From positions 9,806,017-9,870,016 of the forward strand of contig NZ_JQML01000001.1 of NCBI RefSeq assembly GCF_000744705.1: a stretch of DNA of 64,000 nucleotides. Reading direction: 5' to 3'. Below the pieces are notes generated by a model. It made no database searches. It was not told the origin of the DNA and was given only the letters and a program-made list of their open reading frames with translations. Positions within the stretch are counted from its first letter, which is position 1. Each line of letters begins with the position of its first letter. The position numbers were made by a program, and so were the translations under genes. Below, piece after piece: positions 1 to 64,000 of this stretch. The stretch is from Streptacidiphilus albus JL83 (GTDB taxonomy: Bacteria; Actinomycetota; Actinomycetes; Streptomycetales; Streptomycetaceae).

Positions 1-1130
1 GCGGGGTCGGTGGAGCCGGGCGGGCAGTTCGAGTCCTCGGGGCCCACCACGGCGTTGGTCAGCAGGTGGTCGCCGGTGCCGGGGCTCCTGACGGTGACCG
101 AGTAGGTGATCGTCACTGTCTGCCCCACCGCCACGTCACCGGTCCAGGTGAGCTTGGGCGCGGCGTAGGCCACCGTCCCCGAGGTCGCGGTGGCGTCGGC
201 GTTGTAGGTGGCGTCGTCGATGACCTTGGTGAGGTCGTCGGTGAACGTGGCACCCGGGTAGTCGGCCTTGCCGGTGTTGGCGGCGGTGACCGTGTAGGTG
301 ATCTTGTCGCCGGGCTTGGCCGGGGTCTTGGCGTCCGAGGTCTTGGTGAGCTTCAGTGCGGCCACGCTGCCGCTGGTGGTGCAGGCCGGGTCGGTGGAGC
401 CGGGCGGGCAGTTCGAGTCCTCGGGCCCCACGACGGCGTTGGCCAGGGTGTGGTCGCCGGTGTCGGGGTTCTTGACGGTGACCGAGTAGGTGATCGTCAC
501 GGTGTGGCCCGCGGCCACGTCACCGGTCCAGGTGAGCTTGGGCGCGGTGTAGGCCGCGGTGCCGGAGGTGGCGGTGGCGTCACTACCGTAGGCGGCGTCG
601 TCCAGCACGCCGGTGAGGTCGTCGGTGAACGTGGCACCCGGGTAGTCGGCCTTGCCGGTGTTGGCGGCGGTGACCGTGTAGGTGATCTTGTCGCCGGGCT
701 TGGCCGGGGCCTTGGCGTCCGAGGTCTTGGTGAGCTTCAGTTCGGCCACGTTCGTGCCGGTGGTGCAGGCGGGGTCGGTGGAGCCGGGCGGGCAGTTGGT
801 GTTCGGCGGGCCCACGACAGTGTTGGTCAGCACGTGGTCGCCGGTGTCGGGGTTCTTGACGGTGACCGAGTAGGTGATCGTCACGGTGTGGCCCGCGGCC
901 ACGTCACCGGTCCAGGTGAGCTTGGGCGCGGTGTAGGCCGCGGTGCCGGAGGTGGCGGTGGCGTCACTACCGTAGGCGGCGTCGTCCAAGACGCCGGTGA
1001 GGTCGTCGGTGAACGTGACCCCCGGGTAGTCGGCGCTGCCGGTGTTGGCGGCGGTGACCGTGTAGGTGATCTTGTCGCCGGGCTTGGCCGGGGTCTTGGC
1101 GTCCGAGGTCTTGGTGAACGTCAGGATCGG
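1..1130. repeat. Near-identical 384-bp tandem repeats encoding DUF11 modules
   Basis: The same DNA recurs with a 384-bp (128-codon) period. For example, the segment beginning GTGATCTTGTCGCCGGGC is at about 298, 682 and 1066. At least three units differ by only a few bases, and the array continues past the left edge. Such DNA-level identity points to recent duplication or recombination-driven homogenisation inside the surface protein gene, and is a place where assemblies collapse. Confidence 0.85.
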
Positions 1131-3257
1131 CACGCCGGCGATGTTGACCTTGGCGGAGGAGGGGTTGGAGGGGACGTCGGCGCCGCCGGGGTCCGTGGCG
1201 GTGGCGGTGGCGGTGTTGGTGAACGTCCCGTCCGGGCTGGTGTCGGCGGCGGTCAGGGTGTGGGTGCCGGTGCAGACCATCGAGGCGCCCGCGGTGCCCG
1301 CTGCGCCCAGGGTGGTGCGCGGGCAGGTGACGGGGGCCACGTGCGGGTCGGTGACGGCGGCGTTCGTCAACGGCTGGGCGCCGGAGTTGGTCAGCAGGAA
1401 CTGGTAGGGCACGCTCTGGCCGATGGCGTAGGAGGCAGGCTGGGGCTGGGTCTTGTCGACCTGCTTGACCAGGTTGAGGCGGGACAGCGGGGTGACGGTG
1501 CTGATCGCGACGTTGCGGATCAGGTGCACGTCGGTGAACTCGCCGGTGCCGGCGGCGAACCCGAACTTGTAGGTGGCCGGGACCGGGGTGGTCATGGTGT
1601 GCGACAGGATCGTCCGGTAGCCCCTGCCGTCGTTGAAGTCGATCTCGACGGTGACGGTGGGCAGGGTGTCGGGGCTGACGGTCACCCGGGTCCTGCGGAC
1701 CGCGTCGGCCACGGTGGTGCCGCGCAGCACCCCGGGCAGAGTGGAGGCGACGCCCTGGGCCGGAATGGTGCCGGCCAGGTAGCAGTAGCCGTTCCGTCCC
1801 TCCCCGGGGCCCCGGATCCCGACCGCGTTGATGACCTGGTTCTCGTTGGGGCGCGTGGGGCAGCCGCCGCCGAGGGCCGCGATGTTGTAGTTGCCGTAGG
1901 CGTCGAAGCCCACCCCCAGGTAGCCGGCGTGGACCCCGTCGGCGTACCCGTTGATGGCGGCGTAGCCCAGGGCGCCGCCGGGTGCGCCGGCCGTGGTCAG
2001 CTGGGCGGCCCCGTCGGTCAGGAAGAAGCTGATGCCGTCGGCTCCGCTACCGCCGTACTGGTAGGTCTCGAACTCCGCGACCAGTCCCGCGTTGCCGGGC
2101 AGCGGCTTGTTGTAGAGCACCCCGCCGGAGGCGTTGTTGCTGTTGTCGGTCAGCTGCAGGTACCCCGGGGTGGTCCCGGCGGCGGGGGCGCTGTTCGAGG
2201 AGGCGCACGGGCCCAGCGCCGAGGCCCCGGCCGGCGGGGTGCTGCCGGCCGCGGCCCCGGTCAGGCAGGCGGAGTTCAGCGGGAGCAGGTCCGGGTCGGG
2301 CGCGGAGCCGCCCTGGAAGGTCTCGTTCAGCAGCTCCGTGCCCGTGCCCGCCCGGCGCGCCCGCAGACCGCGCAGCGCTTGGCCCTTTCCGGTGGCGTGC
2401 CTGGGAAGCGCGGCGTGCGCGGGCAGCGCGTCGCAGCCCAGCAGTTTGGACAGGGCGAAGGCGCCGCTGTCCCCGCCGGCCACCGACAGGGACAGTGTGT
2501 CCACGGCCGTCTGCGACCAGACGTCCGCGCCCGACGCCGCGGATGTCGGCGCGGCGGTGGCGGAGGGGGCGGAGGGGGTGCTCGCGGACCGGGCCGTGGA
2601 AGCCGGAGTCGCCGACCGCGACGCGTTCGCGGCCCCCGCAGCCGAGGTGGCCGGCGGGGGAGTACCGATGGGGACCGTCGCCGGGGCGAGGGTGCGCATA
2701 CCCAGCTTGACCGGCTTTCCGGCCCCGCTCGCGGTCAGCGCCACCGCGCGCAGGGCGCCGGCGGGCCCGGCCAGCGCGAACCGCACCCGCTGCGCGTGCG
2801 GCAGACGCAACGTGAGCTGGTACGGGACCTGGGCGGTGCCCTGCGGAAGGCGCAGCGCGTCCCCGGCGATCAGCGCGGACACCGGCATCCCCCGTGTCTC
2901 CTGGGACAGCGGCGCGCGCCGGTAGCGCAGCTGCGAGCCGGCCGCGTTACCGGAGAACACCCCCGCCAGCTCGCCCCCCGCCACCGGAGTGCGCAGTGAC
3001 CTGCCCAACGGCACGGCGCCCAGGGACACACCACGCCAGTCGGCCAGTACCGACGGATGAGGGCAGTCCGGTACGGCGATCTCGCCCAGGCGCGGCGCGA
3101 GGTGGGGCGCGGCGTCGCCGTAGGCCGCGGCCCCAGGGCCCAGCCCCGCCACCGCCACCGCCACCGCCGCGGTGACCGCCCACACCACCGCCCGCAGCCC
3201 GCGCGCGTTCCCCGCGCGCTCCGCCGCCCTGCGGCCGGGCCAAGATCTGTACTTCAC
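1..3257 (-). CDS. Secreted lectin-like/DUF11-repeat surface protein (3' end beyond window)
   Basis: The minus-strand frame is open from a GTG at 3257 to the left edge, so at least 1,085 residues are visible and the C-terminus is missing. A GGAG sits 6 nt before the GTG. The N-terminus has arginines and then a hydrophobic Ala/Val stretch ending in AAA, which looks like a Sec signal peptide. About residues 340-560 resemble an L-type lectin fold (YLQLTDNSNNASGGVLY, GADGISFFLTDG). After that come DUF11 modules with signatures such as KPGDKITYTVTAANTG and APKLTWTGDVA. Known: DUF11 proteins are extracellular wall-associated or adhesin-like stalks. Inferred: a cell-surface protein unrelated to the neighbouring cluster. 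The long plus-strand reading frame over the same bases is its codon-aligned shadow. Confidence 0.85.
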   Translation of the reverse strand, partial: MKYRSWPGRRAAERAGNARGLRAVVWAVTAAVAVAVAGLGPGAAAYGDAAPHLAPRLGEIAVPDCPHPSVLADWRGVSLGAVPLGRSLRTPVAGGELAGVFSGNAAGSQLRYRRAPLSQETRGMPVSALIAGDALRLPQGTAQVPYQLTLRLPHAQRVRFALAGPAGALRAVALTASGAGKPVKLGMRTLAPATVPIGTPPPATSAAGAANASRSATPASTARSASTPSAPSATAAPTSAASGADVWSQTAVDTLSLSVAGGDSGAFALSKLLGCDALPAHAALPRHATGKGQALRGLRARRAGTGTELLNETFQGGSAPDPDLLPLNSACLTGAAAGSTPPAGASALGPCASSNSAPAAGTTPGYLQLTDNSNNASGGVLYNKPLPGNAGLVAEFETYQYGGSGADGISFFLTDGAAQLTTAGAPGGALGYAAINGYADGVHAGYLGVGFDAYGNYNIAALGGGCPTRPNENQVINAVGIRGPGEGRNGYCYLAGTIPAQGVASTLPGVLRGTTVADAVRRTRVTVSPDTLPTVTVEIDFNDGRGYRTILSHTMTTPVPATYKFGFAAGTGEFTDVHLIRNVAISTVTPLSRLNLVKQVDKTQPQPASYAIGQSVPYQFLLTNSGAQPLTNAAVTDPHVAPVTCPRTTLGAAGTAGASMVCTGTHTLTAADTSPDGTFTNTATATATDPGGADVPSNPSSAKVNIAGVPILTFTKTSDAKTPAKPGDKITYTVTAANTGSADYPGVTFTDDLTGVLDDAAYGSDATATSGTAAYTAPKLTWTGDVAAGHTVTITYSVTVKNPDTGDHVLTNTVVGPPNTNCPPGSTDPACTTGTNVAELKLTKTSDAKAPAKPGDKITYTVTAANTGKADYPGATFTDDLTGVLDDAAYGSDATATSGTAAYTAPKLTWTGDVAAGHTVTITYSVTVKNPDTGDHTLANAVVGPEDSNCPPGSTDPACTTSGSVAALKLTKTSDAKTPAKPGDKITYTVTAANTGKADYPGATFTDDLTKVIDDATYNADATATSGTVAYAAPKLTWTGDVAVGQTVTITYSVTVRSPGTGDHLLTNAVVGPEDSNCPPGSTDP

Positions 3258-4687
3258 GCCGTACTCCGAGTCCTCTTGGTGCCGATACGTCAGATCAGCC
3301 GGACCCAGGGCGCCGAGAAGTGGTCATCCGCGACTCGGCCCACCGAGCACCGGCCGCAGCGCACGTACCAACACCTGACGGGCGATCATGTGGCATCCGT
3401 ACGGGAGCAACCCCCACAGCCGAAGAAATAGGACCATGTGCGCGATGGGCATCGGCCTCCGCGAGGAGGCCCTGCGCCGACGGTTCGGCCATGCGGTCCT
3501 GTTTCCTGCGCACAGCATCACCATGAGCGGGCCAGGACCCGGTGCCGTGCCCGGCGGCTCCAACGGCACCGAGGGCTGGCACTGCAACCGCATCCGGGGT
3601 TATTGCCTCGGTGTTTGCCGTACGGTGGCCCACTGCCTGCCGAAGTCGCGTGGGGTGCCGGTGTTGAACCGGGTCTTCTGCGTCTTGGTGTGCTTCTGGG
3701 GGGACTCGTCCGTGGGGTCGGGGTGTCGTGGTGTCGCTCCTGCCGGCTGGCGCCTTCGAGTGGACTCGGAGGCGGCTCCCCTGCTCCCGGTGGCGGCCTC
3801 CACCGTCGCGGGGGGTGACGGTGCCCTGCGGGCGGGTCGTGACCGGGCCGCCTGTGGGCGGGTCGTGACCGGTGGCGGGCGCGGGGCCTTGGCCGGGGGC
3901 TCCTTCGTGTCGTACGGCGTGGCCGGGCCCGGGCGGGTTGTCGCACTGTGGTTGTGCCGGTGGTCGCGTGCGGGTGCTCCTCGGGGTCGGGGCCGGCGGC
4001 AGGGCCCACGCGGTTCGTGCGGGTGGCCGGTCGTGTTGTCGTCCCTGTCGTTGTGGGTGTGTGTCTTCGACAGGGTCGGCGAGAGCCACCCCGACATGTC
4101 GATCATGAGCCACCGTTTGGGCAGCGGGAGTGGGAGCCACTCCCTCAGACGGGCGGTGGAGTGAAGCATTTGGCGCAATCCAATACCCGTGTTGCGGGTG
4201 TCCCGCTGTGCGCGTTATGGACAGCGGTTGCGTCACTGGAGCACGGCCGCAGGCGCGGCCATCTCCTGAAAGTGATGGGGTCCCGCCTGTCGACGGATGC
4301 ACAGATGGACGGTGAAGCCCTTCTGTGCCCGCTGGGAGCACGACATGACAGCCCGGCAGGCGTCAGCACCGTCGGGCTTCACAGCCTCGGCAGCCAGGAG
4401 GGATTACCGCCTATCGATCGGCACAAGCCGCTGGATAGCCGTGGCGTGGCGGGTCCGGCTGCGCGGGTTGCGGCGTGCGGAGGGTGTTGTGCGCTGGCAG
4501 GTGCGGGATGCGCGCCCGCTGGATGGGGGGCGCACGCCGTCCTGTGTCGTGCCGGGAGTCGGCAGGTGTGTACGTTCTGCGCTGGTCCGATGCACCAAAG
4601 CCCGCCTGCAGTAGGGCCTGGGAGCGGTGCAATGTGTTGCGGGCGGTACGCGGATGCGGCCGCCCCGGTCAAAGAGGAGAGGCCCTC
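3258..4687. other. 1.4-kb stretch without a supported gene
   Basis: Several overlapping frames are open here on both strands, but none has a recognisable domain, consistent actinobacterial codon pattern or good ribosome site. The middle (about 3700-4060) is G/T-rich on the plus strand, unlike the coding DNA around it. It holds one arm of the 48-bp inverted repeat (4065-4113). The last 100 bases carry the ribosome site of the next gene. Confidence 0.5.
4065..4113. repeat. Left arm of a 48-bp inverted repeat around the KAS III-like gene
   Basis: The reverse complement of this segment (starting GTGGCTCATGATCGACATGT) matches 5989-6038 with about two or three mismatches. The two arms point toward each other and enclose about 1.9 kb holding only the KAS III-like gene. 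No transposase is recognisable between the arms. The arms could be ends of a non-autonomous mobile element, or copies of a dispersed repeat. Confidence 0.7.
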
Positions 4688-5680
4688 ATGGCGGTCGGGA
4701 TCGCAGGCGCGGGTTACGCGCTCGGGTCGGAGACGGTCAGCAGTACCGATCTGGCCCTGTCGCACGGTCTGGAGCCGGACTGGTTCGTCCGGCGGACCGG
4801 CACCCAGCAGCGCCGGGTCTATGCCGAGGGGGAGAGCCTGATGACCCTGGCGGCCGAGGCGATCGGCAAGGCGTGTGCCGAGGCGGGCGTGGCCCCGCAG
4901 GCCATCGGCGGCGAGACCCTGCTGATCTTCGCGCAGGTCAGCATCCCCGCGTACGTGGCCCCCTCGCAGGCGGTCCTGCTGGCCCAGCGGGCGGGGATCG
5001 GGTGCGCGAAGACCATGAGTGTGGACGGCTCGTGCGCGGAGGTGATCCCCGCGCTGGAGACAGCGGTCACCATGCTGGAGACGGGCCGCTGCGAGCGGGC
5101 GATCGTGGTGGGCGGCCAGGATGCCGTCAGCCTGACGAACCACCAGGATCTCAGCCTGGCCGGCATCTTCGGGGCCGGAGCCGCAGCCGTCGTCCTTGCC
5201 CGCGACGAGAACTACGGAACGCGGCTCGACGTGCGCGGGAGCCAGTGGGAGACCCACACGGCCGACTGGCAGCTGGGCACCCTGCCCGTCCACGAACGCC
5301 GCAGGGCCGAAGAGGGCTTCGAAGTGCGCACCGGCTTCTACACGATGGAAGGCGTCGAGATCGTCCAGGCCGCCCGCCGGCACGTCCCCGGGGTCGTCGA
5401 CTCGGCCCTCGCCCGGGCCGGCTGGACCACGGCTGATCTCGACCTGGTCATCGCCCACCAGCCGAACACCCGCACCCTGCAACTCGTCATGAAGGCATGC
5501 GGGATCAGCATGGACATCGTGCCCAACCCGTGCGCCGACATCGGCAACCTGGGCCCGGCCAACGTCCTGACCACCCTCGCCATCGCCCGCCAGGAGGGCA
5601 CCCTGAAGCCGGGAAGCCGGGCCCTCCTCGTGTCCTACGGCGTCGGCTTCTCCTGCGGAGCGATGGCCGTCACCTTCTGA
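4688..5680 (+). CDS. KAS III-like beta-ketoacyl synthase (FabH/thiolase fold)
   Basis: A 330-residue thiolase-fold protein starting at ATG 4688, behind a strong AAAGAGGAGAGG ribosome site. The Cys-His-Asn triad of KAS III enzymes is visible: Cys116 (VDGSCAE), His257 (AHQPNTR) and Asn287 (IGNLGPAN). Length is normal for FabH-type enzymes. Known: such enzymes condense or transfer acyl groups between CoA and ACP, or in secondary metabolism join two acyl units or form esters. The substrate cannot be read from the sequence. It stands alone with a hairpin just downstream and is only weakly similar to the other KAS III in the window (18427-19404), so the two are not recent duplicates. Inferred: a tailoring or priming enzyme of the cluster, possibly acquired separately given the flanking inverted repeat. 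Confidence 0.85.
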   Translation: MAVGIAGAGYALGSETVSSTDLALSHGLEPDWFVRRTGTQQRRVYAEGESLMTLAAEAIGKACAEAGVAPQAIGGETLLIFAQVSIPAYVAPSQAVLLAQRAGIGCAKTMSVDGSCAEVIPALETAVTMLETGRCERAIVVGGQDAVSLTNHQDLSLAGIFGAGAAAVVLARDENYGTRLDVRGSQWETHTADWQLGTLPVHERRRAEEGFEVRTGFYTMEGVEIVQAARRHVPGVVDSALARAGWTTADLDLVIAHQPNTRTLQLVMKACGISMDIVPNPCADIGNLGPANVLTTLAIARQEGTLKPGSRALLVSYGVGFSCGAMAVTF

Positions 5681-5720
5681 ACCAGGAAAGAACACTCGGA
5701 CAGTGCGGCCGGGACCCGCT

Positions 5721-5753
5721 CGGCCCCGGCCACACCCCCCATGGCCGGGGCCG
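5721..5753 (+). terminator. Hairpin downstream of the KAS III-like gene
   Basis: A perfect 11-bp inverted repeat, CGGCCCCGGCC / GGCCGGGGCCG, with an 11-nt loop, starts 41 bp after the stop codon. There is no U-tract, as usual for GC-rich actinobacterial terminators. Confidence 0.65.
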
Positions 5754-5988
5754 CCCCGCGGACCGTGCCCAAGACGAGGGCGGCCGGGCCCGTTCGAGGG
5801 CATGGTGCCGATCCCCCAGATGGGGCAGACCGGTGGCCAGGGGCCGGACGATGGCCCCAGACCCTCGACACCAGCACCTTCCCATCTGCGTCACAGACCC
5901 CTTGGAAGTCACCCGATCGGGGTGGAGCCCAAAACCGCTGCCGATCATGGACTAGCGGTCATCCCAATGACACTCGGACGGGCCAAGA

Positions 5989-6038
5989 GTGGCTCATGAT
6001 CAACATGTCGGGGTGGCTCTCGCCGACCCGGTCGAAAA
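5989..6038. repeat. Right arm of the 48-bp inverted repeat
   Basis: Inverted partner of 4065-4113, ending about 20 bp before the stop codon of the afsA-like gene. The arm begins GTGGCTCATGATCAACATGT. Confidence 0.7.
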
Positions 6039-6057
6039 CAGGGTGGGGGTGTTTTTG

Positions 6058-6998
6058 TTAGTGGTGGGGTGGGGGTTGGAGTTGGACGGTGGCGGTGATG
6101 ACGGGTTGGTTGTTCTGGGTGGCTGTGATGGTGCAGTGGGTGTGTGTGGTGTTGGGGGTGGGGTGTGGGTGGGTGTGGATGGTGCAGGGGGTGTCGAGTT
6201 CGGCGTAGTGGTGGAAGGTGCAGTGGAGGGCTGTGAGGGTGGTGCGGGGGTGGGTGGTTGTGGTGTGGGCGGCTTGGCGGGCGGCTTCGAGCAGGAGCAT
6301 GCCGGGGGCGTGGTCGAGGGGGTGGTCGAAGAGTCCGGGGTGGGTGGGGTCGGTGCGCAGGAGGTGGGTGGTGGGGGTGGGGGTGGGTGACAGGACGACG
6401 TCGCGGGTGTGGGTGCGTGCGACGTGGGCGGGTGGTAGCGGGGGGCCGGGGGTGTGGGGGTGTGGTGCGGGTCGGCGTGGTGTCCGCGCAGTCGGTTGTA
6501 GACGGTGGGGGAGTGGTTGGTGAATGTGGTGGTGGCTGTGGCGAGGTGGCGTCCTTGTGCGGTGATCTGGACCTGCATCCTGGCGGCGGCCGGTCGCCGG
6601 GCGCGCATGACCACCTCGGTGCAGGTGATGTGCAGGTCGAGGGTGGTGGGTCCGGTGCCGGCGGCCAGTGCGGCCAGTGCGGTCGGGTCGAGCCGCAGGC
6701 CGAGGTCGCGCCAGGCCTGGCGGTCGCCGGGCGGTGCGCCGTAGGCGGCGTGGGTGAGGAGCGGGATCGACTGGCGGACGGCTTCGGCGAGCAGCAGCGG
6801 GTCGTGGAGTCCGTGCCGGGGCCGGTAGAAGCCGTGGGTGGGGGGCAGTTCCGCCGTGACGTGGTGGGTGTCGGGGCCGGTGGTGCGCCATCGGGTCAGC
6901 AGGACGTCGGCGGTGCGGGTCTTGTGGACCAGTTCGGCGATGGTGGCGGCCGGCTGTGTCGAGGCCGGTGCGCTGTGTTCCAGGAGTGCTGTGGACAT
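6058..6998 (-). pseudogene. AfsA/ScbA-type gamma-butyrolactone synthase, frameshifted (or sequencing indel)
   Basis: Known: AfsA-family double-hotdog enzymes condense a beta-ketoacyl-ACP with dihydroxyacetone phosphate to start GBL signal synthesis. The start is ATG 6998, behind GAGGGGG. The first half reads in one frame (MSTALLEHSAPASTQ, HGFYRPRHGLHDPLLLAEAV). The second half, with the family motifs ARTHTRDVVLS and FDHPLDHAPGMLLLEAARQA, is in another frame ending at 6058. The switch falls at a run of six G at 6440-6445; one extra G would give a continuous protein of about 313 residues, the normal AfsA length. The C-terminal half is unusually rich in His, Thr and Pro codons. It is divergent from the receptor gene at 7825, the classic scbA/scbR layout. 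Inferred: either a homopolymer sequencing error or a recent loss of signal synthesis. Confidence 0.8.
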
Positions 6999-7048
6999 CA
7001 ATCCCCCTCGTCCGGGCAACAGGCGGCGCTGGCCGCCCAGGCACCACA

Positions 7049-7073
7049 ACATAACGAGTGTTCGGTTTTATGT
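7049..7073 (-). promoter_or_regulatory. Operator-like palindrome/promoter of the afsA-like gene
   Basis: Inverted hexamers ACATAA-N13-TTATGT enclose AACGAGTGTTCGG. On the minus strand, TGACAT-16-TATGTT could be the -35/-10 pair, placing the palindrome over the promoter about 50-75 bp upstream of the ATG. Its core resembles the sites at 7791, 12520 and 13279. Known: GBL receptors bind such autoregulatory elements. Binding here is inferred. Confidence 0.5.
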
Positions 7074-7129
7074 CACAGCAATCCCGTAACGGTTCGATAA
7101 CGCAGCGGGAAGTTAATTCTGTTCTTACA

Positions 7130-7345
7130 CCGCCAGCCGCCAGCCACCGGTCGCCGGTCGGGCGGCCGCCAGCCGCCGGTCACCAGCCACCGGTCGCCGG
7201 TCGGGCGGCCGCCAGCCGCCGGTCACCAGCCACCGGTCGCCGGTCGGGCGGCCACGAGCCGCCGGTCACCAGCCACCGGTCGCCGGTCGGGCGGCCACGA
7301 GCCGCCGGTCACCAGCCACCGGTCGCCGGTCGGGCGGTCGGGGGC
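7130..7345. repeat. Five tandem copies of a 43-bp repeat
   Basis: The unit beginning CAGCCACCGGTCGCCGGTCG starts at 7141, 7184, 7227, 7270 and 7313, with an exact 43-bp spacing. It lies between the divergent afsA-like and receptor promoters. No reading frame with coding character covers it. Confidence 0.9.
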
Positions 7346-7786
7346 GGAGCTGCGGGTGCGGGATCCCGGGGCGCCGTACGGCCCGGCCGTCCGGGGTGCC
7401 GTCGTCCGGGGAGCCCTGGGGGGCCCTGGGGCGTGTCCGGTGTGCCGGGCGAGTCCTGGGGCGTGGTCAGGGAAATCTGGGGCGTGCCCGGCGTGTCCGG
7501 CGTGTCCTGGGGTGTGCCCGGGGCTCTGGGGTGTGTCCGGCGTGTCCGGCGAGTCCTGGGTACCCGGGGAACTTTCGGGGCGTGTCCGGGGGCTCTGGGG
7601 CGTGTTCGGCGGGTTCCGGGGTGTGCCTGGGGGGCTTTCGGGGTGTGTCCGGCGTGCCGGGCGAGTCCTGGGCCGTGTCCGGTGAACTTCGGGGGCGTGT
7701 CCGGGGCTGTGGGGTGTGTGTGGGGGGTTCCGGGGTGTGTGTGGAGAAACAGACCAAGGGCTGGCATCCCGCCCAAAGGGCCGGAT
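7346..7786. other. Degenerate G/T-rich repeat tract between afsA-like and receptor genes
   Basis: About 440 bp built from variations of GTGTCCGGCGTGTCC and CCGGGGAGTCCTGGGG. Open frames exist on both strands but are low-complexity and without domains, so I call no gene. Together with the 43-bp array it stretches the divergent intergenic region to about 825 bp. Confidence 0.6.
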
Positions 7787-7808
7787 AAGATAGCGAGCGT
7801 TCTTAACT
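7787..7808 (+). promoter_or_regulatory. Operator-like site upstream of the receptor gene
   Basis: AGCGAGCGTTCTT lies 21-34 bp before the GTG start and overlaps a plausible promoter (TGGCAT at 7762, 18-nt spacer, TAAGAT at 7786). The core is shared with three other sites near signalling genes. This is the position expected for receptor autorepression. Confidence 0.5.
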
Positions 7809-7824
7809 TTTTGGAGGGGTTGTC

Positions 7825-8463
7825 GTGGTGGGAGAGCCGAAGCAGGAGCGGGCGATCCAGACCCGTGCCCTGTTGTTGCGGGCCGCGGCGGAGGTCTTTG
7901 ACGAGTACGGCTACGACGGTGCGAGTGTCAGCAAGATCCTGGCGAGGGCGGGTGTGACGCCGGGGGCGATGTACTTCCATTTCAAGAACAAGGAGGCTCT
8001 CGCGGAGGCTGTCATCAACGCCCAGCCGGAGACGATCGTCCCGCACCTGGAGTCCGAGGGCCTGCAGCGTCTGGTGGACATCACCATGGTGTGGTCCAAG
8101 CAGTTGCAGGTGGACCCGGTGCTGCGTGCCGGTGTCCGCCTGGTCGTCGAGCGCTCGACGTTCGGGGAGCACGATGCCAGTTCCTACCTGGACTGGGCCC
8201 AGATCATGACCGGGGTCCTGGACGAGGCCGTCCGCAAGGGGGAGTTGCAGGCCGGGGTGCGGCCCGAGGAGGTCGCCCAGTTCGTCGTCGGGGCCTGCAC
8301 CGGGATCCAGTTGTTCGCCGAGGCCGCCACCCGCCGGAGCGACCTGCCCGAACGCGCCGTGCGGATGTGGCGCCTGCTGCTGCCGGGTATCGCCGTCCCC
8401 GCGGTCCTGGCCCGGACCCGGGTGGACCCCGACCTGTTCACCGTGCTGGGCGGCGCGCGGTAA
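7825..8463 (+). CDS. Gamma-butyrolactone receptor, TetR family (ScbR/ArpA-like)
   Basis: A 212-residue protein with a TetR helix-turn-helix at about residues 28-50 (KILARAGVTPGAMYFHF). Its C-terminal ligand domain has the GBL-receptor layout, including RAGVRLVVERSTFG and the terminal LLPGIAVPAVLA. The GTG at 7825 is chosen because GGAGGGG lies 6 nt upstream. Known: these receptors repress their own gene and the partner synthase gene, and leave DNA when the GBL binds. Context: divergent from the afsA-like gene, with operator-like palindromes in both promoters. Inferred: a main switch of the cluster. If the synthase really is broken, the receptor would depend on the second AfsA-like enzyme (16487-17533) or on foreign signals. 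Confidence 0.9.
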   Translation: MVGEPKQERAIQTRALLLRAAAEVFDEYGYDGASVSKILARAGVTPGAMYFHFKNKEALAEAVINAQPETIVPHLESEGLQRLVDITMVWSKQLQVDPVLRAGVRLVVERSTFGEHDASSYLDWAQIMTGVLDEAVRKGELQAGVRPEEVAQFVVGACTGIQLFAEAATRRSDLPERAVRMWRLLLPGIAVPAVLARTRVDPDLFTVLGGAR

Positions 8464-9060
8464 CGGCCCGCTTCACACGCGCCCGGACCGCCGTCCGCAC
8501 CCCCCGTCCGCCCCCGGCCCGGCCCCCGGCTCCGGCCTGGCTCCGGACCTGTCCCCGGCCCGGCCCCGGCCCCGGCCCGGCCCCCGGCCCCGGACCTGTC
8601 CCGTCTCCGGCCCCGTCCCGTCTCCGGTCCTGTTCCTGGCCTGTCCCGGCTCGGGTCTGTCCCGGTCTGTCCCCGGCCCGGCCCCGGCCCCGGCCCGGCC
8701 CCCGGCCCCGGCCCGGCCCCGGCCCCGGCCCGGCTCCGGACCTGTCCCCGGCTCCGGCCCGGCCCCGGCCCCGGCCCGGCTCCGGACCTGTCCCCGGCTC
8801 CGGCCCGGCCCGGCTCCGGACCTGTCCCGTCTCCGGCCCCGTCCCGTCTCCGGTCCTGTTCCTGGCCTGTCCCGGCTCGGGTCTGTCCCGGTCTGGCCCC
8901 GGCCCGGCCTGGTTCCGGTCCTGTTCCGGGCCTGTCCCGGCTCGGTCCGGTCCCTGGTCTGGTTCTGGTGCGGACCGGCCTCTGGGTCGGTCGCGGGCTC
9001 GGGTGGGTCGGGGGGCGGTCCGGGTCGTGTTTGGGGGTCGGGTGCCGGGTGTCCTTGGCC
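8464..9060. repeat. CCGG-rich repeat tract with an 87-bp direct duplication
   Basis: Almost entirely CCGGCCCCGG and GGACCTGTCCC modules. A segment of about 87 bp (beginning CCGGACCTGTCCCGTCTCCG) occurs near 8587 and again near 8815, essentially identical. There is no gene. It separates the convergent receptor and bPH genes and could form stable RNA structure, so it may also end transcription from both sides. Confidence 0.7.
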
Positions 9061-9067
9061 AGTGAAG

Positions 9068-9580
9068 TTAGTCGATGCTGACGTCCTGACCTGGGGTGAC
9101 TGGGTTCGTTGGCAGAGGACCGAACGCGGGTCGTATGTGCTGCCAATACCTGGTGACGGCGGCGAGCCTGTCCACGAACTCCGTGCGGTCCGCGGACACC
9201 GCCATGGTGCCCGGCAGCGTGAAGAACTTCGCGTCGACGGTGCGCACTGCGATGAACACACGCGATGCCTTGCCGCGCCGCCCGTTGGTGCGCGGCTCGA
9301 CCGCGACGATGTCGCTCCAGGGAACGACTCTGAGGCGTCCCAGGCCAACCGTCCTCACTGCGGCAGGGGTCAGCGTGGTCCATCCATAGCTCACGAACAG
9401 GGCGAACAGCAGAAAGAAGAGGAACGAACCGATCGCCAAGAACACGGCCAGCCGCCTGGAGACGGCGTCCGGTGCGCCCTCGACGTAGCCGCGGATGAAC
9501 TCGGCCGCACCCATGCCGACGCCGATGAGGATGTACCTGATGATGTCCGTGCCGAATCGCTTGAGGGTGCCGCGATCCAT
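9068..9580 (-). CDS. Small membrane protein with a bacterial PH domain
   Basis: A 170-residue protein read from ATG 9580, where AGGA sits about 6 nt upstream. An ATG at 9601 would add 7 residues but has no ribosome site. The N-terminal third has two hydrophobic segments (IIRYILIGVGMGAAEF and RLAVFLAIGSFLFFLLFALF), which look like a membrane hairpin. The rest fits a bPH-like beta domain (GRLRVVPWSDIVAVEP, TLPGTMAVSADR). Known: such proteins are membrane-anchored with an exposed PH fold, mostly of unknown role. It shares no operon with its neighbours and is probably not part of the cluster chemistry. Confidence 0.7.
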   Translation of the reverse strand: MDRGTLKRFGTDIIRYILIGVGMGAAEFIRGYVEGAPDAVSRRLAVFLAIGSFLFFLLFALFVSYGWTTLTPAAVRTVGLGRLRVVPWSDIVAVEPRTNGRRGKASRVFIAVRTVDAKFFTLPGTMAVSADRTEFVDRLAAVTRYWQHIRPAFGPLPTNPVTPGQDVSID

Positions 9581-9912
9581 GCCGATCCTGACGTTCTGCA
9601 TGGTCGGGATGGTACGAGGTGGGAACCAGGAACCGAGAGCCGGCCCCTGGCACCCGAAGCGACTGGATTCATTGTCAACGCCTCGGTTGGATGACAACGG
9701 ACACCGGGGCCGTGCGGGGTGCCGTCAGGGGGGTGGGGAGGGGGTGATGGCGCTTCTTGGAATCGACCACCCCCTACTCGGGGCGATCCCGCACCTGCTC
9801 TGTGGAGCTCCCCACTCAGGTGGGGCTTGGCCTGCGGCCGGATGCCTCACCGAGAGGTCCGGCCGCTGGCCCGGGTGAAGCACTGTCGTAGGGACCCGGT
9901 GCTTGTGACGTC

Positions 9913-10461
9913 ATGGATGGAGCCGACGGGTCTCGTGCCGACACCCAGGACATCGGAGCGTTGCGGGACGCTTTCGCCGTGGAGTGGCGGGAGCCGCCAC
10001 CGGGTTGGGACGCGTTGCGGGTCTGGGAGGGCCGGCACGGCGTCGTCCTGCCCGAGCCCTGCCGGACGTTCATCGCAGAGACCGCCAACGGCTCCTGCCT
10101 CGGGCCGCCCGAGGACGGCGGCCTCCTGCCGCCGGGCCGGCTCCCGCCCGGCTGGCCCGACCAGGACCAGCCCCGTGAACCCGCGGCCGGGTTCCCCCTG
10201 GACCACAGCTGGATGTGGGAGGACGGCAATCGCGGCTACCGGGCCCTGGCCCCCATCGTCCATGCGGTCTGCAACCACGGCTCTGCCGTCCTGGGTGCCG
10301 AGGACGGCCCCATGTACTGGCTGCTGGCCGTCACCGGCCCCAGCCGCGGCAAGGTCTGGCTGGTGGCCGACGTCGGCGCGCACCTCTGCCCCCAGGACCC
10401 TGGCATCGGCTTCACGGACTGGGTCCGCCGCTGGCAGGCCGGCGACGGATGGCAGGACTGA
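9913..10461 (+). CDS. SMI1/KNR4-family protein
   Basis: A 182-residue protein starting at ATG 9913. The order WEGRHGVVLPEPCRTFIAETANG, then an aromatic core (HSWMWEDGNRGYRAL), an acidic middle and a Trp-rich C-terminus (FTDWVRRWQAGDGWQD) is typical of SMI1/KNR4 (SUKH) proteins. Known: SUKH proteins often act as immunity proteins for polymorphic toxins, or as general interaction modules. No toxin gene is adjacent, so immunity is not supported here. No clear ribosome site precedes the ATG. Confidence 0.7.
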   Translation: MDGADGSRADTQDIGALRDAFAVEWREPPPGWDALRVWEGRHGVVLPEPCRTFIAETANGSCLGPPEDGGLLPPGRLPPGWPDQDQPREPAAGFPLDHSWMWEDGNRGYRALAPIVHAVCNHGSAVLGAEDGPMYWLLAVTGPSRGKVWLVADVGAHLCPQDPGIGFTDWVRRWQAGDGWQD

Positions 10462-10750
10462 CCCGACCCGTCAAAAGCCGGCCGAGCATCGCTCCGAGGG
10501 TCCTTGACCCGCCGTCCGCCCACCCCGCAGGGCAACCGGCCGGTGACGGACACGCTCACCGCTGCTCCCCGCCTCGTTGACGAGCGGACTAAGTGGATCA
10601 GGGAGCAGCCCTGGCCGATTTCCGGGATCCTCATCAGGGGTGGGGCCCTCTGACGGTGGGGGTCCGGGCCCGGTTACACTCCGCGCTGCAGCTACAACCG
10701 GGGGCCCGGCCCCCGGCCGACACCGGGCGAAGCACCAGGATGCGGGAGCG

Positions 10751-11515
10751 ATGAACACGCGGATGCTCGAAGGCAAGGTCGCCGTCATCACCGGGGCGTC
10801 CAGCGGGATCGGTGCGGCGGCGGCGCGCCTGTTCGCCGCCGAGGGTGCCGCCGTGGTCCTGATGGCCCGTAGGGCCGACCGTGTCCGCGACCTCGCGCGG
10901 GAGATCACCGAGGCCGGGGGCAGTGCCTGTGCGGCCCCCGGCGACGTCGCCTCCCCGCGCGACGCCGCGCGTGCGGTCACCGTGGCCCTGGACGCCTACG
11001 GCCGCCTGGACTGCGCGTTCAACAACGCCGGCTACGCCACCGCGGGGGTGCCGTTGCACGAGATCGGCGACGAGGTGTTCGAGCGCACGATGGCGGTGAA
11101 CGTCGCGGGGGTGTGGAACTGCCTGCGGGCCCAGGTGCCCGCCATGCTCAAGCACGGCGGCGGGTCGATCGTCAACACCTCGAGCGTCGCGGGCCTGCAG
11201 GCCACCGGTGCCTCGGCCGCCTACATCGCCGCCAAGCACGCCGTTATCGGGCTGACCCGGGCGGCCGCGTCCGACTACGCCCGGCAGGGCATACGCGTCA
11301 ACGCCCTGGTGGTCGGCAGCACCCTGACCGAGATGATGCACGACATCCTGGCCGCCGTGCCGGAACTGGAGGAGGAGTTCCTCTCCAACAGCCTGCAGCA
11401 GCGCATGGCCGCGCCCAGCGAGGTCGCCCAGGCCGCCGCCTGGCTGTGCAGCGACCGCTCCTCCTTCGTCACGGGCACCGCCATGCCCGTCGACGGCGGC
11501 GCCACGGCCATGTGA
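10751..11515 (+). CDS. Short-chain dehydrogenase/reductase (classical SDR)
   Basis: A 254-residue classical SDR from ATG 10751, after GGAG. The Rossmann motif TGASSGIG is at residues 14-21, NNAG at 91-94, and the catalytic Ser145, Tyr158 and Lys162 are present (NTSSVAG, YIAAK). The C-terminus SFVTGTAMPVDGG is typical. Known: NAD(P)-dependent reduction or oxidation of a carbonyl/alcohol. The substrate is not deducible. It stands alone between repeat tracts, in the signalling block. Inferred: either GBL keto reduction, as such SDRs often accompany GBL synthases, or a tailoring step. Confidence 0.85.
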   Translation: MNTRMLEGKVAVITGASSGIGAAAARLFAAEGAAVVLMARRADRVRDLAREITEAGGSACAAPGDVASPRDAARAVTVALDAYGRLDCAFNNAGYATAGVPLHEIGDEVFERTMAVNVAGVWNCLRAQVPAMLKHGGGSIVNTSSVAGLQATGASAAYIAAKHAVIGLTRAAASDYARQGIRVNALVVGSTLTEMMHDILAAVPELEEEFLSNSLQQRMAAPSEVAQAAAWLCSDRSSFVTGTAMPVDGGATAM

Positions 11516-12510
11516 GGACCGCGTCGCGGCCGGTCGGCACGCCCGCGGTCGACCGCCCGCGCGGGAGCGGCGGGTCCCGCGCCCGCCCGGGCGGCGGGGC
11601 GCCGCCCCCCCGGTCCCCGGCCCGGAACGGTCCGCACGGGGCCGCCGGTGGTCCCGCCCCTGCCGGGTTCGGACGCCCAGGCCCCGGCACCGACACCCGC
11701 TCGCCCCGCTCGCCTCGGCCGTTGCCCGGCGCCCCCGGCGGCCGCCGGCGGTCCTGGCCCTGCCGGGAACGGTCCGCACGGGGCCGCCGGTGGTCCCGCC
11801 CCCGCCGGGTTCGGAGGGCCCGGCCCCGACACCCGGCACTTGCTCGCCCCGGCCGTTGCCCGGCGCGCCCTGTCGGCCGCCGGTGGTCCTGGCCCTGCCG
11901 GGTTCGGACGGCCGGGCCCCGACAAGCCGGCATCTGCTCGCCCCGGCCGCTGCCCGGCGCGCCCCCGCCGGCTGCTGTCCGGCGTCCCCCGCCCCGCGTC
12001 GGCCGCCGGCGCGGTCCCGGCCCGGTCCCGGCCCGGGGGCGGCCGGGGGCCGGACAGCAGGCGTGATCGAGGACTCCGGGTCGATGCCGCCCTGGCTGCT
12101 CGCGGGCTGCTGGGGCCGCTGGTGCTCCGGACCGTGACGGGGACGGACGGGGACGTGGTCGCGGCACCCCGTCGGCCGTGCGGCGGGCCGCCTGCGGACG
12201 GTACCGGCCGGCTCCGCCCCCCGGTTCCGGCGGTCCGTCTGCCGGGGGCGGTTCGCCGATCCGGGCCGGCGGCGCCCGCGCCGGGCGGCGGGCCCGGTGG
12301 CGGGCCTGTTCCGGGTCCGGGGCCCGGTGGCGGGCGGTCCTCGGCGCGGGCAGCGGGCGCGGCCGCCCGGGCCTTCCTCTGACCCCTCCCCCTCCGGCGC
12401 CGGCGCGGGCGCGGGCGCGGGCGGGCGGTGCGGGCGGCGCGGGCGCGGCCGCCCGCCGCGCCGGGTCGGCCGCCCGGGCGGTGCCCGGGCGTGGTGCCCG
12501 TGCATCACAC
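11516..12510. repeat. One-kb degenerate GC repeat region, no gene
   Basis: Repeated variants of GGTGGTCCTGGCCCTGCCGG and GGTCCGCACGGGGCCGCCGG fill this stretch. Long frames on both strands are repeat artefacts with Pro/Gly/Arg composition and no domain. I see no gene, and no promoter until about 12516. Confidence 0.6.
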
Positions 12511-12515
12511 CCTCA

Positions 12516-12564
12516 TAAAAAAGCGAACAACCGCTTTGTTTTCTGTGGTTCCGGGCGCTACAGT
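12516..12564 (+). promoter_or_regulatory. Promoter plus operator of the second TetR gene
   Basis: A perfect inverted repeat, AAAGCG-AACAAC-CGCTTT (12520-12537), overlaps the -35 of a good promoter: TTGTTT (12536), 17-nt spacer, TACAGT (12559). The start codon is 57 bp further on. The half-site AAAGCGAACA recurs exactly at 13277. Autoregulation by the encoded TetR protein is inferred. Confidence 0.65.
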
Positions 12565-12620
12565 CGTGCTGCGCGCCGGCGGGGCCCGGGGCGGCCGGGC
12601 GAGGGAGGGGAGGGCGGACC

Positions 12621-13214
12621 ATGGGTCGGACACGTGGCGCGGGCCGGTCGGTCCGGGCGGAGAGGACCCGCGCGGAACTGGTGCGCGCCGCCGCCCGCCA
12701 GTTCGACCGCGACGGCTTCGAGGGGGCGTCCCTGCTGCGCATCAGCGGCGAGGCGCAGACCTCCCTGGGTGCGCTGACCTTCCACTTCGCCTCGAAGGCC
12801 GGGCTGGCCGACGAGGTCCAGGCGCAGGCGCGCGCCGTGGTGCGGGCCCTGGTGGCCGGGGTCTGCGCCCGGGGCGCCGGGCCGCTGGAGTCCGCGCGCC
12901 TGCTGACGGTCGGCCTGGCCGGGCTGCTGGAGCGCGACGAGCGGGTGCGCGGCGCGGCGAGGCTGCTGCGCGAGCGCGCCGGCCAGGGCCCGGCCTGGGC
13001 CGCGGAATGGCTGGCGGCGCTGCGCGTGCAGCTGGAACTGGCGGCGCTGGCGGGCCGGCTCGCCGCGAGGGCGGGTCCCGGTGAGGTCGCCGCCCTGGTC
13101 CAGTGCCTGATGGTGGGCGTCGAGGCGGCCGTGCGCGGGCGGGAGGGCGGCGTGTGCCCGCTGCCGTGGGCGCGGCTGTGGGACCTGCTGGAGCGGGGCA
13201 TCGCCGCGCCGTAG
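12621..13214 (+). CDS. TetR-family regulator, GBL-receptor-like (pseudo-receptor)
   Basis: A 197-residue TetR protein from ATG 12621, with a GGAGGGGAGGG ribosome region upstream. The recognition segment LRISGEAQTSLGALTFHFASKAGLADEV matches receptor-type TetR proteins, and the C-terminal domain is shorter and Ala/Leu-rich. Known: clusters often pair a true GBL receptor with a pseudo-receptor that no longer binds GBL but responds to antibiotics or intermediates. Context: AAAGCGAACA-type operators lie before this gene and before the kinase gene that follows. Inferred: it represses itself and the two-component pair. Confidence 0.8.
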   Translation: MGRTRGAGRSVRAERTRAELVRAAARQFDRDGFEGASLLRISGEAQTSLGALTFHFASKAGLADEVQAQARAVVRALVAGVCARGAGPLESARLLTVGLAGLLERDERVRGAARLLRERAGQGPAWAAEWLAALRVQLELAALAGRLAARAGPGEVAALVQCLMVGVEAAVRGREGGVCPLPWARLWDLLERGIAAP

Positions 13215-13274
13215 CCCGCGGGCCGCGGCGGGTGTCCCGAAAGAATCACGGGTGCACCGGACCATCCCCAAGAA

Positions 13275-13300
13275 ACAAAGCGAACATTCGCTATTATAAG
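13275..13300 (+). promoter_or_regulatory. Perfect operator palindrome at the kinase promoter
   Basis: AGCGAACATTCGCT (13279-13292) is a perfect 14-bp palindrome inside AACAAAGCGAACATTCGCTA. A -10-like TATTAT overlaps its right edge. It shares AAAGCGAACA with the operator at 12519, so the same TetR protein could bind both. Confidence 0.6.
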
Positions 13301-13354
13301 TTGGCCGGCTGGGGGGACGGGTCCACAGCCACGACGAGGAAGGCGTGACTGCAC

Positions 13355-14029
13355 ATGACGATGACCTATCCCGGTGCCGCTGCGGACACGGACGTGCGCA
13401 TGTTCGTCGCCCGCGAGGTCCACGACCGGATCGGCAGCGGGCTGGCCCTGGCCCTGCGCCGGCTCGACTTGCTCGAACACGCCCCCGACGGCCGGGCCGA
13501 CGCCCGCCAGCGGCGCCTGAACGACCTGCGCGCGGCGCTGGCCGACGCCCTCGGCGTCACCCGCGAACTGGTCTCGGGCCTGCGCGGGACCCCCGACGCC
13601 GCCGAGCCCGCCCACGGCCTCCCCCTGGAGGCGTCCCTGCGCGCCTACCTGCGCGACACCGTCCCCACCGGGACCGAGGTACGGCTCCGGGTCCACGGAG
13701 CGGACCAGTGGATGCCCCGGGACGTGGCCGGCGAGGTCTTCGTCATCGTCCGCGAAGCCCTGCGCAACGCCCTGGCCCACGCCCGTGCCCGCACGGTCAC
13801 CGCGATCGTCACCATCGCCCCGCACGAGGTCTGCGCCAGCGTGCGCGACGACGGCGCCGGCTTCGACCCCCGCGCCGTGTGCCGGCCGGGCCGCGCCAAC
13901 GGACTGCTCGCCATGGAGGAGCGCGCCGCCGCCCTCGACGGCACCGCCACCATCGCCTCCGCGCCCCGCCGGGGCACCGAGGTCGCCCTGTGGATCCCGA
14001 TCAACGAAAGGAGCAGCGGCCGTGAATGA
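13355..14029 (+). CDS. Cytosolic histidine kinase (HisKA_3/HATPase_c) without a sensor domain
   Basis: Only 224 residues. The dimerisation/phosphoacceptor helix comes first, with REVHDRIGSGLALAL and His23. The HATPase domain follows, with the N-box (EALRNALAHARA), the G1 box (VRDDGAGFDP) and GLLAMEERAAALDG. No membrane segment or sensory domain is present. Known: NarL-type kinases phosphorylate a partner regulator. The partner starts inside this gene. Inferred: input comes from a soluble ligand or another protein, with control at transcription by the upstream operator. An ATG at 13361 is an alternative start. Confidence 0.85.
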   Translation: MTMTYPGAAADTDVRMFVAREVHDRIGSGLALALRRLDLLEHAPDGRADARQRRLNDLRAALADALGVTRELVSGLRGTPDAAEPAHGLPLEASLRAYLRDTVPTGTEVRLRVHGADQWMPRDVAGEVFVIVREALRNALAHARARTVTAIVTIAPHEVCASVRDDGAGFDPRAVCRPGRANGLLAMEERAAALDGTATIASAPRRGTEVALWIPINERSSGRE

Positions 14030-14687
14030 CCGCCAGATCCGCATCCTGGTCGCCGACGACCACACCCTGCTGCGCGAAGCCCTGTGCGACCTGCTGGACA
14101 CCGCGGCGGACTTCGAGGTCGTCGCCCAGGCCGGCGACGCCGAGACCGCGGTGCGCCTGGCCGCCGAGCACCGACCCGACGTGGCGCTCCTGGACGTCCA
14201 GATGCCCCACAACAACGACCCGGTCGCCACCGTGCGCCGCATGCTCCAGCACTGCCCCGCCCTGCGGATCGTCATCGTCAGCATGGACGACCACCCGGTC
14301 CTGGTGCGCCAGCTGGTCGCCGGCGGCGTGTGCGGCTACGTCCACAAGAGCGCCGGCTGGCACACCCTGGCCGCCGCCGTGCGCCAGCTCAGCGGCCCGG
14401 GGCAGCCGGTGGTCACCCTCTCCCTGCCCACCCCCCGCACCCCCGGCGCCCGGGCCGGGGCCGACCAGCAGCTGTCCGCCCGCGAGGTCGAGGTCCTCGC
14501 GCTGGTGGCCGCCGCCCTGAGCAACCGCCAGGTCGGGGCCCGCCTGGGCATCACCGAAGGCACCGTCAAACGCCACCTGCGGAACCTGTTCGACAAGCTG
14601 GGCGCCGTCTCGCGGATCGACGCCGTCAACAAGGCCGTCGCCATGGGCCTGGTCCGGCCCCACCGGACCCCCCGGGCAGTCGCCTGA
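14022..14687 (+). CDS. NarL/LuxR-type response regulator, partner of the kinase
   Basis: A 221-residue protein from GTG 14022, with AAAGGAG upstream. It overlaps the kinase stop by 8 bp, indicating translational coupling. The receiver domain has the acidic pair (ADDH), phosphoacceptor Asp58 (LLDVQMP) and a conserved Lys (VHKSA). The C-terminal LuxR helix-turn-helix reads LSAREVEVLALVAAALSNRQ. Known: phosphorylation activates DNA binding. Targets are unknown. A plausible target class is the cluster operons. Confidence 0.9.
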   Translation: MNDRQIRILVADDHTLLREALCDLLDTAADFEVVAQAGDAETAVRLAAEHRPDVALLDVQMPHNNDPVATVRRMLQHCPALRIVIVSMDDHPVLVRQLVAGGVCGYVHKSAGWHTLAAAVRQLSGPGQPVVTLSLPTPRTPGARAGADQQLSAREVEVLALVAAALSNRQVGARLGITEGTVKRHLRNLFDKLGAVSRIDAVNKAVAMGLVRPHRTPRAVA

Positions 14688-14689
14688 GC

Positions 14690-15195
14690 GGCCCCGGACA
14701 CCCCGCGCCGGGCCGGGCCGCTCACCGCGCGGCGGCCGGGCCGGGCCGCTCACCGAGCCCCGGGCCGCGCCCCGCGCCGGGCCGGGTCGCTCACCGAGCC
14801 CCGGGTCGCTCACCGAGCCCCGGGCCGCTCGCCGCGCCCCGCGCCGGGCCGGGCCGCTCGCCGCGCGGCGGCCGCGCTGCTCACTGTGCCCCGGCCCCGG
14901 CTGCTCACTGTGCGCCGGCCGGGCCGCTCACCGCGCCCGCCCCGGGCCGGGCCGCTCACCGCGCGCCGGGCCGGGCTGTTCCGACCCGTGGCCTGCCGGC
15001 CGTCCGGTCGCCCGCTGCCCGGGCGGCTCGCCGCGCCGGGCCGCGCGGGGCCGCGCCCCGAGCCGCCCCGTGCCGGTCCCGCTGTGCATCGGCGCCCCCT
15101 TCTCCGTCGGCACCGCTGTGCAGGGGCGCTCCTTCCCCCTGCCGGTCCCGCTCCAGGCGCGGGGCGCCCCGTCCGGCGGGCAGCGGGGCAGCGGG
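14690..15195. repeat. GC repeat tract downstream of the two-component genes
   Basis: Irregular repeats of CCGGGCCGCTCACCGAGCCCC fill the space between convergent genes. Dense self-complementarity suggests RNA structure and possible transcription termination. There is no gene. Confidence 0.65.
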
Positions 15196-15199
15196 GGCT

Positions 15200-16027
15200 T
15201 CAGACGCTCAGGTAGCCGCCGTCCACGGGGATCGCGGCCCCGGTGACGTACGAGCCGGCGTCGCCGGCCAGGAACAGCAGCGCCCCGTCCAGCTCGTACA
15301 GCTCACCGGCCCGGCGCATCGGCGTGCGGCGCTCCACCCACGACCGGCCCTTGTCGCTGTCGAGCATGTCGGCGGTCATCTCCGACCGGAACCAGCCCGG
15401 GCACAGGCTGTTGACCCGCACCCCGCGGTGGGCCCACTGCGCGGCCAGGTCCCGTGTCAGGTTCACCACCCCGCCCTTGCTGGCCGCGTACGCAGCCTGC
15501 GGCAGGCTCCCGCTGCCCACCATCCCGTAGACCGAGGCCACGTTGACGATCGACCCGCGACCGCGTTCCAGCATGCCCGCGCCGACCACGCTGCTCAGGG
15601 CGAAGACCGCGGACAGGTTCACCGACACGATCGCATCGAAGCTCTCCGGGCTCTGCCGTTCCGCGGGCACCACCTCCGACAGCCCCGCGTTGTTGACCAG
15701 GATGTCGATCGGGCCGATCTCGCGGGCCACCGTGCGCACCAGGTGCTCGCGCTGGTCGGCGCGGGTCACGTCGCACGCCACCGCCAGGCTCCCCGGCAGG
15801 TCCCCGGCCAGTTCGCGCAGCGGCGCCTCGCGCCGTGCGGCCAGCACCACCCTGGCCCCGGCGGCGCTGAGCACCCGGGCGAAGTGCGCCCCGATCCCGC
15901 TGGAGGCGCCGGTGACGACCGCGGTGCGCCCGTCCAGACGGAACGCGGCGGTGGGGTCGGGCACCGCGGCGGTGGCCGCGCCCGCGGCCGGCCCGGCGAC
16001 GGTCGGGTTCTTGATCGCTGTGGTCAT
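15200..16027 (-). CDS. Short-chain dehydrogenase/reductase, last gene of the AfsA-like operon
   Basis: A 275-residue classical SDR from ATG 16027 (GGAAG about 9 nt upstream). It has an extra 30-residue Ala/Pro-rich N-terminus, TGASSGIG at 39-46, NNAG at 112-115, and the catalytic Ser165, Tyr180 and Lys184. The end, SYVTGAAIPVDGGYLSV, is typical. It follows the second AfsA-like gene, 459 bp downstream across a repeat tract. Known: GBL pathways need reduction of a keto or butenolide intermediate. Inferred: it supplies that reduction for the product of this operon, or acts on a polyketide. Confidence 0.85.
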   Translation of the reverse strand: MTTAIKNPTVAGPAAGAATAAVPDPTAAFRLDGRTAVVTGASSGIGAHFARVLSAAGARVVLAARREAPLRELAGDLPGSLAVACDVTRADQREHLVRTVAREIGPIDILVNNAGLSEVVPAERQSPESFDAIVSVNLSAVFALSSVVGAGMLERGRGSIVNVASVYGMVGSGSLPQAAYAASKGGVVNLTRDLAAQWAHRGVRVNSLCPGWFRSEMTADMLDSDKGRSWVERRTPMRRAGELYELDGALLFLAGDAGSYVTGAAIPVDGGYLSV

Positions 16028-16486
16028 CTCACATCACTTCCACGATGGCGGCGGACCGGGTCAGGCCCGCCGGCGCTGAGCTGGACGAGGAACTCGCCGG
16101 GGCCGACCGGGTCGGCGGACGGCAGGGCGGCGGGCCGGCCGGGCGGCGGTGTCGGCCGCCCCGGCGGGGTTGGCGGTGTCGGCCGCCCCGGCGGGGTCGG
16201 CGCCGGCCCCGGCCGGCCGGTGGTCCCGCCCGGGCCGGCCATCGGTGCGGCGCGGGCCTGTCGGAACGCGGGTGTGCGGGCGCCGTTCATGACGTGGCGG
16301 GCCGGGCGCGGCAGGCCCGCCGCGTGCAGCCGCCGCCCGCCGCAGTCCGCCCCGGTCCCGGTCCCGGTACGGGCCCCGGCCCCGGCGCGGGCGCGGGCGC
16401 GGGTGTGGCCGGTTGCCTCGGTGACCGCCCGCCGTCTCGGTGACCGGCCGGCGGCGGTGGCCGCGGGTGCGGGGGGTACCGCGGCG
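16028..16486. repeat. Repeat-rich spacer between AfsA-like and SDR genes
   Basis: Contains direct repeats of GTGTCGGCCGCCCCGGCGGGG (two close copies around 16150-16200) and a GCCCCGGCGCGGGCGCGGG tract. An open frame across it is low-complexity, and I do not support a gene. Confidence 0.55.
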
Positions 16487-17533
16487 TCAGACCGCATCGC
16501 CCGCCTCCCCGGTGGCGGGGCGCGGCACCCGGGTGCTGCCCAGCACCACGTGCAGGGTGGCCACGGTCGTCCCGTCCTGCTCGAAGTCGACCTTCGCGCC
16601 GACGGCGCCCGGCCCGTGGCCCCCGGTCGGGCCGACGCGCACGGTGATGTCCGAGTCGAGTTCGGCGAACCGCAGGTAGGAGGCGTCCACCCGCTGCAGG
16701 AACAGTTTCGGGGCGGCCAGGCCCAGGTGTTCCGCGGCGGCGAACAGCACGGCCTGCCGGGCCGCTTCCATCATGACCGGCCCCGGGACGTGGTCCTGCG
16801 GGTGGTCGAACATGCTCGGGTGCGTCACCGGCACCCGCAGGCGCGCCACGGCGCCGTCGTCCTGCACGCGCATGTCCTGCACCACCACGTTGGCGCTGCG
16901 CTCGCGGCCCACCAGGTGCGGGGCCGGGGGTGCGCCGTCGCCGTGCGGGGCGACGGAGTCGGAGTAGGGCGGCAGGGTGGTGCGGTGGCCCAGCCGCAGT
17001 TTCCGGTAGACCGCGTCGGGACGCTGCGCGGTGTCGACGGTGACGGTCCCGACCTGGCTCCCGCCCGCCATGACCCGCACCTGGTGCACGACGCGCGAGA
17101 TCTTGCCCTGGTACTCCTTGGCCAGCAGGACCGAGCCGAGCAGGACCAGATCCAGCGGTCCGGTGACCTGCAGCGGCCCCGGGTCGGTGATCTCCATGCG
17201 GGCGGTGGCGGTGATGGACTTGGTGGCGCGGTCCGCGTCGTGCTGCAGGTGCATCGCGCACAGCAGCATCTGGCGGACGCCCTCGAAGACCGCGAGCGGG
17301 TCGTGCATGGCCGGGGTGCCGGTGTGGTCGCCGTAGTAGGCGTGGCCGGCGGGCAGTTGGGCGGCGGCGTGGAACGTCTCCTCGTCCACGGAGCGGAAGT
17401 CGGTCAGGAAGACCTCGGCCAGGGCGGCCCGGTGGACCAGGTGCCGGGAGACGGTGCGCTGGGTCGCCAGGTCCGGTGCGGCGGCGTCGAGGGGCCGGGC
17501 GTCGGTGTCCGGGGGCAGGGTGGTGAGGGTCAT
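16487..17533 (-). CDS. Second AfsA-like (double-hotdog) enzyme, intact
   Basis: A 348-residue protein from ATG 17533, with GGAG 8 nt upstream. Both hotdog repeats are present. The family motifs include VSRHLVHRAALAEVFLTD, GHAYYGDHTG and FDHPQDHVPGPVMMEAARQA. Known: AfsA relatives couple beta-ketoacyl thioesters to dihydroxyacetone phosphate, giving GBL, methylenomycin-furan-type or salinipostin-type molecules. Context: it shares a minus-strand operon with a HAD phosphatase, a KAS III, a CoA-transferase and a ketosynthase, and has no receptor beside it. Inferred: the operon makes the acyl chain, condenses it with DHAP and removes the phosphate. The product may be a signal or a butenolide-type metabolite. 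Confidence 0.85.
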   Translation of the reverse strand: MTLTTLPPDTDARPLDAAAPDLATQRTVSRHLVHRAALAEVFLTDFRSVDEETFHAAAQLPAGHAYYGDHTGTPAMHDPLAVFEGVRQMLLCAMHLQHDADRATKSITATARMEITDPGPLQVTGPLDLVLLGSVLLAKEYQGKISRVVHQVRVMAGGSQVGTVTVDTAQRPDAVYRKLRLGHRTTLPPYSDSVAPHGDGAPPAPHLVGRERSANVVVQDMRVQDDGAVARLRVPVTHPSMFDHPQDHVPGPVMMEAARQAVLFAAAEHLGLAAPKLFLQRVDASYLRFAELDSDITVRVGPTGGHGPGAVGAKVDFEQDGTTVATLHVVLGSTRVPRPATGEAGDAV

Positions 17534-17544
17534 CGGAAACTCCA

Positions 17545-17580
17545 GGGGTGGGGTGGGGTGGGGTGGGGTGGGGTGGGGTC
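17545..17580. repeat. (GGGGT)7 microsatellite before the AfsA-like start codon
   Basis: Seven perfect GGGGT units on the plus strand (ACCCC on the coding strand) lie 12 bp upstream of the ATG at 17533. Slippage could change spacing in the leader, and the G-runs could fold as a quadruplex on the template strand. Confidence 0.9.
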
Positions 17581-17601
17581 GGGGGTGGGGGCGCGGTGCG
17601 T

Positions 17602-18291
17602 TCAGGCGCTCAGCGCGCGGACCGCGGGTTGCAGCGCCAGGTCGAGCAGGCGCCCGACCTCGAACGCGGCCTGGTCGGCGTCGCGGAAGTGCACGGCCTG
17701 CCAGCCGGCGGCGCGCGCGCCGGCGATGTTCTTGTCCATGTCGTCGACCAGCACGCACGCCCGCGGCTCGACCCCGGCCCGCCGCGCGGCCAGCCGGAAG
17801 ATCTCCGGCTCCGGCTTGCGGGCGCCGACCCGGTGGGAGCAGACGACGTCGTCGAAGTGGGAGTCGTCGGCCAGCAGCGCGCGGTGGCGCTCCCAGGACG
17901 GCGGCAGGTTCGACAGCAGGCCCACGAACGCGCCGCGCTCACGGAAGGACGCCAGGTGCGCGGCCCAGGCCCGGTTGCCCGGGCGCCCGGCGAACCAGCG
18001 GTCACCGAAGTCCGACAGGTCGCACACCAGGCCGAAGGTCCGCTCCAGTTCCTCCTCCAGCTCCTTGGACCAGGCGTCCTCGTCGAGCAGCGGAATGTCG
18101 ATCACGCCCATGGAGTCGGTGCCGTGGGCCTCGCCGACCAGCCGCATCGCCTCCTTCAGCGCGTGCAGCGGCACGCCGTAGCGGGCGCTGAACTCGGCGA
18201 AGGTGACGTCGACGGGCTGGGTCAGCACGCCGCCGAAATCGGTCCACACGGCGAGGGCCGGCGTGGAGGGTGTGCGCAGGGGGACGGACAT
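17602..18291 (-). CDS. HAD-superfamily hydrolase (probable small-molecule phosphatase)
   Basis: A 229-residue HAD subfamily IA protein from ATG 18291, with AAAGGAG upstream. Motif I is WTDFGGVLT, motif II LLSNLPP, motif III ARKPEPEIF and motif IV VLVDDMDKN. The helical cap is inserted after motif I. Motif I has Asp-Phe-Gly where many HADs have DxD, a change common in this subfamily. Known: HAD phosphatases such as MmfP in methylenomycin-furan synthesis remove phosphate from AfsA-type products. Context: directly upstream of the AfsA-like gene. Inferred: dephosphorylates the AfsA-like product. A paralogue lies at 55026-55679. Confidence 0.8.
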   Translation of the reverse strand: MSVPLRTPSTPALAVWTDFGGVLTQPVDVTFAEFSARYGVPLHALKEAMRLVGEAHGTDSMGVIDIPLLDEDAWSKELEEELERTFGLVCDLSDFGDRWFAGRPGNRAWAAHLASFRERGAFVGLLSNLPPSWERHRALLADDSHFDDVVCSHRVGARKPEPEIFRLAARRAGVEPRACVLVDDMDKNIAGARAAGWQAVHFRDADQAAFEVGRLLDLALQPAVRALSA

Positions 18292-18307
18292 CAGGGGACT
18301 CCTTTGG

Positions 18308-18378
18308 AACAGGGAGGGAGGGAGGGAGGGAGGGAGGGAGGGGGAGGGGGAGGGGGAGGGGGAGGGGGAGGGGGAGGC
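18308..18378. repeat. (GGGA)n/(GGGGGA)n microsatellite before the HAD gene
   Basis: About seven GGGA units followed by about six GGGGGA units on the plus strand, ending 17 bp upstream of the HAD start. It lies in the leader between the KAS III and HAD genes. Confidence 0.9.
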
Positions 18379-18426
18379 GGCCGTGCGGCGCGTGCGGGGT
18401 GCGGGGTGCGGGGTGCGCCGGGTGTG

Positions 18427-19404
18427 CTAGATGCGGTAGAGCAGGCCGCCGAAGTACCAGCCGGATCCGACGGCGGTGGACAGCACCAGGTCGCCGCGCT
18501 TGAGGACCCCGCTGCGCAGGTACTCCGACAGGGCGATCGGGATCGAGGCGCAGCCGGTGTTGCCGCGGGTGGCGAAGTTGGTCAGGAACTTCTCCCGGGG
18601 GAGGTCCAGGCCGTCGCGCACGCCGGCGTGGATGGCGTTGTTGCCCGGGTGGGGGACCAGCCAGTCCAGGTCCGAGGTCTTCAGGTCGTTGCGGGCCAGG
18701 ACGTTGTCGGCGACCTTGAGGCTGGAGCCGACCGCGAGGTCGATCAGTTCCGGGCGCGGCCGCAGCCAGCCCTGCGGCGGGCGGGCGGCGACGGTGTCGG
18801 CCTGCGTCGAGTCGCAGTCCAGGACCGAGTCCAGCAGGGCGCTGGCATCGCCGGGGTCGCCCTTCTCCAGCACCACCGCGCCGGCGGCGTCGCCGAAGAC
18901 CAGTTGGCCGCGGGTGCCCGGACGGGCCCGGTGGGAGAACCGGTCGGCGGCCACCACCACCGCCCGGCGCCAGCCCGGGTGCGCGCTCAGCAGCGCCGCG
19001 GCGGTCTGCACGCCGTGGACGAAGCCGGTGCACGCGCCGCAGATGTCGAACGCCAGGGCCCCGTCGGCGCCCAGGGCCGTCGCGACCCCCGGTGCGATCT
19101 CCGGGATCCACTGCCGGTCGGTCCAGTTGGCCAGGACCACCAGGTCGGTGCCGGCGGCCGAGCGGCCGGCGTCCTCGAGCGCGGCCCGCGCCGCCTGGAC
19201 CGCCATGAACTCCAGGGTCTCGTCCTCGGCGGCGACGTGCAGTGTGCGGACCCCGAGCTCCTCGGCGGCCCCGGGGGGGTAGGTGCGCCCGCCGACGGTC
19301 ACCTCGCCGTCGTGGCTGCGCTGCCGGCGGGGGAAGTAGTGGCCGAATCCGGAAAAGCGCAGTCCGGAACCGGTCCAGGTGGCGCCTTCGCTACGGGCGT
19401 GCAT
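18427..19404 (-). CDS. KAS III (FabH-like) ketosynthase
   Basis: A 325-residue protein from ATG 19404, with AAGGAG upstream. Catalytic Cys125 (ICGACTGF), His252 (VPHPGNN) and Asn282 (TRGNTGCAS) are all present, and the C-terminal GSGWYFGGLLYRI is FabH-like. Known: FabH-type enzymes condense acyl-CoA with malonyl-ACP to start fatty acid or polyketide chains. Context: between the CoA-transferase and HAD genes of the AfsA-like operon. Inferred: sets the starter of the acyl chain used by this operon, perhaps a starter activated by the CoA-transferase. Confidence 0.9.
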   Translation of the reverse strand: MHARSEGATWTGSGLRFSGFGHYFPRRQRSHDGEVTVGGRTYPPGAAEELGVRTLHVAAEDETLEFMAVQAARAALEDAGRSAAGTDLVVLANWTDRQWIPEIAPGVATALGADGALAFDICGACTGFVHGVQTAAALLSAHPGWRRAVVVAADRFSHRARPGTRGQLVFGDAAGAVVLEKGDPGDASALLDSVLDCDSTQADTVAARPPQGWLRPRPELIDLAVGSSLKVADNVLARNDLKTSDLDWLVPHPGNNAIHAGVRDGLDLPREKFLTNFATRGNTGCASIPIALSEYLRSGVLKRGDLVLSTAVGSGWYFGGLLYRI

Positions 19405-19424
19405 GGTTGTGCTCCTTGGCTGGT

Positions 19425-19560
19425 GAGGTGAGGTGAGGTGAGGTGGTGGGCGGTGTCGGGGAGGGGTGGCGGGGAGGGACGGGGTGGCGGTGGCGGGGGC
19501 GGAGGGGAGGGGAGGGGAGGGGAGGGGAGGGGAGGGGAGGGGAGGGGAGGGGAGGGGAGG
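19425..19560. repeat. (GGTGA)n and (GGGGA)12 microsatellites in the spacer before KAS III
   Basis: GGTGA repeats about five times at 19425-19447, and GGGGA twelve times at 19501-19560. They fill most of the 167-bp gap between the CoA-transferase stop and the KAS III start. Confidence 0.9.
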
Positions 19561-19571
19561 GTGGGTTCCAG

Positions 19572-21479
19572 TCAGCGGTAGCGGCCGTCGGGGTCGAGCG
19601 CGCGCAGTGCCGCGAGCTCCTGCTCGGTGACGGGCTTCTCGGGCACGGTGCCGGTGGTCCGGGCGCTCCAGCTGGTGCGCGCGGCGACCACCTGCGCGGC
19701 CCGGGCCGCGACCTCCCGCGGGCTGTCGCCGACGGCGGCCGCGTCCTCGGACAGCCAGGTCGCGAGCCGGAACTCCTCCTGCGGGCTGTCGCGGACGAAC
19801 CGGCCGAAGTCGCTGACCACGGCCTTCACCCGGTGGCCGGGGCTGGTGCGGTAGGCGACCCGGTCCACGTAGCGGCGCCGTGAGGAGGGGGCGATCACCA
19901 CGCAGTCGGTGCTGGAGGCGATGTCGTTCGCGCCGCCTGACCCGGTCAGCCAGCGCCCGTCGCGGGAGACGCTGGTGTTGATCGTGCCGGTGCCGTCGAT
20001 CTCGGCGGCGCCCAGCACCCCCAGGGCCCGCGGGTTGGCCGCGACCATGCCGCCGAGGATCTCCGGGATGCCGGCCAGCATCTCGCTGCCGTGGGCGTGC
20101 AGCAGGCTGAACAGGAACACGTCGCCCTGCTGCGGGGTGAAGCCGTACATGCCCAGCTCCGCCGTGACCTTCACCTCGTGGCCCGAGGCCCGCAGCAGGT
20201 CCGCGGCCAGCCAGGCCGCCATGTGCGAGGTCCCGATCCCGGCCAGCAGCGTGTCGTAGCCGTGCGCGCGGACCCGGTCGGCGACCTCCCGGGCCCCCAG
20301 GACGATCAGGCGCTCCTGACGGGTCGCCGGCTCCGGCGGCTCTGCCGGCTCCGGTGGTTCCGGCGGGGCGGCCGGCGCCCCGCGCACCTCGGGCGGATCG
20401 AGCAGCGCCGTGCCGGTGCGCCCGGTGGCGGCGGACCCCGCCGGCGCCGGCTCCGGTGCGCGGTGCGGCCCGAGTCTGGCGCGTTCGGCCAGCTCCGCCC
20501 GGTGCACCGCGTGCCAGCAGTGCTCCTCGAACCCGAAGCCCTGCGCCGGGTCCTGGGCCCGGCCCGCCGGCTCGGCCAGCGCGGCCAGGCGGTCGCGGCC
20601 CAGCCGGCGCAGGTAGCCGCTGTGCGAGCCGGCCCCGCTCACCCAGGTGCGGTACCAGTCGTGTCCCTGCCCGGGTCCCTGGCACGAGGCGACGATCTCC
20701 TCGAGGAAGGCGTAGTCGTCCAGGTACCCGGCCACCCCCGCCAGGCCGCCGGTGCGCAGCGCCTGCGGGTGGGCGCCCATGGGCGCCTCGCACAGGCCCA
20801 GGACCCGGGTGCCGGGGATCAGGACCCGGTCCGCGATCGCGCGCAGTTCCTCGCGGCCCACGATCCGTTCGACCGAGGCGACCACTCCGCGGTGCGCGGC
20901 GTAGGCCGCCCACGCCCCCTCGCCCAGCGGCGGCACCAGGGCCAGGTTCCCGTCCTCGTCGGCGGCCACCGCGTGGATCAGGGCGACGTCGGGGCGCAGC
21001 GGGGCCGCCAGGGTGACCTGGGCGTCGGGGTCGGCCGGGTCGGGCACCTGGAACAGGGTGTCCGGCTTGCCGGCGGCCAGGTCGGTCCCGGCCAGCGATC
21101 CGGTGGCCGCGTACGGGGCGCCGGTCGCGCCGGCGATCAGCCGCTGCACGTAGCTCAGCAGCGACCAGGCCTCGAACGCGAACGGCTCGCCCTGCGGCAG
21201 CCGCGCGTACAGCGGGTTGGGCCGCGGGGTGGGGTAGGTGTCGCCGGCGAAGCAGGCGATGACCTTGTCGGCGACGCCCGACAGGGCCAGTGCGTGCGCG
21301 CTGGAGTGGACGGCGGTCGTACTGACCGTCAGGTGCCCCCGGTCGCCGAAGACCCGGCACAGGGCGTAGGTCAGCGCGTTGGGCCGCGAGGGGGTGCCGG
21401 CCAGGTGGACGTGGTCGCCGGGGCGCACCAGGCGGCGCACCAGCGCGTCCGCGTCCACGGCGATCAGCGGCGCGCTCAT
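19572..21479 (-). CDS. Fused alpha/beta family I CoA-transferase (glutaconate/3-oxoacid type)
   Basis: A 635-residue protein from ATG 21479. The N-terminal half is an alpha-subunit-like domain (RPGDHVHLAGTPSRPNALTYAL). The C-terminal half carries the beta-type features TAELGMYGF, with the expected catalytic Glu, and GSGGANDIAS, joined by a Pro/Glu-rich linker. Known: family I enzymes move CoA between carboxylic acids through a glutamyl-CoA thioester. The start codon overlaps the upstream ketosynthase stop (ATGA), showing coupling. Inferred: activates a carboxylic acid as the starter or extender for the two ketosynthases in this operon. Confidence 0.85.
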   Translation of the reverse strand: MSAPLIAVDADALVRRLVRPGDHVHLAGTPSRPNALTYALCRVFGDRGHLTVSTTAVHSSAHALALSGVADKVIACFAGDTYPTPRPNPLYARLPQGEPFAFEAWSLLSYVQRLIAGATGAPYAATGSLAGTDLAAGKPDTLFQVPDPADPDAQVTLAAPLRPDVALIHAVAADEDGNLALVPPLGEGAWAAYAAHRGVVASVERIVGREELRAIADRVLIPGTRVLGLCEAPMGAHPQALRTGGLAGVAGYLDDYAFLEEIVASCQGPGQGHDWYRTWVSGAGSHSGYLRRLGRDRLAALAEPAGRAQDPAQGFGFEEHCWHAVHRAELAERARLGPHRAPEPAPAGSAATGRTGTALLDPPEVRGAPAAPPEPPEPAEPPEPATRQERLIVLGAREVADRVRAHGYDTLLAGIGTSHMAAWLAADLLRASGHEVKVTAELGMYGFTPQQGDVFLFSLLHAHGSEMLAGIPEILGGMVAANPRALGVLGAAEIDGTGTINTSVSRDGRWLTGSGGANDIASSTDCVVIAPSSRRRYVDRVAYRTSPGHRVKAVVSDFGRFVRDSPQEEFRLATWLSEDAAAVGDSPREVAARAAQVVAARTSWSARTTGTVPEKPVTEQELAALRALDPDGRYR

Positions 21480-22798
21480 GCCGCCGCCCCCAGGGCGACG
21501 ACGGCGGTCTGGCTGCCGAACGCGAAGGACAGGGAGACCGCCAGGTCCAGCCCGGTGCGCCGGGCCCCCTCGAAGACGTGGTCGTGGTCGCACTCGGGGT
21601 CGGCGGAGGTGAGGTTGATGGTCGGCGCGAGCGTCTGGTGGTGCAGCATCAGGCTGGTCGCGGCGACGTTGATGATGCCCGCGATGCCGAACGTGTGGCC
21701 GTAGATGGGCTTGTTGGAGCTCATCGGCGGCAGCTTGCCGGCGCTGCGCTCCGGGTACAGGGCGCGCAGCGCCCTCGACTCGGCGATGTCGTTGTAGCGG
21801 GTGGCGGTGCCGTGGGCGCAGTAGTAGTCGACGTCGTCCACCGAGCGGCCGGCCTCGGCCAGGGCGTCCTCGACGACCGAGGCGGTGACCTTGCCGGTCA
21901 GGTCCATGGTGGTGGGGTGGGCCGCCTCGTTGAGGGAGGCGGCGGACAGGATCTCCGCGTACACCCGCGCGCCGCGCGCCCGCGCCGCGGACTCGCGCTC
22001 CAGGCACAGCACGACCGAGCCCTCGCCCAGGGCGAAGCCCTCGCGGTCGTTGCTGTAGGGGCGCACCGCCCGGGTGAAGTCCTCGCGCTCCGAGGAGATC
22101 ACGCCGTGGCCCATCGCGCGGTAGCAGGCCGCGACCTCGGGCACGATCGGGAACTCGTGGCCGCCGACCAGCATCGCGTCGGCCGCGCCCGAGCGCAGTT
22201 CGCGCAGGGCCAGGCCGATCGCCTGGTGGCCGCCGACGCACGCGTTGCTGACGGTGGTGACCAGGCCCTGCGCGCCGTTGTAGATCGCCGACAGGGTGGC
22301 GGGGCAGCCGGCCAGGCCGCGGAACATGGCGCCCTTGTCGCCGAACGCCGCGGGGTCCGCGCCGGTGAGCACGTCGCGCCACCACGAGAGCGGTCCGCGG
22401 GAGGAGGACATGATGATGCCCAGCCGGCGCGGGTCCACCGCGCCGGCCCCCAGGCCCGCGTCGCGGCGCGCCTGGGCCACCGCCGACATCGCGATCAGGA
22501 TCTCGCGGGAGTACTTCGCCGCGTGCGAGTCGGCCAGCTCGGGCAGGAACGGGCGGTGGTCGAAGCCGGATATCTCGGCCGCGGCGTACACCGGCAGGCC
22601 CGCCTCGGCGCCGTCGAACCGGGTGAGGCGGCCCACCTGCGAGCGGCCGCCGGAGATGTTGGACCAGAACTGGTCGACGGTCAGGGTGTTCGGGAGGACC
22701 ACACCGATTCCCGTGACCACGATGCGCTCGGCACCCCGGTCCAGGAATGACGATGAGGAACTCATTCGGGTATTCCGCTCGGAATCGTTGCTCGTCAT
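21476..22798 (-). CDS. Beta-ketoacyl synthase (FabF/KAS II-like), first gene of the operon
   Basis: 440 residues if started at ATG 22798. Cys187, His329 and His368 form the KAS II triad, but the surrounding motifs are unusual: SNACVGG instead of TACSSG, CAHGTATRYND instead of EAHGTGT, and GHTFGIAG. Start choice: 22798 has no ribosome site but lies 7 nt after a TAGTGT -10, which fits a leaderless mRNA; ATG 22765 is the alternative. Known: standalone KS enzymes elongate ACP-bound chains. No chain-length factor or ACP gene is recognisable nearby. Inferred: builds the acyl chain for the operon, using an ACP encoded elsewhere. Confidence 0.85.
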   Translation of the reverse strand: MTSNDSERNTRMSSSSSFLDRGAERIVVTGIGVVLPNTLTVDQFWSNISGGRSQVGRLTRFDGAEAGLPVYAAAEISGFDHRPFLPELADSHAAKYSREILIAMSAVAQARRDAGLGAGAVDPRRLGIIMSSSRGPLSWWRDVLTGADPAAFGDKGAMFRGLAGCPATLSAIYNGAQGLVTTVSNACVGGHQAIGLALRELRSGAADAMLVGGHEFPIVPEVAACYRAMGHGVISSEREDFTRAVRPYSNDREGFALGEGSVVLCLERESAARARGARVYAEILSAASLNEAAHPTTMDLTGKVTASVVEDALAEAGRSVDDVDYYCAHGTATRYNDIAESRALRALYPERSAGKLPPMSSNKPIYGHTFGIAGIINVAATSLMLHHQTLAPTINLTSADPECDHDHVFEGARRTGLDLAVSLSFAFGSQTAVVALGAAA

Positions 22799-22805
22799 GG
22801 GGAAA

Positions 22806-22833
22806 ACACTACAAACACCCGCCGGGAATTCCA
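22806..22833 (-). promoter_or_regulatory. Probable leaderless promoter of the KS operon
   Basis: On the minus strand, TGGAAT-16-TAGTGT ends 7 nt before the ATG at 22798, putting the transcription start at the start codon. Confidence 0.4.
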
Positions 22834-22909
22834 TGGGCCCATCGGTACCCGAATCCGCCCCCGCCCAGTACCCGCGGTACCGGATTCCCGGACCGGAAAA
22901 GGCGCCGAA

Positions 22910-23158
22910 AAGGCACGGGAAGGGCGGCGGGAAAGGCGCGGGAAGGCCGACGGGAAGGGGCGCGGGAAGGGCGTGGGAGGGGCGCGGGAGGGGGCGCGGA
23001 GAGGCCGGCGGGGAGGCCGACGGGAGGGGCGCGGGAAGGGGTGCGGGAAGGGCGCGGGGAGGGCGCGGGAAGGGGCGCGGGGAGGCCGGCGGGGAGGCCG
23101 ACGGGAGGGGCGCGGGAAGGGGCGCGGGGAGGCCGGCGGGGAGGGTGGCGGAAACGAC
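22910..23158. repeat. Tandem GC repeats between KS and acyl-CoA dehydrogenase genes
   Basis: Units such as GGGGAGGCCGACGGGAGGGG and GCGCGGGAAGGGGCGCGGGG recur several times, including two close copies of a block of about 60-70 bp around 23000 and 23095. The region is non-coding, upstream of the KS promoter. Confidence 0.8.
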
Positions 23159-23159
23159 G

Positions 23160-23199
23160 GAGCCGGTCCCTCCGCGCCCACGGGCGGAGGGACCGGCTC
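23160..23199 (-). terminator. Strong hairpin after the acyl-CoA dehydrogenase gene
   Basis: A perfect 16-bp stem (GAGCCGGTCCCTCCGC with its complement) around an 8-nt loop, 14 bp beyond the stop codon at 23213. It ends the tautomerase/kinase/dehydrogenase transcript before the KS operon. Confidence 0.85.
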
Positions 23200-23212
23200 A
23201 CGGCTGCACGGC

Positions 23213-24427
23213 TCACCGCGGCTGGAAGCGCTTCAGCTCGCGCCGTGCCAGCGAGGCGCGGTGCACCTCGTCCGGGCCGTCCGCCAGGCGCAGGGTCCGC
23301 GCGTGCGCCCACAGCTGCGCCAGCGGGAAGTCCTGGGAGACCCCGGCGCCGCCGTGCGCCTGGATGGCCTTGTCCAGGACCCACTCCGCCATCGCCGGCA
23401 CGGCGATCTTGATGGCCTGGATCTCGGTGTGCGCGCCCTTGTTGCCGACGGTGTCCATCAGCCAGGCGGTCTTGAGGACCAGCAGGCGTGCCTGCTCGAT
23501 CCGCACGCGGGACTCGGCGATCCACTCGCGGACCACGCCCTGCTCCGACAGGGGCCCGCCGAACGCGGTCCGCCGCGTCACCCGCTCGCACATCAGCGCG
23601 AACGCCCGTTCGGCCATGCCGATCAGCCGCATGCAGTGGTGGATCCGGCCCGGCCCGAGCCTGGCCTGCGCGATCGCGAACCCGTCGCCCTCCCCGGCGA
23701 CGATGTGCGACACCGGGACCCGCACGTCGGTGAACACCACCTCGCCGTGCCCGCCGTGCGCGCCGTCGGTGTACCCGAAGACCGTGACCCCGCGCTCCAC
23801 CCGCACCCCGGGGGTGTCCCGCGGCACCAGCACCATCGACTGCCGGCGGTGGCGCGCCGCGTCCGGGTCCGTCCTGCCCATGACCACCAGCAGTTCGCAC
23901 TCGGGCGCCATCGCCCCCGAGGACCACCACTTCCTGCCGTTGATCACGTACTCGTCGCCGTCGCGCTCGATGCGGGTGCCGATGTTGGCGGCGTCCGAGG
24001 AGGCGACCTGCGGCTCGGTCATGCAGAACGCCGACCGGATCGCGCCGTCCAAAAGCGGCTTGAGCCAGCGGTCCTGCTGCTCGGGGGTGCCGAACGCGGC
24101 CAGGACCTCCATGTTCCCGGTGTCCGGCGCCGCGCAGTTCACGGCCTCCGGGGCCAGGTGCGGGCTGTGGCCGGTCAGTTCGGCCAGCGGCGCGTACTGC
24201 AGGTTGGTCAACCCGGCGCCGAACTCCTCGCCGGGAAGGAACAGGTTCCACAGGCCCCGGCTCCGGGCCCGGGCCTTCAGGTCCTCCAGGACGGGGGGCC
24301 GGCCCCACGGGTCCCCGGCCCGGTGCTGGGCGGCGAAGACGGGTTCTGCGGGCAGGACGTGCTCGTCCAGGAACGCCCGCATCCGGGCCGAGAGCTCCTG
24401 GGTACGGGCGTCGTAGGCGAAGTCCAT
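23213..24427 (-). CDS. Acyl-CoA dehydrogenase (ACAD10/11-like)
   Basis: A 404-residue FAD acyl-CoA dehydrogenase from ATG 24427, with GGAG upstream. Typical segments are [29 protein letters not shown], the middle beta domain and the C-terminal helical domain with [12 protein letters not shown] and [11 protein letters not shown]. Known: FAD-dependent alpha,beta-dehydrogenation of acyl-CoA. Context: 89 bp downstream of an APH-like kinase. In human ACAD10/11 the same two domains are fused, and such pairs act on 4-hydroxyacyl-CoAs by phosphorylation and removal of the phosphate. Inferred: handles a hydroxyacyl-CoA, perhaps derived from a gamma-lactone. Confidence 0.85.
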
Positions 24428-24516
24428 CGGGTCATCTCCAAATCAGGGGGCGGGCAGGGGCGGGCGGCCGCAGGGCCGCAGGGCCGTTGCGGGCGGCGGG
24501 GGTGGGCGGGGGCGAC

Positions 24517-25563
24517 TCAGCGCAGGGCGTCCAGGACGGCATGGCCGCGTCCGACCAGCAGCGGCACCGCCCGCGCGAGGTCGGCGGACTCCTCGCCGAC
24601 GGTCAGTCCCTGCACCGTGCGGCAGTGGATGCCCTCCAGGATCGCGGCGATCTTGTAGAAGGCGAACGCGACGTACCAGTCCAGGCCGTCCAGCGGCAGC
24701 GTGCTGCGCCGGGCGTAGCGGTCGACCAGCGCGGCCCGGTCCGGCCACCCGGGCAGCGCCCCGGGGGAGGGGACCGGGGAGCGTGCGATCCCCGCGAATC
24801 CGTCCCAGTACATGCACAGCATTCCCAGGTCGGACAGCGGGTCGCCGAGTGTGGACATCTCCCAGTCCAGCACCGCCGCGACCCGCCCCGCGGCTCCCGG
24901 TGCGAACAGCAGGTTGTCCAGCTTGTAGTCGCCGTGCACCAGCGAGGAGCCCGGCGGGCGCGGGCAGTTCGCGGCCAGGCGGTCGTTGAGCGCGTCGGCG
25001 CCGGGGACCTCGCGGGTGCGCGAGGCGTCCCACTGGCGGCGCCACCGCCGCACCTGGCGCTCCATGAAGCCCTCGGGCCGGCCGAAGCCGGCCAGGCCCA
25101 CCGCGTCGGGGTCCACCGCGTGCAGTTCCGCCAGCGTGTCCACCACGGCGTGCGCGGTGGACAGCGCCGCGGCGCCGTCCAGCGGGGCCAGGTCGGCGTC
25201 GCTGCGGTAGGCCCCGCCCACCGCCAGCTCCATCACGTAGAACGGCGCGCCGAGCACCGAGGGGTCCTCGCACCGCCCGAAGGGGCGGGGCACCGGCACC
25301 GCGGTGGGCGCCAGCGCCGCCAGGACCCGGTACTCGCGGCCCATGTCGTGCGCCGTCGGCAGCACGTGGCCCAGGGGAGGCCGACGCAGCACCAGCTGCA
25401 GGTCCCCCCACCGCAGCCGGTAGGTCAGGTTCGAGCGCCCGCCCGCCAGCCGCTCCAGGCCGCCGAGCGGTCCGTGCGCCTGGGGCAGGGTGCGTTCCAG
25501 CCAGGCCGAGAGCCGCGCCGTGTCGACCCCCCGGGCCTGGAGCGGCGGTGCGCCGGTGTTCAT
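24517..25563 (-). CDS. Aminoglycoside-phosphotransferase-like kinase (ACAD10/11 APH-domain type)
   Basis: A 348-residue protein from ATG 25563, with GGGAGGG upstream. The kinase signatures are the catalytic loop LVHGDYKLDNLLF, the metal-binding VLDWEMSTLGDPLSDLG and an N-lobe segment YRLRWGDLQLVLRRPP. Known: this APH subfamily sits beside acyl-CoA dehydrogenases and phosphorylates hydroxyacyl-CoA rather than antibiotics. Inferred: works with the dehydrogenase downstream. Antibiotic resistance is a less likely alternative. Confidence 0.8.
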   Translation of the reverse strand: MNTGAPPLQARGVDTARLSAWLERTLPQAHGPLGGLERLAGGRSNLTYRLRWGDLQLVLRRPPLGHVLPTAHDMGREYRVLAALAPTAVPVPRPFGRCEDPSVLGAPFYVMELAVGGAYRSDADLAPLDGAAALSTAHAVVDTLAELHAVDPDAVGLAGFGRPEGFMERQVRRWRRQWDASRTREVPGADALNDRLAANCPRPPGSSLVHGDYKLDNLLFAPGAAGRVAAVLDWEMSTLGDPLSDLGMLCMYWDGFAGIARSPVPSPGALPGWPDRAALVDRYARRSTLPLDGLDWYVAFAFYKIAAILEGIHCRTVQGLTVGEESADLARAVPLLVGRGHAVLDALR

Positions 25564-25648
25564 GTGCCCTCCCGTTCGTCCTGGTTCCTCGCCCCGCGCG
25601 AAGGAGGTCCCGGACACCGGGTCGGCGTCCAGGACCTCGTGTGCCCGC

Positions 25649-25831
25649 TCAGTTGTCCGCGGTGAGCTTGCCGCCCGAGCCCCAGCTCTCCGGGCCGGTC
25701 TCCTGGATCCACACCTGCACGGAGTCGGCGGGGATCTTGTAGGCGTCGACGAAGGCGTCGGTGATCCGGGCCACCAGCTCGCGCTTCAGCTCGACGGTGC
25801 GGGGGCCCTGCTGCACGGTGACGATCGGCAT
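25649..25831 (-). CDS. 4-oxalocrotonate tautomerase-family protein
   Basis: 60 residues from ATG 25831, behind GGAGG. It begins Met-Pro-Ile-Val-Thr-Val, leaving the catalytic Pro1 of this superfamily after Met removal. The length is exactly that of a 4-OT monomer, and VQVWIQETGPESWGSGGK is typical. Known: keto-enol tautomerisation of 2-hydroxymuconate-type compounds. First gene of the minus operon with the kinase and dehydrogenase. Inferred: isomerises an unsaturated keto intermediate, possibly one released by Paa-type ring opening. Confidence 0.9.
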   Translation of the reverse strand: MPIVTVQQGPRTVELKRELVARITDAFVDAYKIPADSVQVWIQETGPESWGSGGKLTADN

Positions 25832-26167
25832 GTCATCCTCCAGGAGAAAATATGTGGCGGCCCGGCGGAACAGTCCGTGATTTCCCGGCCGTCCGGAATG
25901 AATGCAACGCTACGGGCCCCGCCGGCCGCGGCCGAGGAAAATACCTCCCACGATCCTCCGGCTGCCACTGAAGAGACATCCGGCGCATGCCGGGAAACAG
26001 GCTCCGCGTACGACCTCCGCGATATCGGCGTGCCTTCTCGGGAGTACTTTCCGCCGCGAGCGGCCCGGCCCTGCGTAGAGTCCGGGCCACGCCCCGACCC
26101 GTACCCCGCCCCCAAAAAGGGGCGCAGGGGCGCATCCGCCCCACCCCCACCCACAGGAGGACAGCAG
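25832..26167. promoter_or_regulatory. Divergent promoter region tautomerase/fabG
   Basis: Two -10-like boxes face apart: TAGCGT on the minus strand (25912-25907) for the tautomerase operon and TAGAGT on the plus strand (26076-26081) for fabG. GGGAGTACTTTCC at about 26038-26051 resembles GGAGTACTTCC upstream of the carboxylase gene (30271), so one regulator may bind both. Confidence 0.5.
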
Positions 26168-26929
26168 ATGCCCGCCAGCGAGCAGCGAGTCGCCATCGTC
26201 ACCGGAGGAGCCCGCGGCATCGGCGCGGCCACCGCCCTGCGCCTGGCCGCCGACGGCCACGCCGTCGCGGTCGTCGACCTCGACCGGGGGGCCGCCGCCG
26301 CCACCGCGCGGCAGATCACCGCCGCCGGCGGCCGCGCCCTGGCCGTCGGCGCGGACGTCGCCGACGAAGCACAGGTCGCCGCAGCGGTCGCCCGGGTCGA
26401 GGAGGAGCTGGGCGCGCCCACGATCCTGGTCAACAACGCCGGCGTCCTGCGCGACAACCTGCTGTTCAAGATGAGCAGCCTCGACTGGGACACCGTCATG
26501 GGGGTGCACCTGCGCGGCGCGTTCCTGATGGCACGCGAAGTCCAGCGCCACATGGTGGCCGCCGGCTTCGGACGCATCGTCAACCTCTCCAGCTCCTCCG
26601 CGCTGGGCAACCGCGGCCAGGCCAACTACGCCGCCGCCAAGTCCGGGCTCCAGGGCTTCACCAAGACCCTCGCCCTGGAACTCGGCAAGTTCGGCGTGAC
26701 CGTGAACGCCGTCGCCCCCGGCTTCATCGCCACCGACATGACCGCCGCCACCGCGGCCCGCACGGGCGTCGCCTTCGAGGAGTTCAAGGCCCGCGCCGCC
26801 GCCTCCGTCCCGGTCCGGCGCGTCGGCGCCCCCGAGGACGTCGCCGACGCCATCGCCTACTTCACCGGCCCCCGCGCGGGATTCGTCTCCGGACAGGTCC
26901 TGTACGTGGCCGGCGGCCCGCTCGGCTGA
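26168..26929 (+). CDS. FabG-like 3-oxoacyl reductase (SDR)
   Basis: A 253-residue SDR from ATG 26168, after AGGAGG. TGGARGIG is at residues 12-19, NNAG at 89-92, catalytic Tyr154 and Lys158 lie in NYAAAKSGL, and a serine cluster is at 141-144. The proteobacterial/actinobacterial FabG pattern MAREVQRHM...GRIVNLSSSSALGN is clear. Known: NADPH-dependent reduction of a beta-keto acyl thioester. It is followed 40 bp later by a MaoC dehydratase, an order that forms the reductive half of a chain-elongation cycle. Inferred partner of the ketosynthases at 18-22 kb. Confidence 0.9.
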   Translation: MPASEQRVAIVTGGARGIGAATALRLAADGHAVAVVDLDRGAAAATARQITAAGGRALAVGADVADEAQVAAAVARVEEELGAPTILVNNAGVLRDNLLFKMSSLDWDTVMGVHLRGAFLMAREVQRHMVAAGFGRIVNLSSSSALGNRGQANYAAAKSGLQGFTKTLALELGKFGVTVNAVAPGFIATDMTAATAARTGVAFEEFKARAAASVPVRRVGAPEDVADAIAYFTGPRAGFVSGQVLYVAGGPLG

Positions 26930-26969
26930 CCCCCGCCCCGCAGACCCGCTGCCGCAGAAGGGCACACCC

Positions 26970-27437
26970 ATGGCACCGACCCGACGCTTCACCACCCCGC
27001 AGGACCTGCGCGCCGCCCTGGGCCAGACCCTCGGCCCCACCGACTGGACCGTGATCGACCAGGCCCGGATCGACCGGTTCGCCCGAGCCACCGGCGACCA
27101 CCAGTGGATCCACACCGACCCGCGGCGCGCGGCGGCCCGCCCGTTCGGCACCACCGTCGCCCACGGCTGGCTCACCCTGTCGCTGCTGCCCGCCTTCGAA
27201 GCCCAGCTCCTGGAGGTCGGCGGCGCCGTCATGGGCGTCAACTACGGCGCCGACCGGGTCCGCTTCCCCGCGCCCGTCCCCTGCGGGTCCAGACTGCGCG
27301 CCACGGCCGTCGTCGCCGAGGTGCGCGATGTCGCCGGCGGCGTCCAGGTCGTCCTCGCCGTCGAGATCGAGAGCGACGGCGGCGGCAAGCCCGTGTGCGT
27401 GGCCGAAGTGGTCAGCCGCTACTACACGGGCGACTGA
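26970..27437 (+). CDS. MaoC-type (R)-specific enoyl hydratase/dehydratase
   Basis: A 155-residue single-hotdog protein from ATG 26970. The hydratase-2 motif FARATGDHQWIHTD has the catalytic Asp43 and His48, and VMGVNYGADRVRFPAPVP is typical of NodN/Rv0130-type members. Known: interconversion of 3-hydroxyacyl and enoyl thioesters. Co-transcribed with fabG (40-bp gap). An alternative role, suggested by the paa genes further right, is hydrolysis of oxepin-CoA as done by the MaoC domain of PaaZ. Similarity to the Rv0130 group makes the dehydratase role more likely. Confidence 0.8.
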   Translation: MAPTRRFTTPQDLRAALGQTLGPTDWTVIDQARIDRFARATGDHQWIHTDPRRAAARPFGTTVAHGWLTLSLLPAFEAQLLEVGGAVMGVNYGADRVRFPAPVPCGSRLRATAVVAEVRDVAGGVQVVLAVEIESDGGGKPVCVAEVVSRYYTGD

Positions 27438-28312
27438 CCGCGCACACGGCACCCGCGGCCGCCGGGCGCCCCACCGGGCCGCAGAACAGGGCGCAGAGCC
27501 GCCCCACGCCCGGCCGGGGGGTGGCGGGAGAGGCTGGCCAGCGGCGCTCCGGCCCGCTGATGACCGCTTCCCGGACCCGGGGAGGCATCGTGAACAGTCG
27601 GGCGGGACCGGCCGAAACCGGCGCACGCAGCGTCAGCGGTATTCGGCGGCGGCCCGGTGAGGTGTTGAGGTCGCCGTGCCCGTTCTGCGGGGCCACGGTC
27701 GCGGCGGCCGCACAGTTCCACGTCCCCCTGCGCCGGCCGCGGAGGGCGCCCGGGCCCGCCTGCCAGGTGGTTGTCGACTCCCGGCACCCCGACCGGTCCC
27801 CGGGGGCGGCGCTCGGGGCTCGGGGGTTCCGGCGCCAGGACGCCGGGGGCCCCGACGCAGCGCGCTCCGCCTTCCCGGCGGCACTGGACTGCGGCCACGA
27901 CGTGCACGCCAGGCGCGCGGAGCAGTGTGATCAGCCGGGAGCAGCGGCCCGGAACGGGCGCGAGGACCGGCAGGAAGACAAGCGCCGCGAAGGCGCGGGA
28001 GCGCGACTCCGTGGCGAACTCCCGGCCCGCGGAGCCGAAGGGTCGTCAGGAGCCGTGCCCGCCCGCGCCTGTGGTCGACCGGCCGGGTCCGGGGCGCGGG
28101 TGCGCCGATCCGCGCCGGGAGGGCCCCCGGGGGCGCGGGTGCGCCGGCCCCGAGGCCCTCCCGGGGGGTCAGGCCCGTGCCGGCCCGGCCGCCGGCACGC
28201 GTTCCACGGACGGCACGGACGGCAGGGGGAGGAGGGAGGGGAGGGGGAGGGTCACCAGGCGCCAGCACAGCTTGCGCAGGCGCAGACCCGCCGGAGGCGC
28301 CTTCATCGCGGG
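27438..28312. other. 875-bp stretch without a supported gene
   Basis: Several frames are open on both strands because of GC content, but none shows a domain or ribosome site. The right end has a GGGGGAGGAGGGAGGGGAGG tract (about 28228-28256) like those in the KS operon spacers. No carrier-protein motif (DSL) was found, although one would be welcome here. Confidence 0.5.
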
Positions 28313-29080
28313 TCAGATCCCCCCGCCGGTGGCGATCAGGCCACCGTCGACGGTAATCGTCTGGCCGGTGATCCAGGAGGCGTCCTGGGAGGCCAGGAAG
28401 GCCGTGGCCGCGGCGATGTCCTCGGGCGTGCCCAGGCGCGCCATCGCGTAGCCGGCCGCGACCTCGTCCTCGCGGCCCTCGTACAGCTTGGCCGCGAACC
28501 GGGTCTGGACGACGGCCGGGGCCACGGCGTTGATGCGGATCTGCGGCCCGATCTCCTGGGCGAGCTGCCTGGTCAGGTGGATCACCGCCGCCTTGCTCGC
28601 GCCGTACACGCCGATGCCGGCGGCCGGGCGCTGGCCCGCCACGGCGGTGATGTTGACCACGGCGCCGCCGTTGGCGCCGAACCACGCGTCGCGGGCGTGC
28701 CGCAGCCAGCCCAGCGCCGCGAGGACGTTGACTTCGAAGACCTTGCGGACCGCGGACTCCTCGATGTCCAGGACCGGGCCGAAGGCGGGGTTGATGCCGG
28801 TGTTGTTGACCAGGACGTCCAGCTGCCCGAAGGCGTCGATGGCCCGGGCGACGGCGTCGGCCTGGTGGGCCGGGTCGTCCGCGCGGCCGGCCACGGCGAT
28901 GGCGTACTCGGGGCCGCCCAGCTCGGCCACGGCCGTCGCCAGCGGCCCGGGGGTGCGGGCGGTGAGGCACACGCGGGCGCCTTCGGCCACGAGCCGTTCC
29001 GCGACGGCCAGGCCGATGCCGCGGCTCGCGCCGGTGATCAGGGCCACCTTGCCGTGGAAACGACCGGGGTTGGTGAACAC
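28313..29080 (-). CDS. SDR-family protein lacking the usual catalytic serine
   Basis: A 255-residue SDR from GTG 29080, chosen because GGAGGA lies about 7 nt upstream. TGASRGIG (17-24), NNTG (92-95), Tyr159 and Lys163 are present. The segment VVNITAVAG has Ala146 where classical SDRs have the catalytic Ser, with Thr145 beside it. The C-terminus is normal (SWITGQTITVDGG). Known: some SDRs work with Thr, or use the fold without redox. It is preceded by its own promoter and a 14-bp hairpin. Substrate unknown; probably part of the acyl block. Confidence 0.8.
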   Translation of the reverse strand: MFTNPGRFHGKVALITGASRGIGLAVAERLVAEGARVCLTARTPGPLATAVAELGGPEYAIAVAGRADDPAHQADAVARAIDAFGQLDVLVNNTGINPAFGPVLDIEESAVRKVFEVNVLAALGWLRHARDAWFGANGGAVVNITAVAGQRPAAGIGVYGASKAAVIHLTRQLAQEIGPQIRINAVAPAVVQTRFAAKLYEGREDEVAAGYAMARLGTPEDIAAATAFLASQDASWITGQTITVDGGLIATGGGI

Positions 29081-29171
29081 GACGTTGTTCCTCCATGGGT
29101 GCGGGCCGGTGCCGGACGGCGCCGGTGCGCCGGTGCGCCCCGGGGTCGGGCGAACCGGAAGCGGGAGAACC

Positions 29172-29208
29172 GTCCGGCGGCGGCCCCAGGGGGAGGCCGC
29201 CGCCGGAC
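29172..29208 (-). terminator. 14-bp hairpin between the NarL-type regulator and SDR genes
   Basis: GTCCGGCGGCGGCC pairs perfectly with 29195-29208 around a 9-nt loop. It lies between the SDR promoter (29260-29288) and the SDR start, so it is in the SDR leader as well as downstream of the regulator gene. It may terminate or attenuate read-through. Confidence 0.5.
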
Positions 29209-29259
29209 AGGTGCCGGACGGATGTGTGGGGGGCCGCCCGGCCCTTTGTTCTGCTGTCG

Positions 29260-29288
29260 ATCCTAGGAATCGAGAACCCCCGTGTTAA
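29260..29288 (-). promoter_or_regulatory. Consensus promoter of the SDR gene
   Basis: Minus strand TTAACA-17-TAGGAT, very near the actinobacterial housekeeping consensus, about 170 bp upstream of the SDR start. The 13-mer AAGTAGCAGGCGG lies about 40 bp further upstream (29339-29327). Confidence 0.7.
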
Positions 29289-29337
29289 TTCCTCTTCGGA
29301 GGTGTCCTGCTGCCGCTTGCGGGGTGCCGCCTGCTAC

Positions 29338-30054
29338 TTAAGGAACACCGGCGCCGACGGGTGCGCGAAGCGTCCCGGCGGTGCCGAGGAGTTCCTTCCG
29401 ATTGGACATCCCGAGCTTGTGGAGAACGCTGCTCACGTGATTCTTCACGGTCTGCCTGGCCAGGTGGAGCTCCGCCGCTATCTCCTCGTTGGAGAAACGG
29501 CCCAGGAGAAGTCCCAGGATTTCCTGCTCGCGGGAGGTCATGCCCCGCAGGCGGTCGCGGTCCGCCGGCAGACCCGGGCCGCCCGGACCGCCCGGACCGC
29601 CCGGGCCGTCCGGGCCCTGCGGGCTGTGCTCGCGCAGGTACCACACCGGGCGGCCGACGGCGACGGTCTCCACCGCCCGCACCAGCCGCTCGGGCGATGC
29701 GGACCGGTGGACCAGGGCGTCGGCGCCGCCCGCCAGGCACGCGGCCACCACCGCCGGATCGTCCGCGCCGGTGAACACCAGCACGGACGGCGGTACGGCC
29801 AGGCGTTTGACCTGGCGGCACAGGCGCACGCCGTCGCCGCGGCCGACCAGGTCCACGTCCGTGATCAGCATGGACGCGTCCAGGCGGCGCACCTGGTCCA
29901 GGGCGGCCCGGGGCGAGGCCGCCTCGGCGGTCTCGTCCGCCGCCCCCGAGCGCCGCAGCAGGGCCGCGATCGCCGCCCGGGAGATCGGGAAGGGGTCGGC
30001 CACCACCACCGCACGGCGCCGAGAGAGCGAGGGGGCCGCCAGAAGATCAGCCAT
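29338..30054 (-). CDS. NarL/LuxR-type response regulator (orphan)
   Basis: A 238-residue protein from ATG 30054. The receiver has Asp66 (LITDVDL) as phosphoacceptor, then a collagen-like GPDGPGGPGGPGGPG linker and a LuxR helix-turn-helix (MTSREQEILGLLLGRFSNEE, TVKNHVSSVLHKLG). No kinase gene is adjacent, so it is an orphan or partners the kinase at 13355. It is divergent from the carboxylase operon. Inferred: activates neighbouring acyl genes through sites such as AAGTAGCAGGCGG and GGAGTACTTCC. Confidence 0.85.
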   Translation of the reverse strand: MADLLAAPSLSRRRAVVVADPFPISRAAIAALLRRSGAADETAEAASPRAALDQVRRLDASMLITDVDLVGRGDGVRLCRQVKRLAVPPSVLVFTGADDPAVVAACLAGGADALVHRSASPERLVRAVETVAVGRPVWYLREHSPQGPDGPGGPGGPGGPGLPADRDRLRGMTSREQEILGLLLGRFSNEEIAAELHLARQTVKNHVSSVLHKLGMSNRKELLGTAGTLRAPVGAGVP

Positions 30055-30257
30055 GTCCGCTTCCTTTCGCTGGTCCTCCGCGGGGATTCCCCGGGGAGGT
30101 GGAACGGATAGCAGCTCCTTCAGGAGATATCCGACCCGACGCTATCCCCCCGGATCCGCGCCGGAGCGCATTCTGCTCCCAGCGGGCCGGCGACCGCACC
30201 GGAAGAAGTCCGCGGAATGCCCCGCAAGTAATGCAGCGGCACTGCTCCCACGCCCCC

Positions 30258-30346
30258 GGAAGTAGCAGGCGGAGTACTTCCATGCACCCTTCCCCGGCTC
30301 CTTTCGGAAAGGTTCCGGGCGCAGCGGCGGGAAGTCGGCCTAGCGT
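30258..30346 (+). promoter_or_regulatory. Carboxylase operon promoter with an inverted repeat
   Basis: GGAAGTA-N10-TACTTCC (30258-30281) includes AAGTAGCAGGCGG, which is found exactly once more upstream of the SDR promoter. A TAGCGT -10 box is at 30341, about 33 bp before the start codon. The repeat is therefore about 80 bp upstream of transcription start, a position suiting an activator. Confidence 0.5.
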
Positions 30347-30378
30347 TGCCGCCTGACGGACGACCTTACGGAGCACCG

Positions 30379-32073
30379 ATGACGACCTCAGCCCAGCTCT
30401 CACCCCCGACGACCGACCGGCAGGACCCGCCTCCTGCCGCGCCGTCCCCGATCCCGGGCCCCGCCGGCGACCCGGCCCGCGAACTCGAACAGTCGATCCG
30501 GCGCACCGCCCCGTCCATGCACGAGCGCCTGGTCGAACTGGCCGACCTCCAGCAGGCCCTGCGCCGCGGCCCCGACCCGGCGGCCACCGAGCGCCAGCAC
30601 GCCCGCGGCAAGCGCACCGTGCGCGAGCGCATCGACCTGCTGCTGGACCAGGGCTCCTTCACCGAGGTGGAGGGACTGCGCCGGCACCGGGCCACCGGCT
30701 TCGGCCTGGAACGCAAAAGGCCCCACGGGGACGGCGTGGTCACCGGCTGGGGAACGGTCAACGGCCGCCAGGTCTTCGTCTACGGGCACGACTTCCGCAT
30801 CTTCGGCGGCGCCCTCGGCGAGGCCCACGCCCAGAAGATCCACAAGATCATGGACCTGGCCGAAGCGGCCGGAGCCCCCCTGGTCGCGCTGTGCGACGGC
30901 GCCGGCGCCCGCATCCAGGAAGGCGTCACCGCGCTGGCCGGCTACGGCGGCATCTTCACCCGCAACGTGCGGATGTCCGGAGTGGTCCCGCAGATCAGCG
31001 TGATCCTGGGACCGTGCGCCGGCGGCGCGGCCTACTCCCCGGCCCTGACCGACTTCGTCTTCATGGTGCGCGGCACCGCGCAGATGTACATCACCGGACC
31101 GGACGTGGTCCAGGCCGTCACCGGCGAACGCGTCACCCACGAGCAGCTGGGAGGGGCCGACGTGCACGCCTCGCTCTCCGGGGTCTGCACCTTCCTGCAC
31201 GACGACGAGCAGACGTGCCTGGAGGACGTCCGCTACCTGCTGGACCTGCTGCCCTCGAACAACCGCGAACTGCCCCCCGGCGGCGACGGGGCCCACGACA
31301 GCCGCAGCCAGGACGCCCCGCCCGCCGACGCGCTGGTCAACCTCGTGCCGGCCGACCCCCACCAGGCCTACGACATGCGGGCGGTCGTCAAGGAGATCGT
31401 CGACGACGCCGAGTACCTGGAACTGCACGAACGCTGGGCACCCAACATCGTCTGCGCCCTGGCCCGGCTCGGCGGCCAGGTCGTGGGCATCGTCGCCAAC
31501 CAGCCCATGGCGGGAGCCGGGGCGCTGGACATCGACGCCTCGGAGAAGGGGGCCCGCTTCGTGCAGATGTGCGACTCCTTCAACATCCCGCTGGTCACCC
31601 TGGTCGACGTCCCCGGCTTCCTGCCCGGCACCGACCAGGAACACGACGGCATCATCCGCCGCGGCGCCAAACTCCTCTACGCCTACTGCAACGCCACCGT
31701 GCCCCGCGTCCAGGTGATCCTGCGCAAGGCCTACGGCGGCGCCTACATCGTCATGGACTCCCGCTCCATCGGCTGCGACCTGTCCTTCGCCTGGCCCACC
31801 AACGAGATCGCCGTCATGGGCGCCGAAGCCGCCGCCAACGTCGTCTTCCGCCGCGAGATCGCCCGGTCGCCCGACCCGCGGCAGACCCGCGCCGAACGCG
31901 TGGCCGAATACCAGGACCAGCTGATGCACCCCTACTACGCGGCCGAACGCGGCCTGGTCGACGACGTCATCGACCCGCGCCGCACCCGGCAGGTCCTCAT
32001 CCGCTCGCTGCGGATGCTCCGCGCCAAGCACGCCCCCCTGCCCCAGCGCAAACACGGGAACCAGCCGGCATGA
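30379..32073 (+). CDS. Acyl-CoA carboxylase beta (carboxyltransferase) subunit
   Basis: A 564-residue carboxyltransferase from ATG 30379, slightly longer than usual because of a Pro-rich N-terminus. Both crotonase halves are present (ARIQEGVTALAGYGGIF, CAGGAAYSPALTD; VDVPGFLPGTDQE, RKAYGGAYIVM). Known: with a biotinylated alpha subunit it forms malonyl-CoA or methylmalonyl-CoA. In Streptomyces, the residue in the GGAYxVM segment influences substrate choice; Ile here resembles acetyl-CoA-accepting enzymes, whereas Asp marks propionyl-CoA preference. It overlaps the epsilon gene by ATGA. No biotin carboxylase gene is in the window. Inferred: raises extender supply for the cluster. Confidence 0.9.
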   Translation: MTTSAQLSPPTTDRQDPPPAAPSPIPGPAGDPARELEQSIRRTAPSMHERLVELADLQQALRRGPDPAATERQHARGKRTVRERIDLLLDQGSFTEVEGLRRHRATGFGLERKRPHGDGVVTGWGTVNGRQVFVYGHDFRIFGGALGEAHAQKIHKIMDLAEAAGAPLVALCDGAGARIQEGVTALAGYGGIFTRNVRMSGVVPQISVILGPCAGGAAYSPALTDFVFMVRGTAQMYITGPDVVQAVTGERVTHEQLGGADVHASLSGVCTFLHDDEQTCLEDVRYLLDLLPSNNRELPPGGDGAHDSRSQDAPPADALVNLVPADPHQAYDMRAVVKEIVDDAEYLELHERWAPNIVCALARLGGQVVGIVANQPMAGAGALDIDASEKGARFVQMCDSFNIPLVTLVDVPGFLPGTDQEHDGIIRRGAKLLYAYCNATVPRVQVILRKAYGGAYIVMDSRSIGCDLSFAWPTNEIAVMGAEAAANVVFRREIARSPDPRQTRAERVAEYQDQLMHPYYAAERGLVDDVIDPRRTRQVLIRSLRMLRAKHAPLPQRKHGNQPA

Positions 32074-32348
32074 CCACCGACCCCGACACCCACCCCACCA
32101 CCCCGCCGACCACCCCCGGGGCCGTCCGCGTGGTCCGCGGCAACCCCGCCCCCGACGAGTTGGCCGCCCTGCTGGCCGTCCTGCACGCCGTCACCGCCCG
32201 CAGCACCCCCGCCCCCTCCCGCGAGCAGCGCCGGCCCCGGGCGCCGTGGGCGCTGGGCGCGGCCCGCCCGGGCGCCGGCACCTGGCGCACCGAGCCGCCC
32301 GCCCCGGCCGCCGTCCGCCGCTCCACCGCCACCACGACGAGCCGGTAG
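32070..32348 (+). CDS. Acyl-CoA carboxylase epsilon subunit (AccE/PccE type)
   Basis: A 92-residue protein coupled to the beta subunit (ATGA overlap). The short motif VRVVRGNPAPDELAALLAVL is the signature of actinobacterial epsilon subunits; the rest is Pro/Arg-rich and disordered. Known: epsilon stabilises and stimulates the alpha-beta complex. Placement after the beta gene is the usual order. Confidence 0.85.
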   Translation: MTTDPDTHPTTPPTTPGAVRVVRGNPAPDELAALLAVLHAVTARSTPAPSREQRRPRAPWALGAARPGAGTWRTEPPAPAAVRRSTATTTSR

Positions 32349-32378
32349 GCGTACCGGCGCACGCGAAGGAGAGCCACC

Positions 32379-33143
32379 GTGAACACCTCCTATGCGAGAC
32401 CGGCCCCCGGACAGCGCCGGCACCGACTCGAAGCACTGCGCCAGCACGCGGACGACCTGGCCGACCTGGCCGCCAGGCTCCACGACCTGGTCCCCGCCGA
32501 CGAAGCCGCCGGGCCCGGCCCCGACCAGGCCCAGACCCTGGTCGCCCGGCTGCTGCACCGCGCGAACCACACCACCGTGACCGTACGGGCCTCGAACGCG
32601 GCCGCCGCCGGCGGCGCCGAGCCCGCCCTCCTCGCCGGGCTCCACACGCGCCTGCTGCTGCGGCACGCGGACGTGAGGCTGCTGTTCCCCTCGGGCCTGC
32701 TGGGCGACGAGGACGCCATGGCCCGTCTGCAGCAGCTCGCCGACCACGGCGCACAGGTCCGGCTGTCCCCCTGCGACCTGCCGACCATGGCCGTCTACGA
32801 CAACACCGCGGCCGTCCTCGCCGCCGGCGAGGACCTCACCATCGTCCTGGGCACCGGCCCGGTCCGCGCCCTGAAAATGCTCCACGCCGCGGTGTGGAAC
32901 CAGGCCGTGGACCTCACCGCCCTGGCCCAGGCCCGCATCGACTGGAGCGAGGAGGACAACATGGCCCGCACCCTGCGCACCCTGGGCCAGGGCTACACCG
33001 ACGCGAGGGCCTCGCGCGAGCTGGGCATGTCGGTGCGCACCTACCGCCGCTACGTCGCCGAACTGATGAACCGCCTGCAGGCCACCTCCCGCTTCCAGGC
33101 CGGGGTCCGCGCCTCGCGGTCCGGCCTGGCCGATCCGCCCTGA
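32379..33143 (+). CDS. LuxR-type transcriptional regulator with TrmB/PLD-like N-terminal domain
   Basis: A 254-residue protein from GTG 32379, with AAGGAG upstream and 30 bp after the epsilon gene. The C-terminus is a LuxR-like helix-turn-helix (ARTLRTLGQGYTDARASREL, VRTYRRYVAELMNRL) that lacks the canonical start LTxRE. The N-terminal two thirds resemble TrmB-like effector domains of Streptomyces pathway regulators. No receiver domain is present. Known: many clusters carry such activators. Inferred: pathway-specific activator; the palindromes at 41.3 and 50.8 kb are candidate targets. Confidence 0.75.
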   Translation: MNTSYARPAPGQRRHRLEALRQHADDLADLAARLHDLVPADEAAGPGPDQAQTLVARLLHRANHTTVTVRASNAAAAGGAEPALLAGLHTRLLLRHADVRLLFPSGLLGDEDAMARLQQLADHGAQVRLSPCDLPTMAVYDNTAAVLAAGEDLTIVLGTGPVRALKMLHAAVWNQAVDLTALAQARIDWSEEDNMARTLRTLGQGYTDARASRELGMSVRTYRRYVAELMNRLQATSRFQAGVRASRSGLADPP

Positions 33144-33264
33144 CCGCCCGCGGGGAACACCGCCCGGCCCCGGCCGGGGCCGGCCGCCGAGCAGCGCCCC
33201 ACGCCCCGGCCGGGGCACCCGCACCCGCACCCGCGACCGCGGCCGCGGCCGCGGCCGTGGCCGG

Positions 33265-34667
33265 TCAGCGGTCAGCGGCCCCGCGCAGCAGCGCCCGGTC
33301 GGTCAGCGGCCGGGCGGCGCCGGTGTAGGCCGTCGGGTCCAGCAACCCCTCCAACCGCCGCGCGTCCACAGCGCCGCCCGCCCCGGGGTCGCGGGCCAGC
33401 AGTTCGCCGACCGTGGCGCCCTGGCTGTGCGCTTCGAGCGACACCCGGGTGAGCAGGGCCCTGGCCGGACCGCGGCCCAGGTGCTGCGCCAGGTGCGCGG
33501 CCACCCGCTCGCTCGCCACCTGCCCCGCGGTCAGGTCCAGGTTGGCGCGCATCCTGCGCGGGTGCACGGCCAGACCCGCGGCCAGCTCGGCCGCGGCCCG
33601 GGCCGCGCCGCCGGTCAGCCGCAGCGCCTCGCGCAGCGGCTGCCACTCCGCGTGCCAGGCGCCGGCGGACCGCTCGTCCTCCGCGATCAGGCACTGCGTC
33701 AGACCGGCCGCCAGGTGCGGCACCTGCAGGGCCGCGGAGCGCATCAGCGTCGCCAGCACCGGGTTCTGCTTGTGCGGCATCGCCGAGGACACCCCGCGCC
33801 CCGCGGGAGCGGGTTCGGCCACCTCACCGGTCTCGGTCCGCGCCAGCAGCTGCACGTCCACGGCGACCTTGCCCAGCGCCGCCGCCGCGAACCCCAGCGC
33901 CTGCGCCAGGTCGGCGATCGGCGTGCGCAGCACGTGCCACGGCAGGAGCGGCACCGCGAGACCGGTCTCCTCGGCGAACACCTCGACCAGCCGCCGGGGG
34001 TAGTCCTCGTCGGCGTCCGCGTCCAGGCGGCCGTACTCCAGGTACCCGGCCAGGGTTCCGGCGGCGCCGCCGAGCGCGACCGGCAGGCCCGACCCCAGTA
34101 CCGCGGCCAGCCGGTCGCGTGCGTCCAGCACCAGGTGCCGCCAGCCGGCGGCCTTGAGCCCGAACGTGGTCGGCACGGCCTGCACCGCCACAGTCCGCCC
34201 CGCCATCGCGGTGTCGCGGTGCCGGCGCGCCAGCGCCCCCAGCGCGTCGGCGGCGCGGCCCAGGTCGGCCACGATCAGCGTCAGGGCCCGTCGAGCGACC
34301 AGCATGGCAGAATGTCCTGGCTGGTGGAGCCGCGGTGCACATAGGCGGCGGCGGCCGGGTCGACCGCCGCCACCACGGCCGTGAACGCCGCGACGAGCGC
34401 CACCACGGGATTGGCCGTCTCGCGTGCGGCCACGGCGACCGCCCGCACGTCCACGGCGCACGCACCCGCCAGACGCGTGATCAACTGCGCTGCCCCGGGC
34501 GGTACCGTGCCCAGCCTGGCCTGCGCCCGCACCAGTGCGGCCTCCGCCTCCAGCATCGCCCGCAGCCACGCGGCGTCGCCCACCGCGCGCTCCACCTCGG
34601 TGCCGGCCCGCACCGGGGACAGCAGGCCCACATCGGCCCCGGCCGCCGCGAACACCTCCCCGCTCAC
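33265..34667 (-). pseudogene. creD-like: CreD/FzmL-like nitrosuccinate lyase, frameshifted by a 7-base loss
   Basis: Known: CreD-type lyases of the fumarase/aspartase superfamily split nitrosuccinate into nitrite and fumarate. The start GTG 34667 overlaps the upstream monooxygenase stop (GTGA). The first part (GLLSPVRAGTEVERAVGDAAWL, HRGSTSQDIL) reads in one frame. The rest, from AMLVARRALTLIVADL through the loop SSAMPHKQNPV, is in another, ending at 33265. At 34306-34308 the sequence lacks exactly what would encode the conserved DTA of SQDILDTA; restoring seven bases (GACACCG) gives a 469-residue lyase. Not a homopolymer, so sequencing error is less easily invoked than for afsA or paaD. If real, nitrite release would be lost or would need another lyase. 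Confidence 0.85.
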
Positions 34668-36628
34668 GCGCCGACCCCCGCCAGCCGACCGGCCGCCGGG
34701 GCCGGGTCGCGCACCGCGGCCGGCGCCAGCGCCAGTACGGCCCGCGCGATGGCATCGGAGTCGCCCAGGGTCACGGAGTTCACTCCCGGCCGGATACCCG
34801 CGGCCGTGACCCAGTGCACCGCCTCGGTGGGCACACCGTAGGCGAAACGCCGCGGATGGGCGACGCCCCGGGCATCGAGCACCCGGTAGGGGCGCTCGCT
34901 CACCGCGAGCCCGCCGGTCTCGTACCGGCCGCCGCCCGCGCCCGCGATCCGGTGCGTGCGGCACTGGCCGGTGCCCAGCAGCCGGTGCAGCAGCGGATCG
35001 GCGGTGCGTCGCAGATCCGGCTCGGGCAGCCGGGCCTCGATCAGGACCCGGGCCCGCACCGGCGGCCCCGGCACCGCGCACACCGCCCGGAACCCGCCCC
35101 CCGCAGGATCGGGCTCCACCCGCATGTCCGGCCCCATCACCTCCAGGACACCCGCCTCGATCAGCGCGACCATCTCCTCGATCCGCGAGGCCGGCGGCCC
35201 GATCGACAAGAACGCGTTCAGCGGCGTGTACCAGCCGTCCAGGTCCTCGCGGTGCGAATCGCCGTGCAGGCCGCCGTGGTCCACCGCCAGCCGGATCTCG
35301 TTGCGCAGGTCCCGCAGCACGTCCAGGGCCGCCTTCACCGGTCCGCTGACGTTGCCCTGCCGGGCGCGGTCCACGTCCTGGCGCAGGTAGTCCAGCAGCC
35401 AGGCACGGAAAGCGGCCCGGTCCGCGAAGCGGCGCCCGGCGCCGGGCCGGGCCACACGCTCCCAGTCCCAGTGCTCCTCCCGCGGGATCGCGTACCGGGC
35501 CAGGACCTGCCCCGCCCGGCCCCCGGCGGCCAGGTAGGCGCGCTCGAAGCCCTCGCGCTCCCCGCCGCGGCCCCGCTCGGCCAGCCACGCCCCGTAGTAG
35601 ACGCCCTCCACCTCCGCCGCGATCAACGGCCACAGCTGCCGGCGGAAGTCCAGCCCCCCGCCGCCGGCCGAGGCGCCGCGCAGGCGCAGCGCGAGCTGCT
35701 CGGTCAGCAGCCGCGGCACGTGGCGCCCGTGCGCGCCCTTCTCGTTGTCCCCGCGCGCCTGGTAGGGCACCCCGCGCCGCGATCCGGCGTGCAGCCGCGG
35801 CTCACGCCCGCTCGCCCGGTACCGCAGCCGCCCCCGGGGCCCGCGCTCCAGCACACCGCCGCGACCGACCGTCAGCAGCGCCATGTGGTCGAAGAAGTTC
35901 AGCCCCAGACCGCGCAGCAGCACCCGCTCCCCGGGAGCGATGCGCGACAGGTCCAGATCGGCCGGATTGCCCGGCCGCACGTACAGCAGCCGCTGCTCCT
36001 GGGCGAACCGGGACAGGCGCCGCTCCTGCGCGGACGGACGGACGGGGACATGGCCCTGGGCGATGACCACCGCGTCCAGGTCCCTGAGCGCGGTCCCGTC
36101 CTCCAGCATGACCTGCTGCGCGCCCCCGGGACCGAGGCTGTCGTCCAGGGCGACCGCGCGGCACCGGTGCACGTGGACCCTCACGTGGGCGGGCGCCCGC
36201 GCGACGACCCGCTCGAAGGCGTCCTGCAGGTAGCGCCCGTACAGGGCCCGGGTGGGGTAGGAGTCCGGCGCCAGCGCACCGGCCTCGCGCAGTTCGCACG
36301 CCTCGACGGCGGGGGCCGGTCCGCGGGCGCCGGCGGCGGCCAGCGCCCGCGCCCACTCGTACAGGCTGGGACCGGGTTCGATCGGCCCCTCGATGTCGAC
36401 GCTGTCGTCGGTGAACACGGTCACCTGCGAGGCGACGGTGTTCATCAGCAGCTGACGGGACTGGTCGGTGCGCCACACGCGGCCGGCGCCGGGCCGGTGC
36501 GGGTCGACCACGTGCACGGTCACCTCCGCGGGGCAGGGGTGGACGCGCGCGTTCGCGCACAGGCGTTCCAGGACGGACAGGCCCCTGGGGCCGGCCCCGA
36601 CGATGCAGACCGCGAGCCTGCTGGGCAT
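34664..36628 (-). CDS. creE-like: CreE/FzmM-like FAD monooxygenase (aspartate to nitrosuccinate)
   Basis: A 654-residue protein from ATG 36628, with GGAGG upstream. It begins with the dinucleotide-binding motif CIVGAGPRGLSVLERL (NAD_binding_9 type), continues with HVVDPHRPGAGRVW, and has a second nucleotide-binding region around IAQGHVPVRPS. Length and layout match CreE and FzmM, which oxidise the amine of L-aspartate to a nitro group using NADPH and oxygen. The lyase gene follows with a 4-bp overlap, the order known from cremeomycin and fosfazinomycin clusters. Inferred: supplies nitrosuccinate for nitrite, later used for diazotisation or N-N bond formation. Confidence 0.85.
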   Translation of the reverse strand: MPSRLAVCIVGAGPRGLSVLERLCANARVHPCPAEVTVHVVDPHRPGAGRVWRTDQSRQLLMNTVASQVTVFTDDSVDIEGPIEPGPSLYEWARALAAAGARGPAPAVEACELREAGALAPDSYPTRALYGRYLQDAFERVVARAPAHVRVHVHRCRAVALDDSLGPGGAQQVMLEDGTALRDLDAVVIAQGHVPVRPSAQERRLSRFAQEQRLLYVRPGNPADLDLSRIAPGERVLLRGLGLNFFDHMALLTVGRGGVLERGPRGRLRYRASGREPRLHAGSRRGVPYQARGDNEKGAHGRHVPRLLTEQLALRLRGASAGGGGLDFRRQLWPLIAAEVEGVYYGAWLAERGRGGEREGFERAYLAAGGRAGQVLARYAIPREEHWDWERVARPGAGRRFADRAAFRAWLLDYLRQDVDRARQGNVSGPVKAALDVLRDLRNEIRLAVDHGGLHGDSHREDLDGWYTPLNAFLSIGPPASRIEEMVALIEAGVLEVMGPDMRVEPDPAGGGFRAVCAVPGPPVRARVLIEARLPEPDLRRTADPLLHRLLGTGQCRTHRIAGAGGGRYETGGLAVSERPYRVLDARGVAHPRRFAYGVPTEAVHWVTAAGIRPGVNSVTLGDSDAIARAVLALAPAAVRDPAPAAGRLAGVGA

Positions 36629-36697
36629 GGGGGTACCTCCGATAGCGGGCGGCGTCCGGCGGCGCACCGGCCGTGGCCGGCCGTGCGCCGGAACCGG

Positions 36698-36750
36698 CGC
36701 GGGGACGAAGAAGCGGGGACGAAGAAGCGGGGACGAAGAAGCGGGAAGGG
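36698..36750. repeat. 14-bp tandem repeat in the spacer before creE-like
   Basis: GCGGGGACGAAGAA is repeated three times and then begun again, filling the gap between the TrpE(G) stop and the creE-like leader. Confidence 0.9.
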
Positions 36751-36753
36751 GGG

Positions 36754-38964
36754 TCAGCCGGGCACGGGCGCCGGGCGCCCGCACAGGGAGGCCACGGCGT
36801 TGGCGATGACGGTGTGTCCGGCGCCGCCGGCAGCCGTCATGATCGATTCCGGGTGGAACTGCACCGCCGCCATCGGCAGCACCCGGTGCTCCACCGCCAT
36901 CACCACCCCGTCCTCGGTGGCCGCGGTCACCCGCAGGGGATCGGGCACGGCGCCGGCCGGCGCGTGCAGCGAGTGGTAGCGGCCCACGTCGAACACCGGC
37001 GGCAGCCCCGCCAGCAACGCGCTGTCCGGCGCGAGGACCCTGACCGGCGACTGCTTGCCGTGCACCGGCCGGCTCAGCACCGACAGCGCGCCGCCGTAGT
37101 ACTCCACCAGGCCCTGCAGGCCCAGGCAGATCCCCAGGACCGGCACGCCCGCCCCCTCGGCCGCGGCCAGGGTGGCGTTCAGGTCGAAGTCCGCGGGCCG
37201 GCCCGGGCCGGGGGACAGGACCAGCAGGTCCGGCCGCTCCCGCTCCAGGGCCGCGAGGTGGTGGCCGCTGCGGTAGGTCTCGACGTGCGCGCCGGTCTGT
37301 CGCAGGTAGTCGGCCAGGCAGTGCACGAAGGAGTCGCGGTGGTCGACCAGCAGCACCCGCCGCCCGGCACCGGGCCCCCGCACCGCCGCCGCGCCCGCCG
37401 CCGCGCGCGGCGCGGCCCCGCCCGGCTCCAGCACCCGCAGCAGCGCCGCGGCCTTCAGCTCGGTCTCGCGCTCCTCCGCCGGCGGATCCGAGTCGTGCAG
37501 CAGCGTCGCGCCGGCCCGCACACTGGCCACCCCGTCGCGCACCTGGATGGTGCGCAGCGTCAGCACGGTGTCCAGGGACCCGTCGAAGCCCAGCCGGCCG
37601 ACCGCGCCGCCGTACCACCGCCGGGGCGAACGCTCCTGCGCCTCGATGAACTGGACCGCGGCGAGCTTCGGCGCACCGGTGACCGTCACCGCCCACATGT
37701 GCGCCAGGAACGCGTCCAGCGCGTCGCGGTCCGCGCGCAGCTCGCCGCGCACCCGGTCCACCGTGTGGATGACGGCCGAGTACATCTCGATCCGCCGCCG
37801 CTCGGTGACCTGGACCGTGCCCGGCACGCAGACCTTCGCCTTGTCGTTGCGGTCCACGTCCGTGCACATCGTCAGCTCGGACTCCTCCTTGGGCGACCCG
37901 AGCAGTTCGCGCACCCGCACCGCGTCCTGCAGCGCGTCCGCGCCGCGGGCGACGGTCCCGCTGATCGGGGAGGACTCCACCACCAGGCGGGCGCCGACCG
38001 GTCCCTGCTCGCGGCGGACCCCCACGAACATCTCCGGCGACGCCCCCACCAGGTACTCCCGCTCGCCGAGGTTGGCCAGCAGGCTGTGCGGTGCGGGATT
38101 GGCCTGCCGCAGCCGCCGGAACAGCTGCGAGGGGCGCCGCCCGGTGCGGTGGAACACCTGGCCCGGGACGACCTCGAACAGGTCGCCGCCGGCGAACAGC
38201 GGCATCGCGCGCCGCACCAGCTGCGCGTACTCGCCCGGCGCGTGGTCGCGCAGCTGCGGCGGGGTCCGCGGCACGAACGCCCCGACCGCGGTCGACCGCG
38301 GCAGGCCCCTGGTGCTGCGCGAGCCGTGGTGGAACTCGTAGCTGTGACGCACCGCCACATCGCGCCGCAGGTCGAAGTCGACCAGCCGGTCGGGCAGGTG
38401 CAGCACCAGGTCCCGGTCCCCGGGACCGCGGACCTGCGACAGCTCGGCCGGGTCGACCTGGAACAGCAGGTCGTAGCCGAACGCGCCGTACAGGCCGAGC
38501 AGGCCGTCCCGGGGCGAGGCCAGGGCCGCCACCAGCGCCCGCAGGGCGCCGAACACGCCCGGCTGACGGGTGCGCTCCTCCTCGGCGAAGCCCGCGACCG
38601 GCCCCGGGGCCCGGCCCACCACCCGGTCCCCGCTGCCCGCCGGCTCCAGGCACAGGTGCCCCGCCACGGCCTCGCGCAGCACCGGCAGGAGCAGCCGGCC
38701 GCGCCCGTTGAGCGCGGCCAGCGTCATCCGGTCGCCGCGCACCGCGATCTCCAGCGGCGGGTCGCTGTAGCCGACGGCCCGGTCCCGGCCCTGGAACAGC
38801 AGCATGCCGCGGCGCTGGTCCAGCTCCAGTTCCAGGGCGGCGCGGACCGAGGCGGCGCTGCCGACCCGGCGGGTCGCACGGGTGACCCGCACCCCGCAGG
38901 GCGTCAGCCACCCGGCCTGCCCGGAAGCCGCGGGCACGGGGGAGGGGACGGGCCGCGTCAGCAC
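36754..38964 (-). CDS. Fused anthranilate synthase TrpE(G)
   Basis: A 736-residue fusion from GTG 38964, which overlaps the ligase stop by 7 bp. Residues to about 530 form the chorismate-binding TrpE-type domain (SSPISGTVARGADALQD, LTMCTDVDRNDKAKVC, TVTGAPKLAAVQFIE). The last 190 or so residues form the class I glutamine amidotransferase with nucleophile Cys (GICLGLQG) and His-Glu (FHPES). Known: makes anthranilate from chorismate and glutamine; PhzE, of the same build, stops at aminodeoxyisochorismate. Context: next to an anthranilate-type CoA ligase and close to a DAHP synthase, favouring anthranilate. A primary tryptophan role is unlikely in this operon. Confidence 0.9.
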   Translation of the reverse strand: MLTRPVPSPVPAASGQAGWLTPCGVRVTRATRRVGSAASVRAALELELDQRRGMLLFQGRDRAVGYSDPPLEIAVRGDRMTLAALNGRGRLLLPVLREAVAGHLCLEPAGSGDRVVGRAPGPVAGFAEEERTRQPGVFGALRALVAALASPRDGLLGLYGAFGYDLLFQVDPAELSQVRGPGDRDLVLHLPDRLVDFDLRRDVAVRHSYEFHHGSRSTRGLPRSTAVGAFVPRTPPQLRDHAPGEYAQLVRRAMPLFAGGDLFEVVPGQVFHRTGRRPSQLFRRLRQANPAPHSLLANLGEREYLVGASPEMFVGVRREQGPVGARLVVESSPISGTVARGADALQDAVRVRELLGSPKEESELTMCTDVDRNDKAKVCVPGTVQVTERRRIEMYSAVIHTVDRVRGELRADRDALDAFLAHMWAVTVTGAPKLAAVQFIEAQERSPRRWYGGAVGRLGFDGSLDTVLTLRTIQVRDGVASVRAGATLLHDSDPPAEERETELKAAALLRVLEPGGAAPRAAAGAAAVRGPGAGRRVLLVDHRDSFVHCLADYLRQTGAHVETYRSGHHLAALERERPDLLVLSPGPGRPADFDLNATLAAAEGAGVPVLGICLGLQGLVEYYGGALSVLSRPVHGKQSPVRVLAPDSALLAGLPPVFDVGRYHSLHAPAGAVPDPLRVTAATEDGVVMAVEHRVLPMAAVQFHPESIMTAAGGAGHTVIANAVASLCGRPAPVPG

Positions 38965-40688
38965 GGGGACCCGCTTTCGCCCAGGCCGCGCGCGTCCCCG
39001 CCCCGCAGGGCGGCGCGCTGCAGCTTGCCGGTGCTGCTGTGCGGCAGCGCGCCGACGAACTCGACCACGCGCGGATACTTGTAGGGCGCGATCTGCTGCT
39101 TGACGAAGCCCTGCAGCTCCGCGGCCAGCTCCGGCCCGGGACGCGCGCCCGCGGCGGGCTGCACGAACGCCTTCACCACGCTGCCGCGCCGCGGGTCGGG
39201 CACGCCGACCACCGCGCACAGCGCCACGGCGGGGTGCAGCAGCAGGGCCTGCTCGACCTCGGGCGCGGCGATGTTGTACCCCGAGGAGACGATCATGTCG
39301 TCGGACCGGGCCCGGTACCAGAAGTAGCCGTCCGCGTCGCGGACACAGGTGTCGCCGGTCAGGTTCCAGCCCCGCTCGACCTGCGTGCGCTGCCGCGGGT
39401 CGGCCAGGTAGCGGCAGCCGGTCGGCCCCTGGACCGCGAGCAGGCCCGGCACGCCGTCGGGCACCGCGGCGCCGGAGGCGTCCACGACCTTGGCCCGGTA
39501 GCCCGGCACGACCCGGCCGGTGGCGCCGGGACGGATGTCGTCCCCGGCGGCGGCGATGAACACGTGCAGCATCTCGGTCGAGCCGATCCCGTCGATGATG
39601 CGCACACCGGTCGCTTCGCGAAAGGCGCGCCAGGTCGCCTCCGGCAGCGGCTCACCGGCCGACACGCAGCTGTGCAGCGTCCGCAGGTCCGTCCTCCGCG
39701 CGAACTCCAGCACCGCCCGGTAGGCGGTCGGGGCGGTGAACAGCGTGGTGATCCGGAACCGGGGCACCGCCGCGAACAGGGCGCGCGGGCTGCCGTCCTC
39801 CAACAGCACCGCCTGGGCGCCGGCGCGCAGCGGGAACACCAGTAGACCGCCCAGCCCGAAGGTGAACGCCAGCGGCGGACTGCCGGCGAACACGTCGTCG
39901 GGCCCGGGCCTGAGCACGTGCGCGCCGAACGTGTCGGCGATGGCCAGCACGTCGCGGTGGAAGTGCATGGTGGCCTTGGGCACCCCGCTGGTGCCCGAGG
40001 TGAACGCGATCAGCGCCACGTCGTCGGCGGCGGTCGCCGCGGCCCGGAAGCCGGCCGCCAGGTGCCGGGCGCGCCGGCCCAGGTCGCCGCCGTCCGCCCC
40101 CGGGCCGAAGAGCACCGTGGGCACACCGGTGCGCGCCCGCTCCCAGTCCTGGTCGAACCGCTCGTCGCACAGGGCCAGCTGCACCTGCGCCCGCTCGGCG
40201 ACGGCGCGCAGCTCCGCGGGGCGCAGCAGCGGCACCGTCGTCACCACCACCGCGCCGGCCTTGAGCACCGCCAGCCAGCACACGGCCAGCCAGGGGGTGT
40301 TGGGCCCCCGCAGCAGCACGCGGTTGCCGGAGGCCAGTCCGGCCTCCTGGACCAGGAACCGGGCCACCCGGTCGACCCGGTCCAGGACCTGCGCGTAGGA
40401 CCAGGTCACCCGGTACTGGTCGGTCAGGCACGGGCGGTCCGCGCCGAACCGGCCGATGGAGCCGTCGAGCAGCTCACGCGCACAGTTCAGCCGCTGCGGG
40501 TACCGCAGCCCCGGCAGGTCGAAGCACAGGTCGGGCCACTCCTGCCGCGGTGGGAGATGATCGCGGGCGAAAGTGTCGGCGTGCCCGGACGGGGACAGGG
40601 CCCGAGCGGGCCGAACCGGTCCGGGCGCGGCGCCCGGACCGGGACGCGCCGGTCCCGGGACCGGCGCCGACAGTGCCAGTGAAGCCAT
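38958..40688 (-). CDS. Anthranilate/benzoate-type acyl-CoA ligase
   Basis: A 576-residue ANL-superfamily enzyme from ATG 40688, behind AAGGAGG. The region FARDHLPPRQEWPDL near the N-terminus recalls 2-aminobenzoate-CoA ligases. The P-loop is TSGTSGVPKATMHFH, the A5 motif DGIGSTEMLH, and the catalytic lysine is in STGKLQRAAL. Known: ATP-dependent formation of aryl-CoA. Its gene overlaps that of anthranilate synthase and follows a PaaI-like thioesterase. Inferred substrate: anthranilate, giving anthraniloyl-CoA as the CoA thioester that Paa-type epoxidases require. Benzoate or another aryl acid cannot be excluded. Confidence 0.85.
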   Translation of the reverse strand: MASLALSAPVPGPARPGPGAAPGPVRPARALSPSGHADTFARDHLPPRQEWPDLCFDLPGLRYPQRLNCARELLDGSIGRFGADRPCLTDQYRVTWSYAQVLDRVDRVARFLVQEAGLASGNRVLLRGPNTPWLAVCWLAVLKAGAVVVTTVPLLRPAELRAVAERAQVQLALCDERFDQDWERARTGVPTVLFGPGADGGDLGRRARHLAAGFRAAATAADDVALIAFTSGTSGVPKATMHFHRDVLAIADTFGAHVLRPGPDDVFAGSPPLAFTFGLGGLLVFPLRAGAQAVLLEDGSPRALFAAVPRFRITTLFTAPTAYRAVLEFARRTDLRTLHSCVSAGEPLPEATWRAFREATGVRIIDGIGSTEMLHVFIAAAGDDIRPGATGRVVPGYRAKVVDASGAAVPDGVPGLLAVQGPTGCRYLADPRQRTQVERGWNLTGDTCVRDADGYFWYRARSDDMIVSSGYNIAAPEVEQALLLHPAVALCAVVGVPDPRRGSVVKAFVQPAAGARPGPELAAELQGFVKQQIAPYKYPRVVEFVGALPHSSTGKLQRAALRGGDARGLGESGSPC

Positions 40689-40711
40689 GGTGCCTCCTTC
40701 AACGGGGTGGG

Positions 40712-41251
40712 TCAGCGGCCCTGGCCCCGGACGGCCACGCAGGTCATCCGGGCGCTGCAGACCAGCCGCTGCGACTCGTCGTGGACCGAGATCTCGTAGG
40801 TCGCGTGGGTGCGCCCCAGACGCAGCGCCCGTGCGGTGCCGGTGACCCGACCCGACGTCACCGGACGCAGGTGCGTGGCGCTGAGCTCGGCACCGGCCGC
40901 GGCGCCGGGGGCGAAGTGCAGACAGGCCCCGACCGATGCCAGGGTCTCCGCCAGGGCCAGGGAGGCGCCGCCGTGCAGCACCCCGAACGGCTGGCGGTTG
41001 CCGACCACCGGCATCGTCCCGACCACCAGCTCCGGTCCACCGGACGTCACCGTGATCCCGAGCCGCCGTTCCAGCTCCGACACCGGCACCGACACCGGCA
41101 CCGACACCGGCACCGACACCGGCACCGACACCGGCCCCGGCCCCGGCACCGGCCCCGGCACCGGCACCGGCCCTGGCACCGGCCCCGGCCCCGGCCCCGG
41201 CCCGCTCCACGGCGCCACCTGCGCCCCCACCGTCCATCCCCGCTCGGCCAT
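40712..41251 (-). CDS. paaI-like: PaaI-type hotdog thioesterase with a repetitive N-terminal insert
   Basis: A 179-residue protein from ATG 41251 (GGGGAG upstream). The C-terminal 120 residues are a PaaI hotdog domain with the active-site segment GVLHGGASLALAETLASVG. Between residues 16 and 58 sits a low-complexity stretch of Gly-Pro pairs and Ser-Val-Pro repeats, encoded by 12-bp DNA repeats (CACCGGCACCGA). Known: PaaI hydrolyses stalled or dead-end aryl-CoA thioesters and protects CoA pools. First gene of the minus operon with the ligase. Inferred: releases the ring-modified acid from CoA, or proofreads. Confidence 0.85.
   Translation of the reverse strand: MAERGWTVGAQVAPWSGPGPGPGPVPGPVPVPGPVPGPGPVSVPVSVPVSVPVSVPVSELERRLGITVTSGGPELVVGTMPVVGNRQPFGVLHGGASLALAETLASVGACLHFAPGAAAGAELSATHLRPVTSGRVTGTARALRLGRTHATYEISVHDESQRLVCSARMTCVAVRGQGR
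41081..41206. repeat. Coding minisatellite in the thioesterase gene
   Basis: CACCGGCACCGA-type 12-bp repeats, then GGCACCGGCCCC-type repeats, about 125 bp in all. The unit length is a multiple of three, so copy-number change keeps the reading frame. Confidence 0.85.
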
Positions 41252-41326
41252 CCGACGCGCTCCCCTCGTGTAGTCCCGACGGCGGACCACTCTGCGCGCG
41301 AACACCGGCCGGCGGCCGCACGGTGG

Positions 41327-41405
41327 CACCTAGCTGACACGCCGCGCAGGACGGCGACAGCTAGCTGAACCCCGCCCGGGCCCCGCCCGCCGGCCCTCCT
41401 ACGGT
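41327..41405. promoter_or_regulatory. Divergent promoter region with paired TAGCTG sites
   Basis: CAGCTAGCTG (41358-41367) is a perfect palindrome. A half copy, CCTAGCTGACA (41329-41339), lies about 30 bp (three helical turns) away, and a second full CAGCTAGCTG is at 50793. A TACGGT -10-like box (41400) faces paaA. The pair stands between the ligase and paa operons, so one regulator may govern both. Confidence 0.6.
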
Positions 41406-41464
41406 GCTGCCACGGCCAGGACCGCCACCAGGGCACCGGCCCGGACACCAAGGGAGGCCCCACC

Positions 41465-42556
41465 GTGCGACTCGCGGCACACAGCGGCGACCAGGCACCC
41501 GAGCCGCCGGGCCTGGACCGGCTCCTGGACGAGGTCGACCAGGCCCGGCAACCGGCGCCCCCCGGCCCCCCACCGGCGCGCGACGACCCGCAGGCACGCT
41601 TCGAAGCACTGATCGCCGCCGACCGGAAGGTCGAACCGGGCGACTGGATGCCCGACGCCTACCGCACCGGCCTGCTGCGCCAGCTCGCCCAGCACGCCAA
41701 CTCCGAAATCGTCGGCATGCAGCCCGAGGCCCACTGGATCGCCCGGGCGCCCTCGCTGCGCCGCAAGGCGATCCTGCTGGCCAAGGTGCAGGACGAGGCA
41801 GGCCACGGCCTGTACCTCTACGCCGCCGCCGAAACCCTGGGCGCGCACCGCGCCGACCTGCTCGACGCCCTGCACGACGGCCGCCAAAAATACCTCTCCT
41901 TCATCAACTACCCCACCTTGACCTGGGCGGACACCGGCGCCCTGGCCTGGCTGACCGACGGCGCGGCCATCGTCAACCAGGTCCCGCTGTGCCGCTCGTC
42001 CTACGGCCCCTACGCCCGCGCGATGGTGCGCGTGTGCAAGGAGGAGTCCTTCCACCACCGGCAGGGCTTCGACTCCCTGTGGACGCTGATGCGCGGCACC
42101 CCCGGCCAGCGCGCCATGGCCCAGGACGCCGTCGACCGCTGGTGGTACCCGGCCCTGGCCATGTTCGGCCCCCCGCACACCGCCTCCACCCACTCCGCGC
42201 AGTCGATGGCGTGGCGCATCAAACGCTTCACCAACGACCAGCTCCGACAGCGGTTCGTCGACATCTGCGTCCCCCAGGCCCAGGCCCTGGGCGTCCAACT
42301 GCCCGACCCGGACCTGCGCTGGAACGCCGAGCGCGGCCACTACGACTTCACCGAACCCGACTACGACGAACTCACCCGCGTCGTGCGCGGCGACGGCCCC
42401 GCCAACCGCCAGCGCCTCGCCCACCGCCGCCGCGCCCACCAGGACGGCGCCTGGGTCCGCCGGGCCGCAGCCGCCTACGCGGCCAAGCACACGCCCCCGA
42501 CCCGCCTGGCCCGCACCGGCACCCCACCGACCAGCGAGAAGGACCACGCCGCATGA
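41465..42556 (+). CDS. paaA: Phenylacetyl-CoA epoxidase-type diiron oxygenase, catalytic subunit A
   Basis: A 363-residue protein from GTG 41465, with GGAGG upstream. The diiron-site segments of PaaA are intact: [48 protein letters not shown] and [14 protein letters not shown] are close to true PaaA. About 45 residues of Pro/Ala-rich N-terminus are extra. Known: PaaABC(D)E adds oxygen across C1-C2 of phenylacetyl-CoA. Context: head of paaABCDE, divergent from aryl-CoA ligase genes, without paaG, Z, F, H or J. Inferred: dedicated epoxidase of the cluster; the substrate may be anthraniloyl-CoA or phenylacetyl-CoA made elsewhere. Confidence 0.95.
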
Positions 42557-42852
42557 GCCGCACCGCCCCCGCCCCCGACTGGCCCCTGTGGGAGGTCTTC
42601 GTCCGCGCCCGGCGCGGCCTGGCCCACCTGCACGCCGGAAGCCTGCACGCCCCCGACGCCGCCATGGCCCTGCGCAACGCCCGCGACCTGTACACCCGCA
42701 GAAGCGAGGGCGTCTCCCTGTGGGTCGTGCCCGCCGAGACGATCACCGCCAGCGACCCGCAGGACCGCGACGCCTTCCTGGACCCGGCCGCCGACAAGGA
42801 CTACCGGCTCCCCGGCCACTTCGAACTGCCCGAGGGGGTGCAGCACCTGTGA
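42553..42852 (+). CDS. paaB: Phenylacetyl-CoA epoxidase subunit B
   Basis: 99 residues, coupled to paaA by [24 protein letters not shown] and the tail [19 protein letters not shown] are characteristic of PaaB. Known: small structural subunit thought to help assemble the complex. Length is normal. Confidence 0.95.
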
Positions 42853-43595
42853 CCGACCCCGGCTACCCGCTCCGGCTGGCGGACGACGCCCTGATCGCCG
42901 CCCAACGCCTGGCCTGGTGGTGCACCCGCGCACCCCAACTCGAAGAGGACGTCGCCCTGGCCAACATCGCCCTGGACCTCCTGGGCCAGGCACGCGCCCT
43001 GCTCAGCCACGCCGGCGGCCTGGAAGGCGCCGGCCGCACCGAGGACGACCTGGCCTTCCTGCGCGAGGACCGCCAGTTCACCAACGTGCACCTGGTGGAA
43101 CTCGCCGACGAGGACTTCGCGTTCGCCATCGCCAAACTCCTGCTCTTCGCCGGCTACCAGGAACTCCTCTACACCGGCCTCAGCACCTCCACCGACCCGG
43201 TCCTGGCCGCCCTGGCCACCAAGTTCGCCAAGGAAACCGCCTACCACCTCGACCACGCCACCCAGTGGACCCTGCGCCTGGGCGACGGAACCGGCGAATC
43301 GCACCGACGCATCCAGCGGGCCGTGGACGCCCTGTGGCCCTACAGCCACGACCTGTTCGCCGCCGACGAACTGACCGCCCGCACCACCGCCGACGGCACC
43401 GGCGTCGACCCCGCCGCGCTGCGCCCGCCCTGGCTGTCCCACATCACCGCCACCCTGCGCCGCGCCACCCTGGCACCGCCCCAGGACGGCTGGCACCCCC
43501 GCGGCGGCCGCGAGGGCCTGCACACCGAGGCCTTCGGCCCGCTGCTGACCGAGATGCAGGCACTGCACCGCGCCCACCCGGGAGCCGCCTGGTGA
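42849..43595 (+). CDS. paaC: Phenylacetyl-CoA epoxidase structural subunit C
   Basis: 248 residues from GTG 42849, overlapping paaB by 4 bp. Ferritin-like helices with ALANIALDLLGQARALLSHA, REDRQFTNVHLVEL and FAKETAYHLDHATQWTLRLG are typical. Known: PaaC is structurally like PaaA but inactive, and is needed for the A2C2 core. It overlaps paaD at its end. Confidence 0.95.
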   Translation: MTDPGYPLRLADDALIAAQRLAWWCTRAPQLEEDVALANIALDLLGQARALLSHAGGLEGAGRTEDDLAFLREDRQFTNVHLVELADEDFAFAIAKLLLFAGYQELLYTGLSTSTDPVLAALATKFAKETAYHLDHATQWTLRLGDGTGESHRRIQRAVDALWPYSHDLFAADELTARTTADGTGVDPAALRPPWLSHITATLRRATLAPPQDGWHPRGGREGLHTEAFGPLLTEMQALHRAHPGAAW

Positions 43596-44111
43596 ACCGC
43601 GCAGCCCGGATCAGCGCCGCCGTCCACGCCGTCCCCGACCCCGAGATCCGCGTCGTCACCATCGCCGACCTCGGCATCGTGCGCCAGGTGCGCACCGAAC
43701 CGGACGGCGGCACCGTCGTGACGATCACCCCGACCTACTCCGGATGCCCCGCGATGGACGCCATCCGCGCGGGCATCCGCACCGCCGCCCTGGCCGGCGG
43801 CGCGACAGCGGTGCGCGTGGACACCCAGTGGTCGCCGCCCTGGACCACCGACTGGATCACCCCCTCGGCCAGGGCGAAGCTCACCGCGGCCGGCATCGCC
43901 CCCCCGCCCCGCCGCCCCGCCGGCCCGCCGGCGCCCCGGGGCCCGCCTGCTGCCGCTCGCGCCCCTCCGGCCGCCCCCCGCACCCGCCTGCCCGCGCTGC
44001 GGCTCACCCGACACGACCCTCCTGGCCCGCTTCGGCTCCACCGCCTGCAAAGCCCTGTGGCGGTGCACCCCCTGCCGCGAACCGTTCGACCACTTCAAGG
44101 AGCTCGCATGA
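43592..44111 (+). pseudogene. paaD: PaaD, Fe-S/maturation protein of the epoxidase, frameshifted
   Basis: Starts at GTG 43592, overlapping paaC by 4 bp. The N-terminal DUF59-like part (VHAVPDPEIRVVTIADLGIV, YSGCPAMDAIRAGI, WTTDWITPSARAKL) is in one frame. The C-terminal zinc-type module (PACPRCGSPDTTLLARFGST, WRCTPCREPFDHFKELA) is in the +1 frame and ends at TGA 44109, overlapping paaE by ATGA. The change falls within the C-rich stretch 43899-43960, for example the seven C at 43899-43905, where one base too many would explain it. Known: PaaD is required for a fully active epoxidase in several hosts. Conservation of both halves and both overlaps suggests sequencing error or a very recent event. 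Confidence 0.85.
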
Positions 44112-45244
44112 CAGCCCCGGCGCCGGCGCGCCCCACGGCGCGCACCCGCTTCCACCCGCTGACGGTCACCGCCGTGGACCCCGCCGCCGCCGACGCCAGC
44201 GCCGCCCGGATCACCCTGCGCGTGCCGGACGGCCTGCGCACCCTGTTCGCCTTCACCCCCGGGCAGCACCTCACCGTCCGCGCCGCCCTCCACGGCGCCG
44301 AGACACGCCGCTCCTACTCGCTGTGCTCCACCCCCGCCGAACTCGAACGCGACGGCACCCTGCGCATCGGCGTGCGCGCCGTCCCCGGCGGCCGCTTCTC
44401 CCACTACGCCACCCGCCTCCTGCAGCCGGGCGAGGACCTGCACGCCCGGCCCGCCACCGGACGCTTCACCACCACCATCCCCGCCGGCCGGCCGCGCCGC
44501 ATCGCGGCACTGGCCGCCGGCTCGGGCATCACCCCGCTCCTGTCACTGCTCACCGCGGTCCTGGACACGGAACCGCAGAGCACCGTCACCCTGCTGTACG
44601 GCAACCGCTGCGCGGACGCGGCGATGTTCACCGAGGAGCTGGCCGACCTCAAGGACCGCCACCGGCACCGGATCCGCGTCCTGCACGTCTTCTCCCGCGA
44701 GGACCAGCGGGCGGGGCTCGCCACCGCACGCCTGGACCACCGGGGCCTGCGCGCCCTGCTGCCGCGCCTGCTGCCCGCCGGCGCCGACGAGTGGTTCGTC
44801 TGCGGGCCGCCGGGCATGGTCGCCGCCGCCGAACTGGTACTGGCGGACCTGGGGGTGGCGCCGGCAGCGGTGCACACCGAACAGTTCACCGCAGCAGCCC
44901 CCGCCCCCGCGCCCGCACCGGCCCCCGCGCCCCGCCCGCACGCCGCCGGCGGCGACACGGCGCGGATGTGCGAGCTGACCGTGCGGCTGGACGGCCGCAG
45001 CAGCACCGTCCGGGTACCGGTGGGCACCAACGTGCTGGACGCCGCCCTGTCCGCGCGGCCCGAGACGCCGTACTCCTGCCGCAGCGGCGTGTGCGCCACC
45101 TGCCGCGCCAAGGTCGTCCTGGGCCGCGCCCAGTGCCCGGGCACGCCGGCGCTGGGAGCCGACGAGGTTGCCGAGGGCTACGTGCTGACCTGCCGGAGCA
45201 CGGCGCCGGACGAGCGGTTGACCGTGGACTACGACGCCCTGTGA
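44108..45244 (+). CDS. paaE: Phenylacetyl-CoA epoxidase reductase subunit E
   Basis: A 378-residue protein from ATG 44108. FAD-binding (RRSYSLCSTP) and NAD-binding (AGSGITPLLSLL, FVCGPPGMV) domains precede a plant-type [2Fe-2S] ferredoxin domain with all four cysteines (CRSGVCATC ... LTCRS). An Ala/Pro linker, APAPAPAPAPAPR, joins them. Known: passes electrons from NADPH to the diiron centre of PaaA. Last of the coupled paa genes. Confidence 0.95.
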   Translation: MTAPAPARPTARTRFHPLTVTAVDPAAADASAARITLRVPDGLRTLFAFTPGQHLTVRAALHGAETRRSYSLCSTPAELERDGTLRIGVRAVPGGRFSHYATRLLQPGEDLHARPATGRFTTTIPAGRPRRIAALAAGSGITPLLSLLTAVLDTEPQSTVTLLYGNRCADAAMFTEELADLKDRHRHRIRVLHVFSREDQRAGLATARLDHRGLRALLPRLLPAGADEWFVCGPPGMVAAAELVLADLGVAPAAVHTEQFTAAAPAPAPAPAPAPRPHAAGGDTARMCELTVRLDGRSSTVRVPVGTNVLDAALSARPETPYSCRSGVCATCRAKVVLGRAQCPGTPALGADEVAEGYVLTCRSTAPDERLTVDYDAL

Positions 45245-45366
45245 CGCGCCCGGCGCGGCCGGACCCGGGGCCGCCGACGCCCGGCCCCGGGCCGCCGCGC
45301 CCCGGTGGCACGAAAGACACAGCGCCGCTGCCTCCGGCGACTCATGTGCCGCCCGGGCGCGCTTCC

Positions 45367-45378
45367 TAGGGTGCTGCT
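45367..45378 (+). promoter_or_regulatory. Possible leaderless promoter of the MFS gene
   Basis: TAGGGT (45367-45372) ends 6 nt before the ATG at 45379 and no ribosome site is present. This fits a transcript that starts at the start codon. The -35 is not clear. Confidence 0.4.
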
Positions 45379-46659
45379 ATGAGCATCAGCCAACCGACAC
45401 CGCCCGCCGCCGGCGGGAGGGGACAGGCCGGCCTGCCCCGGGCCCTGGTCCTGCTTCTGGCCGCCGCCTGCGGCGTGATCGTCGCCAACAACTACTACGC
45501 CCAGCCGCTGCTGCCCGCACTGCAGCACGCGTTCGGCACCAGCGCGGGCACGGCCGGACTGTGCGTCACGCTCAACCAGCTCGGCTACGCCGCCGGGCTG
45601 GTGTTCATCGTCCCGCTGGGCGACCTCGCCGGCCGCCGCCGCCTGGTGACGCTCCTGCTGGCACTGGACGCGGTGGTCCTCGCCGCAGCGGCCGCGGCCC
45701 CCAGCGCCTGGGCGCTGATAGCCCTGCTGACCGCCGCCGGCACCGCGGGCACGGCCATCAACGTCCTGATCCCCACCGCGGCCTCGCTCGCCGACGACAG
45801 CCAGCGCGGCCGGGTCGTGGGCACCTTGATGACCGGTCTGCTGCTGGGCATCCTGCTCGCACGCACCGTGGCCGGAGCCATCGACTCCCTGGTCGGCTGG
45901 CGCCCGGTGTACGGCGTCGCCGCCGTCGCCGCGGCCGCGCTCGCGCTGGCCCTGCACGCCAAGCTCCCGGAGCTGCCCGCCGCCCCCGGCGCGCGCTACC
46001 CGCAACTGCTCGCCTCGGTGGTCACCCTGGTACGCACCCAGCCGTTCCTGCGCCGGCGCATGGCCGCCGGGGCCCTGGGCTTCGGCGCCTTCCAACTGCT
46101 GTGGACCGCACTGCCGTTCATGCTCAGCGACAAGCCCTACGCGTACGCCCCCGCGGTGATCGGCCTGTTCGGCCTGCTCGGCGCCGCCGGCGCCGCGGCC
46201 GCCCAACCCGCCGGCCGGCTGCAGGACCGCGGCATCGCCCACGGCGCCACCGGCGTGCTGCTGGTGCTGCTGGCCGGATCGTGGGCCCTGCTCGCCGAAG
46301 GCAGGAACCTGCTGCTGCTGGCCGCCGGCATCGTCCTGCTCGACATCGGCGTCCAGGGCGTGCACGTGCTCAACCAGGGACGCATCTACCTGTTCCCGGC
46401 GCAGGTACGGGCCCGCGCCACCACCGCCTACATGTCCGCCTACTTCCTGGGCGGCGCCGCCGGAGGGGCCGTCGCCGTCGCCCTGTACCCGGCCTGGGGC
46501 TGGGACGGGGTGTGCGCGGCCGGCGCCGTCATGGCCCTGGCCGGCCTGGCGCTGTGGGCGGGCGACCGCCGGGCCGGGCCGGCGCCGGCCGCCACGACTT
46601 CCCTTCCCCGTCCCGCGGACGCGGCCCCTGCGGCCGGCGTCGGCAGCGGGACCGGCTGA
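45379..46659 (+). CDS. MFS exporter (YnfM/12-TM type)
   Basis: A 426-residue transporter from ATG 45379 with about 12 hydrophobic segments. The first helix region has VANNYYAQPLLPAL, and the loop 2-3 motif is GDLAGRRRLVTL. The last 30 residues are a Pro/Ala-rich cytoplasmic tail. Known: this group exports small molecules by proton antiport. It follows the paa genes by 134 bp and has a hairpin after it. Inferred: exports the cluster product or a toxic intermediate. Confidence 0.85.
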   Translation: MSISQPTPPAAGGRGQAGLPRALVLLLAAACGVIVANNYYAQPLLPALQHAFGTSAGTAGLCVTLNQLGYAAGLVFIVPLGDLAGRRRLVTLLLALDAVVLAAAAAAPSAWALIALLTAAGTAGTAINVLIPTAASLADDSQRGRVVGTLMTGLLLGILLARTVAGAIDSLVGWRPVYGVAAVAAAALALALHAKLPELPAAPGARYPQLLASVVTLVRTQPFLRRRMAAGALGFGAFQLLWTALPFMLSDKPYAYAPAVIGLFGLLGAAGAAAAQPAGRLQDRGIAHGATGVLLVLLAGSWALLAEGRNLLLLAAGIVLLDIGVQGVHVLNQGRIYLFPAQVRARATTAYMSAYFLGGAAGGAVAVALYPAWGWDGVCAAGAVMALAGLALWAGDRRAGPAPAATTSLPRPADAAPAAGVGSGTG

Positions 46660-46663
46660 CAGC

Positions 46664-46725
46664 GCCCGGCCGCCCGGGTCCCGACACCGAACCACCGGTG
46701 CGGGAACCCACCGCGGCGGCCGGGC
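46664..46725 (+). terminator. Hairpin after the MFS gene
   Basis: The outer stem GCCCGGCCGCC/GGCGGCCGGGC encloses a second imperfect stem (GGGTCCCG ... CGGGAACCC). It begins 4 bp after the stop codon. The epimerase-like gene then needs its own promoter or read-through. Confidence 0.6.
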
Positions 46726-46801
46726 ACCTGCGGCCGCACCCGCCGACGCACCCCACCCCCCGACACCCCACCCCCCGACACCCGAAGGAGAATGCCCCAC
46801 C

Positions 46802-47650
46802 ATGCGTATCTTCATCGCCGGCGCCACCGGCGCGATCGGCTCCGTCCTGGTTCCGCTGCTGCTCGACGCGGGACACACGGTCACCGGAAGCACCCGCACC
46901 GAGCAGGGCCTGGCCGAACTCGCGGCACGGGGCGCGAACGGCGTCCGGCTCGACGTGTTCGACCGCGACGCCGTCGCCGCCGCCGTGGCCGCCGACGCCC
47001 CGGACGCGGTGATCCACCAGCTGACCGCCCTGGGCGCGGGCAACCCCGCCGACAACGCCCGCATCCGCATCGAGGGCACCCGCAACCTGGTGGACGCCGC
47101 CAAGCGCGCCGGCGTCCGGACGATGATCGCCCAGTCCATCGCCTGGGCCTACGAGCCCGGCCAGGGGCCGGCGGGCGAGGCCACTCCGCTGGACACCGGC
47201 GCACCCCAGCCGCGGCAGACCACCCTCGGCGGCATCACCGCTCTGGAGGGCGCCGTCAGCGAGATCGACCGGCACGTGATCCTGCGGTTCGGCGCCTTCT
47301 ACGGACCCGGCACCTGGTACGCGCCCGGCAGCCTGATGGCCGACAGGCTCACCGGGGGCACGCTGCCCGCCAACGACGCGGTCAGCTCCTTCGTGCACGT
47401 GCGCGACGCGGCGCAGGCCACCGTCCAGGCCCTGGACTGGCCCAGCGGCCCCGTCAACATCGCCGACGACCACCCGGCCCCGGCCCACACGTGGGTTCCC
47501 GCGCTCGCGGCCGCCCTGGACCGGCCCGCCCCGCCCCGCACCCGCGGCGGCGCCGCGTGGGAGCGCGGCGCACTCAACACCCGCGCCCGGTCCCTGGGCT
47601 GGACCCCGCAGCACAGCACCTGGCGCACCGGCTTCGCCGACCAGCGCTGA
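46802..47650 (+). CDS. NAD(P)-dependent epimerase/reductase-like protein (extended SDR)
   Basis: A 282-residue protein from ATG 46802 (AAGGAG 11 nt upstream). The Rossmann motif GATGAIGS is at residues 7-14 and DVFDRDAVAAAV follows. SIAWAYEPG occupies the usual catalytic region without a clear YxxxK, so it may be an atypical SDR. FVHVRDAAQATVQAL is conserved in this family. Known: family members epimerise or reduce sugars, or reduce double bonds and ketones. Inferred: a reductase for a ring intermediate or for a diazonium-derived species. No direct evidence chooses between them. Confidence 0.7.
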   Translation: MRIFIAGATGAIGSVLVPLLLDAGHTVTGSTRTEQGLAELAARGANGVRLDVFDRDAVAAAVAADAPDAVIHQLTALGAGNPADNARIRIEGTRNLVDAAKRAGVRTMIAQSIAWAYEPGQGPAGEATPLDTGAPQPRQTTLGGITALEGAVSEIDRHVILRFGAFYGPGTWYAPGSLMADRLTGGTLPANDAVSSFVHVRDAAQATVQALDWPSGPVNIADDHPAPAHTWVPALAAALDRPAPPRTRGGAAWERGALNTRARSLGWTPQHSTWRTGFADQR

Positions 47651-47668
47651 CCGGCGCCGACCGGTGCT

Positions 47669-47697
47669 GCTGTGCGGGCCGGACCGGCCCGCACAGC
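47669..47697. terminator. Bidirectional hairpin between convergent genes
   Basis: An almost continuous 14-bp palindrome around GCTGTGCGGGCCGG, centred at 47683, lies between the epimerase-like stop (47650) and the DAHP synthase stop (47706). It could serve both transcripts. Confidence 0.7.
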
Positions 47698-47705
47698 CCG
47701 GTTCC

Positions 47706-48962
47706 TCAACCCGCGCCCGGCAGGGCCGACGGCAGCCAGGACCCGGCGAGCCCCGCGATGTCCTGGACCAACTCCACCGCCTGCCGGGCGTTGAGCCGAG
47801 GATCGCACGCACTCTCGTAGCGCACCCCCAACGCCCCCTCCGCGACCGGGCGCTCGCGCCCGCCCACGCACTCGGTCACCTCAGCGCCCGTCAACTCCAG
47901 GTGCACCCCGCCGGCATGGGTGCCCAGCGCCCGGTGGACCTCGAAGAACCCGCAGACCTCCTCCCGGATCCGATCCACCCACCTGGTCTTGCGCCCGCCC
48001 GCGCCCTGCACCGTATTGCCGTGCATCGGATCGCACACCCACACCACGCCCGCCCCGCTCGCCCGCACCCGCTCCACCAGCTCCGGCAACCGGTCACGCA
48101 CCCGCCCGGCCCCCATCCGCGCGATCAGCGTCACCCGGCCGGGCAGCCGCTGCGGATCCAGGCGCTCGACCAGCGCCACCGCCTCGTCCGCACCGACCGA
48201 CGGACCCAGCTTCACCGCCACCGGATTGCCGATCCGTGCCGCGAACTCCACATGCGCCCCGTCCAGACGCCGGGTCCGCTCACCGACCCACACCATGTGC
48301 CCCGACAGGTCGTACGGGACACCACCGACCCCGTCGAACCTGGTCAGCCCGGACTCGTACGGCAGCAGCAGCGCCTCGTGACTGGCGAACACCGGCCCCA
48401 CCCCGGCCCGCCGCACCGCCGCCAGCGTCGCCGCAGAGGCCCGGTACACCTCCATCAGCCGCCGCGGATCCGCGACCCGCGCCGCCGCGGTGAACGCGGC
48501 ACCGTTGACCGCGTCACCCCGGTAGACCGGAAGCACCTGCGCACCGCGCTGCTCCACCGCACTGGAACGCGGCTTCGCGTACTGGCCCGCGAGGCGACCC
48601 ACCGTCACCACCGGCAGCGTCCAGGCGTCCTCCAGCACGTTCGCCATGCGCCGCAGCAGCCGGGCGGTGGACACGGCCCGCCGCGGCGCCTGCGGATCCA
48701 GGACCTCGGCGCAGTCGCCGCCCTGCAGCAGGAACGCCTCACCGCGCGCCACCGCCGCCAACTGCTCCCGCAGGGCGTCGCACGCCGGGACGTCCACCAG
48801 CGCGGGAGCGGCCGACAGCGCGGCCTGCACCCGCTGCACGGCCGCGGGGTCGGGCCAGGGGGGCTGCTGGTCGGCGGGCAGGGCGCTCCAGCTGTCGCGG
48901 ACGCGGGGCGGGGCCAGGTCGGTCAGGGTCATCGGTTCGGTTGACGGCGTCCGGCCTGCCAC
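47706..48962 (-). CDS. Class II (plant-type) DAHP synthase
   Basis: A 418-residue protein from GTG 48962, chosen for GGAAGGAAG upstream; ATG 48932 is possible but lacks a ribosome site. Class II hallmarks are FLLQGGDCAEVL, RLAGQYAKPRSS, WVGERTRRLDGAHVEF, VWVCDPMHGNT and GGVHLELTG. Known: condenses phosphoenolpyruvate and erythrose 4-phosphate, the first shikimate step; cluster copies (such as PhzC) raise flux and often escape feedback. Inferred: feeds chorismate to the TrpE(G) of this cluster. Last gene of a minus operon with the adenylate-forming enzyme and flavin hydroxylase. Confidence 0.95.
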   Translation of the reverse strand: MAGRTPSTEPMTLTDLAPPRVRDSWSALPADQQPPWPDPAAVQRVQAALSAAPALVDVPACDALREQLAAVARGEAFLLQGGDCAEVLDPQAPRRAVSTARLLRRMANVLEDAWTLPVVTVGRLAGQYAKPRSSAVEQRGAQVLPVYRGDAVNGAAFTAAARVADPRRLMEVYRASAATLAAVRRAGVGPVFASHEALLLPYESGLTRFDGVGGVPYDLSGHMVWVGERTRRLDGAHVEFAARIGNPVAVKLGPSVGADEAVALVERLDPQRLPGRVTLIARMGAGRVRDRLPELVERVRASGAGVVWVCDPMHGNTVQGAGGRKTRWVDRIREEVCGFFEVHRALGTHAGGVHLELTGAEVTECVGGRERPVAEGALGVRYESACDPRLNARQAVELVQDIAGLAGSWLPSALPGAG

Positions 48963-49085
48963 CGTGCTTCCTTCCGCAGCTCAGTGCTCGACAGGGACGT
49001 GGCGAAACGCGCGGGGCAGCAGGCCGGAGCTGTTCCCGAGCTACAGGAGCGGGGCCGGCGGGGGCACCCGCCGGGACCGGGCAGG

Positions 49086-50681
49086 TCAGCGCGCGGGTGC
49101 AGTCCGGGCCGGGGCACCGGCCCGGGGGAGGCCGGCGGCGTCGCCCGCCTCCAGCAGGGCGATCAGCTCCGGGCGGCGGACCTTCCAGGTCGAGGTCCGC
49201 GGAACCTGGTCGAACGGCAGCTGCCGCACCGGCCCCAGCGCCGGCATCCCCGCGGTCGCGCGCCTCCAGCGCGCGGCGTCCAGGGCCGCATCCCCGCGCG
49301 TGCACACCACCGGTACCGCCACACCGTCCGCCCCGGCCACGATCACGACCTCCCGCAGCTCCGGCAGACGCTCCATCAGGTCGTCCTCCAGCCGCAGACC
49401 GGAGTCGAGGTCCTCGACCCGGTCGATCTCGCGGTCCAGCAGGTGGACGCGGCCCAGGGAGTCCTTGAAGCCCATGTCGCCCATGCGCCACCACCGGCCG
49501 TTGAGGTTCGCCCGGAACCGCGGGTCCTCGCCCAGGTAGGTCAGGGCCCGGGTACGGCTGCTGACCTCGATGTGCCCGGTGGTGCCGGCCGCCACCGGGA
49601 CACCGTCCTCGCCGACGATCCGCAGCCGGGTGACCCCGGGAAGCCCGCGGCCGACCCTGCGCCCGTCCAGCCGGTCCAGGTCCCGGCGGCGGTACCAGGT
49701 GCCGGTGACCGGCCCGGTCTCCGACTGCCCGTACAACTGGATGAACGCCGGCCGGCGCCGCGCCGAGGCGTTCAGCAGCGTCTGGACCGTGCGCGGGTGC
49801 ATCGCGTCGAACGTGGCGCTGAAGTAGCGCACGCTCGACAGCGGCCGCCCGTCGTAGCCGGCCAGCTCCTCCCAGTCGATGTACACGTTCGGCTGCGTCT
49901 CCACCGCCCCGGGGCGGTGCTCGGCGAACAACGGCCCGATCGACTGCGGACTGCCGTCGACCGCGACCAGCAGCGGTCTGCCGTGGCTCAGGCCCAGGTC
50001 CAGCGCACTGTAGAAGCGCGCGTGCACGAAGCTGACGCACAGCGCGACCGTCTCGCGCCGCCAGGTCGCCGCGGCCACCAGCTTCTGCAGCCGCAGCCGC
50101 TGCCACAGCGCATCCGGCGACTGCACCACCAGCTTGGGCACACCGGTGGTGCCCGAGGTGTGGCTGATGAAGGCCGGCTCGTGCACCCCCGGCACCCGCA
50201 CCCCGCCCAACGACGCCACCGCCAGACCGCCCAGCGCCCGCCCGGCGGCCGGCGGCTGCCCCGCGACCACCAGCACCTGGCGCGCGGCGGAGGGCGAGAA
50301 GCCCGCGAGCGCCAGCTTCCGCCCGTCGGTCACCAGCCAGGGCCGTTCGAGGCGCCCCAGCAGCCGTGCCGCGACAGCGCCCTCCAACTGGGGCGACAGC
50401 AGCGCCGGCACGGCACCGACCCGCTGGACCGCGGCAGCCAGCAGCGCGATGTCGAAGTTGTCGCACTTGTACACGGCGACGTGGTCGCCCGGCAGGACAC
50501 CGGCACTGATCAGGCGCCCGGCCGTCTCGCGCACCAGGGCGGCGAGCCGACCCACCGTCAACCGCGTCCCCTCGCCCGGCGCGAGGTCCAGCGGCCGGTC
50601 CAGGAACACCGGCGCCCGGCCGTGCCTGGCCGCCGCCCGGTCGAACATCAAACCTATGTAGAAGCCCTTGGGTCCCGGCAT
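49086..50681 (-). CDS. Class I adenylate-forming enzyme, candidate diazotase or acyl-CoA ligase
   Basis: A 531-residue ANL enzyme from ATG 50681 (GGGGAGAGA upstream). The P-loop is HTSGTTGVPKLVVQS and A5 is QLYGQSETGPVTG. The hinge region is GDMGFKDSLGRVHLLDREID, with LLDREID in place of the usual GRxDD. The C-terminal lysine motif is RTSTWKVRR, with Trp where Gly is normal. Known: CreM and CmaA6, in the same superfamily, use ATP and nitrite to diazotise aryl amines. With a nitrite-forming pair nearby, a diazotase role is the natural hypothesis. Alternatives are an ordinary aryl- or fatty-acid ligase. Confidence 0.75.
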   Translation of the reverse strand: MPGPKGFYIGLMFDRAAARHGRAPVFLDRPLDLAPGEGTRLTVGRLAALVRETAGRLISAGVLPGDHVAVYKCDNFDIALLAAAVQRVGAVPALLSPQLEGAVAARLLGRLERPWLVTDGRKLALAGFSPSAARQVLVVAGQPPAAGRALGGLAVASLGGVRVPGVHEPAFISHTSGTTGVPKLVVQSPDALWQRLRLQKLVAAATWRRETVALCVSFVHARFYSALDLGLSHGRPLLVAVDGSPQSIGPLFAEHRPGAVETQPNVYIDWEELAGYDGRPLSSVRYFSATFDAMHPRTVQTLLNASARRRPAFIQLYGQSETGPVTGTWYRRRDLDRLDGRRVGRGLPGVTRLRIVGEDGVPVAAGTTGHIEVSSRTRALTYLGEDPRFRANLNGRWWRMGDMGFKDSLGRVHLLDREIDRVEDLDSGLRLEDDLMERLPELREVVIVAGADGVAVPVVCTRGDAALDAARWRRATAGMPALGPVRQLPFDQVPRTSTWKVRRPELIALLEAGDAAGLPRAGAPARTAPAR

Positions 50682-50792
50682 CTCATCTCTCTCCCCGCCG
50701 CACGGCGGTTCCTCGGATGCTCGGATGCTGCCGCCCCGCGCCCGGCCCGCACCGGACCTGACACCAACCTGCGCCCCCCGCCCCCGCCCTGA

Positions 50793-50802
50793 CAGCTAGC
50801 TG
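50793..50802. promoter_or_regulatory. CAGCTAGCTG palindrome upstream of the adenylate-forming enzyme
   Basis: Exact copy of the palindrome at 41358, within GACAGCTAGCTG, 112 bp before the start codon at 50681 and between it and the flavin hydroxylase stop. It suggests common control of the paa, ligase and diazotase-candidate genes. Confidence 0.55.
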
Positions 50803-50866
50803 CCCGCAGCGCGGCGCCCCGGCCCCCGGGGAGGGCCGAAGCGCCGCCCGGGACGCCCGCGCCGGT

Positions 50867-52438
50867 TCAGCCCACCGCCGCACCCGGCACGGCAGCGCCG
50901 CAGGCCCGCTCCAGCACCGCCACCACCTCGCGGGCCAGCGGCGCACGCACACTCGCGTACAGGTGCCCGTCGGGACGCACCACCGCGGCCACCGCCCGCC
51001 CGCCCAGCGCGTCCGCCAGCGGACCGCGGGCCTGACTGGGAGTGCACACCACCTCGGCCCGCTCCCCGACGGCCGCACGGATCACCGCGCACGTCTCCCG
51101 CCACCCGCGCGGCACGGTACGACCCGCGTGCAGCAGCACGGCATGACGCTCGCCGCCGATCCGCGCCCAGGAGGCACCGGTCAACGCCGCCCCGGCGCCG
51201 AGCAGCACCGGAAGCCGGTCCCCGGGCACCGCCACCGCGCGCCGCGCGGGCGAGCCGGCACCCCCCTGCGCCCGGTAGGTGGCGGTCAGCTGACCGAGCG
51301 CCGGCGCCAGGGTCCGCTGCAGCACACCGCTGCGCGCGGCCGCCCGCACCGCAGCGTCGCGCACGGCGATCTGCGCCGGCCCGGTCAGCGCCCCCCACCG
51401 GGTCTGCAACGAGGTGGAGCGGGTCACGGCGTGCACGGCCGAGCGGCGCTCGGCGTCGTAGCTGTCCAGGACCGACTCGTCCAGGACCCCGCGCAGCACC
51501 CCGCCCAGCTTCCAGCCCAGGTTCGCCGCATCCAGCAGCCCGGTGTTCATGCCCTGGCCGCCGGCCGGGCTCATCAGGTGCGCCGCGTCCCCGGCCAGGA
51601 ACGCCCGCCCCTGGCGGAACCGCGCCGCGCTGCGCACGTGCACCTGGAACACCGTGCTGAAGCGCAGCTCCCCCAACTGCACAGCGCCCGGCGCCCGCTC
51701 GTCGAGCGCCCGCTGGAAGAACCCGTGGCCGGGGGTGGTGCCGGCCATGTCGGGTCCCACCGCCACCGCGATCCGGTGGGCGGACGAGGAGATCGGCGCC
51801 AGGGCCACCCCGCCACGGGCGGTGTAGCAGTAGGCGACCTGGTCCGAGACGACGTCACCGGACAGCTCGGCGTCGGTGATGGCGTAGCCGACCGGCAGCC
51901 TGGTCCCGTCGAACCCGATGCCCAACTCCTTGCGCACCGTGCTGTGCGCCCCGTCGGCACCCACCACCCACAGGGCCTCGACCTCCTCGACCACCCCCTC
52001 GGCCAGGGTCAGCCGCAGCCTCGCCCGCGGCCCCGAGGCGTCCAGCGCCTCCAGCTGCACCCCGTGCTCGACCTTCCCGCCGAGTTCGGCCAGGCGCTGC
52101 ACCAGCACCTCCTCCGTGCGGTCCTGCGGCAGGCCGACCGCGAACGGGTACGGGGTGTTCCCCAACTGGTTCAGCCACGCCGTCGCCAGGTGCCGGCGCT
52201 CCGAGTAGAACGCCACCCCCTGCATCCGGTGGCCCTCCTCCACCAGGCGGTCCGCGACCCCGATACGGCGCAGCAGCTCCAGCGGACGCGGCCAGATCGT
52301 CGTCGCCTTCGAATGGGCGGAATGCCCGCGCGCGGAATCGATGATCCGCACGGGAACACCCTGGCCGAGCAATTCACAGGCGATGACCAGGCCAACCGGC
52401 CCGGCGCCAACCACCACCACAGGATCGACATTCGACAT
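50867..52438 (-). CDS. Group A FAD aromatic hydroxylase
   Basis: A 523-residue protein from ATG 52438, with GAGGAG upstream. The GXGXXG motif is VVVVGAGPVGLVIACELL, the DG motif is VVGADGAHSTVRKELG, and the GD motif is RAFLAGDAAHLMSPAGGQGM. The thioredoxin-like C-terminal domain of the PgaE/MhpA type is present but degenerate. Known: NAD(P)H-dependent hydroxylation of phenolic rings; related enzymes hydroxylate tropone rings in Streptomyces tropolone clusters. First gene of the operon to DAHP synthase. A TAGCGT -10 box (52503-52498) is about 60 bp upstream. Inferred: late ring hydroxylation. Confidence 0.9.
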   Translation of the reverse strand: MSNVDPVVVVGAGPVGLVIACELLGQGVPVRIIDSARGHSAHSKATTIWPRPLELLRRIGVADRLVEEGHRMQGVAFYSERRHLATAWLNQLGNTPYPFAVGLPQDRTEEVLVQRLAELGGKVEHGVQLEALDASGPRARLRLTLAEGVVEEVEALWVVGADGAHSTVRKELGIGFDGTRLPVGYAITDAELSGDVVSDQVAYCYTARGGVALAPISSSAHRIAVAVGPDMAGTTPGHGFFQRALDERAPGAVQLGELRFSTVFQVHVRSAARFRQGRAFLAGDAAHLMSPAGGQGMNTGLLDAANLGWKLGGVLRGVLDESVLDSYDAERRSAVHAVTRSTSLQTRWGALTGPAQIAVRDAAVRAAARSGVLQRTLAPALGQLTATYRAQGGAGSPARRAVAVPGDRLPVLLGAGAALTGASWARIGGERHAVLLHAGRTVPRGWRETCAVIRAAVGERAEVVCTPSQARGPLADALGGRAVAAVVRPDGHLYASVRAPLAREVVAVLERACGAAVPGAAVG

Positions 52439-52691
52439 GTGCGCTCTCCTCGCATTCCGGAAGTCCTGCGCCGGTCAACGGGTGCAGGCCACCACGGACG
52501 CTAGTGCGCCCGCCACGCCCGCGAACCGAGGCTCCGCCGAAGGTGCCGGCCGATGCCGCCGAAGCGGCACCCGCCACTACAGCCAAAGAAACACGCCACG
52601 ACCCGAAAGAGGAATTCCGCCGGCCCGTGCACGGAAATAGCCTGAAAAGGCCAGGGAATTCGGCAGCCGATTTCGCAGGAAGAAGGAAACC
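52439..52691. promoter_or_regulatory. Divergent promoter region flavin hydroxylase/DHA2 transporter
   Basis: 253 bp. Minus-strand TAGCGT at 52503-52498 serves the hydroxylase. On the plus side, a TAGCCT-like box lies near 52640. No CAGCTAGCTG copy is present. No gene. Confidence 0.45.
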
Positions 52692-54257
52692 ATGAGGGAA
52701 GCAACCCCCAAATCCCCCGTCATCAGCCTTGTCACCGTGGTCCTCGCGTCACTGCTGCTACCGGTCTCACTGACCGGCGCCTCCGTGGCCATGCCCGGAG
52801 TCGCCGCCGACTTCCACAGCAGCCTCGCCGCCGACCAGTGGATCGTGAACGGCTACGACCTCACCTTCGCCGGCTTCATGCTCGCCTGCGGAGCCTTCGC
52901 CGACCGCTTCGGCCGCCGCCGGATCTTCCTCCTGGGCACCCTGGTCTTCGCCGTGTGCTCACTGATCTCCGCGGCCTCCACCGACATCGCCCTGCTCGAC
53001 GCCTCCCGCGCCGTCGCCGGCCTCGGCGCCGCGGCCGTCCTCACCTCCGGCAGCGCCATCCTGGCCCACACCTTCGACGGCGCCGCTCGCGCCAAGGCGT
53101 TCGCCGTCTTCGGCACCACCGTCGGCGTCGGCATGGCCTTCGGCCCCTTCATCGCCGGATCACTGTCCACCAACCTCGGCTGGCGCTCGGTCTTCCTGCT
53201 GCCCGGCATCGTCGGCCTCGTCGTGGTCGCCCTGGCCACCCTGCTGCCCGAATCCCGCGACCCGCAGGCCAACCGCGTCGACTGGGCCGGCACCATCACC
53301 TTCAGCGGCGCCCTGTCCGCCCTCATCGCCGCCCTGATCGAAGGCTCCCAGCTCGGCTGGGCCTCGGCCTTCGACATCGCCGCCTACATCGCCTTTGCCG
53401 TCCTGCTCACCGCATTCGTCATCGTCGAACGACGCCAGACACGCCCCATGTTCGACTTCGCGCTCTTCCGCCAGCCCCAGTTCGTCTCCCTGTGCGTCGC
53501 CGTCGTCGCCCTGGTCTTCGGCTTCACCCCGCTGCTGGTCTACCTGCCCAGCTACCTCACCGCCGTCAACGGCGAGACCACCATGCACGCCGGCGTCGAC
53601 ATGCTGATGCTCACCGTGCCGACCATCTTCTTCCCGCTCATCGCCGGCTACCTCCTGCGCTGGATCCCGCTGCGCCACCTGGTCACCGCCTCCGTCGGCC
53701 TGACCGCCGCCGGCACCGCCTGGCTCACCGTGCTGCACCCCGGCATCGGCAACTGGGCCGCCCTGGCCCCCTACGCCGTCATCGGCATCGGCATCGGCAC
53801 CTCCTTCGGCGTCATGGACGGCGCCGCCGTCTCCAGCGTCGACCCCTCCCGCGCCGGCATGGCCGCCGGCATGTTCAACACCATGCGCCTGGCCGGCGAA
53901 GCCATCGGCATCGCCGTCGTCGGCTCCCTCCTGGTCAACTTCACCCGCTCCCACCTGGGCCACAGGCTCGACGCCTTCACCGGCCCCTACGGCCACGGCC
54001 CCACCGCCCTGGCCGGCGCCCTGAACCAGGGCCAGCTCGCCGGCCCGGAGTCGACCGTGCCCCAGGGCTCCCGCGCCGCCTTCCACACCATCGCGACCTC
54101 CTCCTACACCGGCGGCCTGCACGACGCCCTGTGGGTCATGGCCGCGTTCTGCGCCGCCGCCACCGTCCTGGTCGCGGCCGTCGGCTCCAAGCAGCCCACC
54201 CCCGCCGCCGCCACCACCCCCGCCACCCGGACCGAACCGGAGAAGGTCGCCGCCTGA
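52692..54257 (+). CDS. DHA2-family MFS drug exporter (14 TM)
   Basis: A 521-residue transporter from ATG 52692 (AAGGA upstream). Features are the first-helix motif ASVAMPGVAADF, QWIVNGYDLTFAGFMLACGA, GAFADRFGRRRIFLLG (motif A) and about 14 hydrophobic segments, with a short Pro/Thr tail. Known: EmrB/QacA-like proton antiporters give self-resistance. Inferred: exports the finished compound; with 45379-46659 the cluster has two exporters. Confidence 0.9.
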   Translation: MREATPKSPVISLVTVVLASLLLPVSLTGASVAMPGVAADFHSSLAADQWIVNGYDLTFAGFMLACGAFADRFGRRRIFLLGTLVFAVCSLISAASTDIALLDASRAVAGLGAAAVLTSGSAILAHTFDGAARAKAFAVFGTTVGVGMAFGPFIAGSLSTNLGWRSVFLLPGIVGLVVVALATLLPESRDPQANRVDWAGTITFSGALSALIAALIEGSQLGWASAFDIAAYIAFAVLLTAFVIVERRQTRPMFDFALFRQPQFVSLCVAVVALVFGFTPLLVYLPSYLTAVNGETTMHAGVDMLMLTVPTIFFPLIAGYLLRWIPLRHLVTASVGLTAAGTAWLTVLHPGIGNWAALAPYAVIGIGIGTSFGVMDGAAVSSVDPSRAGMAAGMFNTMRLAGEAIGIAVVGSLLVNFTRSHLGHRLDAFTGPYGHGPTALAGALNQGQLAGPESTVPQGSRAAFHTIATSSYTGGLHDALWVMAAFCAAATVLVAAVGSKQPTPAAATTPATRTEPEKVAA

Positions 54258-54265
54258 CCCCCCAC

Positions 54266-54348
54266 CCCACGGCACCCACCCCACCCCCGACGAACACCCC
54301 CCGGCGAACACCCCCCGGCGAACACCCCACCCCCGACGAACACAAGGG
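54266..54348. repeat. Short tandem repeats before the SnoaL-like gene
   Basis: CCCCCGGCGAACACC and related units repeat about four times in the 98-bp gap. The last unit, ACACAAGGGCATCCCC, supplies a weak ribosome site. Confidence 0.8.
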
Positions 54349-54355
54349 CATCCCC

Positions 54356-54814
54356 ATGACCGAACTGACCGCCGACCGCGTCAAGCGCGCCTTCGCCGCC
54401 CTCGGCTCCGGCGACCGCGCCGCGATCCTCGAGTACTGGCACGAAGACGTCCGCTTCGAGATCCCGGGCAACCACCCCCACGCCGGCTGGTACGAGGGCA
54501 TCGACAGCTTCCTCGGCTTCCTCAAGACCCTCGGCGAACTCTCCGGCGGCACCTACGTTGCCGAGAACATCACCGTCCTGGCCAACGCCGAGGAGGGCTA
54601 CTCCGTCGACGTCAACACCAACCACGCCCTGCGCGCCGACGCCCCCCCGGACAGCACCTCCCCCTACCACCTCCTGGACGTGACCGCCCTGCACCTGCTC
54701 CGCTGGCGCGACGGACGCATCGTCGAGGGCCGCGGCGTCATCCTCGGCGACGGCGGCTCCACCTCCGCCCTGTGGTGGTCCCCGCTCAACCCCGACGGCA
54801 GCCGCAGCACCTGA
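54356..54814 (+). CDS. SnoaL-like (NTF2-fold) protein
   Basis: 152 residues from ATG 54356. The pattern VKRAFAALGSGDRAAILEYW, FEIPGNHPHAGWYEGIDSFL and LHLLRWRDGRIVEGRG is typical of SnoaL/ketosteroid isomerase folds. Known: members act as cyclases, hydroxylases or isomerases in polyketide clusters, or have no catalysis. Co-transcribed with the exporter and closed by a strong hairpin. Function here not assignable; cyclisation or isomerisation is plausible. Confidence 0.8.
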   Translation: MTELTADRVKRAFAALGSGDRAAILEYWHEDVRFEIPGNHPHAGWYEGIDSFLGFLKTLGELSGGTYVAENITVLANAEEGYSVDVNTNHALRADAPPDSTSPYHLLDVTALHLLRWRDGRIVEGRGVILGDGGSTSALWWSPLNPDGSRST

Positions 54815-54826
54815 CGGACCGCCACC

Positions 54827-54875
54827 GACGGCCTGCGATCCGACCGCTGCCCCCCCGGTCGGATCGCAGGCCGTC
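54827..54875 (+). terminator. Strong hairpin after the SnoaL-like gene
   Basis: A perfect 19-20-bp stem (GACGGCCTGCGATCCGACC with its complement) and a C-rich loop of about 10 nt, 12 bp after the stop codon. It probably marks the right end of the core cluster transcripts. Confidence 0.9.
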
Positions 54876-55025
54876 CTGCCGAACCGGAGCCGGCCGCAGC
54901 CACGCGCAACCCGGCGACGCGCCCAGGACCTCCACGGGGACGGCACGCGAACCGGCTCGGGCACGCAGCAGCCGCACCGCCGCGGCCTCCCGCCGGTCAC
55001 CAGTACCCCCTCCGGAAGGAGCCCC

Positions 55026-55679
55026 GTGCCAGCGCCCGCCCACCACCGGCCCGGACCGCCCGACGCCGCGCGCCCCCAGGGACTGATCGTCGACTTCGCC
55101 GGCGTACTGACAACCTCGATGCAGGCCAACGGAGCAGCGTTCGAACAGGCCGAAGGACTGGTCGAGGGCGCTCTGGGGCGCGCCCTGCGGGAGGCGGCCG
55201 CCGGCCGCCGGGCGTACGCCGCCCTGGAAGAAGGCCGGGCGACCCAGCAGCAGTGGAACACGGTGGTCGGCGGTCTGCTCGGCATCGATCCGCACAACCT
55301 CATGGGCCGTCTGCTGAGCCGGCTGCGCGCGGAGGAGACGGTACTGGCCGCCGTCCGGCGGGCCCGCACGGCCGGCACGCGCACCGCACTGCTCTCGAAC
55401 TCCTTCGGCGCGGGCGCCGAGGACGTCTACGAGCGCCTCGGAGCACTTGAGCCCTTCGACGTGGTGGTGCTCTCCGAACGCGAAGGCATCCGCAAACCCG
55501 CACCGGAGATATACCGCCGCACGCTGCACAGACTCTCCCTGCCCGCACCGGCATGCGTCTTCGTCGACGACACGCTGCACAACCTGCAGCCCGCCCGCGC
55601 CCTGGGGATCCGTACGGTCCACCACACCCACCCGGCGGACACCGTGCGGCAGCTGGAGCAGCTGTTCGACTCCACGTGA
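55026..55679 (+). CDS. HAD-superfamily hydrolase, related to the one in the AfsA-like operon
   Basis: A 217-residue HAD IA protein from GTG 55026, behind GGAAGGAG. Motif I is LIVDFAGVLTT, motif II LLSNSFG, motif III GIRKPAPEIY and motif IV VFVDDTLHN. It shares the DFxGVLT form of motif I with 17602-18291. Known: phosphatase or dehalogenase fold. Inferred: phosphatase; placement just past the cluster terminator leaves its membership open. Confidence 0.8.
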   Translation: MPAPAHHRPGPPDAARPQGLIVDFAGVLTTSMQANGAAFEQAEGLVEGALGRALREAAAGRRAYAALEEGRATQQQWNTVVGGLLGIDPHNLMGRLLSRLRAEETVLAAVRRARTAGTRTALLSNSFGAGAEDVYERLGALEPFDVVVLSEREGIRKPAPEIYRRTLHRLSLPAPACVFVDDTLHNLQPARALGIRTVHHTHPADTVRQLEQLFDST

Positions 55680-56271
55680 GGCTCCTGCGAAGGGATCGGC
55701 TCGGTCGCGGGGACCGCGCCGATGCCCTCCACACCGACCTCGCCCGTCTCCCGGCGCAACCCGCCCGCCCGGCGCCTTCTCCGCGACGGACCGCACCGCC
55801 CGCCACCCGCGCACCGCAGAACCCCTGCCCACAAGCTGACCCGCCTGCCCGGAACCGCAATCCTCCGGGAGGCGGGGGCGCTGCTGTCGGCCTGATGCGC
55901 CGGCCACTCCTGCACGGCCCACCCACCGCCGTCCCGTGCGAAGTGGCCGCAGCCAGGTTCGCCGGCGTGTGGCACGAACTGCGCGAGAACAAAGGCGGCA
56001 CGGTCGAGCTCAACCTCGACCTACAGACCCTCACCTACCTTCACCCCTGAGCGCCGGTGGACCGACAGACGCACACCCGCGGCAGGGGAGTGGCCCACGA
56101 CTCGGTCGCCAACCAAGGAACGACGTACACGGCGGGGGCGGCTGGTGCGCTCCGCGGGGCCTGAAGGACTGCGGAGCAGGCTGCCTGGGCGGTCGGGGGC
56201 GAGGGTGCTTCCGGGGTCGGGGGGCGGTACCTCCTGGCCGGACGGTTCGACACGTGTGCGACCATTCCCGC
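55680..56271. other. 590-bp stretch without a supported gene
   Basis: A plus-strand frame ends at 56050 with a tail (ELRENKGGTVELNLDLQTLT) that looks coding but that I cannot place. It may be the remnant of a lost gene. No start or ribosome site was identified. The rest has no coding signal. Confidence 0.4.
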
Positions 56272-57252
56272 GTGACCAGCCCGAACGCCTCCGCCGTCGC
56301 GATTCGTACGATCCTGCTCGACGGCACCCCACACGGGATCAGGATCGTGGATCGCCTCGACTGGACCGGTACCTGTCTGGTGTTCGGCCGGGCGGACTAT
56401 CCGCGCGCGAAGGCTCGCCCGGAGCTGTCCCGGACCGGCTTCTACCTGCTGGTCGGCCCGGATCCGTCCAAGCCCGACCGGATACGCATGTACATAGGCC
56501 AGGGCGAACAGGTTCGGGCGCGCTTGGACGAGCACTTGCGCAAGAAGGAGTTCTGGACCGCCGCGTACGTGATCACGGCGAAGGACGACTCCCTGGATCG
56601 GGCCCACGCGGCCCATCTGGAGGCCCGCTTGGTAGCGCGGGCCCGGGAGACGGAACTCGCGGTGCTGGACAACGGCAATGCGCCCGCGTTGACGAGTCTG
56701 GGGGAGTGGGGGGACATCGCGATGGCGGGCTTCCTGGACGAGGCGCTGACGATGCTCGGGTTGCTTGGAGTTTCCTATTTCGACCAGTTCGCCGCCGACC
56801 CGGCCCAGGAGTCCGCGCCGGCTCGGTTCGAGACCTACTACCTGAAGTCTGGTGAACTGGTCGACTGCAAGGGGCGTGAGGACGCTGACGGGTTCCTCGT
56901 CTTCGCCGGATCCTTTGCCCGTCGATCGTGCAGAAAGATGATCGACAGCTACGGGGCCCTGCGTGAGCAGCTCATCGAGGATGAGATCTTGGTGGAGCAC
57001 GACGCCGGCCGTTTGCGACTCAAACGCTCCCACCGCTTCAAGAGCCCGTCGGCGGCCGCCTCCGTCATGGTCGCCGGCAGCCGCAACGGCCTGACCGCGT
57101 GGAAGGACGAGGACGGCAGCACCCTGAAGGTGAACCAGGAGAAGCGGGCCGCGGCCGCCGGCGCGGACGTGCTCGTCCCGGCCGGTCCGGCCACCAGCGT
57201 TTGTGGGGCCTCGGGCCTGGCGGCACCTGCGTCCGAGGTCCAGGAGCAGTAG
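56272..57252 (+). CDS. GIY-YIG-like nuclease with DUF4357
   Basis: A 326-residue protein from GTG 56272. The central GFYLLVG ... RMYIGQGEQVRARLDEH matches the GIY-YIG core (Phe in place of Ile), and WTAAYVITAKDDSLDRAHAAHLEARL continues that domain. The C-terminal GLTAWKDEDGSTLK and nearby residues fit DUF4357. Known: such proteins occur among restriction and mobile-element genes as nucleases of unknown target. Lower GC and different codon use from the cluster suggest a separate origin. Confidence 0.75.
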   Translation: MTSPNASAVAIRTILLDGTPHGIRIVDRLDWTGTCLVFGRADYPRAKARPELSRTGFYLLVGPDPSKPDRIRMYIGQGEQVRARLDEHLRKKEFWTAAYVITAKDDSLDRAHAAHLEARLVARARETELAVLDNGNAPALTSLGEWGDIAMAGFLDEALTMLGLLGVSYFDQFAADPAQESAPARFETYYLKSGELVDCKGREDADGFLVFAGSFARRSCRKMIDSYGALREQLIEDEILVEHDAGRLRLKRSHRFKSPSAAASVMVAGSRNGLTAWKDEDGSTLKVNQEKRAAAAGADVLVPAGPATSVCGASGLAAPASEVQEQ

Positions 57253-57377
57253 GCGGGCATCGTGTGCCGTGTTGTGAGTCCCGTACTGGTGGGCAGCCGG
57301 GCGCGCTGTCCGACGACGTAACTGCGCCCTGCGAGCCTGTGATGTTGCGTCAGAACGTTGGGGGATATTCGGCCGAT

Positions 57378-57659
57378 GGACGCAACACCGACTTGTTGGA
57401 TCGATAGTAGGTGGTCGTTGAGGGCGGCGGGAGTCTTCCAGCCGAGGCTCTTGCGTGGTCGGTTGTTGAGCGTGGCAGCAACGGTCTCGACCTCCTCCGC
57501 TGTCCATCGGGACAGGTCAGTGGCCTTCGGGAAGTACCGGCGAAGGAGGCCGTTCGTGTTCTCGTTGGTGCCTCGCTGCCACGGGCTGTGCGGGTCGGCG
57601 AAGCAGACCGGAACGCCGGTCTCGATCGTGAACCGGACATGTGCCGACAGCTCCTTGCC
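57378..57659 (-). pseudogene. IS30-family transposase remnant
   Basis: About 94 residues of the C-terminal catalytic region remain: KELSAHVRFTIETGVPV, DPHSPWQRGTNENTNGLLRR, LNNRPRKSLGWKTPA. The last catalytic Glu is present, but the N-terminal two thirds, a start and a proper stop are missing. No inverted repeats were found. Confidence 0.85.
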
Positions 57660-58288
57660 GCAGTACCCCTGCACCGGCCGCTGACGCAGCTACCCGCGAC
57701 GGGCCCCGGGGCGCAGCGCCATCGCTTCGGGCAGCGGCCGCATCGGTCTGCCCCCGTCCAGCCGCGTCACCGGCCGGACGTTCAAGCCCGCTCTTTACGC
57801 GTATGGCTGCTGGCGCCTGGACCTGGACCCCGCCCCGGCTCTGTGGGTCGGCGGCCTCGAACGCGGTGCCTGCGACCGAGGACCGGCCTGGAAGGCGCTG
57901 GCGCCCACGTCGACCGGCCTTTCTACGTCGATCTCCCGTCTGGCTGTGCCGGAAGCCGCACGGCGGACTCCACCGCGGTCCATTTCGATACTGGACCGGT
58001 AGCGAGCCACGGCCGTTCGAGAAGAAGGCGAACGTGCCGTCAGCGCCCGCTGTGTGACGAGCGTCACAACTGCCTTGCCATGTCCATGGTTGCCCTGATT
58101 TTCCCGCCTCAAAGCTGGCAGTTCGGACATGACCCAAAAGATCGATCTGAGGAGGAATTGAGGTTGATTTGCACTCCGACAGAAAATCGTGGCGCGCGTG
58201 GGAAACCCCTGACTATGGTTTCGGCACGGCAGTGAACCGAACTGTTCGGGAATGCATCGTTCCGGTGCAACCATTTCCATGGGGAAAA
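57660..58288. other. 630-bp stretch, no supported gene
   Basis: Open frames on both strands lack domains. Base composition falls toward the right end (AT-rich around 58120-58290), where the promoter of the secreted-protein gene probably lies. Further IS debris is possible but unproven. Confidence 0.45.
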
Positions 58289-58861
58289 ATGAGCCCGTCA
58301 CTCGTGTCAATACGCGCGGTCAAAGCAGGAGCAGTCGCGGGAGCGGTGCTCTGCGCGCTCCTGGGATCCGTCGGCCCGGCGTCCGCCGCGACGGTCCACC
58401 ACTCCTCGGTCACCCCGAAGGGGGCCTGCAACGGCGACCCCGGCCCCTTCGCCGACGTCCTGGACAACCTGGGGACCGTGTACCACGTCGTCTCGGGGCC
58501 GAACGTCGACGACAACGGCACAGGCAGCAACGCGACCGACAGCTTCAGCAACACCTTCAGCGGTACCGTCAGCGCCACGATCAGCGCCAGCCTGGAGGCG
58601 AAGGAGGGCGTCGTCCTGGAGGACGTCAAGGCCACCCTGGGAGTCAGTGCGACCGTCTCGGCAACCATCAGCGGATCGCACACCATCACCTACACGATTG
58701 CCCCGCACACGGCGCTCCACGCCGAGTACGCTGAGGACCAGATTTCCACCGAGGACAAGACGTACCTCATGAATGACAACTGCGCCGAGTACGACATCGT
58801 GGACGGGTACAGCTCCTTCGACGAAGGAAACGGCTGGCACACCTGGTCGACCGCCTACTGA
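58289..58861 (+). CDS. Secreted protein of unknown function
   Basis: 190 residues from ATG 58289, with GGGGA upstream. A clear Sec signal peptide (SIRAVKAGAVAGAVLCALLG ... GPASA|AT) is followed by a mature protein of about 158 residues rich in Ser, Thr, Asp and Ala, with repeating beta-like segments (FSGTVSATISASLEAKEGVV, LGVSATVSATISGSHTITYT) and two Cys. I do not recognise a family. The next gene starts 2 bp after the stop, so the two are expressed together. Confidence 0.75.
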   Translation: MSPSLVSIRAVKAGAVAGAVLCALLGSVGPASAATVHHSSVTPKGACNGDPGPFADVLDNLGTVYHVVSGPNVDDNGTGSNATDSFSNTFSGTVSATISASLEAKEGVVLEDVKATLGVSATVSATISGSHTITYTIAPHTALHAEYAEDQISTEDKTYLMNDNCAEYDIVDGYSSFDEGNGWHTWSTAY

Positions 58862-58862
58862 A

Positions 58863-59312
58863 ATGAGAAACGTGTCCCGGAGAATCATGCGCCCAGGCGG
58901 AGCCGTTCTCACGATGGCGGTCCTTGCCCTGACGGCCGCGGGCTGCACGACTCAGACGCCCGCGAAACCGGCGCCGAAGCCGTCGAGCACCGAGGCGCTC
59001 CCGGCCCTCTCGTCGCTCCCCGCCGGACAGGTTCTCCTGGCCGAGCCGGACGGTGCGGCCTCGGCCGCCTTCACCACCCCGGCCCTGGCATCCAGAGCCA
59101 TCGCCCTGCAGTTCACCTGCCTGGGACAGGGCCCGGTCGGTGTCCGGGTCTACCAGGGCGGAGCGAAACCCATCTACCAGGTCAGCGACGGGACGTGTGA
59201 CAGGACCGTCCAGAAGATCGACTTCACCGCGACAGCGGCTGCCACCCCGCTCAAGGTCGACGTGACAGTGGGCCGCAGCAGCACCTACGCACTGCTCGTG
59301 TCACAAGGCTGA
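58863..59312 (+). CDS. Lipoprotein of unknown function
   Basis: 149 residues from ATG 58863. The signal peptide ends in a lipobox (LALTAAGC), so Cys is lipidated, followed by a Pro/Ala/Lys-rich tether. The small mature domain has two further Cys (FTCLGQG, DGTCDR) that could form a disulfide. No known family recognised. Two bp after the secreted-protein gene and followed by a hairpin. Inferred: the pair acts together at the cell surface. Confidence 0.8.
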   Translation: MRNVSRRIMRPGGAVLTMAVLALTAAGCTTQTPAKPAPKPSSTEALPALSSLPAGQVLLAEPDGAASAAFTTPALASRAIALQFTCLGQGPVGVRVYQGGAKPIYQVSDGTCDRTVQKIDFTATAAATPLKVDVTVGRSSTYALLVSQG

Positions 59313-59323
59313 AGACAACAGCC

Positions 59324-59356
59324 GGCCCCGGCAGCACGCGCCAAGCTGCCGGGGCC
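59324..59356 (+). terminator. Hairpin after the lipoprotein gene
   Basis: A perfect 12-bp stem GGCCCCGGCAGC/GCTGCCGGGGCC with a 9-nt loop, 12 bp after the stop codon. Confidence 0.8.
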
Positions 59357-59577
59357 TCGGCGCGCCCACGGTCGTGCAGTCTGTCAGGGAGCCGGGCGCG
59401 TCGCCCCGGACGGACTGGCAAGTGGCAATCAGCCTCCGCGTTTCAGCTGAGGTCGGCTGAGCTGCGCTGGTTGTCGCGGGAGTGGTGTTCGGGCGGGTGG
59501 GCATGCTTGGGTTCCGGCGCGTGGCCGGGTGCTCCTGGGTTCCTTGGGTGGTGGGCGGGCAGGGGCGACTTCGCCGG

Positions 59578-59921
59578 TCAGGTCGCGGGTCGGGGCAGCG
59601 CCGCGAGGCGCGTGAACGCGCTGGTCAGTTCGTGGCGCCAGGGCCAGGTGCCGGCGATCCGCAGGTGGACACGGCGGGCTCCGCGGGTGATCCGGGCGGC
59701 GGCGTGCAGAAGCCGGTAGCGCAGTCGTTTCGGTTCAGCGGTGGCCAACTCGCCGTCCACCAGCAGGGTCTGGGTCCACGCGATCAGGTCGATCGCAGTC
59801 AGGGACAGCTCCAACCAGGCGGCGTTGATCGCGAAGTGGCGGGAGGGGAATCGTCCGAAGCCGGTTTGCTTGCTGCAGCGGATGCGGTCCTCGACGCGGG
59901 CGTGGGCGCGGTGTGTATCTT
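59578..59921 (-). pseudogene. IS1380-family transposase C-terminal remnant
   Basis: About 114 residues match the end of IS1380-type transposases (HARVEDRIRCSKQTGFGRFP, FAINAAWLELSLTAIDLIAW, ATAEPKRLRYRLLHAAARIT, WPWRHELTSAFTRLAALPRP), with the natural stop at 59578. The N-terminal three quarters are absent. Confidence 0.85.
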
Positions 59922-60320
59922 CCTCAGCCGGCTCGGACGCGTGCTCGGACGGCCGGTGCTGATGACCGCGGATGGCATCGGCGACTGGGGGCATTCAGTG
60001 CTCGGGTTCGACCCGGCGGTCGATCGCGTCGTCCTGGTGGCGGATCCAGCGCTTCCCGACGAGGTCGGATATCCGCGCGCGGCCGGTGTCCACGGGGGTC
60101 GACTCGGTGCGGAGCAAAGCCCCGGGCTGCTGGACGCGGTCGGTTGGCAGCCGGGGCAGCCTGCGGTGCACAGCGGCCTGGTCACCGGCCCGGGCAACCC
60201 GGGACAGCGGCTCCCCTGCGCGGGGATCCTTGGGACCGGTACCGACCGGCTGTCACCCGGGCCCGGGCCCAACAGCGGGGTCGGCTGATCGGCACTGGTG
60301 CGGGCCGTGGCAGGCTGCAC
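59922..60320. other. 400-bp stretch with uncertain plus-strand reading
   Basis: A plus-strand frame contains LMTADGIGDWGHSVLGFDPAVDR-like text up to a stop at 60288, but it runs through the IS1380 remnant and lacks a start. I do not call a gene. Confidence 0.35.
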
Positions 60321-61007
60321 CTACACCGGATAGTCGATCTGGGCGATGTCCTCTGCGAGGTCCTCGAGCCGAACCATCGGGTTCAGCGCCGAGACCACCT
60401 CCGGCGTCAGCGGCTGGAGGTCGTAGACGTGCCGGACCGCTCCCAGCGCCGGCAGCAATTCGTAGTACTCCTCGGCAAACTGCACGTAGGCCTCGGCACT
60501 GCCCGCCAGCAGGAGCCCGAACAGCCCTTCGGCGCCGTCGGCGTCGTCCTCGAACTGGTCAGGGATCTGCACATCGCCGCACCTCCACGCCGAGTCGGCA
60601 CGCTCGCGCCACAGGCATGCAGTGGCCCGCTGGACACCGCAGTCGTCGAGGAAGGCCGGCTCTCCCTCGAACTTCCGGAAGACGTCCGGCAGGGAGTCGA
60701 ACAGCCCCGGCCACGGCGCCGGAGGCGACACGCGGTACGCGGTGATCGGCGACTCGTGATAGGTCGCCTGGGCATACACCCCGGCCTCGCAGAAGACGAC
60801 TGCGTAGTCGTCACCGCATCCGTCCCGCATCGAGGCCAGCTGCTCGGAGGGCCCCCACGTCGCGTCGTAGGAGTAGTAACGCAACTCCCACTCCGGGCTC
60901 AGGACAGCATCCAACATCGCCATCGCCTTCGAACGAGCCCGTACGGCCTCCGGCTCTGGCAGTTGCGCGATCACACCATAGACAGTCACGAGGCCATACA
61001 AGCGCAC
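60321..61007 (-). CDS. Hypothetical protein
   Basis: 228 residues if started at GTG 61007. Acidic and soluble, with clear protein-like composition (LSPEWELRYYSYDATWGPSE, DDYAVVFCEAGVYAQATYHE, AEAYVQFAEEYYELLPAL). No signal peptide, membrane segment or known domain recognised. A GGAGG lies about 12 nt upstream of the GTG, so the exact start is uncertain. It lies among IS remnants, which suggests accessory DNA. Confidence 0.6.
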   Translation of the reverse strand: MRLYGLVTVYGVIAQLPEPEAVRARSKAMAMLDAVLSPEWELRYYSYDATWGPSEQLASMRDGCGDDYAVVFCEAGVYAQATYHESPITAYRVSPPAPWPGLFDSLPDVFRKFEGEPAFLDDCGVQRATACLWRERADSAWRCGDVQIPDQFEDDADGAEGLFGLLLAGSAEAYVQFAEEYYELLPALGAVRHVYDLQPLTPEVVSALNPMVRLEDLAEDIAQIDYPV

Positions 61008-61205
61008 GGCACCGACACCGCCTCCGCCGGCCTGGGCCTCGACCGGGAACCCCGGCGTCGGGTCTGGTGACTGCGCTGGTTACTCGTCCGGTGACACCGC
61101 ACGCCGTGCCGGCGGTGTCACAGCATGTTCAGGGGGCGCGTATTCGCCGTAGCTGTCGGCCGATCGCCACCCTGAAGTTCCCCCCTGATCTTGGACAGCG
61201 TGTGC

Positions 61206-62108
61206 TTACGCTGCGGGGGTGAAGTCTTGGCGCAACCTGGCTCGGGTTTCGAGTGGGGTGATGTACCCGAACTCGGGGTGTTTGCGGAGCCTGGTGCGGT
61301 TGTACTCGACCTCGATGAAGCGGAAGACGTCGGCGCGGGCTGCCTCGTGACTGTCCCAGACAGTGGTGCCGATCTCCGCCTTCAGCAGTCCGAAGAAGCT
61401 CTCGGCTGCGGCGTTATCGTAGCATATACCGGTTCGTCCCATGCTCTGCCTCAGGCCCAACTTCCTTATCACTGAACGGAATTCGCCGCTTGTGTACTCG
61501 CTGCCGCGGTCGGAGTGCATGATGCAGCCGGGCTGCAACTGGCCGCGACCGGCAGCCATGCGCAGGGCGTCGGTGACCAGCTCGGCGCGGTGGTGTTCGG
61601 CCATCGCGTACCCGATCACCTCGCGTGTGGCCAGGTCGATGACGGTCGCCAGGTACCACCAGCCCTCGATGGTCGGCAGATAGGTGATGTCACCGACGAG
61701 CTTCGTTCCGGGCCGGCCGGCAGTGAAGTCACGGCCGACCAGGTCGGGGGCCGGGGCGGCTTTGGTGTCCTGCTGGGTCAGGTGGCGGCGCCTGCGGCGG
61801 GTGATGCCGCGGATGTCGCGCTCACGCATGAGCCTCTCGACCTTCTTCCGGTTGATCCCGCGCCCTGCCCTGCGCAGCGCGGCATGCACGCGCGGAACAC
61901 CGTACGCACCGCGCGACCCGGCGTGGATCACGCGGATCTCGTCGACCAGGTCGTCCTCGGCACGCTGCCGCTCGGCTGCCGCCGGCCGTGCGGCCAGCCA
62001 TGCATAGTAGGTGGAGCGGTTGATCCCCATCACCCGGCACAGCCGGGCGACGCTGTAGCCCTCGGGCCGGTCCTCGGAAGCCTTCTCCGCGTCGATGAAG
62101 CGGCACAC
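61206..62108 (-). CDS. IS3-family transposase OrfB (DDE integrase)
   Basis: 300 residues from GTG 62108. The HTH_21-like N-terminus (YGVPRVHAALRRAGRGINRK) precedes an rve integrase core with all three catalytic acids: Asp in LVGDITYLPT, Asp in IMHSDRGSEYTS and Glu in YDNAAAESFFGLLKAEIG. Full length. In this family OrfB is often made as an OrfAB fusion by frameshifting; here the two genes are 5 bp apart, so separate initiation is also possible. Confidence 0.95.
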   Translation of the reverse strand: MCRFIDAEKASEDRPEGYSVARLCRVMGINRSTYYAWLAARPAAAERQRAEDDLVDEIRVIHAGSRGAYGVPRVHAALRRAGRGINRKKVERLMRERDIRGITRRRRRHLTQQDTKAAPAPDLVGRDFTAGRPGTKLVGDITYLPTIEGWWYLATVIDLATREVIGYAMAEHHRAELVTDALRMAAGRGQLQPGCIMHSDRGSEYTSGEFRSVIRKLGLRQSMGRTGICYDNAAAESFFGLLKAEIGTTVWDSHEAARADVFRFIEVEYNRTRLRKHPEFGYITPLETRARLRQDFTPAA

Positions 62109-62113
62109 AGTGC

Positions 62114-62404
62114 CTACTTCATCGACTCCTTCGCGAAGAAGGCGAGGCCTTTTTTCAAGATCTCGATCGTCTGCTGCTGTTCCCGGTCCTTACGCCGCAG
62201 CCGAACCAGTTCCTCACGCTCGGCACTGGTCAGCGCACCGGCGGGCCCCTCGCCCCGGTCGGCCTTCGCCTGCCTGACCCAGCCGCGAAGCCCCTCCGGG
62301 CTCACGCCGAGTTCCCGGGCGATCTCGGTGACGTTCCGATGCGGCGAGGACCGAACGAGCGCGATCGCGTCCCGCCTGAACTCCGCCGTATACCGCTTGC
62401 TCAT
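62114..62404 (-). CDS. IS3-family transposase OrfA (helix-turn-helix)
   Basis: 96 residues from ATG 62404. The N-terminal HTH_Tnp_1 domain is KRYTAEFRRDAIALVRSS ... IARELGVSPEGLRGWV, and a C-terminal leucine-zipper coiled coil (LRRKDREQQQTIEILKKGLA) follows. Known: binds the IS ends and multimerises. Confidence 0.9.
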   Translation of the reverse strand: MSKRYTAEFRRDAIALVRSSPHRNVTEIARELGVSPEGLRGWVRQAKADRGEGPAGALTSAEREELVRLRRKDREQQQTIEILKKGLAFFAKESMK

Positions 62405-62491
62405 GTTGCTCTTGCCGCTCACTGACTGGACTGCTTCCTCGGGACCCAACGGTCCCAGTATCAGGCTGTCCAGACCAACGGGGGAACTTCA

Positions 62492-62890
62492 AAGGCCCTC
62501 AAGCCGATCTACACCGCGCCGACGGCCAAGGCTGCCGAGGACCGCTTCCTGGACTTCCAGGAAGTCTGGGGCGCCAAGTACCCTGCCATTGTGCGTCTTT
62601 GGGAGAACGCCTGGGCGGAGTTCGTGCCCTTCCTCCAGTTCGACCCCGCGATCCGGCGGATCGTGTGCACCACGAACGCGATCGAGTCCGTCAACTCCCG
62701 CATACGCAAGGCCGTCCGCGCCCGCGGCCACTTCCCCAACGAACAAGCCGCACTCAAGTGCGTCTACATGGCCGTCATGAGCCTGGACCCCACCGGAACC
62801 GGCCGAAAGCGATGGACGATGCGCTGGAAGGACGCACTCCAAGCCTTCGACATCACCTTCGACGGCCGCCTCTCAGCCGGCCGTCGCTGA
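62492..62890 (+). pseudogene. IS256/mutator-family transposase, 5'-truncated by the IS3 element
   Basis: The frame begins at the IS3 boundary (KALKPIYTAPTAKAAEDRFL) and runs through RIVCTTNAIESVNSRIRKAV and FPNEQAALKCVYMAVMSLDP to a stop at 62888-62890. The last catalytic Glu is present; the first two thirds are missing. No matching N-terminal part lies left of the IS3 element, so insertion was accompanied or followed by deletion. Confidence 0.9.
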
Positions 62891-63140
62891 ACACCCCCAA
62901 CAACCCAAAGCCACCGTTTACTGGACAGACCCGATGCCGAAGCTCCGGCAGCGGGCCGGTGGATCGGCTGGATGCTGGCTTGAGCGGGATCTCCTGCGCC
63001 CTGGACTGCTGCAGCAGTGGCGTGCGATGGGGATTTCCTGGTGGGGGTTTCGGTGGTGTCGGTCGGTTCGGTCGGTGTGTGTGGGCCGGGCGTGGCGCTC
63101 GTGGGTGTGGGTGCCACGCCCGGCGGTGTTGTGGTGGGGG

Positions 63141-64000
63141 TTACATGCCGGTCCAGTCGCCGGTGATCGGGGTGTCGGTGGGGATCCCGAAGAGCGTCGA
63201 CTGGTTGGTGGTTCCGGAGGTGAGGGAGTTGTCGAGGTCGAAGCTGATGGTGCCGGATCGGTGGACGCCGATGGCGGTGGTGCCGGTGCCGGTCCAGTCG
63301 CCGGTGATCGGGGTGTCGCCGGAGGATCCGTAGACCTGGGCGCTGAGGGGGGTGGTGTCGGTGAGTGAGGTGGCGGGGATGAACTGCTCGGTGCCGGGGC
63401 GGTAGACGCCGATGGTGGTGGTGCCGGTGCCGGTCCAGTCGCCGGTGATCGGGGTGTCGCCGCCGTCGCCGTACCAGACGACGTGGTCGACGTTGGAGGC
63501 GGTGAGCGAGTCGTCGAGGTAGAAGTGCCCGGTGCTGGGGCGGTAGATGCCGACGGTGGTGATGCCGTCGCCGTTCCAGTCGCCGACGACGGGTTCGTCG
63601 CCGTTGTCGCCGAGCGCGATGGTGTGGTCGACCTCGGAGGCGGTGTTGGAGTCGTCGAGGTAGAACGTGGAGTTGCTGGGGCGGTAGACGCCGACGCCGT
63701 CGACGCCGGTGCCGGACCAGTCGCCGGTCACGGGGATGTCGCCTGTCTGGGCGAAGGCGAGGGTGAGGGTGTGGTCGACGGTGGTGCTGTTGTTGGCCTT
63801 GTCGAAGACGAAGGTGTCGGTGCTGGAGCGGTACAGGGCGATGGTGCTGGTGGGGTGGAGGGGCTTGACGCCTTCCAGGGTCTGGGTGCCTGCGGCCCAG
63901 CCGAGGGTGCTGACGGGGACGGTGGCGCCGAGGGTGACGTTGCTGCTGCTGTCGACGGTGGTCGGGATCTCGAACAGTCGGCCGGTCTTGTTGGTGGCCC
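63141..64000 (-). CDS. FG-GAP/VCBS-like repeat protein (5' end beyond window)
   Basis: The minus frame is open from the right edge to TAA at 63141, at least 285 residues. About five repeats of roughly 50 residues carry the pattern TPITGDWTGTGTTTIGVYRP ... FYLDDS ... VDH, which alternates a Ca2+-loop-like GDWxGDGxxxxGVYR motif with a strand-rich half. Known: such repeats form beta-propellers or fibrous surface modules in secreted actinobacterial proteins. The visible upstream part (FEIPTTVDSSSNVTLGATVP) is not assignable. The N-terminus, expected to hold a signal peptide, is outside the window. Confidence 0.8.
   Translation of the reverse strand, partial: ATNKTGRLFEIPTTVDSSSNVTLGATVPVSTLGWAAGTQTLEGVKPLHPTSTIALYRSSTDTFVFDKANNSTTVDHTLTLAFAQTGDIPVTGDWSGTGVDGVGVYRPSNSTFYLDDSNTASEVDHTIALGDNGDEPVVGDWNGDGITTVGIYRPSTGHFYLDDSLTASNVDHVVWYGDGGDTPITGDWTGTGTTTIGVYRPGTEQFIPATSLTDTTPLSAQVYGSSGDTPITGDWTGTGTTAIGVHRSGTISFDLDNSLTSGTTNQSTLFGIPTDTPITGDWTGM

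Follow-up and report, generated by a model that had tools for sequence, protein, structure and literature searches.

A stretch of 64,000 nucleotides from Streptacidiphilus albus JL83 (contig NZ_JQML01000001.1), referred to here as the window, carries nitrite-type genes beside genes that resemble those for anthranilate supply, CoA activation and Paa-type ring oxygenation. This raises the question of what such a combination would make. Table 1 collects the features of the locus, whose distance to the end of the contig is 58-77 kb.

Table 1. Predicted features of the locus, with positions in the window
Feature	Position	Strand	Evidence
LuxR-like regulator (weak HTH)	32379..33143	+	GerE 18.8 bits, cut-off 23.5; homologues 35%/37% in related clusters
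CreD-like nitrosuccinate lyase, two frames	33265..34667 (34281-34667 + 33265-34305)	-	NF052556 167.6 + 520.4 bits
CreE-like L-aspartate N-hydroxylase	34664..36628	-	8cp2 match, 695 bits; 62%/64% identity in two relatives
Fused anthranilate synthase TrpE(G)	36754..38964	-	TIGR01815 870.9 bits, cut-off 739.15; 69% identity in both relatives
Lig1, anthranilate/benzoate-CoA-ligase-like (start inferred)	38958..40688	-	4wv3 best solved relative
Hotdog thioesterase (start uncertain)	40712..41251	-	4HBT; TIGR00369 93.3 bits
Divergent promoter region with palindromic element (41356-41367)	41252..41464	.	thioesterase/paaA gap
PaaA-like diiron oxygenase subunit, AntH-related	41465..42556	+	TIGR02156 454.6 bits, cut-off 280
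PaaB-like subunit	42553..42852	+	TIGR02157 124.4 bits, cut-off 85.45
PaaC-like subunit	42849..43595	+	TIGR02158 261.3 bits, cut-off 133.35
PaaD-like maturation protein, frame change between about 43897 and 44001	43592..44111	+	FeS_assembly_P in one frame, zinc-ribbon in another
PaaE-like reductase	44108..45244	+	TIGR02160 343.5 bits, below cut-off 420.8
MFS transporter, probable exporter	45379..46659	+	PF07690; 67%/70% identity in relatives
NAD(P)-dependent reductase, AvaA7 nearest curated model	46802..47650	+	NF058621 197.8 bits, cut-off 400; 70%/69% identity in relatives
Class II DAHP synthase	47706..48962	-	PF01474 491.4 bits
Lig2, diazotase-like ATP-dependent enzyme	49086..50681	-	profile of 15 relatives: Tri17 structures best, 154.5 bits
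Palindromic element, second copy, upstream of Lig2	50791..50802	.	exact copy of GACAGCTAGCTG
FAD_binding_3 group A hydroxylase, probably not core	50867..52438	-	PF01494

A gene cluster conserved in three genomes

Model and domain searches found in the window all the gene classes named in an earlier note on this DNA. When two related 40-kb stretches were searched, both from another genus (G117 and G123), 14 of the genes co-occurred again: creE, creD, TrpEG, Lig1, the thioesterase, PaaABCDE, Lig2, the AvaA7-like reductase, DAHP synthase and the MFS exporter. A LuxR-like gene also recurred with them. This co-occurrence in two further genomes puts the grouping beyond chance, and the genes form a real, conserved cluster. 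Judged by sequence, both the gene set and its conservation across the three genomes are evident. The AvaA7-like reductase and the MFS transporter were missing from the gene list of the earlier note. The group A hydroxylase, which that list included, is present in the window. At E 1e-5, none of the called genes of either related stretch matched it, and it is therefore probably not a core gene.

Shared palindromes had also been claimed for the operons. One element, GACAGCTAGCTG, was indeed repeated exactly in two gaps, one between the thioesterase gene and paaA and the other before Lig2. With one mismatch allowed, its 10-base core matched 3 times where 1.0 match was expected, a count that 9 of 100 shuffles also reached. 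The palindrome evidence is thus weak, and its use as a strong argument was rejected on this shuffle test. Our literature searches, made in open-licence papers, gave no cluster with such a gene set among the results listed, in agreement with the earlier statement that none has been described. The gene combination looks new.

Proposed anthranilate activation and the Paa-type oxygenase

By its score, TrpEG is an anthranilate synthase. The nearest solved relatives of Lig1 were the anthranilate-CoA ligase 4wv3 (271 bits) and then the benzoate-CoA ligase 2v7b (241.5 bits), with 36% identity to the anthranilate ligase and 35% to the benzoate ligase. On the benzoate-CoA ligase family model it reached 311.2 bits, under the cut-off of 375.25. 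Its motifs were mixed, with FTFG in common with 4wv3 and GSTEMLH in common with benzoate-CoA ligase. Anthranilate is a candidate substrate of Lig1. The thioesterase scored 87.9 bits for EntH and 78.5 bits for MenI, each under the cut-off of its own model. Its former description as PaaI-like was ruled out by a score of 31.8 bits against a PaaI cut-off of 118.9, lower than for either of these two.

A phylogeny of PaaA, which the earlier note had called for, grouped the three cluster proteins with 13 AntH proteins of the antimycin type on one side of a branch (97/96, from a bootstrap that had not settled). The other side held 19 further PaaA proteins, including that of E. coli. On the shared side, the cluster PaaA and AntH groups separated from each other (100/99 and 100/100). 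The residues at positions 96, 118, 122, 125 and 164 were common to all three cluster proteins and 13/13 AntH proteins and occurred in none of the 19 others; two of the five are near the iron ligand Asp126. The six iron ligands, Lys68 and Glu49 were retained in all 35 PaaA-type proteins aligned. At position 108, the cluster proteins have Ile (3/3), whereas the 19 others and the 13 AntH proteins all have Phe. Phe108 orients phenylacetate in phenylacetyl-CoA epoxidase, as described in PMC4498308. The cluster PaaA is also unlike AntH at 105, 107, 159, 189 and 193, and together with position 108 these differences imply that the pose and regiochemistry may differ. On these comparisons, the oxygenase is predicted not to be an ordinary phenylacetyl-CoA epoxidase, and its PaaA is a relative of AntH.

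The neighborhoods also differed. AntG- and AntF-like neighbors were found at all 12 AntH loci fetched, while the three cluster PaaA loci (L037-L039) had no AntG match and only weak AntF matches at L038 and L039 (26% and 30%). Domain searches found no carrier protein among the scanned cluster genes of the window. According to PMC3869250, AntHIJKL converts anthraniloyl-S-AntG, an ACP thioester, to 3-aminosalicylate, a benzenoid product. The TrpEG score and the grouping of PaaA with AntH support the proposal that an anthraniloyl thioester would undergo Paa-type oxygenation here.

Proposed nitrite supply, Lig2 and the reductase

The sole solved relative of CreE at E 1e-6 was 8cp2 (E 8.9e-208, query residues 5-635), which is labeled 'FAD-binding protein' and which we take to be an aspartate N-hydroxylase. 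In the two relatives, CreD scored 760.6 and 748.3 bits against a nitrosuccinate lyase cut-off of 650, which assigns these proteins to nitrosuccinate lyase at the level of sequence and supports the proposed formation of nitrite by the aspartate-nitrosuccinate pathway. In the window, positions 10-123 and 127-464 of NF052556 fall in separate reading frames of creD, with a 10-base gap in the alignment against both relatives. The frame change of paaD sits in a linker. Since creD and paaD are intact in both relatives, the window copies may be broken or mis-assembled. If they are pseudogenes, the cluster of this strain would have decayed and would yield no product, irrespective of what its intact counterparts produce, and its closeness to the contig end also points that way. 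We consider such decay possible but less likely than not. The remaining core genes are open, and further PaaD and CreD genes of the genome could substitute. A CreD relative at 8.41 Mb in the same genome is likewise split in two frames, which fits an assembly error, and a third is in one piece. However, the creD gap, being 10 bases long and outside a homopolymer, fits an assembly error less well.

Diazotisation is the proposed reaction of Lig2. With a profile of 15 relatives, the best solved chains were two structures of the triacsin enzyme Tri17 (8tf7 and 9bq0), ahead of FadD by a margin of only 3 bits. Lig2 alone scored higher with the FadD ligase (92.9 bits) and 4-chlorobenzoate-CoA ligase (78.1 bits) than with Tri17 (77.1 bits), and its best NCBIfam model was a fatty-acid ligase (96.1 bits). 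On the AvaA6 model it reached about 80.2-81.6 bits, against a cut-off of 975. In three genomes only AvaA6-like proteins scored higher on this model (448-506 bits), and they also fell below the cut-off. A P-loop His was present in all 15 aligned Lig2 members and 5/5 AvaA6-like proteins, and in 0/23 other ligases compared. Tri17 also has this residue, but its native substrate, as given in PMC11705231, is a hydrazone, and it belongs to another cluster.

Lig2 relatives of 49-58% identity were located in 22 stretches (L015-L036). CreE and CreD were both nearby in 4 of these, neither was in the other 18, and Paa genes were absent from all 22. L022, the one locus scanned among them, had 4-aminobenzoate-type genes in place of TrpEG. 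Such a 4-aminobenzoate route was ruled out for the window by the TrpE-TrpG order, the anthranilate cut-off passed and the lack of Aminotran_4 among the cluster hits. At another locus (L008) a Lig2 relative adjoins CreE, and the relative within the same genome (L078, 41%) had no CreE or CreD within the surrounding 20 kb. A Lig2 scan of 84,980 species gave nothing above 58% among the matches listed, although Lig2 of the G117 and G123 clusters stands at 67%. The scan therefore missed such clusters or did not contain them, and it was rejected as a census.

The AvaA7-like reductase is present in all three clusters. Two reductases outside any nitrite cluster outscored it on the AvaA7 model, so the score is no proof of denitrification and was discarded as such. 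The reductive deamination suggested earlier is possible in that the diazotase-like ligase and this reductase are both conserved, but both fall below their curated cut-offs.

A proposed pathway and its alternatives

We propose that the cluster supplies, oxygenates and diazotises anthranilate, by way of Lig1, the Paa complex, the thioesterase and Lig2, perhaps with loss of N2 to give salicylate. We give this reading about an even chance. DAHP synthase would boost the shikimate pathway, TrpEG would convert chorismate to anthranilate, and Lig1 would form anthraniloyl-CoA. The PaaABC(D)E-type complex, a putative CoA-linked cousin of AntHIJKL, would epoxidise the ring, and a thioester shift as in antimycin would lead to 3-aminosalicyloyl-CoA. 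The thioesterase would then release 3-aminosalicylate, which, as an ortho-aminophenol, resembles the substrates known for CreM, AvaA6 and CmaA6. CreE and CreD would convert aspartate to nitrite, which Lig2 would combine with ATP and 3-aminosalicylate to give an ortho-quinone diazide (3-diazosalicylate). The AvaA7-like reductase may swap N2 for hydride to yield salicylate, and the MFS protein would export the product. The regiochemistry of oxygenation, the step order, what becomes of the diazo group and the final product are all predictions. More tentatively, this may be a new bacterial chorismate route to salicylate or 3-diazosalicylate, through anthraniloyl-CoA, an AntHIJKL-type epoxidation with acyl shift, diazotisation of 3-aminosalicylate and, in the salicylate version, removal of N2.

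Like the earlier note, this scheme unites aspartate-derived nitrite, an anthraniloyl thioester and oxygenation of the Paa type within a single pathway, but it drops the ring expansion. An oxepin, tropone or azepine formed from the anthraniloyl-CoA epoxide might be expected from the homology of PaaA to 1,2-phenylacetyl-CoA epoxidase and its retained diiron site. However, no PaaG or PaaZ was among the Pfam matches of the cluster genes in the window, and AntHIJKL yields a benzenoid aminosalicylate. The known tropone route uses PaaZ-ECH and then a condensation in which the chain C2 attacks the C8 aldehyde, as set out in PMC7497051. By our interpretation of the numbering, C2 corresponds to the acetyl carbon in phenylacetate, and acids of the benzoyl type have no such carbon. 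Gene content and carbon count led us to reject ring expansion, which we regard as highly improbable. An unlikely course, though much less so, is that the Paa-type complex acts as a net ring hydroxylase with no acyl shift, giving 3- or 5-hydroxyanthraniloyl-CoA. Diazotisation of the hydroxyanthranilate would follow, as happens for tasikamide, and the quinone diazide would either persist or undergo reduction to 3-hydroxybenzoate. The loss of Phe108 and the other departures from AntH would permit another pose, and Aha11 of tasikamide biosynthesis diazotises an alkyl 5-hydroxyanthranilate (PMC11705231), but the nearest characterised relatives, the AntH proteins, yield 3-aminosalicylate.

The end product might instead retain its N-N bond, as 3-diazosalicylate or a coupled hydrazone, with the reductase in another role, such as detoxification or a step on the oxygenated ring. 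This alternative overlaps the preferred pathway as far as the diazo step. The reductase lies far under the AvaA7 cut-off and has relatives outside such clusters, the MFS transporter is conserved, and PMC11705231 describes nitrite pathways that end in diazo compounds, hydrazones or hydrazides. Against this, the reductase is kept in every one of the three clusters, and no coupling-partner gene is common to them among the genes listed. We consider retention of the N-N bond rather unlikely.

Several known systems resemble parts of the proposed diazotisation of oxygenated anthranilate. In antimycin AntFGHIJKLN(P), ligase-activated anthranilate is likewise oxygenated by a PaaABCDE-type complex, and AntH shares the branch side and the five residues of the cluster PaaA. 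However, as described in PMC3869250, its anthranilate comes from tryptophan rather than from TrpEG, AntHIJKL uses an ACP thioester where the cluster has a CoA-type ligase and no ACP, and its product goes to an NRPS rather than to the proposed diazotisation. AntH also has Phe108 in place of Ile. The ava (avenalumic acid) and cma (p-coumaric acid) pathways have CreE/CreD nitrite, an ATP-dependent diazotase, an AvaA7-type reductase and diazotisation-dependent deamination, but start from 3-amino-4-hydroxybenzoate with a type II PKS (PMC10777205), whereas the cluster has anthranilate, a Paa-type oxygenase and no PKS; its Lig2 and reductase are distant from theirs. In tasikamide (aha), as known from the description in the review PMC11705231, a CreM-like enzyme diazotises a hydroxylated anthranilate with CreE/CreD nitrite, but the pathway ends in a peptide-coupled hydrazone; 'Paa' has no occurrence in the text of this review. 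Penzonemycin (pzm) shares DAHP synthase, a TrpE-like synthase, CreD, CreE, a CreM-like enzyme and an MFS transporter. Its 3-hydroxyanthranilate arises via an isochorismatase and a dehydrogenase, and no Paa genes are named in the available part of PMC9323291. Such a route was rejected for the cluster, as no isochorismatase gene was among its hits in the window.

If the proposed pathway is correct, an antimycin-type anthraniloyl oxygenase and nitrite-dependent diazotisation would be united in a small pathway that needs no assembly line. A CoA-based, stand-alone AntHIJKL homologue would ease in vitro study of the acyl-shift mechanism. The Lig2 family, with its P-loop His, would extend the diazotases to anthranilate-derived and perhaps 4-aminobenzoate-derived substrates. 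Practical uses exist for diazo products, as reactive natural products, and for aromatic diazotases, as biocatalysts.

Gene order and two interrupted frames

The window spans positions 9,806,017-9,870,016 of a single contig of 9,915,093 bases, and the cluster lies 58-77 kb from the contig end. Base composition and gene content suggest a streptomycete-like actinomycete. A gene finder based on frame composition, together with Pfam and NCBIfam scans, confirmed all the gene classes that the earlier note had read from the sequence.

Gene blocks of the cluster in order, and coordinates of further features (G000, genome of the window)
Feature	Location	Strand
LuxR-like gene	first in order	+
CreD, CreE, TrpEG, Lig1, thioesterase	next block, in that order	-
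PaaA, B, C, D, E, MFS transporter, reductase	next block, in that order	+
DAHP synthase, Lig2, hydroxylase	next block, in that order	-
MFS efflux gene, SnoaL-like gene	after hydroxylase	+
Perfect inverted repeat	window 47669-47697	
Hydroxylase, efflux and SnoaL-like genes	window 50867-54814	
0.84 Mb paa locus (L076, L084)	G000:C1 831000-870999	
Third CreD relative (L080)	G000:C1 8407509-8408842	
AvaA6-like gene	G000:C1 8594734-8596320	
AvaA6-like gene	G000:C1 138284-139867	
AvaA6-like gene	G000:C1 9365082-9366656	
Top AvaA7-model scorer	G000:C1 6845334-6846251	
Top AvaA7-model scorer	G001:C150 247233-248132	

Frame changes were seen in two genes of the window cluster, creD and paaD. The window CreD matched the nitrosuccinate lyase model of the NCBIfam scan over model positions 10-123 and 127-464, each part in its own frame, and alignment of the gene against both relatives (the related clusters of G117 and G123, two genomes of another genus) revealed a 10-base gap in the window copy. 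The first domain of PaaD and its zinc-ribbon part also lay in different frames, the switch being placed by alignment within a C-rich linker. These changes may represent decay in the window strain. One of the three CreD relatives of the window's genome, at 8.41 Mb, was likewise split; another, at 9.35 Mb, was in one piece, as were two in G117 and one in G123. A second split CreD in this genome and intact copies elsewhere mean that an assembly error fits the frame changes. The 20 kb around the 8.41 Mb relative, which is read in two frames, had no match to CreE.

The inverted repeat has 12-base arms; it lies where the reductase and DAHP synthase genes converge and is perhaps a bidirectional terminator. 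The group A hydroxylase gene is divergent from the EmrB-type efflux gene and the SnoaL-like gene, and this stretch is perhaps a separate unit.

The oxygenase and its likeness to AntH

Judged by NCBIfam, the window PaaA, B and C subunits would count as phenylacetyl-CoA epoxidase. The genome carries two further paa operons, at 1.09 Mb and 0.84 Mb. The latter neighbors genes for a tryptophan dioxygenase, a kynureninase domain, a hydrolase, an ACP, a ligase, a phosphopantetheinyl transferase and a zinc-type dehydrogenase, and adjoins two open frames, 1312 and 3005 aa long. Because these surroundings look like an antimycin cluster, its PaaA was taken for AntH, the PaaA homologue of that pathway. 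Of 295 genomes examined, 20 matched; the twelve further AntH-type loci taken from these all had AntG- and AntF-like neighbors.

A maximum-likelihood tree was built from 35 PaaA proteins: those of the window and both relatives (cluster PaaA, 3), AntH (13), and 19 others, including E. coli, taken irrespective of their surroundings. One branch, with support of 97/96, parted cluster PaaA and AntH from the 19 others, in a tree whose bootstrap had not settled and in which E. coli and L001 formed long branches. The residues at positions 96, 118, 122, 125 and 164 (E. coli numbering) were common to all 3 cluster and 13 AntH proteins and occurred in 0/19 others; positions 122 and 125 are close to Asp126, one of the iron ligands. 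All 35 proteins keep the full set of six iron ligands as well as Lys68 and Glu49. Phe108 orients the phenylacetyl group in PaaA, according to passages of PMC4498308. This residue was Phe in 13/13 AntH and 19/19 others and Ile in 3/3 cluster PaaA, which at positions 105, 107, 159, 189 and 193 was also unlike both AntH and other PaaA. Taken together, the AntH grouping, the shared residues and the change of Phe108 to Ile suggest that phenylacetyl-CoA is probably not the substrate and make an anthraniloyl thioester the natural candidate. The pose of the substrate, and hence the regiochemistry, may not be the same in cluster PaaA as in AntH.

Proposed anthranilate activation and nitrite-dependent enzymes

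TrpEG scored above the NCBIfam cut-off for anthranilate synthase. The closest solved structure to Lig1, the aryl-CoA-ligase-like protein, was the anthranilate-CoA ligase 4wv3. Both have an FTFG motif, which is replaced by AYG in the benzoate-CoA ligase 2v7b and in three ligases from Lig2-relative loci. The later Lig1 motif, GSTEMLH, is of the benzoate ligase type, not GCTENFH, and overall identity was 36% to anthranilate-CoA and 35% to benzoate-CoA ligase. These comparisons give modest evidence for Lig1 as an anthranilate-CoA ligase.

CreE is clearly related to 8cp2, which we take to be an aspartate N-hydroxylase structure. Lig2, the second adenylate-forming enzyme, scored 80.2 bits on the AvaA6 model (cut-off 975); in the three genomes only the AvaA6-like proteins, at 448-506 bits, scored better. 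Its top NCBIfam model was a fatty-acid ligase and, with Lig2 as a single query, a FadD ligase and, slightly, a 4-chlorobenzoate-CoA ligase scored above Tri17. A profile of 15 Lig2 relatives placed 9bq0 and 8tf7 on top, with FadD 3 bits lower. According to passages of PMC11705231, these structures are Tri17, which depends on ATP, uses nitrite and also forms diazo compounds from anilines. Among sequences fitting the search pattern, which leaves AntF and others outside the count, the residue two positions ahead of the P-loop Ser-Gly was His in 15/15 aligned Lig2 proteins, 5/5 AvaA6-like proteins and the Tri17 rows, and Tyr or Phe in 23/23 other ligases. The three AvaA6-like genes of the window's genome scored 448-468 bits, below the cut-off, and one of them has a second CreE/CreD pair less than 10 kb away.

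For the cluster reductase, the nearest curated model was the AvaA7 denitrifying reductase, at half of the cut-off. Over six genomes, five proteins scored 193-229 bits on this model and the next 132.5. Three of the five were cluster reductases; the two above them had no CreD, CreE or Lig2 matches in the surrounding 20 kb. Since higher-scoring reductases occur without nitrite genes, we infer a denitrifying role from synteny, not sequence.

Conservation and proposed chemistry

With window PaaA as the query against 394 family genomes, G000 included, the closest matches listed outside G000 were in G117 and G123 (79% identity each; other matches listed, at most 74%). The 40 kb around each contained CreD, CreE, TrpEG, Lig1, thioesterase, PaaA-E, MFS, reductase, DAHP synthase and Lig2 at 54-83% identity, and LuxR-like counterparts at 35 and 37%. 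Unlike the window, both carry an extra GntR-aminotransferase gene; the window hydroxylase and SnoaL gene had no match at E 1e-5 among the genes called there. Lig2 was found at 67% identity in 2/35 genomes of the relatives' genus (G117 and G123), with a third match at 54% in G078, and at E 1e-165 in no further genome among 394 class genomes, a sample that may overlap the 35.

In a collection of 84,980 species, 22 loci (L015-L036; stretches of 3.9-21.6 kb) had a Lig2 relative at 49-58% identity. None of these stretches had a Paa match at E 1e-6. CreE and CreD both stood beside the Lig2 relative in four, and CreE in a further locus, L008; the pair was missing from the other 18 and from L078. The scanned core genes of L022 (Lentzea terrae) encode a PabAB-type synthase, a ligase, an FAD hydroxylase, a PabC-type Aminotran_4 protein and CMD proteins, and sequence grouping placed the hydroxylase family in 21/22 stretches and the Aminotran_4 family in 18/22. 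By gene content, these clusters look like a 4-aminobenzoate diazotization pathway. Their hosts include Lentzea, Saccharothrix, Actinokineospora and Streptomyces, and the Lig2 relative is paired with an aryl ligase.

By analogy, 3-aminosalicylate is the favored product of oxygenation, because AntHIJKL makes it from anthraniloyl-S-AntG via a 1,2-shift (passages of PMC3869250). A second reason is that it belongs to the ortho-aminophenols, on which deamination diazotases act according to our interpretation of the structures in PMC10777205. Loss of the diazo nitrogen from 3-diazosalicylate would then give salicylate. We infer every step after anthraniloyl-CoA. Among the matches listed from open-licence full-text literature, there was no cluster with this gene set. 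Antimycin-type oxygenation and nitrite-dependent diazotization are both known chemistries; their proposed union in one cluster would be new.
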